Shown here in pieces: positions 1 to 21,082 of a stretch of 21,082 nucleotides of DNA. Origin of the DNA: a virus. The stretch's first letter is position 1. Each line of letters begins with the position of its first letter. The notes beneath the pieces are model-generated. The model saw only the letters and a list, made by a program, of their open reading frames with translations, did no database searches and was not told where the DNA came from. The stretch lies in the IMG/VR virus record IMGVR_UViG_3300030202_001807, positions 1 through 21,082 of that record; one strand, written 5' to 3'. The position numbers were made by a program, and so were the translations under genes.

Positions 1-3000
1 GAAAGAACCAGTAGTGGAAGAACCACCACCACCGCTTACTGTTGTGAACGATAACGACCCACTACCATTGGTAGTTAGAACCTGCCCGTTACTACCATCA
101 GAAAGCGGGAATGTGTATGTGTCGTTGAACCTAATCTTCCTATCAGGACCGATTCTCAATGCTTCTACTGCATTCTCATGTCCTGCTGATTGTCCTGTCT
201 TCAACACTATTCCTGAACCTGAATCGTTAGTCGCTACCGAGTTAGCGATAATCAATGTGTTATTGTCAGTTGAATCATTATGGAAGACATCGGATGAATG
301 TCCAATGGATGAGTGAATTGTAGTACCATCCAACATGAAGTCTATGTATGGTTGGTCTAACTCACCTGAGTTATCTGAATCTGCCCTCAGTGATAATACT
401 GCATCTCCTGCACCTCCACTTACTATCAGTGTGCTACCATCCCAAGTAAGATTTGATTCTGCATTCATGGCATCTGTGCCTGTTGCAGTTACGATTCTGT
501 TGTTTGAGCCGTTGGTCATGAAGTCAGATACGTCTACTGAAATTGCATTTGCTGCTACATCTATACCAGTTCCTGCACCGATGTTGAGTGTAGCAGAACC
601 ACTAGTTGCACCACCAGTCAGACCGTTACCCGCTACAACTGCGGTGATATCACCACTACCACCACCCGCAGTTACAGCAACTCCTTGTATAGTAATGGCA
701 TTTGCTTCTAGTGTGCCTCTGAAATGTGCATCCTTGAACATTTTGTCAGAACTTCCCAAGTCTACATCATTGTTACTTTGAGGTATTAATCCTCCATCAA
801 ACAAATTAATTTGTTGAGTACCGTCTATTGCAAATGTGATTTGGTTATCTGTACCGAAATCAATTGAAGCACCATTAGAAGCATAACCTATCGCTAAACC
901 TGTATTAAAGACAGAAGAAATACCTGTTTGTGCAGCCGTTATTGCTACGTCATTTGCATTAGCAGTTATGCCAGTACCACCAATAACATTGACTGTTACT
1001 GCTCCACTACTTCCCCCACCTGTTAATCCAGTACCAGCAGTGACTCCTGTTATGTCTCCTGCTACTCCAACAAGGTCAATCGTACCATCAGAATCCTGAT
1101 AGGTCGCAGTAATGTTAGTTTCAGTGTTACTAGAGAACATTGCACCTACAATATCTTGAATCGCTTCCGTTGTCGGAACATCACTTGTATATGCAATAGT
1201 AGAAGCAGTTCCCCAATTCGTAGCATCTTGGTCTGCTCGGTAGTGATAGATTCTCTTTGTGCTGTTCTTAGCGAATGCCAATAGGTTTGCATCTCCACCT
1301 GTATGTCCTGTGAATGAATCTAGCACCAAGGCATCAACGTAGTCACCAGCGTTAGTGGTTGAACCATCCTCTAATCCTGTCTTTGTTGAGAACTTTACTG
1401 ATAGTTCTCTAATGTCGTTGCCTAGGTCTTCAGGAGCAAAGTCCCTATCATCTACGGCCTTCAGATAAGGAGCATGTAATGTTCTGAAATCCAAGTCGAA
1501 TGGGTCTGAATCTGAACCCGGAGATATGTCAGTATAGTTGATGCCTACACTTGTATCTCCACTCCTGAACTTAATCTCTTCAGCGTTTGATATAGAGACC
1601 TCAGTGCCATCATCATCCTCTAGAACGAATGTCATTTGAGAAGTGATATATCCATAGTTCTCAATCTTCTCCTTGATTGCTTGGGAAGTCATTAGAGAAG
1701 TGTCATTGTCGGAGAAAGAAGTATTGATTGAATTAACTGTCGCACCGCTTCCAACTTGTAACTGTTTAACATCTACAACTCCACCAGTGTTGACAACCAG
1801 CGTGTCATTCTGTGCCGTACCTTCTATCTTGAATGGATATGTGTCACTACCAGCGAAGTCCTTGACTACTAATGCACCACCATCAGTATAGATGAAGAAC
1901 TTTCCTTCTGAGTTTTGTATGTTAAGCCCAACACCTCCTGATTGACCCTGATTGCTTGCAGTTATACTTCCCTTCACTTCTAGTTCAGTGGAAGGGTCAT
2001 CAAGTCCAATTCCGACACTACCACCTTTGAACCATGAGTCTCCACCTGCACTCAATCTTAGGTTTGTATCGTATGTTGCAGGGTTTAAACCAGTATGTGT
2101 TCCGTCATATACGTCCCATGCAGTAGCGGTTGAAGTTAGGTTTATCACACCATATTGTGTTTCACCAGCATTACTGCTCCCGCCATAATGGAATTGAATT
2201 ATTGGCTTTGTTCCATCAGCACCGGAAACGTGATGCCACTTACTGAAACCCCAGTTGAAGTTATATTCGTGTGCAGACATACCACCTCCATCGCCGTTCA
2301 CTTGGAACATATAGTCAGCAGCATTGTGGTCACTAGTCGCACCATGTCTGAATCTGATTGCTGGCCCTTTAGCAGTGCCACTGTCTGCTACATCCAATTT
2401 CAATGTCTCAGCATATGAGAATTGAGTTGCAGATGATGGAGCAAGAGCAGATACTACCTCCAACTGAGATGCAGGACTTGTATTTCCTATACCTACCTTA
2501 CCTGCATCATTAATGGTCATGAAGGTGTCTCCACCTGTACCAGTGGTATGTCTACCAAACTGAATATACGAGTCAGAGTTGTTGGAATTCGTGTCCATAT
2601 TCAGACGAATCTTGTCGTATGAGTTGATGGTTAGACTGTCATTGTAATTTCCGTTCTCGGTAGAAGTGATTGAGTGGTTCAGATTTGTTCCGTAGTTATC
2701 TGCGTCCCATGTGAAGTATAGACCACTGAAGCGATATAGGTTGCTTCCTACTCCATTTGCCACTCTACCCGATACATCTCCACCGAATCTGACCTCATCA
2801 TCGGTCTGTGTTCCGAATACTATATCTCCACCTAAGTCTGAGTTTAGTGCAGAGATAACCTCTGCATTACTCAGTTGGGTATCTGAGTTAGTTATTGCTC
2901 CTGTTGCTGCACCTAGATATCCCCATTGTGCTGCCGATATTGTTGTAGAACCTATGTTCTCTAACTGTGCTCCCTCTGCTGCTGTTAAGTTGGATATCTC

Positions 3001-6000
3001 AGTGACCTTGCTTGCTGTTATAGTAGGGATGTGAGATGCTGATAGGTTCGCTGTTATGTTACCAGCAGCAGATAATGCCACTCCTCCTGACGCTGATACC
3101 GCTACTGTTCCTGCTGCATCAGGCAATGTGATTGTTCTATCGGCTGTTACAGAACCTGCTAGTAGAGTTACCTCATTGCCATCTGCTTGATTTCCTTCAA
3201 ATATTACACCATTGCTTGTGCTTACAGTTTCTACATTGTTAGTTGTAGTTGTTCCTGTTACAGTCAAATCTCCTGCTACGGTCATGTCATTGTTTACAGC
3301 GATAGTTCCACTGCTAGATGTTCCAAGCGAGTAACTAGCAACATCATTCAGTAGAGCAGTTATCTCAGATGCCGTTTGGTCTGCTGTTGCAGATGCTTCA
3401 ATGGCGTTTAACTTAGAGTGGTCTGCATCCGTAAATACATTGGAGTTTGTTGCCGACTCAACTAGAGTCCTTATTTCTGCGGCTGTTTGGTCGGCTGTTG
3501 CACTAGCCTCGATAGCATTGAGTTTGCTTAGTAGGGTATCTGTTAGATTATTTGTGTCAGATTCATTGAATAGTGCCGTCTTTATCTCCGCTCCTGTTTG
3601 GTCGGCAGTAGCACTTGCTTCTATTGCATTCAGTTTCGTATGGTCTGCATCTGTAAAGACATTAGAATCAGATGCTGACTCTACTAGTGTCCTTATTTCA
3701 GAAGCAGACTGGTCAGCAGTAGCACTTGTTTCTATTCCATCTAGTTTGTTCTTGAGGGTTGTTGTGAAGTTGTTGTCAGTTTGGCTTGCTACTGAAAGGT
3801 CTATGTCTCCTGTTGAGTCTTGGTATGTGACAGTGATTCCACTCTCAGTGTTTGTAGTGGTAAACATTGCTCCTACAATATCCTGTACTTGTTCATTTGA
3901 CAGTTGAGTATTGGTATCTGTTGTCATATCGTCTACAACGAGGTCAATCGTTCCGTCACCATCTTCGTAGGTAGCACTTATTCTAGTCTCAGTGTTTGAA
4001 CTAAACATCGCTCCTACAATGTCCTGCACTTGTTCTGTTGAGAGTTGTGTGTTGGTATCCGTTGGTGTCTCCCAAGCAACTCCGCTTCCTGTTGAAGTTA
4101 ATACCTGTCCGTCACTACCTTGACCACCATTTATCTTGAAGTTCTCAGAATCAACTAAACCAAAGTAAGAATTTTTGAACTTGAGAGATGAAGTTCCTAA
4201 ATCCACATCGTTATCAACAGGCGGATAAATTGCACCATCTGTAATGTAAATTTGGTCATCACCATTTGCTCTGAGTCTTAATTGATTGGATGAATGCATA
4301 TAGGTGATTCCGCCAGCAATCTGATTAGAGGAATTATAGAAAAAGATAGCATCGTTATTCACATTTCCATTACTATCCCTTTTGAAATTAAGACGACCAT
4401 ACAAAGAAGAAATATCTATGTCGCCTGTTTCATCAAGTGTTCCTGTTATTGTTGGAGTTGCTATTGTCGGTGAAGTTAGAGTTTTGTTAGTCAAGGTTTG
4501 ACTACCTGTAAGTGTAGCAACTGTTGAATCAATGGCTAGAGTTATGTTTCCACTTGAACCGCTATTTGCCCCACCAATACCTGTTCCAGTTGTAATTGTC
4601 TGATTGTTCTCTCCACCTGCACCTGCTGCTACAAGAGTGAAGCCTCCACTTGTATCATCATAACTTAGTAAATGATTATCAGTAGAAGAGTTTGCAGTAT
4701 TTGTTGTACTTATTTTGGCTGCTGTAATAGCGTCATCCGCAATCCTTGCAGTTGCAAAAGTTCCCGATGTAATCTTAGATGCTGCTAGGTTTGGTATATC
4801 AGAAGCAGATAGATTTGCACTGAATGTCTTACCTGATAGAGAAAGACCCGTTCCAGCAGCCAAATGTTGAGTGACGTTTGATTCAGCGATTCTTGCATCT
4901 GCAAAAGTTCCCGAAGTTATTTTGCTTGTAGCAAGACTTGGTATTCTAGCAGTTCCTAATGTCCCACTTGTTATTTTGGAAGACGCTAAGTTTGGTATAT
5001 CACTTGCTGCAAGCCCATCGTCTAGTATGTTTATTTCTGCTAAGGAAGCGGTAATACCTAGATTTGTCAAGGCATTTCCTTGTTGCGTAGAGGTAAGTCC
5101 TTGATTACTAACGTCAACTCTTAATCTGTTTCCTAACGATGTAGCGGTTGTTGTGGAGAAAGAAGCATCGTCACCAAGAGCAGCAGCGAGTTCGTTCAAG
5201 GTATTGAGAGCAGATGGTGATGAGTCTATTAGTCCTGCAACTTCGCTATCGACATATGCTTTTATCGACTGTTGACTAGCAGCAGCAGTTGCACTGTTTG
5301 AACTCATGTCATTTTGGTCTAGTAGTGTCAATTGTGTGTTAGTGTCAGTTGAGGCAATTGTTATCTCTCCACCACTTTCACTTAGAGATACATTGCTACC
5401 CGCAGTGAAAGATAGAACTTCTGTTCCTCCTAGTATGTTTCCGCCAGTCAATCTAACTGTTCTGAAAGTGTTGGTGTCTGCTGTCATGTCGTCAACGACT
5501 AAATCTATCGTTCCATCTCCATCTTCGTATGTTGCAGATACCCTAGTCTCAGTGTTGCTTGTGAACATAGCACCGACAATATCCTGCACTTGTTCGGTGG
5601 TTAGTTGGGTATCAGAAAGAGAAATAGTACCGTTACTAGAGGGAATAGTAAGGTCACTAATCACATTGTTATCGCTACCAACAAAAGATAGAGTTGCTCC
5701 ACTTGATGCGGCTGCTCCGGTTGTTACTCTAAGGTTAGTAGTAGTTGCTCCAATTAGTTGAAAACTATTAGAAAGTGTCTTATCTCCTGTGGCGTTCAAG
5801 TCTATTGTTCCATCACTATCCTCATATGTTGCTGAAATACCTGTTTCTGTATTAGAGGAAAACATTCCTCCAACTATATCTTGAACGTTTTCAGTAGTGA
5901 GAATAGTATCAGTGGTGAATGAAAGGTTGCTCTGCATGTATGATTGTAGTACACTGACATCCATTCTCTTCAATACACCAGCATCGCTTAGAACCAACTC

Positions 6001-6312
6001 ATCAGTAGAAGCAAGCCCACTTGTCAACGCTGATTGTCCTGTGATATCTCCTATCACGAAGTTAGATGCTCCTGAAGAAACAAAGTTCTGTGCTGCTATG
6101 TAGTCGAAAACTGCATCACCAGTGACTAGGTTAGCATTACCATCAGCAACTGAGCCAGTTGTTGCGGCTATCGTGGAATCAAATGACAAAGTTCCATCGT
6201 CATTGATTGTGATTGTCTTGGTTGCATTATTAGCACCAGTAACTTCTATCTTTGGTTTTGCACTCTCTCCTGTGTTTGGCGTAATTAGAATGTCCTTATC
6301 TGAGTTAGCCAT
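1..6312 (-). CDS. Giant modular tail fibre B, 3'-truncated by window edge
   Basis: An open frame begins at ATG 6312-6310 (MANSDKDILITPNTGES...) and continues without a stop to base 1, giving 2104 visible codons; the C-terminus lies outside the window. It is probably a trimeric tail fibre or receptor-binding protein. Five DIVGAM-type repeats lie near residues 137-165, 232-270, 750-790, 800-840 and 1710-1745. A 155-residue block around residues 328-484 is paralogous to fibre A. Four KLNAIE..ATADQ-type units lie at about residues 852-984. Two VGIG..P..LEV modules lie near residues 1269 and 1431, followed by a less repetitive stretch at about 1454-1720 (ENYGYITSQMTFVLEDDDG...). Two VDLGSS..KFK segments, a common prelude to fibre tip domains, lie near residues 700 and 1840. 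The last visible part is Gly/Ser-rich. The start overlaps the fibre A stop (TAATG) and has a strong ribosome binding site. Fibre identity rests on repeat style; the receptor is unknown. Confidence 0.85.
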   Translation of the reverse strand, partial: MANSDKDILITPNTGESAKPKIEVTGANNATKTITINDDGTLSFDSTIAATTGSVADGNANLVTGDAVFDYIAAQNFVSSGASNFVIGDITGQSALTSGLASTDELVLSDAGVLKRMDVSVLQSYMQSNLSFTTDTILTTENVQDIVGGMFSSNTETGISATYEDSDGTIDLNATGDKTLSNSFQLIGATTTNLRVTTGAAASSGATLSFVGSDNNVISDLTIPSSNGTISLSDTQLTTEQVQDIVGAMFTSNTETRVSATYEDGDGTIDLVVDDMTADTNTFRTVRLTGGNILGGTEVLSFTAGSNVSLSESGGEITIASTDTNTQLTLLDQNDMSSNSATAAASQQSIKAYVDSEVAGLIDSSPSALNTLNELAAALGDDASFSTTTATSLGNRLRVDVSNQGLTSTQQGNALTNLGITASLAEINILDDGLAASDIPNLASSKITSGTLGTARIPSLATSKITSGTFADARIAESNVTQHLAAGTGLSLSGKTFSANLSASDIPNLAASKITSGTFATARIADDAITAAKISTTNTANSSTDNHLLSYDDTSGGFTLVAAGAGGENNQTITTGTGIGGANSGSSGNITLAIDSTVATLTGSQTLTNKTLTSPTIATPTITGTLDETGDIDISSLYGRLNFKRDSNGNVNNDAIFFYNSSNQIAGGITYMHSSNQLRLRANGDDQIYITDGAIYPPVDNDVDLGTSSLKFKNSYFGLVDSENFKINGGQGSDGQVLTSTGSGVAWETPTDTNTQLSTEQVQDIVGAMFSSNTETRISATYEDGDGTIDLVVDDMTTDTNTQLSNEQVQDIVGAMFTTTNTESGITVTYQDSTGDIDLSVASQTDNNFTTTLKNKLDGIETSATADQSASEIRTLVESASDSNVFTDADHTKLNAIEASATADQTGAEIKTALFNESDTNNLTDTLLSKLNAIEASATADQTAAEIRTLVESATNSNVFTDADHSKLNAIEASATADQTASEITALLNDVASYSLGTSSSGTIAVNNDMTVAGDLTVTGTTTTNNVETVSTSNGVIFEGNQADGNEVTLLAGSVTADRTITLPDAAGTVAVSASGGVALSAAGNITANLSASHIPTITASKVTEISNLTAAEGAQLENIGSTTISAAQWGYLGAATGAITNSDTQLSNAEVISALNSDLGGDIVFGTQTDDEVRFGGDVSGRVANGVGSNLYRFSGLYFTWDADNYGTNLNHSITSTENGNYNDSLTINSYDKIRLNMDTNSNNSDSYIQFGRHTTGTGGDTFMTINDAGKVGIGNTSPASQLEVVSALAPSSATQFSYAETLKLDVADSGTAKGPAIRFRHGATSDHNAADYMFQVNGDGGGMSAHEYNFNWGFSKWHHVSGADGTKPIIQFHYGGSSNAGETQYGVINLTSTATAWDVYDGTHTGLNPATYDTNLRLSAGGDSWFKGGSVGIGLDDPSTELEVKGSITASNQGQSGGVGLNIQNSEGKFFIYTDGGALVVKDFAGSDTYPFKIEGTAQNDTLVVNTGGVVDVKQLQVGSGATVNSINTSFSDNDTSLMTSQAIKEKIENYGYITSQMTFVLEDDDGTEVSISNAEEIKFRSGDTSVGINYTDISPGSDSDPFDLDFRTLHAPYLKAVDDRDFAPEDLGNDIRELSVKFSTKTGLEDGSTTNAGDYVDALVLDSFTGHTGGDANLLAFAKNSTKRIYHYRADQDATNWGTASTIAYTSDVPTTEAIQDIVGAMFSSNTETNITATYQDSDGTIDLVGVAGDITGVTAGTGLTGGGSSGAVTVNVIGGTGITANANDVAITAAQTGISSVFNTGLAIGYASNGASIDFGTDNQITFAIDGTQQINLFDGGLIPQSNNDVDLGSSDKMFKDAHFRGTLEANAITIQGVAVTAGGGSGDITAVVAGNGLTGGATSGSATLNIGAGTGIDVAANAISVDVSDFMTNGSNNRIVTATGTDAMNAESNLTWDGSTLIVSGGAGDAVLSLRADSDNSGELDQPYIDFMLDGTTIHSSIGHSSDVFHNDSTDNNTLIIANSVATNDSGSGIVLKTGQSAGHENAVEALRIGPDRKIRFNDTYTFPLSDGSNGQVLTTNGSGSLSFTTVSGGGGSSTTGSF
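3361..3757 (-). repeat. Four KLNAIE..ATADQ-type repeats in fibre B
   Basis: Units have the form KL(D/N)(G/A)IE.SATADQ(S/T).(S/A)EI followed by an R(T)LVESA.(D/N)SNVFTDADH linker; one linker is replaced by KTALFNESDTNNLTDTLLS. This is a familiar shaft repeat of marine phage fibres. Related units occur in fibre A at 8700-8965. Confidence 0.85.
4860..5328 (-). repeat. Paralogous block in fibre B (copy 1 of 3)
   Basis: It encodes a run from LLDQNDMSSNSAT through QQSIKAYVDSEVAGL, LNELAAALGDD, LGNRLRV, SLAEINILDDGL, and two SKITSGT..AR units to ESNVTQH. The same order occurs in fibre A at 8221-8685 with most residues conserved, but codons differ at many synonymous positions. It indicates an old duplication or module exchange between the two fibres. 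Confidence 0.85.
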
Positions 6313-9300
6313 TAGTATTCAACCTCCATCTTTCCAACATCCTTTCTCTCACCGTGTATTATGTAGAAACAGTCAACACCCTCGTCTGCTGCATTACCTA
6401 CGAACACACGATTGTCTTCTATCTTTTCTACATATAACATTTGGAACTCACCATTTGCAGTTAATTGTACTGTGATTGTATCTACATCAACTAGTTCCTT
6501 CCAATACTCAGGAAGTTCGATTGATACGCCCATATTGTCACTACCTGTTATTCTACCTCTATGATATACTCCATGCTCCGGTCCTTCAAGAGAACCGTGT
6601 TGTAGTGTCTTACCTTCTTGTGTTGGGTGTGGAATAACGAAAGACTTGGTTTGTGCAGCGAATGACCCTTCTACTTGTAGTTTGTATCCGGGGGTTGCTG
6701 TACCAATACCAACACGATTGTTAGTGGTATCTATCTTGAACGTGTTAGTATCTACTACTACATCTCCCGATACTGTAAGAGCAGACAGTGTTCCTACACT
6801 GGTAATGCCTGATTGTGCAGCATTTACATTCAATGTATCTCCACTAAGAGTTAAACCAGTTCCAGCAGTTAAGTTGGTATCATCTGAGATATCTATTGGG
6901 TCTACTGTAATTGCCTGACCACTGATACTCAAGTAGTTTCCACTACCAGTTAGTGTGACGTTTGTTGAGTTATCAGTTCCAGCAGCATCGACTCCTAATG
7001 CACTTCTAGCCGCAGATGCTGAAGTAGCCCCAGTTCCTCCCAGTGAGAGAGGCACAGTTCCAGCAGTGATTGCCTGTCCTGATAGACTGAGATAGTTGTT
7101 TGATACAGTTGCAAGAGTCACATCTGTTGAGTTATCTGTTCCTGCGACATCCACATTCAAGTTAGTCCTAGCATTAGATTGCTGTGTTCCACTAAGTCCC
7201 TGTGAAGCAGTATCTACTCTCAGTCTGTTGCCGAGTGCAGTAGTAACAGTTGAGGAGAAAGTAGCATCGTCATTTATCGCTGCTGCTAGTTCATTGAGTG
7301 TGTTCAATGTACCCGGAGCAGAATCAACTAATCCTGCTACTTCACTATCTACATACGCCTTAATTGATTGTTGAGTAGCAAGATGTGTTGCTGAGTTAGA
7401 AGCCATATTGTCTTCGTCTTTCACTGGAACTACGAAGTCTATGTTGCCATCAGTATCATCATACGATACGCTGATGAAAGTCTCAGTTCCATCAAGCATA
7501 CCTCCAACAAAGTCTTCCACTTGTTCTTGAGACAGTTGTGTGTTAGTATCGGTAGAACTGAAATTCAACTTACCATTGGTATCATCGTAAGTTACAGAGA
7601 TGTTTGTTTCCGTATTACTACTCACCATTGCTCCTACAATATCCTCTACCTGCTCTGTTGACAACTGAGTGTTAGTGTTGGTGGATGCTATTGTTAGAGT
7701 TCCACTTGCATCATCATATGTCTTTGTTACATTGCTTCCTGCTACTACTAAACTAGCAACAATATCCTCTATTTCCTCTTGTGTCTTTCCACTGGAAGAG
7801 ATGGTTAGAGTTCCTGCTGAATCATCGTATGTCTTAGTTATGTTAGTTCCAGCAACAATCACACCGTTAACGAAGTCTTCTACTTGCTCCTGAGTCAGTT
7901 GAGTATTGGTGTCAGTGCTTGCAAAGTTTAGTTTTCCACCTGTGTCATCATATGTCACTGAAATATTAGTCTCAGTGTTACTACCTACCATAGCCCCTAC
8001 TATATCTTGTACTTGTTCTGTTGAGAGTTGCGTATTAGTGTCGGTAGATGCGATTGTAACCGCTCCTCCACTCTCAGATATCGTTATGTTAGAGCCAGCA
8101 GTAAAAGCAAGAGTCTCACCGTTTGCTAAGGAGTTTCCACCTGCTGTGACACTTCTAGGTGAGGTTAGGTATGCATCTAAATCACTTATCTGTGACTCAG
8201 TGATTGATAATGCTGCTTGGTGTTGAGTTACGCTTCCCTCGGATATCCTTGCATTTGCAAATGTTCCTGAAGTGATTTTACTCGCAGCAAGGCTTGGTAT
8301 TCTTGCTGTGCCTAACGTACCGCTAGTTATCTTGGAAGCAGCGAGACTCGGTATATCGCTTGCAGATAATCCGTCATCTAGAATGTTTATCTCTGCTAGA
8401 CTTGCAGTTATTCCTAAGTTTGTTATTGCATTACCTTGCTGTGTAGCAGTTAGTCCCTGACTGTTGGTGTCTACTCTTAGCCTGTTACCTAGTGCTGTTG
8501 AAGTAGTCGTAGCAAAGTTAGCGTCATCTCCTAAAGCAGCAGCCAACTCATTTAATGTGTCTAGAGCCGCAGGAGCAGAGGAAATCACTCCTGCCACTTC
8601 TGCGTCAACGTATGCTTTTATTGACTGCTGACTGGCTACTTTTGTTGCCGAGTTAGAAGACATGTTATCTTCATCAAGTAAGTCAGAGGAGATTGAGTAG
8701 TTGTTAGCACTAGCAGAGATACCATTCAGTTTTGTGTGGTCTGCGTCTGTGAATACATTGGAGTCAGTTGCTGATTCAACTAGTGCTCGTATCTCAGATG
8801 AAGTTTGGTCTGCTGTCGCACCAGTCTCAATAGCATTCAACTTGGTATGGTCAGCATTAGTAAATACATTTGAGTCTGATGCAGATTCAACTAATGTTCG
8901 TATTTCTGCCGCAGTTTGGTCAGCAGTAGCAGCAGTTTCAATTCCTGCTAGTTTGTCGAACTGGTCATCAGTCATTAACCCATGAACAGATGTTGTTGCA
9001 TCAGGTATAGTAGCAGTAACTGTTGTACCATCTGTTTTTGTTATGGTTAGCGTATTTCCACTGAATGATGTTGAACTTATTGGTTTACTTACTGAATCGA
9101 TTGTCAGTCCCAAATTATTCCTTGAAATTGTAATGTCTCCTACACCTTGGATACCAATGCTAGTCACTGAACCATCTATTCCAGCAAGTTCAAGTTTCTT
9201 CGCATTTGATGTAGAACCATCAACAGCCCTCAACGTATACTGAGTATCAATAGCATCGAATATCTGAACATCCACATATGACTTTACAGCAGTGGTAGTT

Positions 9301-12300
9301 GGGATAGATGTGTTATGTCCACCTATATTCACCAAACTTGTGTCTAATCCACTTACATCTGACAAGTCTGAGATGCTTGAAGATGTTGATAGGTAACTAC
9401 CAGCCGCTTGTTTTGCATTGAGTTGTGTCTGTATAGAAGATGTCACCCCATCTAGATGATTAATCTCAGCAGTAGATACTCCTGTTACCCCATCTAGAAT
9501 GTTTATCTCTGCGGCAGAAGCAGTTACGCTTAGGTCACTAAGACTCTCTATCTTTGTATTCAAGGCTGCGGTAAGACCAGTTACCTTGCCCTGTGCGATA
9601 GCCAACAGTTTGTCATTTGCAATAGAACCAGCCAACTGTGCATTTGTTATTCCTCCTGACTTTACACTAACTGCTCCACTACTGACATCGAAATCAGCAC
9701 TAGCGAAAGACGCTACTCCTTTGTTGGATGCAGTTGCTTCTTCAGCATCTATCGTCAATTCACCACTTGTATCATTGTAAGTGGTTGTTATTCCCTCACC
9801 ATCGATAATCAAGGCATTTACTCTGTCATCTACTCTTTCATCCGTATAGTACAGGTTTGCTCCTTCTGCTACATTTGCAGTTGTTAGAGTAATACTTCCG
9901 CCTAGAGCAACTGTACTTCCGTTGACTGTTACAGATGAGTTTGCTAGTTTTGCATTGGCAATACTTCCTGCTAAATGTGCATTTGTGACATTTCCATCTC
10001 TATTAGTAACATTGCTAGTCCAATCAGCACCAGCAGTTGCTCCCGTTGCTATACCTGCTAACTTGCTGTTCAATGCTGAAGTGAAGTTAACATCAGATTG
10101 AGTATCAGCAGACAGCACTCCCGTACCTGCATTCATGGTTAGGTTGCTACCTACCTTTATTCCGCCTAATGTTGAGGCACTGGCATGTTGTAGGATGAAG
10201 TTGTTTGCATCAGCAGCAATGCCATCCAATTTGCTCTTCAGACTGTTAGTGAAGTTATTTTGTGATAAGCCACCATCACCGACTGAGTATTGAGTGTCAG
10301 TAACTGTCTCAGTAGCAACTGCCACACCAACAACGTGACCATTGGAATCAAATGTTAGATTCTGAATATAGGTTCTACCTGTGTTAGTGGTGTTGGATTG
10401 TGCGTTGGATATAGTAGGGTGAGCAGTCAGGAAACCTGAGTTAGAGTTGCTGTAATTGGATAAGTCAGTATCAACATTTAGAGTATCTCCTGATAGCGAT
10501 ATGTTAGTTCCTGCTGCTAGATTCGTATCATCTGAGATGTCTATCTCGCCCACTGTTATTTGCTGGCCGTTTAGAGTGAGATAATTTCTGCTTCCCGCTA
10601 GAGTAACATTCGTTGAATTGTCTGTTCCAGCAGTATCCACATTCAAGAATGTTCTAGCAGCAGATGCTGAGATTGTCTCTATGCCACCTGTACCACTAGT
10701 AGTTCTACCTAGAATCACACCTGATGCAACATCCTGAACCTTGTCGAATGTAACTGCATTGTCTGCTATTCTAGATGTAGAGAACGTACCACTCGTTATC
10801 TTACTAGTTGCTATGTTGGGTATTCTAGCGACAGCGAATGTACCGCTTGTTATCTTAGAGGCAGGAAGACTTGGTAAGTTCGATTCACTTATCTTGGAGA
10901 ATATATTAGTCAAGGTTGTCTTTCTTAGAGTGCCATTGTCATTGAACATCAGATGGTCATTGTCTTTGTCTATTCCATTCTCAACGCTCAACTCTCCGAT
11001 ATCTACGTTTATCGTAGCACCTGAGTTTGATAGACCAGTACCAAAAGTCAATGTTGCTTGCTTTCCTGCTAGGTCTGAAGTTAGATTTGTTATCTTAGAT
11101 TGAGCAATACTACCCGCTAGTTTTGCATTTGTTACTGCATTATCCGCAATCGCAGTTTGAATCACAGAGTTGTTTGCCATATGGTCAGCAGTAATTTGGT
11201 CATCTGCGATCTTAGCAGAGGTAACGCCTTGATTCGCTATTTTATCAGTAGTGACATTTAGGTTAGCAATCTTAGCGGTTTCAACGGCTGAACCAGCAAG
11301 TTCCGCAGTATCTACAACTCCTGCTGCAAGACTGGTAGCCAATGCAACGTTTCCAGTTCCATCAAAGGATACAGCACTAGCAGTTACATCTCCTGATATC
11401 GAGAAGTTTCTAGCATTAGCCAAAGCAGTAGCAGAGGATACAGTTCCAGTTAGATTACCAATGAATGTTCCTGCAACGAATGTCTCAGAGCCAACTGTCC
11501 ATCTTCCTGCACTCTCATCCCAAACCAGCGTCTTATTGGATTGGTTTCCTCTTTCTACCTCTATCCCTGCATCTTCAGATGCTGGTGGCGTACCTGTCAA
11601 ATCTGAGTTTAGGGTGATTATCCTATCTCCTATGTTGACGTTGTTTGAATCAATTGTAGTTGTAGTTCCACTGATAGTTAGGTCTCCTGCTACTGTTAGA
11701 TTACCAGCAACAGTAGTAGAATCATCACTGTCTCCTAAAGTAAAAGTGCCTAAGTCTCCACCTAGAGCCGTCTTTACATTAGCAGTATCAGTGACATCAG
11801 CATTGTTTTCTACATTGATTAAAGTCCTTAACTGAGCCGCAGTTATTGCCTGAACATCTCCTGTACCACTTGCCACTCTTGCGAGTATTCTATCTTGAGC
11901 GATATCAGTAATCTTATCGAGGGTAACTGCCCCACTTGCTAAATCTCCTGCTACGATAGTGCTATTCGCAATCTTTGCTGAAGTAACAGCGTTGTCATTT
12001 ATCTTGGCTGTGGTAACAGCATTGTCAGATAGGTGGCCTGATGCAATTGATACTTCAGATACCTGCCCTGAAGCACTTCCAGTTCCAATCAACTTGTATG
12101 CAGCAGATAGGTCTTGCATCTTTTGGAATGTAACTGCATCATCCACAATCTTAGCAGTTGATACTGCGTTGGTTGCAAGTTTGGCTTCAGTCACTGCACC
12201 ACTTGCTAGACTACCTGCTGCTAAATTAGACAAGTCAGATGTCAGAGCGACAGTACCAGTAGCAGAAGGAAGTGTTAGTGTGTATGCTGTGGAACTAGGA

Positions 12301-12884
12301 GTATGTGTCAAAGTTCCTCCCTTGTTTATCCTCAACCTCTCTGTCCCTGAGTTTATCGCTGAGAACTCCCTGTCTGCTTGGTCGTATACTAGATATTGGT
12401 GTTTCCTAGATACATCACTAAGAGTATCACCACTAGCGATTTGCACTACGATGAGAGGTATGTCTCCACTCTTTAGTTCTGCAACAGTGGCAGATGTGTT
12501 TCTAAGATTGTATCCTGTGACTCCACCATGTCTCCATTTCAACGTATTTTCTGTTTCTCCACTCTCTGAACCATCGCAAACAACAATCAAACCATACCAA
12601 TCAGAACTTCCACTTTGTATTGTGTTAGTAGTAGTATCTAGGTTAGTTGCAGACCCAATAGAAAACAACTTACCATTTCTAAGGAACTTACCGCTACTAA
12701 CAGTGAATCTAGTAGTTCCGCCATTTACACTTTGGGTTGTTAGGTCAAACCCATCTATTCCTCTGTTCTCACCAGTAGCCGCTTGAAGTGATTTTATTAT
12801 ACCACTGTGAATGTTGTCAACACCGTCTTTCAGTTGTGCTACACTAGTATCCATACCACTGATTATGCCTGTGTTTGTTGTCAT
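6312..12884 (-). CDS. Giant modular tail fibre A, complete (2190 aa)
   Basis: This is probably a trimeric long tail fibre. Residues 1-190 are non-repetitive: a short helix-like start (MDTSVAQLKDGVDNIHSGI) and a beta-rich region, plausibly the tail attachment domain. Residues 220-600 carry many A..NAVT.AKI pentad-like units. Later come KLNAIE-type repeats (about 1306-1395), a block shared with fibre B (about 1400-1554), five DIVGAM/DFV-type units (about 1615-1818) and a partial second copy of the shared block (about 1819-1912). A VGIGTATPGYKLQVEG module leads into a C-terminal domain from about residue 2075 (KSFVIPHP, LEGPEHGVY, IELPEYW, YVEKIEDN, ERKDV). I recognise that domain from fibres of T4-like cyanophages and other marine phages; it is likely the tip or a trimerisation unit. 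The start overlaps the preceding stop (ATGA), and the stop overlaps the next start (TAATG). The product is far longer than typical phage fibres of 500-1300 residues. Confidence 0.88.
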   Translation of the reverse strand: MTTNTGIISGMDTSVAQLKDGVDNIHSGIIKSLQAATGENRGIDGFDLTTQSVNGGTTRFTVSSGKFLRNGKLFSIGSATNLDTTTNTIQSGSSDWYGLIVVCDGSESGETENTLKWRHGGVTGYNLRNTSATVAELKSGDIPLIVVQIASGDTLSDVSRKHQYLVYDQADREFSAINSGTERLRINKGGTLTHTPSSTAYTLTLPSATGTVALTSDLSNLAAGSLASGAVTEAKLATNAVSTAKIVDDAVTFQKMQDLSAAYKLIGTGSASGQVSEVSIASGHLSDNAVTTAKINDNAVTSAKIANSTIVAGDLASGAVTLDKITDIAQDRILARVASGTGDVQAITAAQLRTLINVENNADVTDTANVKTALGGDLGTFTLGDSDDSTTVAGNLTVAGDLTISGTTTTIDSNNVNIGDRIITLNSDLTGTPPASEDAGIEVERGNQSNKTLVWDESAGRWTVGSETFVAGTFIGNLTGTVSSATALANARNFSISGDVTASAVSFDGTGNVALATSLAAGVVDTAELAGSAVETAKIANLNVTTDKIANQGVTSAKIADDQITADHMANNSVIQTAIADNAVTNAKLAGSIAQSKITNLTSDLAGKQATLTFGTGLSNSGATINVDIGELSVENGIDKDNDHLMFNDNGTLRKTTLTNIFSKISESNLPSLPASKITSGTFAVARIPNIATSKITSGTFSTSRIADNAVTFDKVQDVASGVILGRTTSGTGGIETISASAARTFLNVDTAGTDNSTNVTLAGSRNYLTLNGQQITVGEIDISDDTNLAAGTNISLSGDTLNVDTDLSNYSNSNSGFLTAHPTISNAQSNTTNTGRTYIQNLTFDSNGHVVGVAVATETVTDTQYSVGDGGLSQNNFTNSLKSKLDGIAADANNFILQHASASTLGGIKVGSNLTMNAGTGVLSADTQSDVNFTSALNSKLAGIATGATAGADWTSNVTNRDGNVTNAHLAGSIANAKLANSSVTVNGSTVALGGSITLTTANVAEGANLYYTDERVDDRVNALIIDGEGITTTYNDTSGELTIDAEEATASNKGVASFASADFDVSSGAVSVKSGGITNAQLAGSIANDKLLAIAQGKVTGLTAALNTKIESLSDLSVTASAAEINILDGVTGVSTAEINHLDGVTSSIQTQLNAKQAAGSYLSTSSSISDLSDVSGLDTSLVNIGGHNTSIPTTTAVKSYVDVQIFDAIDTQYTLRAVDGSTSNAKKLELAGIDGSVTSIGIQGVGDITISRNNLGLTIDSVSKPISSTSFSGNTLTITKTDGTTVTATIPDATTSVHGLMTDDQFDKLAGIETAATADQTAAEIRTLVESASDSNVFTNADHTKLNAIETGATADQTSSEIRALVESATDSNVFTDADHTKLNGISASANNYSISSDLLDEDNMSSNSATKVASQQSIKAYVDAEVAGVISSAPAALDTLNELAAALGDDANFATTTSTALGNRLRVDTNSQGLTATQQGNAITNLGITASLAEINILDDGLSASDIPSLAASKITSGTLGTARIPSLAASKITSGTFANARISEGSVTQHQAALSITESQISDLDAYLTSPRSVTAGGNSLANGETLAFTAGSNITISESGGAVTIASTDTNTQLSTEQVQDIVGAMVGSNTETNISVTYDDTGGKLNFASTDTNTQLTQEQVEDFVNGVIVAGTNITKTYDDSAGTLTISSSGKTQEEIEDIVASLVVAGSNVTKTYDDASGTLTIASTNTNTQLSTEQVEDIVGAMVSSNTETNISVTYDDTNGKLNFSSTDTNTQLSQEQVEDFVGGMLDGTETFISVSYDDTDGNIDFVVPVKDEDNMASNSATHLATQQSIKAYVDSEVAGLVDSAPGTLNTLNELAAAINDDATFSSTVTTALGNRLRVDTASQGLSGTQQSNARTNLNVDVAGTDNSTDVTLATVSNNYLSLSGQAITAGTVPLSLGGTGATSASAARSALGVDAAGTDNSTNVTLTGSGNYLSISGQAITVDPIDISDDTNLTAGTGLTLSGDTLNVNAAQSGITSVGTLSALTVSGDVVVDTNTFKIDTTNNRVGIGTATPGYKLQVEGSFAAQTKSFVIPHPTQEGKTLQHGSLEGPEHGVYHRGRITGSDNMGVSIELPEYWKELVDVDTITVQLTANGEFQMLYVEKIEDNRVFVGNAADEGVDCFYIIHGERKDVGKMEVEY
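6315..6660 (-). other. C-terminal KSFVIPHP tip domain of fibre A
   Basis: The final 115 or so residues of fibre A form a non-repetitive domain with KSFVIPHPTQEGK, LEGPEHGVYHRGRI, IELPEYWKELV, ITVQL, LYVEKIEDNRVFV, CFYIIHGERKDV and the terminal MEVEY. I know this set of motifs from the ends of fibres in T4-like cyanophages and other marine phages. It usually follows a VGIG...KLQV module, as here. A role as distal tip, trimer clamp or intramolecular chaperone is inferred. It lacks the S74 endosialidase-type chaperone signature. Confidence 0.7.
6322..6327 (-). promoter_or_regulatory. Ribosome binding site of fibre B
   Basis: GGAGGT reads on the minus strand, 9 nt before ATG 6312. It lies inside the last codons of fibre A (KMEVEY). 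It supports independent initiation at the overlapped TAATG junction in addition to possible reinitiation, and it confirms the start of the edge-truncated fibre B frame. Confidence 0.8.
7147..7426 (-). repeat. Partial paralogous block in fibre A (copy 3 of 3)
   Basis: It encodes KDEDNMASNSATHLATQQS, YVDSEVAGLV, LNELAAAINDD, LGNRLRV and QGLSGTQQSNARTNLNV. It matches the first 90 or so residues of the blocks at 8221-8685 and 4860-5328, then diverges into an AGTDNST..TL unit. It is an internal duplication within fibre A. Confidence 0.8.
7430..8040 (-). repeat. Five tandem DIVGAM/DFV-type repeats in fibre A
   Basis: Consecutive units of about 38-43 residues share a core of Q(E)QV(Q/E)D(I/F)V..M...TET.ISVTYDD..G.L.F followed by a STDTNTQLS linker. 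Two central units replace NTETNISVT with AGTNITKTY or AGSNVTKTY. Five related but scattered units occur in fibre B near 1070-1180, 3795-3910, 3935-4060, 5500-5615 and 5795-5900. They probably form successive triple-stranded beta segments of the shaft. Confidence 0.8.
8221..8685 (-). repeat. Paralogous block in fibre A (copy 2 of 3)
   Basis: It encodes LLDEDNMSSNSAT, QQSIKAYVDAEVAGV, LNELAAALGDD, LGNRLRV, SLAEINILDDGL, and two SKITSGT units to EGSVTQH. It is collinear with the fibre B block at 4860-5328 without obvious gaps over about 155 residues. Confidence 0.85.
8700..8965 (-). repeat. Three KLNAIE..ATADQ-type repeats in fibre A
   Basis: KLAGIETAATADQ, KLNAIETGATADQ and a degenerate KLNGISASANNYS are joined by EIR(T/A)LVESA(S/T)DSNVFT(N/D)ADH linkers. 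The last unit runs directly into the shared block at 8221-8685. Diverged single units (KLDGIAADANN, KLAGIATGATAG) also occur near 10020-10250. Confidence 0.8.
11090..12230 (-). repeat. Short A..NAVT.AKI-type repeats in fibre A
   Basis: Near the N-terminal end of the shaft, short units such as VTEAKLATNAVSTAKI, LSDNAVTTAKI, INDNAVTSAKI, IADNAVTNAKLAGSI and NVTTDKIANQGVTSAKI recur in two clusters (about 11090-11310 and 11930-12230). They are separated by a less repetitive stretch that includes TISGTTTTIDSNNVNIGDRI. These are typical left-handed or triple beta-helical fibre repeats. Confidence 0.75.
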
Positions 12885-13258
12885 TCGTTACCCACCTCTA
12901 ACCTTACTTGAAACGAAACCGTGTCACTTGACCCAACTACTCCGGTGTTTGTGAAGGTGACTCGGCTCAATAAAATACCGTTAGGTGGGGTCGTTCCACT
13001 ACTCTCACTCGTTCCTGTTTTGAATATACCTAATTCGGACACTCCCGAAGATGGTATTTCCGCCCCAGTGAAACTCACGTTGTATATCAGAGAAGAACCT
13101 GCGACATTAGGTATGATTCCTGTTTTCATCCTAACGAAACTATTCAAACCAGTAGACTGCAAGGAAGTTGTATCTCCGCCATTTCCTATTGCTACCACCC
13201 TGTAAGTGGCTGCTATGTGGTCTGCTATCTCGTTTGCTCCTGTGTTCGTTATCGTCAT
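12881..13258 (-). CDS. Small tail/baseplate protein, putative fibre connector (125 aa)
   Basis: MTITNTGANEIADHI opens a 125-residue protein with no signal peptide or membrane segment. The pattern is an N-terminal N.GANEI.D.I segment, a VAIGNGGDTTSL strip, alternating beta strands, then EIPSSGVSELGIF with NGILLSRVTF and a final strand-rich tail. The arrangement 'polar loop, SELGIF, G.LL.R.TF' resembles small wedge or collar-type tail proteins and the N-terminal part of tail-collar fibre families (DUF3751-like). That resemblance is by pattern only. It sits between the hub and fibre A: the ATG is 2 nt after the hub stop, and its TGA overlaps the fibre A ATG. This suggests it bridges the baseplate and the fibre. 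It is real because it fills exactly the space between two coupled genes and has its own ribosome binding site; its function is inferred from context. Confidence 0.75.
   Translation of the reverse strand: MTITNTGANEIADHIAATYRVVAIGNGGDTTSLQSTGLNSFVRMKTGIIPNVAGSSLIYNVSFTGAEIPSSGVSELGIFKTGTSESSGTTPPNGILLSRVTFTNTGVVGSSDTVSFQVRLEVGNE
12893..12898 (-). promoter_or_regulatory. Ribosome binding site of fibre A
   Basis: GAGGTG on the minus strand, 8 nt before ATG 12884, lies inside the end of the 125-residue connector gene. It fits the anti-Shine-Dalgarno of both bacteria and archaea and fixes the fibre A start at the ATGA overlap. Confidence 0.75.
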
Positions 13259-13260
13259 CT

Positions 13261-16200
13261 TTAATCCTCGCTATCGTATTTTATTATCACACTTACGTTT
13301 CCTCTACTGAACCCAACTTCTGTTCCAGTGCTGTCTAGTTCAGCATCTAGGTTCTCGGAAGCCCCATCATCAAAGAAACCTACCTTTGCATTAAAGCCAA
13401 CGTTTGATACTGCACTTGTTCCTGAGATTGTGTAAGTGACATTAGTTACCTCTATCTTCATTTTATCAACAAAAAGAGTGGTATCTCCTCCTGTTACATT
13501 ATTCTTATTGAAAGTGGTGGCAGTATTCTGTCTCTGTCCAGTTCCTAATTCAGTTAGTCTCTCTGCTATTGTCTTGTCGAATGTTCCAACTGTCATTGTG
13601 ATTTGACTTGACAGCACGTTTTCTATCTCAAATATTATGTAGTTCCCACTTGGTATGTTCTGTGCATCGAAACTCAGGCTGACTACATCTCCTGCTTCCA
13701 ATGTTTCCAGCCCCTTTCTTTCTAAGGTTAGTTTTATTCTTCTAGTATCGCTATTGTGCAATTGCAACAACTCAACTGCTCTAACTAAAGCATCTTGTGT
13801 TGTCTTTATTGTTGAGTCTACGAATGTTATCTCTGTTCCATCTATATCCTCTGATGCAGATTGACTGACTCTATCACCTACGACTGTCACTTTGCTCGCC
13901 TTTGCAAATAGAGCAGCATTAGATTCTACTTTGAATAGCCTATTAGTCTTGTAACTTATCTCCTTCTTAACCAACAAGTCTATTCTCCCTAGTCTTCTGA
14001 AATCTATATGCTCCCCGTCTACGTTGAAATCCATCTCCTTCTTGCTTGCTAGCATATTCATCGCATCAAATGCAGATACCTCGGTGAAGTTATTCGTGGC
14101 GATGAATGTTTTCTTCTCTCTCTTTATCAGTTCGTCATTGACTAATGGGGTATACCAAAGGTCGATATCAGGGTCACTGTCAACATCATTGAATGTTATA
14201 TTGCTACCTGAGATACTGGCTACCTTGCCTATTGGTAAGCCCTCATGCGTATATATCACATCACCTGCTTCTATGCCAACAACAGCCTTCTTGCATGTTA
14301 CTATGTGGTTACTGATGCTACTGACTATGTTTCCTGTGAATACCGATTGGGTTTGGATGGTGTCAGTAGTCATTCCAGCCTCTTTTGCTATCCTATCTAT
14401 GGCAGTCTCAATCTCCTCTCCAACCAGCATGGTCGTTCCGATATGACAAGAGGTAACATTACCCAAATCAGGTTTTCTATCCAACTCTACATTTACTACT
14501 TCAGAAAAGGATACAATTCCATTACCAGTGATTGTATCGTTGAATGTCAGTTTTGACTCATACAATCTTTGGTCATCTGAGAGACCATAGGTGTATGTTA
14601 CTCTCTTTCTCTGTTTGTTAGTTCCATCAGTGATGAACATGTCAAATGTTGAGCCACTGGTACATCCTATGATTGCATGTGCAAGTAATGGGTTCACTGA
14701 AAACAACATAGAACTAGTTCTACTATTAAGAGAATCACCTCCCAATGTATCTGTATTCAGCACAACATACATCGATAGAACTCCTTCTGCTAACTTTTCA
14801 TCGAGGCTTCTAACCGCTTTCGTCTTACCTGTTCTGAAACTAGATGGTGTCAGACTGTAATCCAAGCCAGTGTAGTGAAGTCTATTGAGTATTATTTCGT
14901 TGGGAGTATCTCTGAAGGTTGTCTCTGCAAACCTCATGAGCCTGTAAATTCTATCGCTGTTGAAAGCGGAACTTCCAACTATAACATGGTCAATAGTGGA
15001 GTCGCCGTAACTTACTTGCCCTTGCGTATGTGATTCTATTCTGATGATGCCTGTTGAGTTCAATTCCCTTCTTGTTCCTAGTTCAACAGAATTATTAGCA
15101 CCTAGAGATGGGTTAGATATTGCTCCGTTAGTAACTTGATTTAGATTCTCATACCCCCTTTCAGGAACTAGGTAGTACCCTGTTAGATTCGGAACGTATG
15201 ATAGCCAATTGTGCTGTGAGGTATCGCTCTCTATGTTGATTGTTAGCGTCTTAGAATCCTGACCAAGACCATCGTTGACACTGACATTGCTATCACCAGT
15301 GTCCAAGAATGGTTTGACTAGCATCTGAGCCTTGTATATTCCACCACCGCTAGTTGTAGTAAGACGATGATATGTCTCCCTCTTTCCTGATACTTGTTCA
15401 TCCTCCAACGATTCCAAGAATGTTATGTTTCTATTATTGACACTAGAAACCATATCCTTCCTCATGCTATTGATACCACTGAGAGAGTAGTAGTTACTTC
15501 CTTCATTGAAGACAATCGTGTTTCTTGTGTTCTGATAGACCTGACTACTAGACACATCAGTAGCACCTATCCAAGAGGTATAGTCTGATGATGTGTTCAC
15601 ACCTAGTCTAGCACTAGTTTGAATCATGTCAGGATTCGGACCTGATGTAGATACCTTTCTTATATTCCTGAAAACACCAATGCAGTTGTTATATGGATTT
15701 GCGTCATCAGAGTATCCCAACTTATCTAAGTCAACTAAACTGGTAGAAGTAGTTTGGTTAGATACGTTGCTTGCCAAAACTCTCGATGAATGATAGTAAT
15801 GACCACTGTAATCTGAATGACCACTCCAAGCATAATCAGGATGATATGGGCTGACATCCCTACCTGCGGGACTTGTACTAGAGGTGAGAGTATCGAAAAC
15901 AATTGGAAAGAGGATATTTGGTGCATCGAAGTTATCCGTGTACTCAATTATATCAGTGCCTGAAGCCACTTGAGTTCTATTGAGATAGAAGAAGTTGTCA
16001 TCTGCATTCGTATCTAGAGTCAAGGTGTTTCCACTCTTACTAGACCAACGAATCCTGACTCCATTCACTTCTCCAACACCTGCATTAGAGAAGGAAGATG
16101 CACTCGATACTTGTAGCGTGGTACTTCCCCCCACATAAGTAGCACTTGTTTGTGTGGTAACGTCATCTCCCCTGAGATTAGCGAAGGAAAAACCTGTTGA

Positions 16201-19200
16201 CTCATAGTTAGGTCTAACTAGGAATATGCTTGTTAGGTCAGTTTTACCTTCCTTCTGATTATCTGTCTCCTCATCCCTCAAGACTCCCTTGAAGATTGGA
16301 GAAGTAAAGGTCAAGTTTCTATATTCAGGACTTATGTATACTGGTAGGTCAGTAATGCTATCACTTGTGTTCAGGTATCCGGTCATTCCTTGCCAAGTAT
16401 TAGACACTGAATTGATAGCAACGGCACTCCCACTTGCGATTGTTACGTCAGAACCACCATCCTTGTATCCCACCATTTCACCAGTATCTACTCTGAATAT
16501 CGCATCACCAGCACTCAGAGTAATGTTAGAGCCAGTCGTGTGTTCAAGTTGTACGACATTGCTACCAGTGATGCTAAGTGTGAGATTAGTAGCAGGAGTT
16601 CTAGCCTTAAACATCTGATAGTTCAAGAACGTTACTTCTGATTCTTCAGGTGTCGGCATGTTATCGGAATCAACTGGATTGAAATGCCAGTCGAATGTAG
16701 CCTCCACTAACCGAGCAATACCGAATCTCTTCAGTTGGTCGGTTGTTTTGGTTGCAGACTTTATCGGTACAGACTCAAAGTTGCCATCCCGTATATCGGT
16801 CATGCGGGTAGTTCCATCATAGTCCCTGTGATTCACCACTGTTGCTGATTGTGCTCCCTCTGATTGCAGAAGACAACCTAGTTGACTGAACTCAAGGGTA
16901 TTTGCTGAAAGGTTGTTGTACCTCAACTTGGAGTAAGGATACAAGTCACCTGTGCTGTATATCTCATACACCTGTGCCTTGTCATCTATGTTCTTCAAGA
17001 CACTAGATGAAATCGGTACTCTTGAACTAGTGGTACTTGTTCGTGTCAGTAAAGATTTCTGTGGTGGAGTCTTATCAGTACCACCAGTGTCATCTACGAA
17101 TGGGCCGGATGCTGTGTTCAACATAGTCAGGTCATCATCTAGGAAGTTGCTGCCTAGAAGGGGTCTGTTATTTGCTATGTATGTTGAACTACCTAGCGTT
17201 CCATCTGTGTCTATCGGATGTGATATGGCATAGGAGTTTATCTTAGATGCTGATTTGTATATTCCAGCATCCTTGCCAATCAAAGTTCCATCATTGAATT
17301 TCTGTAAATCCCAATATCTGTATACATTGTCACTTGTGTAGATTTTCTGTGAAACGTTTCTTGTGAGTCTATGTAGGAATCCACCGTTGTTTATTGGGGT
17401 ATTCAATAGGTAGAATGAGTGATTACTTCTAGTATCATCCTCATTGTTGACTACCCTACCTAGAACCAATGGACATCTTGGTGCAATCTCCATTGTTGCT
17501 CCTCCATCATCCTTGCTCTCAAAGGAGATGACATCATACGACTCACTTGCCAGTGACATTATACTAATATCTTCAGTATCTACACCTGACTCATTTACAG
17601 TCTTAAGTGCAAACACAGAGTCTGCTGATGATAGTGTATTAGTTAACTCATCTATGCTAATTGTTTCGCCTATGTCGAAACCAAGCGTTCTATTATTCAC
17701 GAAAGAGCCTAACTTGTGTATTGAACTGTTGGAGGTAGCACCAACGGTATCAACTGTGTTCGATGTTCCCTCTAGTTTTCTTGTGCTTAGAGTTCCGTCA
17801 TCTGCTCTGAAGAAACTAACGCTGTCTTGGAAAACCACTCCCTTGTCACTCACTCCCTTGAAGTCGGTTGTAGATGTAATCTGAGGATTGCTCCCAAGTG
17901 CCTTTACTCCTGAGAGATAGTTGGAAAACCTATATGGGTCAATGAATCGGACATTCTTACTGCTTCCAGTGTGAATCGATGAATGTTTTAGAGTAACAAC
18001 ATAGTTGCTACCAACTGTGGCCTTGCTCTCCACTTCACCAATTATCTCACCAGTTGTCATTACAGCAATGGAATGTTTTGGGGCGTTTCTATCTCCACTA
18101 CTAGTAGGCCAAGTAACAGTACCAGTTATTATTCCGCCTGATGTTGTGTTAGTCACTGTTGTATCTGCATTATTTGTACTCTCCCCAACTTGAGGAAGAA
18201 CAGGATTCAAAGTGCTGAATATCATATCCTCAGTATGATTGAGGTTTCTGTTCACCAACTTGTTAAGCAACGCAGATGAGTTGTCCCTACCTTCGATAAT
18301 CATGGTGGATAGACCATTCTCAGTCATGTTATCAGTGGATTCTACTATTCCACTGAATGCCTCTTGTTGAAGACTGAATGAGTTATCATAATAGTAGAAC
18401 CTTTGAATGTTGGAACTCTGATAGAACTTCCTACTTGCGTCTTGAATCTTGACGTATTGCATGTTTCTATCGATGAAGTCAACGAGGTTCTCATGATGTG
18501 AAAGTGAATTGAAAGTAATTCTTGAATTGTAAAACTTGGTGTTTTCCTTGTTGATTGTAGAATCTGATACTGACAATCGGTGATTGTCTGCATATATGAC
18601 ATCAGTTTCAGAGTCAAAACCATCGGTATTTAGTACGCCTGTCCAAAATACAACTTTTGGAACTAAATTCGTAAACTCATGAACTGTTGCTCCTGTACTG
18701 AAAGTATTCTCTGTTTTGGTCTTGCGAGCCTTGGTTGTTAGAACCTGACTACCTGAACTTTTACTAGCGAATGACTGAACAACATAATAGTAGTCTCCTA
18801 TCTCTATGATTGAGTTCACTGGTAGTTTTTCAGATAGTTGATAGTCATGGGCTGAATCTATCTGTGTGAAAGTGATAGTATTTGCACCAGTAGTCTTAGA
18901 GGCTAATACTGGTAGTTCCTTCATTGTGGTCTTATCACTAAATTTAGTGTGAAGAACTTTGAGTTTCTGCCCTCTTTGTATTTTATGAGGTAACATTCCT
19001 GAGTTATTGAGTCCTATCATCTTTGCAATCTTGCTCATTCTGTTTCTTGGGCTATTGACTATGATATCCGACATCGGGCTTATCTTATCGTTCCTGAAGG
19101 GTTTTGGGTCTGATGTGATATATCTAGCAGGACCATTCAACTCTCCATCGAAGTGAGTTGCATTATCAGTGACAGTAGTGCTATCTTGCTCATGTCTTCT

Positions 19201-20451
19201 CATATTGACGAATGACTTTCTCCAAAATGAAGGGTTGAAGTTATTATCTGAGTTGTCAGTGCTTCTCAAATTGTCTACAAGTATTGCATCCAACTTCTGT
19301 CTGCCTTTGTTTGGTATTGCTCCTTTTATCATCGCTTCAGTTCTGAATACTACGTTCTGTATTCCTCTACCGATTTTATACGTCTGAGAATTACCTGTAT
19401 CTGCACTTATCGCTATTCTAGCAAAATCTAGTTGAAAGAAATTTCCACTAATATCCTTTATGTTTCCTAAGAATACGTTACTGCTATTGAAGATGGACAT
19501 TCCTTCGCACAACTTTTCTGTATCACTGGAACTTGCAACTTCAAATCTAACAGAACTACTGCCTTCTTGATATTTGGTGTGTGCATCAGTATCCGTGATT
19601 GTTATGTTAGTTAGAGTAGAGAACCATCGTAGTCTAGTTAGAGTGTACTTCTCCATGTAGTCTAACTGGTCATCCTGCTCAAGTCTGTCATTGTAAAAGT
19701 AAAACGTAGGCTTGCTTACAAAATTAAGCACATCGTAGTTGTCAGTGCTTGCATTGGCATCTCCTCTTAGACCATAACTAACAGCAACTACATCAGTCGC
19801 TGTCTTTGCTGGTCCTTTGAATACCTCAAACTGAGTTCCTTTTGGTATTGGTACGGGATACTTGGGTGAGAACTCTAATCCATCGCCAAACTCATCGAAA
19901 CTAGTTATTCCTGTTATCTTTGCAAAGTGTGGTCTAACAGATGTCTGAGTCGTAGAACTAGTGTCTTGTATTATGGATGGGTTGAGCAGGATGAAGTAGT
20001 CGTAGTTGTCTATATCGATTCCTAGTGTGTCGGTATCAGGAGAATCTTGAGTGTTGTAGACGAACTTTCTGTTAGTATCGCCACTTGCATCAGAACTATA
20101 CACCTTTATTTTGAACGGAGCAGAGTTGTCTCTAGCAGTTCCATAATCAGAAAGAGTTGTATTTACAGGCAGTATTCTGTTTCCTATGCCTGTGTTTGAG
20201 TCATTTGAGATGCTGTTATCATGTGGTCCTTTTCTTATTTCAGTGAATATCGCTGATGGCACTGAAGTAACTGATGAGGTGATGTTCTCTGAATCAACAT
20301 GAGTTGTCTTCAAGATGGGATTAACAGTCACATCTCTGAACGCTGTTCCAGTGCTGAACTCAGATAGTATGTTATCGTAGTTTGAACCAGCATCAGCAAT
20401 GTTCTTCTGAGAGGACATTGGATATGTGAAAGTTCCATTTGCCTTAGCCAT
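13261..20451 (-). CDS. Giant hub-like baseplate/tail protein (2396 aa)
   Basis: The start is placed at ATG 20451 (MAKANGTFTYPMSSQ), one base after the preceding stop and with GGTGA 5 nt upstream. An upstream in-frame ATG at 20490 would overlap the preceding gene and lacks support. Two stretches recall the gp27/late-control-D hub fold. At about residues 690-745, FSGIVES...STMIIEGRDNSSALL matches the 'G.V...i.gRD...LL' signature. At about residues 2104-2294, VTVVGDR, a helix-like DALVRAVELLQLH, KLTLERKGLETLEAGDVVSLSF and IPSGNYIIFEIENVLSSQITM resemble the distal half of tail-associated hub proteins. Some 1350 residues separate them, including several copies of a small G..VG.V..ISG.NIT module and a His/Tyr-rich stretch near 1532-1557. 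The last 85 residues form an extra beta-rich domain. No lysozyme or HExxH peptidase motif was seen. The likely role is baseplate hub or adsorption platform; hub homology is an inference, the virion role is fairly secure. Confidence 0.75.
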   Translation of the reverse strand: MAKANGTFTYPMSSQKNIADAGSNYDNILSEFSTGTAFRDVTVNPILKTTHVDSENITSSVTSVPSAIFTEIRKGPHDNSISNDSNTGIGNRILPVNTTLSDYGTARDNSAPFKIKVYSSDASGDTNRKFVYNTQDSPDTDTLGIDIDNYDYFILLNPSIIQDTSSTTQTSVRPHFAKITGITSFDEFGDGLEFSPKYPVPIPKGTQFEVFKGPAKTATDVVAVSYGLRGDANASTDNYDVLNFVSKPTFYFYNDRLEQDDQLDYMEKYTLTRLRWFSTLTNITITDTDAHTKYQEGSSSVRFEVASSSDTEKLCEGMSIFNSSNVFLGNIKDISGNFFQLDFARIAISADTGNSQTYKIGRGIQNVVFRTEAMIKGAIPNKGRQKLDAILVDNLRSTDNSDNNFNPSFWRKSFVNMRRHEQDSTTVTDNATHFDGELNGPARYITSDPKPFRNDKISPMSDIIVNSPRNRMSKIAKMIGLNNSGMLPHKIQRGQKLKVLHTKFSDKTTMKELPVLASKTTGANTITFTQIDSAHDYQLSEKLPVNSIIEIGDYYYVVQSFASKSSGSQVLTTKARKTKTENTFSTGATVHEFTNLVPKVVFWTGVLNTDGFDSETDVIYADNHRLSVSDSTINKENTKFYNSRITFNSLSHHENLVDFIDRNMQYVKIQDASRKFYQSSNIQRFYYYDNSFSLQQEAFSGIVESTDNMTENGLSTMIIEGRDNSSALLNKLVNRNLNHTEDMIFSTLNPVLPQVGESTNNADTTVTNTTSGGIITGTVTWPTSSGDRNAPKHSIAVMTTGEIIGEVESKATVGSNYVVTLKHSSIHTGSSKNVRFIDPYRFSNYLSGVKALGSNPQITSTTDFKGVSDKGVVFQDSVSFFRADDGTLSTRKLEGTSNTVDTVGATSNSSIHKLGSFVNNRTLGFDIGETISIDELTNTLSSADSVFALKTVNESGVDTEDISIMSLASESYDVISFESKDDGGATMEIAPRCPLVLGRVVNNEDDTRSNHSFYLLNTPINNGGFLHRLTRNVSQKIYTSDNVYRYWDLQKFNDGTLIGKDAGIYKSASKINSYAISHPIDTDGTLGSSTYIANNRPLLGSNFLDDDLTMLNTASGPFVDDTGGTDKTPPQKSLLTRTSTTSSRVPISSSVLKNIDDKAQVYEIYSTGDLYPYSKLRYNNLSANTLEFSQLGCLLQSEGAQSATVVNHRDYDGTTRMTDIRDGNFESVPIKSATKTTDQLKRFGIARLVEATFDWHFNPVDSDNMPTPEESEVTFLNYQMFKARTPATNLTLSITGSNVVQLEHTTGSNITLSAGDAIFRVDTGEMVGYKDGGSDVTIASGSAVAINSVSNTWQGMTGYLNTSDSITDLPVYISPEYRNLTFTSPIFKGVLRDEETDNQKEGKTDLTSIFLVRPNYESTGFSFANLRGDDVTTQTSATYVGGSTTLQVSSASSFSNAGVGEVNGVRIRWSSKSGNTLTLDTNADDNFFYLNRTQVASGTDIIEYTDNFDAPNILFPIVFDTLTSSTSPAGRDVSPYHPDYAWSGHSDYSGHYYHSSRVLASNVSNQTTSTSLVDLDKLGYSDDANPYNNCIGVFRNIRKVSTSGPNPDMIQTSARLGVNTSSDYTSWIGATDVSSSQVYQNTRNTIVFNEGSNYYSLSGINSMRKDMVSSVNNRNITFLESLEDEQVSGKRETYHRLTTTSGGGIYKAQMLVKPFLDTGDSNVSVNDGLGQDSKTLTINIESDTSQHNWLSYVPNLTGYYLVPERGYENLNQVTNGAISNPSLGANNSVELGTRRELNSTGIIRIESHTQGQVSYGDSTIDHVIVGSSAFNSDRIYRLMRFAETTFRDTPNEIILNRLHYTGLDYSLTPSSFRTGKTKAVRSLDEKLAEGVLSMYVVLNTDTLGGDSLNSRTSSMLFSVNPLLAHAIIGCTSGSTFDMFITDGTNKQRKRVTYTYGLSDDQRLYESKLTFNDTITGNGIVSFSEVVNVELDRKPDLGNVTSCHIGTTMLVGEEIETAIDRIAKEAGMTTDTIQTQSVFTGNIVSSISNHIVTCKKAVVGIEAGDVIYTHEGLPIGKVASISGSNITFNDVDSDPDIDLWYTPLVNDELIKREKKTFIATNNFTEVSAFDAMNMLASKKEMDFNVDGEHIDFRRLGRIDLLVKKEISYKTNRLFKVESNAALFAKASKVTVVGDRVSQSASEDIDGTEITFVDSTIKTTQDALVRAVELLQLHNSDTRRIKLTLERKGLETLEAGDVVSLSFDAQNIPSGNYIIFEIENVLSSQITMTVGTFDKTIAERLTELGTGQRQNTATTFNKNNVTGGDTTLFVDKMKIEVTNVTYTISGTSAVSNVGFNAKVGFFDDGASENLDAELDSTGTEVGFSRGNVSVIIKYDSED
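13265..13269 (-). promoter_or_regulatory. Ribosome binding site of the 125-aa connector gene
   Basis: GAGGA on the minus strand, 6 nt before ATG 13258, lies within the final codons of the hub gene just before its TAA at 13263-13261. It is weaker than the two fibre sites. Confidence 0.6.
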
Positions 20452-20452
20452 C

Positions 20453-21082
20453 TCACTCACCAAACGTATAGTAGAACAAAGTATCACCAAAGTTCGGTGT
20501 CAATGTGGATATAGTAGCACATGGTTGAAGTCCCTTGTGCATTGAAACTTCATACAACTCACCCATGAACTGAGTATTCGTGTTTGAACCATCCTGCCCT
20601 ATGTAGCAATCTACATCATCAAATTCAAAATTCTCAATGTCTAGTTTCTTCTTCTGCACTAGCACATTGTTCAAGTAAAGGTTAACATGTCTCTTATCGA
20701 AGGAGCAAGATACCTTGTTCAATTGCTCAAGATACAGTGCCTCTCTTGGTTGTGATATATACATGGTTGAGGTAATGGGTGTAGCAGGTGAAGCAGTTAA
20801 GGTGATATTGTTGCCACTTACTGATGAAACAGTTCCAACTAAAACACCTGCGTTATTGAAAACCTGATTACCAGCACCAACATCATCAGCCTCTCCTGAA
20901 CTGACGGTAAACGCATTACCACTACCACCACTAAATGAGGACAAAGTAACCTGTGAGGACATGTTAGATGTTCTAGCCAATGCATGACTTCCAGTTGGTG
21001 CGGTTGCTGTAACAGTCACTACATTGCTGGATGCAGATGCATTCATTGCAGGACTGAACTGAGCATGTCCATTTGAACTGGC
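20453..21082 (-). CDS. C-terminal part of LamG/concanavalin-like virion protein, 5'-truncated
   Basis: The frame is open from the right edge of the window, so the true start lies outside; the ATG at 21046 is probably internal, because 12 sense codons precede it in frame. About 209 residues are visible. The last 100 look like the C-terminal half of a laminin-G/concanavalin A-like jelly roll: VSCSFDKRHVNLYLNNVLV, then FEFDDVDCYIGQDGS, QFMGELYEVSMHKG and the closing DTLFYYTFGE. Such domains usually bind glycans or act as adhesive modules on virions. Ahead of it, at about 20755-20910, is a Gly/Ser-rich beta module (NNAGVLVGTVSSVSGNNITL) that also recurs in the hub protein and may be inserted within the jelly roll. 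The gene ends with TGA one base before the hub ATG, so the two are probably cotranslated. It could be a tail tip, baseplate decoration or receptor-binding protein. Confidence 0.72.
   Translation of the reverse strand, partial: ASSNGHAQFSPAMNASASSNVVTVTATAPTGSHALARTSNMSSQVTLSSFSGGSGNAFTVSSGEADDVGAGNQVFNNAGVLVGTVSSVSGNNITLTASPATPITSTMYISQPREALYLEQLNKVSCSFDKRHVNLYLNNVLVQKKKLDIENFEFDDVDCYIGQDGSNTNTQFMGELYEVSMHKGLQPCATISTLTPNFGDTLFYYTFGE
20457..20461 (-). promoter_or_regulatory. Ribosome binding site deciding the hub gene start
   Basis: GGTGA on the minus strand, 5 nt before ATG 20451, overlaps the last codons of the lectin-like gene. The junction reads TGAGATG, a one-base gap. This favours MAKANG... 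over the in-frame ATG at 20490, which would give 13 additional hydrophobic-rich residues. Confidence 0.65.

What the first reader, a model, noticed from the sequence alone, without database searches (positions are those of the whole stretch)
1..21082. Near-total loss of GATC (1 site) and complete loss of AGCT (0 sites) across 21 kb
I read every line for both palindromes. GATC appears only at 11208-11211 and AGCT nowhere. With this composition, chance alone would give very roughly 70-80 of each. GCT occurs hundreds of times and I never saw it preceded by A. Other palindromes such as CTAG, CATG, GTAC, TGCA and TCGA are common, so this is not general palindrome avoidance. Codon choice fits selection: where an Asp codon is followed by C, GAC is used (for example GAT GAC CAA in ADDQ, GAT GAC CCT in LDDPS), avoiding GAT-C. 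Strong loss of two words in a lytic virus usually reflects restriction by host systems cutting those sites, here of MboI/DpnII type and AluI type. It could be used to match the virus to a host carrying both specificities.
Basis: partly seen in the sequence, partly recalled or inferred. Interest (0 to 1): 0.78.

Follow-up and report, generated by a model that had tools for sequence, protein, structure and literature searches.

The report
Archaeal viruses purged of restriction sites
This piece of an ocean archaeal virus lacks two very common four-letter DNA words (GATC and AGCT), and almost every one of the more than 100 related virus genomes lacks them too, most likely because the host's DNA-cutting defences have made those words lethal for a very long time.

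Summary
The window has 0 AGCT (about 99 expected from dinucleotides; codon shuffles 107±8) and 1 GATC (82 expected; shuffles 72±7). The single GATC sits exactly where one 60-nt tail-fibre repeat unit is missing relative to relatives, and no relative examined has it.

The window belongs to the magroviruses, tailed viruses attributed to marine archaea (Poseidoniales). In 110 non-redundant related loci (1.97 Mb, roughly 29-45% GC), GATC occurs 35 times against 8,096 expected and AGCT 96 against 7,698. GATC is zero in 109 loci and AGCT in 108. CCWGG is almost as strictly absent, and GC-rich six-base palindromes are strongly reduced. GTAC, ACGT, CGCG or GCGC are lost only in some lineages. Four contigs show one word restored while the other stays at zero.

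No methyltransferase of three families was found in the long viral contigs tested. Some Poseidoniales genomes carry a DpnII-like GATC methyltransferase beside a nuclease-like gene. The best explanation is long-lasting Type II restriction in the host population, with site elimination as the viral answer. That mechanism is known; its near-absolute enforcement across a whole virus group appears unreported in the papers I could search. An AGCT system in the host was not identified.

The parts
1..21082 (.). Whole window: 0 AGCT, 1 GATC, 0 GCGC, 0 CGCG, 0 CCAGG/CCTGG; GC-rich six-base palindromes 2 of 60 expected
   Evidence: Counts and Markov expectations; codon shuffles and palindrome profile
11208..11211 (.). 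The only GATC, at the junction of an in-frame 60-nt (20-residue) repeat contraction in a tail-fibre-like gene; a probable collapse artefact or rare deletion product
   Evidence: BLASTN of 11100-11320: the left half matches one repeat copy and the right half the next copy; no aligned relative has GATC there. Translation: L009 has NQGVTSAKIA-NNAVISAKIANDAVLTAHIA-DDQ where the window has NQGVTSAKIA-DDQ
1..6312 (-). Partial long repetitive ORF (2104 aa, runs off the window), tail-fibre-like by its repeats and position
   Evidence: ORF scan; inference from neighbouring gene
6312..12884 (-). 2190-aa tail-fibre-like protein holding the lone GATC
   Evidence: PHROG tail-fibre families, best E 2.7e-39
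12881..13258 (-). 125-aa small conserved structural-module protein (phrog_5417, unknown function)
13261..20490 (-). 2409-aa conserved large tail-module protein used to find relatives; start codon uncertain
   Evidence: 41 related loci in IMG/VR at 32-100% identity; no Pfam or PHROG family
20453..21046 (-). 197-aa ORF with a weak laminin-G-like match; 3' part of a longer frame that runs off the window

Best explanation
The window is part of a magrovirus, a lytic-type tailed virus attributed to Poseidoniales (Marine Group II archaea). Type II restriction endonucleases in the host population cut unmethylated GATC and AGCT, and also CCWGG and other palindromes. The viruses appear not to protect their DNA by methylation. 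Selection has instead removed the sites and keeps them out. Because viral populations are huge, a restriction system present in only a small fraction of hosts would be enough to hold site numbers near zero (inference from mutation-selection balance). GATC and AGCT systems have persisted long enough to be purged from nearly the whole viral group; other specificities come and go between lineages. Shown: the absence, its breadth, its independence word by word, no detected methyltransferase of three families in the virus contigs, and a GATC-type methyltransferase with a neighbouring nuclease-like ORF in some Poseidoniales. Inferred: cleavage itself, the AGCT enzyme, and the host assignment of this particular contig.
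For: Codon-shuffle and Markov tests. Group-wide zeros in 110 non-redundant loci, and over long contigs: ten contigs of 46-92 kb and four of 95-103 kb. The 8 sites in contig G011 (6 AGCT, 2 GATC; 98-99.9% identical to G003, which has none) were compared with relatives for 7 of the 8: five lie at indels or a repeat collapse, one at substitutions, one where no close relative aligns, consistent with sequencing errors for most. Words vary independently: exceptions restore AGCT only (L272/G063, L335/G064) or GATC only (L315/G066, L281/G065); GTAC is zero in 11 loci, ACGT in 8, CGCG in 17 of 44, GCGC in 7 of 79, with GTAC and ACGT losses scattered over the TerL tree. Targets are typical Type II palindromes: CCWGG zero in 100 of 108 loci, CTCGAG 0/218, GGTACC 0/161; 21 of 56 six-base palindromes at O/E below 0.1 versus 0 of 56 in Poseidoniales DNA and 1.1% of non-palindromic hexamers. 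No N6_N4 (43 records), MethyltransfD12 (18) or m5C (28) methyltransferase in viral contigs. Poseidoniales single-cell genomes G044 and G050 encode a Dam-family enzyme (the G044 copy is closest in the PDB to DpnII methylase, E 2e-47; the two are 89% identical) beside an ORF with a D...E-x-K-like motif. Control: of 80 viral contigs that carry a Dam-like gene, none lacks GATC.
Against: Strong full-length Dam-like hits occur in only about 4 of 293 sampled Poseidoniales species, and patchy, variable R-M systems would not obviously enforce the same two words everywhere. No AGCT-specific enzyme was identified. The one MGII methylome I could read reports CGCG and GGTAG, not GATC or AGCT (PMC9516812). 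Host genomes themselves contain both words (O/E 0.57 and 0.63). GC-rich hexamer depletion is not unique: P-SSM2 is at 0.12. Other methyltransferase families were not searched in the viruses, and MethyltransfD12 was not searched in the first 25 records.
Confidence: 0.75

Rival explanations
1. Virus-encoded nucleases: magroviruses make enzymes that cut GATC and AGCT to degrade host or competitor DNA, and spare their own genome by lacking the sites, as a substitute for the methyltransferases that chlorella viruses use (the comparison is from general knowledge).
For: The two words are nearly universally absent in the virus group, while methyltransferases of the expected types look rare in host genomes. 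Magroviruses encode a PD-(D/E)XK nuclease and an ERCC4 nuclease, and ICTV mentions restriction-enzyme-like nucleases for a magrovirus family (PMC12999244).
Against: Many other palindromes are also lost, lineage by lineage, which would need many viral nucleases. The PD-(D/E)XK protein resembles RecB/Cas4/Exo5-type exonucleases, not a site-specific enzyme. The exceptions keep the conserved structural genes; their replication modules are not in the contigs, so loss of a nuclease there could not be tested.
Confidence: 0.1
2. Another host discrimination system, such as phosphorothioation-linked defence (GATC is recalled as a motif of one archaeal system) or an undescribed Poseidoniales nuclease, recognises these words.
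For: Scarcity of classical methyltransferases in Poseidoniales genomes.
Against: Independent loss of many different Type II-like palindromes fits ordinary restriction better. Phosphorothioation genes were not searched for here.
Confidence: 0.08
3. Mutational or compositional bias without restriction.
For: Some words such as TTAA and CACA are moderately low in the window and the group.
Against: Zero against about 100 expected after codon shuffling; constant from 29 to 45% GC; single-word relaxations in close relatives.
Confidence: 0.01
4. Laboratory artefact, such as digestion with 4-base cutters during library making that favours site-free genomes.
For: DpnII-type and AluI-type enzymes are common laboratory reagents (general knowledge).
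Against: Relatives come from many separate IMG datasets and were found by protein similarity, not by site content; a few relatives with sites were recovered in the same way; other words vary by lineage.
Confidence: 0.02

Closest known systems
Restriction-site avoidance or elimination in non-temperate dsDNA phages (Rusinov et al. 2018, PMC6286503)
   Same: Short palindromic Type II sites are missing from a lytic-type dsDNA viral genome; GATC is among the sites known to be avoided (below expectation in all 46 phages whose hosts carry a corresponding Type IIM enzyme).
   Different: That study scores single virus-host pairs and sees elimination (compositional bias below 0.1) in only 7.5% of cases. 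Here the same two words are exactly zero in about 98-99% of a whole divergent virus group, with a third (CCWGG) nearly so.
Magroviruses (order Magrovirales: Aoguangviridae, Apasviridae; PMC10768690, PMC12999244)
   Same: Gene content of the related contigs: family B polymerase split in two genes, primase-like and PCNA-like proteins, clamp loader, ERCC4 nuclease, TFB-like factor, ligase, prohead protease, portal, terminase; contigs up to 103 kb.
   Different: No word avoidance was mentioned in the magrovirus papers I could read; named reference genomes were not available for direct comparison.
DpnII/MboI-type GATC restriction-modification
   Same: Poseidoniales genomes G044 and G050 hold a Dam-family methyltransferase closest to DpnII methylase, followed by a nuclease-like ORF.
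   Different: The neighbouring ORF matches no known family or solved structure by sequence; specificity and cleavage are untested.

Membership tests
Magroviruses (Magrovirales) | Tailed-virus morphogenesis module (terminase, portal, prohead protease, major capsid protein, large tail proteins) | tested here: met
   Terminase, portal, Peptidase_S78 and SU10-type MCP in related contig G019; the window itself holds only the tail part, linked to relatives by its 2409-aa protein
Magroviruses (Magrovirales) | Virus-encoded archaeal-type replisome (split PolB, primase, PCNA, RFC, ligase) plus TFB and ERCC4 genes | tested here: met
   Met in related full-length contigs: PolB in two genes, ERCC4, RFC-like AAA, ligase, TFIIB zinc ribbon. 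Primase and PCNA are my reading of conserved alignments, not family hits. Not present in the window, which is a fragment
Magroviruses (Magrovirales) | Genome of about 90-110 kb | tested here: inconclusive
   The window is a 21 kb fragment; related contigs reach 102.7 kb
Magroviruses (Magrovirales) | Poseidoniales host | not tested
   Taken from the literature (PMC12999244, PMC10768690); no host gene or spacer link was sought for this contig
Restriction-site elimination under Type II R-M pressure | Site count far below a codon-aware expectation | tested here: met
   AGCT 0 against 107 and GATC 1 against 72
Restriction-site elimination under Type II R-M pressure | Eliminated words are orthodox Type II palindromes | tested here: met
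   GATC, AGCT, CCWGG, GGWCC and several six-base palindromes
Restriction-site elimination under Type II R-M pressure | Virus lacks its own protecting methyltransferase | tested here: met
   No PF01555 hit in 43 viral records, PF02086 in 18, PF00145 in 28; other families not searched
Restriction-site elimination under Type II R-M pressure | Host carries matching endonuclease and methyltransferase | tested here: inconclusive
   GATC: plausible pair in some Poseidoniales genomes. AGCT: no specificity could be assigned

The most novel reading that the evidence does not exclude
An entire order of archaeal viruses lives under a permanent ban on two tetranucleotides imposed by an agent that is not a classical, patchily distributed R-M system: either a conserved but unrecognised Poseidoniales defence, or viral nucleases used as weapons with self-protection by site loss instead of methylation.
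Probability: 0.15. Interest if true: 0.82.

Novelty: new variant of a known kind. Interest (0 to 1): 0.64.

Why it matters
Site avoidance is usually described one virus and one host at a time and is usually partial. Here a widely sampled group of archaeal viruses appears fully purged of the same two or three words, which implies long-persistent restriction in uncultured, very abundant marine archaea. It gives a sequence-only readout of host restriction: each viral lineage's set of missing palindromes predicts which enzymes its hosts carry. It also suggests that metagenome-assembled Poseidoniales genomes under-report such systems: single-cell genomes showed them more often (strong PF02086 in 2 of 15 against about 3 of 283; PF00145 in 6 of at most 13 against 30 of about 280; approximate groupings, chosen after seeing the data).

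Tried and rejected
Named magrovirus and Satyavativiridae records (ON649702, OR863078, PP497040) and a Nitrosopumilus spindle virus (MK570053) are not in the collections. The window, its large protein and the MCP had no match in INPHARED phages. I looked for mobile elements carrying a Poseidoniales-like Dam gene to test a second, unrelated virus group; the best hits were only 48-49% identical and none could be tied to Poseidoniales. Unique ORFs of the exceptional contigs gave no methyltransferase or nuclease family. The structural-module genes of the exceptions showed no shared loss that I could see. My first thought that GC-rich hexamer loss is special to magroviruses was weakened by the P-SSM2 control. 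The G065 contig's GATC sites all lie right of about 12.9 kb, past the point where close relatives stop matching well, so it is a recombinant or chimera and not good evidence of gradual relaxation. Key methylome and magrovirus papers were not held.

Full report
Observation. Exact counting confirms the finding: AGCT 0 and GATC 1 (at 11208) in 21,082 bases. First-order Markov expectations are 99 and 82. Because almost all of the window is coding, I shuffled synonymous codons within each gene 300 times: AGCT 106.7±7.9 (range 85-129), GATC 72.1±6.8 (range 52-89). Composition and codon usage do not explain the absence. GCGC and CGCG are also absent (19±4 and 11±3 expected by shuffling), as is CCWGG, though its expectation is smaller.

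The single GATC. BLASTN of 11100-11320 against relatives shows that the sequence left of the site matches one tail-fibre repeat copy and the sequence right of it matches the next; no aligned relative has GATC. In translation the window reads NQGVTSAKIA-DDQ where relative L009 reads NQGVTSAKIA-NNAVISAKIANDAVLTAHIA-DDQ. The window lacks one in-frame 60-nt unit, and the junction creates the GATC. This is either an assembler collapse or a rare natural deletion; I cannot tell which.

What the window is. The record is a 21 kb IMG/VR contig. Its ORFs are giant tail-module proteins on the minus strand. The 2409-aa protein has 41 related loci in IMG/VR at 32-100% identity. Full-length relatives carry the gene set described for magroviruses: family B polymerase in two genes, ERCC4 nuclease, RecB/Cas4-like PD-(D/E)XK nuclease, RFC-like clamp loader, ATP-dependent ligase, TFIIB-type zinc ribbon, ribonucleotide reductase, portal, prohead protease, SU10-type capsid protein and terminase, plus conserved proteins I read as primase and PCNA. 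This matches the ICTV descriptions (PMC10768690, PMC12999244), whose viruses are attributed to Poseidoniales. The host of this particular contig was not tested.

Breadth. All 41 first-round loci have zero AGCT and zero GATC. Ten contigs of 46-92 kb have 6 AGCT and 2 GATC against about 2,476 and 2,020 expected, all in one contig, G011. G011 is 98-99.9% identical over long stretches to G003, which has none. Of the eight sites, seven were visible in the alignment output: five fall at indels or a repeat collapse, one at two adjacent substitutions, and one (49766) has no close aligned relative; the eighth (86128) was cut off in the output. Polymerase and terminase scans added 160 loci, of which 156 have zero of both words, and two further terminase scans agree. 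After removing redundancy, 110 loci and 1.97 Mb hold 35 GATC (8,096 expected) and 96 AGCT (7,698 expected); zero in 109 and 108 loci. Four contigs of 95-103 kb have zero of both.

Exceptions. Four contigs restore exactly one word: G063 and G064 have AGCT at about two thirds of expectation with GATC at zero; G066 has GATC at 58% with AGCT at zero; G065 has GATC only beyond about 12.9 kb, to the right of where close relatives stop matching well. They are isolated tips on the TerL tree, except that G065 and G066 share one clade. The two words are therefore under separate control.

Other words. CCWGG is zero in 100 of 108 loci; GGWCC in 54 of 107; GTAC in 11, ACGT in 8, CGCG in 17 of 44, GCGC in 7 of 79. 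GTAC and ACGT losses are scattered across the tree. Of 56 six-base palindromes free of GATC and AGCT, 21 have O/E below 0.1 in the virus pool, against none in Poseidoniales DNA and none in a pool of 80 Dam-bearing viral contigs, and 1.1% of non-palindromic hexamers. One caution: cyanophage P-SSM2 also shows strong GC-rich hexamer depletion (0.12), so that part is not special to magroviruses. The near-absolute, group-wide loss of GATC, AGCT and CCWGG is what stands out.

Methyltransferases. None of the families PF01555 (43 viral records), PF02086 (18 records) and PF00145 (28 records) was found in the viral contigs tested; other families were not searched. In contrast, none of 80 viral contigs with a Dam-like gene lacks GATC, and three lack AGCT.

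Host side. Using a recalled Group II 16S probe I retrieved 67 loci, nearly all titled Poseidoniales, Marine Group II or Euryarchaeota. Their DNA holds GATC at 0.57 and AGCT at 0.63 of expectation, so the hosts do not share the absolute ban. Strong full-length Dam-family hits are rare: about 4 of 293 species. Two single-cell genomes, G044 and G050, encode a Dam-family enzyme; the G044 copy is closest among solved structures to DpnII methylase (E 2e-47; E. coli-type Dam 2e-38). It is followed by a 255-259-aa ORF with a D...E-x-K-like motif and no known family. Among 15 single-cell genomes 2 have the strong Dam hit, against about 3 of 283 others; for PF00145 the figures are 6 of at most 13 against 30 of about 280. 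The groups are approximate and were compared after seeing the data, but they suggest that assembled metagenome bins lose such islands. No AGCT enzyme could be named, since family profiles do not give specificity.

Interpretation. Ordinary Type II restriction in the host population explains the palindromic nature of the words, their independent loss and recovery, and the apparent lack of viral methyltransferases. A system need not be common: in very large viral populations, even a small average cost per site exceeds the mutation rate by far, which keeps sites near zero (inference). What is unusual is the constancy of the same words across a deep virus group. A virus-encoded nuclease remains possible, because the replication modules of the exceptional contigs are not available.

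Novelty. Elimination of restriction sites is a known strategy, seen in 7.5% of virus-site cases in one survey, with GATC among the avoided sites (PMC6286503). I found no report of it for magroviruses in the papers I could search, though several key papers were not held. I rate it a new variant of a known kind.

Noticed in passing
window 1-21082: GCGC, CGCG and CCWGG are also absent; CCAGA is absent too (about 16 expected by third-order Markov), and CACG is very low.
   Followed up: partly
window 11100-11330; L009 19060-19400: In-frame 60-nt tail-fibre repeat contraction in the window relative to relatives, whose junction creates the only GATC.
   Followed up: yes
G011 (L049-L053), positions 3447, 4420, 38468, 48693, 49766, 54030, 54397, 86128: A contig nearly identical to G003 carries 8 forbidden words, mostly at indels or a repeat collapse; forbidden words could serve as a detector of sequencing error in these viruses.
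   Followed up: partly
G065 (L344-L345), about 12.7-13.0 kb: Mosaic contig: left part GATC-free and like L279/L431, right part with normal GATC and weaker similarity; recombinant or assembly chimera.
   Followed up: partly
L567, L574, L579 (and L578 with one site): Small low-GC contigs with a Dam gene have normal GATC but zero or one AGCT; L578 also encodes a PolB and a small heat-shock protein. Another virus type that avoids AGCT.
   Followed up: no
L153-L168 (Poseidoniales): A conserved PF01555 methyltransferase of about 310-390 residues in many Poseidoniales genomes; it may be the CGCG enzyme reported for MGIIa (PMC9516812), which would fit the viral lineages that lack CGCG.
   Followed up: no
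Poseidoniales single-cell genomes G044, G050, G051, G270, G277, G282, G290, G296: DNA methyltransferase genes appear more often in single-cell genomes than in the rest of the sampled order, mostly metagenome bins.
   Followed up: partly
L148 638-1402 (-), L147 628-1404 (-): A 255-259-aa ORF beside a DpnII-like methyltransferase, with a D...E-x-K-like motif and (for the L148 copy) no family or PDB match: candidate new GATC endonuclease.
   Followed up: partly

Follow-up and report, generated by a model that had tools for sequence, protein, structure and literature searches.

A giant tail-hub-like protein of uncultured marine viruses with a large insertion that appears to be exchanged between viruses

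The window, a 21,082-base stretch of an IMG/VR virus record (IMGVR_UViG_3300030202_001807), encodes a protein of 2,396 residues that is likely to be a tail-tip hub in which the conserved hub frame is split and a giant insertion, exchanged between viruses, makes up the distal part that faces the host and perhaps closes the tube (table 1). Hubs are trimers that end the tail tube and are commonly viewed as conserved tail hardware, with fibres and separate receptor-binding proteins as the seat of specificity; in the window, around half of the hub protein would be a swappable block within the hub fold. The original prediction, made from the sequence of the window, had described a very large hub-like protein, and this description is borne out by the 2,396-residue open reading frame and by a C-terminal region that matches hubs both by fold and by profile.

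Table 1. Predicted features of the window and of the hub protein that it encodes (aa, amino acids).
Feature	Residues	Window position	Strand	Basis
Second giant fibre-like protein, at least 2,104 aa, cut by window end		1..6312	-	ORF
Giant fibre-like protein, 2,190 aa		6312..12884	-	weak DUF5907 repeats
Small conserved protein, 125 aa		12881..13258	-	phrog_5417 (unknown function), E 4.6e-5
Giant hub gene, 2,396 aa		13261..20451	-	ORF call
C-terminal extension	2300-2396	13264..13554	-	ORF/alignment
Hub C-part, hdII-hdIV equivalent	2010-2299	13555..14424	-	Foldseek, VIA-align, hhalign, phrog_1887
Small beta-barrel inside C-part	2037-2112	14116..14343	-	VIA-align to EF1A domain 2, Z 6.5
Giant insertion (cassette), ~1,275 aa	~736-2009	14425..18246	-	fold bounds, recombination breakpoints, trees
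Optional beta-barrel module in insertion	1430-1504	15940..16164	-	VIA-align to 9n71_A
Small beta-barrel module in insertion	754-837	17941..18192	-	VIA-align to Gar1, pb9 OB domain, aIF2-gamma, Z ~6
Putative hub domain I, last hairpin and helix	688-735	18247..18390	-	profile hits, VIA-align
Insertion 1 inside hub domain I	508-687	18391..18930	-	AF2 model, VIA-align
Putative hub domain I, first part	451-507	18931..19101	-	VIA-align, strands in model
N-terminal extension	1-450	19102..20451	-	AF2 model, VIA-align, conservation
3' end of LamG-like protein gene, upstream of hub		20453..21082	-	Laminin_G_3, E 2e-4, below curated cut-off

The gene runs on the minus strand from an ATG at 20451, which overlaps the stop of the upstream gene, to a stop at 13261. 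Relatives were found at 41 loci in a first search and numbered 163 in a search by profile; those that are intact and full-length span 2,142-2,538 aa and share the layout of the window protein. A shorter relative with both hub parts inside 1,200 aa was sought and not found, the shortest intact one having ~2,142 aa. Dozens of independent contigs contain the gene as one long reading frame, which excludes both a chance ORF and a chimera. Indeed, although one relative (L022) has its hub gene in two ORFs, an artefact of fused reading frames or chimeric assembly is highly improbable given more than 50 full-length, single-ORF relatives across many metagenomes and a mosaic that is the same in two of them (L076 and L077, described below). 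The two ORFs of L022 (469 and 1,820 aa; L022:9995-16905) may reflect a frameshift, a fault in assembly or a gene that is truly split, and the genes that adjoin them agree in length and start with those of L007.

Whole-protein scans of the window protein returned no Pfam or PHROG family over its curated cut-off and sub-threshold matches only, including a Phage-tail_3 match at residues 262-312 that carries no evidential weight. Phage_GPD (PF05954) was found neither in eight relatives nor among the Pfam matches to the window protein. A tblastn search of 50,697 phage records with this protein and with the divergent protein of L087 gave zero matches, and a profile of the whole-length hub retrieved no PDB sequence.

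The C-terminal half was modelled with AlphaFold2 (residues 1131-2330; 62-sequence alignment; pLDDT 74, pTM 0.68), and a Foldseek search with this model returned 32 chains below 1e-3, every one of which is a hub or hub-like spike (E-values: T5 pb3, 5.6e-7; Mu gp44, 1.7e-6; HFTV1, 1.5e-5; the matches also include MuSo2, CIS hubs, lambda gpJ and GTA). Pairwise structural alignment with VIA-align gave Z-scores of 10.1 to JBD30, 9.6 to MuSo2, 8.9 to HFTV1, 8.8 to Mu gp44 and 7.6 to gp27, with residues 2010-2299 aligning to Mu gp44 106-340, T4 gp27 124-360 and the HFTV1 hub 130-365, so that in short hubs the matches begin at residue ~105-150. The modelled region thus appears to be a baseplate-hub fold without the first ~110 residues, that is, without the first barrel. 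Profile comparison points the same way: hhalign of the C-part against halovirus hub proteins gave an E-value of 9e-7, or 2e-9 once the small internal barrel was excised, and phrog_1887 (tail protein) matches a relative at 1.6e-7. The motifs from which this half of the hub was first proposed lie within it (VVGDR, 2190-2194; LEAGDVVSLSF, 2251-2261; GNYIIFEIEN, 2269-2278).

The best position for the absent first barrel, proposed with moderate confidence, is residues 451-507 plus 688-735, where the first part has predicted strands at 460-466, 475-481 and 496-507. The AlphaFold2 model of the N-terminal half (residues 1-1140; 62-sequence alignment; pLDDT 74, pTM 0.60) agrees with an independent BFVD prediction of a relative (TM 0.7, 30% identity), and VIA-align superposes residues 451-732 on residues 23-118 of the AlgoCIS hub (rmsd 2.1, 83 aligned, Z 6.0) and 17-115 of VgrG, at Z-scores of 5-6 that are level with those of unrelated barrels. 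When a profile of residues 440-745 was compared with 177,635 PDB sequences, just two chains were retrieved at E<=10 and both are hubs, neither significant alone (MuSo2 43-kDa, residues 70-108, E 0.11; Mu gp44, residues 63-95, E 1.9); both align on a GxVxx...GRDxxxxLL motif, the region of FSGIVES (699-705) and IIEGRD (718-723) in the window protein. Within insertion 1, residues 510-600 look like small beta barrels of HerA type; weak Prophage_tailD1 matches in relatives, where located, also fall within this insertion and were not counted. The N-terminal extension ahead of domain I is well conserved (61-95% identity among close relatives) and holds a further small beta-barrel module.

These N-terminal matches are weak, and they could also be read as in lambda and RcGTA, where hub domain I is found in a separate protein (gpL and gp13, respectively; PMC10721106): the window protein would then have hdII-hdIV only, residues 451-735 would be an unrelated barrel, and hdI would come from the 242-aa protein encoded near the hub in relatives, the LamG-like protein or another protein. 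A Foldseek search of the PDB with the N-half model had no hit below 1e-3, and hhalign of the domain I region against halovirus hubs gave no signal, as this arrangement would predict; however, the two regions of the window protein cover complementary hub ranges (17-118 and 105-340), the only profile hits fall on the Mu-type GRD motif, and both flanks share a phylogeny. We therefore regard a hub with its first domain elsewhere as unlikely, and favour two parts of one hub in a single chain, as the original prediction had proposed, with the N-terminal part held at lower confidence. Both motif regions go beyond chance, the N-terminal profile finding only hubs and the C-terminal region matching hubs by fold and profile, and structure prediction with fold search of both returned complementary hub parts and not unrelated domains; the kinship of the halves is also apparent from their common phylogeny, which the piece between them does not share.

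The putative frame (451-507, 688-735 and 2010-2299 minus the small barrel) sums to ~320 residues, the size of a minimal hub, and is interrupted by 180 aa in domain I, by ~1,275 aa at the hdI/hdII boundary and by a 76-aa barrel in the C-part. A giant insertion of beta modules between the hub parts, perhaps of spike, adhesin or arm type, had been anticipated, and residues ~736-2009 do contain two small beta barrels; the huge gap, first put at about 1,350 residues, measures ~1,275 by folds (735 to 2010) and ~1,470 from motif to motif. The ends of the insertion are set by fold matches and, independently, by recombination breakpoints at 726-752 and 2002-2049. According to the models, it sits at the hdI/hdII boundary, where T5 pb3 has its smaller tube-closing insertion. 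The premise that the two parts of a hub usually lie close together was too narrow: T5 pb3, lambda gpJ and the R4C megatron have insertions close to this site that reach several hundred residues, a size range that is here extended to more than 1,000 residues.

Small beta barrels recur across the protein, both outside the giant insertion (279-360, 510-600, 2037-2112) and inside it (754-837, 1430-1504). The 1430-1504 module aligns to residues 103-177 of the Mystique tail tube (9n71_A; Z 7.6, rmsd 2.1, 22% identity) and is present in a minority of relatives (mean occupancy ~0.1-0.2); residues 1430-1479 share 47% identity over 49 residues with the upstream LamG-like protein of L013 (L013:8837-11788), and a module of this type lies at a shifted position in the L009 hub. 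Given its minority presence and its likeness to the LamG-like protein, such modules appear to be mobile between tail genes. Other stretches of the insertion are well conserved (851-1100, 1151-1260 and 1836-2009), which argues that it is not a purely variable adhesin but has a structural side as well.

Comparison of relatives shows that the insertion has its own history, having been exchanged between viruses, whereas the hub halves have been inherited together. When breakpoints were placed by an unsupervised fit to pairwise identity profiles, the window and L008 showed 82% identity outside and 44% inside a fitted segment of 750-2012; three further pairs (L075-L077, 744-2016; L009-L087, 726-2049; L005-L008, 745-2020) have 84-90% identity outside and 39-46% inside, and breakpoints were also fitted at 743-2002 (window-L001) and 740-2017 (L082-L077). 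The exchange boundaries match the fold boundaries. Shorter stretches have been replaced in L048-L051 and L023-L038, and two control pairs (L012/L015 and L013/L014) had no breakpoint at the junctions, so that exchange is not universal. These profiles also rule out the insertion as evenly conserved structural material. Fourfold synonymous identity drops inside the insertion as well (78/43/94% for L048-L051 and 68/43/54% for L075-L077, insertion in the middle), which indicates more than relaxed protein constraint, within the limits that saturation sets on this measure; for L009-L087 and window-L002, the C-part falls to the same level as the insertion.

Exchange shows most clearly in the crossing of nearest neighbours in L077, which shares 93% identity with L075 in domain I and 82% in the C-part but 38% in the insertion, whereas with L071 it shares 45% and 57% in the same frame parts and 68% in the insertion. 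The same mosaic is present in L076, which comes from a different metagenome, and the nearest neighbours of L008 and L042 cross in like manner. Trees of 58 sequences, compared by splits, agree with this pattern: the N-flank and C-flank trees have 41 of 55 splits in common, whereas either flank has 26-27 in common with the insertion. In topology costs derived from site likelihoods with KH-type resampling, forcing the insertion topology on the flanks costs 3.3-4.2 log units per site, compared with 0.2-0.4 for the topology of the other flank. The two flank topologies also differ slightly from one another (KH p <=0.003), and recombination is thus not confined to the junctions.

Because the insertion is exchanged independently of the frame, variation in it seems to be under selection, most simply by the host surface, and from these sequence patterns we infer a receptor role for the insertion. 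We hypothesize that three hub copies would seal the tail tube at its tip, in the manner of T4 gp27, T5 pb3 and HFTV1 gp44, and that the frame would stay constant by keeping the contacts with the tube, the tape measure and neighbouring tip proteins. The insertion, hanging below this ring, would form the distal part that faces the cell and might include an element that shuts the tube. It would be exchanged by virtue of facing variable host surfaces, and contact would cause it to open or come away, so that the tape measure and DNA could exit.

The insertion could instead be mainly structural, a tube plug with a peripheral skirt that lacks host specificity and diverges because its contacts are few. 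A large hdII insertion closes the tube in T5 and GTA (PMC10038345), the R4C megatron carries a large peripheral domain ahead of its central domain (PMC10276861), conservation is high in parts of the insertion, and the products of the giant fibre genes are obvious candidates for adhesins in its place. However, the crossing neighbours of L077, L008 and L042 speak of replacement and not merely of fast drift, and a part with a purely structural role should share the history of the frame; a mainly structural insertion is accordingly a less probable reading, though one with some weight. As a more specific form of the host-facing reading, we tentatively suggest that the frame acts as an unchanging socket in two pieces, into which an interchangeable cartridge of ~1,275 aa fits, and that recombination in the flanks swaps the cell-facing tip, so that specificity could change with the fibres untouched. 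If the block does meet the host surface, cassette type would serve as a sequence marker for the host range of uncultured viruses, and swap experiments would exist ready-made in the natural mosaics.

Among known hubs, those of the haloviruses HVTV-2 (gp134) and HCTV-2 (gp44) (Druskaviridae and Saparoviridae) are homologous to the window hub in the C-part (the 2e-9 match above) and, as here, are encoded soon after the tape measure, with one small gene between in HVTV-2 compared with genes for a 242-aa and a LamG-like protein here. They are far shorter (476 aa for gp134, which was named a hub by annotation and not by structure, and 476-489 aa in the group, compared with 2,396 aa), and their C-part follows the presumed first barrel after only ~180 aa. 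T5 pb3 resembles the window hub in holding hdI-hdIV in one chain with a big insertion near the hdI/hdII boundary; however, pb3 has 949 aa in all, its insertion is a few hundred residues long, including a structurally proven plug, and its C-part starts at ~439 compared with 2010 here. A linker between two tube domains has grown in T5 into hdII and the plug-bearing insertion (PMC10038345). The R4C megatron (1,447 aa) has a peripheral and carbohydrate-binding block ahead of its central hub domain (PMC10276861), and two megatron structures (8gtc_M and 6tba_8A) match the window C-part by fold in VIA-align; the R4C/RcGTA block is about half the size of the window insertion, and its exchange is not mentioned in the excerpts of the literature on these systems. 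HFTV1 gp44, an archaeal-virus hub of 953 aa with a solved structure, matches by fold (Z 8.9, 16% identity), yet its extra domains, among them a predicted C-terminal carbohydrate-binding domain, follow the hub core and do not lie inside it; the HFTV1 hub is a trimer that is jettisoned on ejection, and fibres attach at its N-terminus (PMC12494034). Mu gp44 and the MuSo2 43-kDa protein share the motif that closes domain I and, like T4 gp27, have the same C-part fold, but all three are minimal hubs of ~360-390 aa from contractile tails and lack a large insertion. A recombining specificity cassette internal to a hub, or exchange of such an insertion, was not found in the open-access literature searched, within which the novelty lies in the size of the insertion, the architecture in one chain and, most of all, the exchange.

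The gene neighbourhood is consistent with a tail-tip function. In the loci checked, the order of LamG-like protein (~840 aa in relatives), hub, a protein of 110-125 aa and giant fibres is constant, the small gene adjoining the hub gene in every one. The longer L001 contig places the hub downstream of the tape measure within a tail module (connector, tail-terminator-like protein, tail tube, tail assembly chaperone, 663-aa tape measure, 242-aa protein, 857-aa LamG-like protein, hub, small protein and fibres). Its tail tube belongs to PF18906 (3e-18), and among phage records the relatives' tail tube is matched only by haloarchaeal siphoviruses; the 242-aa protein had no sequence match to the halovirus gene that follows the tape measure. 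No sheath was seen in the L001 tail stretch, and a non-contractile tail is likely as part of the overall reading. The two giant fibre-like genes stand in tandem at window positions 1-12884, and their equivalents in relatives reach 3,204 aa.

The hub gene probably belongs to widespread, uncultured marine tailed viruses of archaea, a group of which a cultured member was not found. Nine of 10 relatives' records encode family B DNA polymerase, the records in question (as distinct from the window contig) being of 84-98 kb and the tenth of 48 kb; the polymerase is split in most relatives into two ORFs of ~550-576 and ~300-330 aa (L100-L107). One relative of this size range also encodes an ATP-dependent ligase, a clamp-loader-like AAA protein (weak Rep_fac_C) and a weak TFIIB zinc ribbon. 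Genome size and split polymerase resemble the Magrovirales, viruses of Poseidoniales, whose Aoguangviridae have sheathless tails and 90-100 kb genomes with a split PolB (PMC10768690). The MCM and PCNA_N Pfam models and a chaperonin were not found in relatives, so that assignment to a Magrovirales-like group is only probable. One 84 kb relative carries class II ribonucleotide reductase domains (L121:7298-9226; PF02867 and the RNR-II insertion domain). A contig of 18.8 kb assigned to a Maricaulis MAG (L118; NZMJ01000124.1) encodes a hub relative of 33% identity; it is probably a mis-binned virus contig and otherwise a hint of a bacterial host.

Exchange may reach beyond the hub gene. The tape measures of L008 and L001 (L008:4764-6728; L001:4698-6686) share 45% identity amid tail genes of 91-98%, and from these sequences the tape measure looks to be exchanged as well; the L008 tape measure resembles that of L003 at its N-terminus, so that tape measure and cassette types are seemingly not linked. 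Finally, three BFVD entries match the N-half model at 18, 14 and 8% identity (A0A516LI86_1, A0A516LT38_1 and A0A1B1IU10_1; E 3.5e-42 to 7e-12), and by their predicted structures may represent more distant viruses with the same kind of protein.
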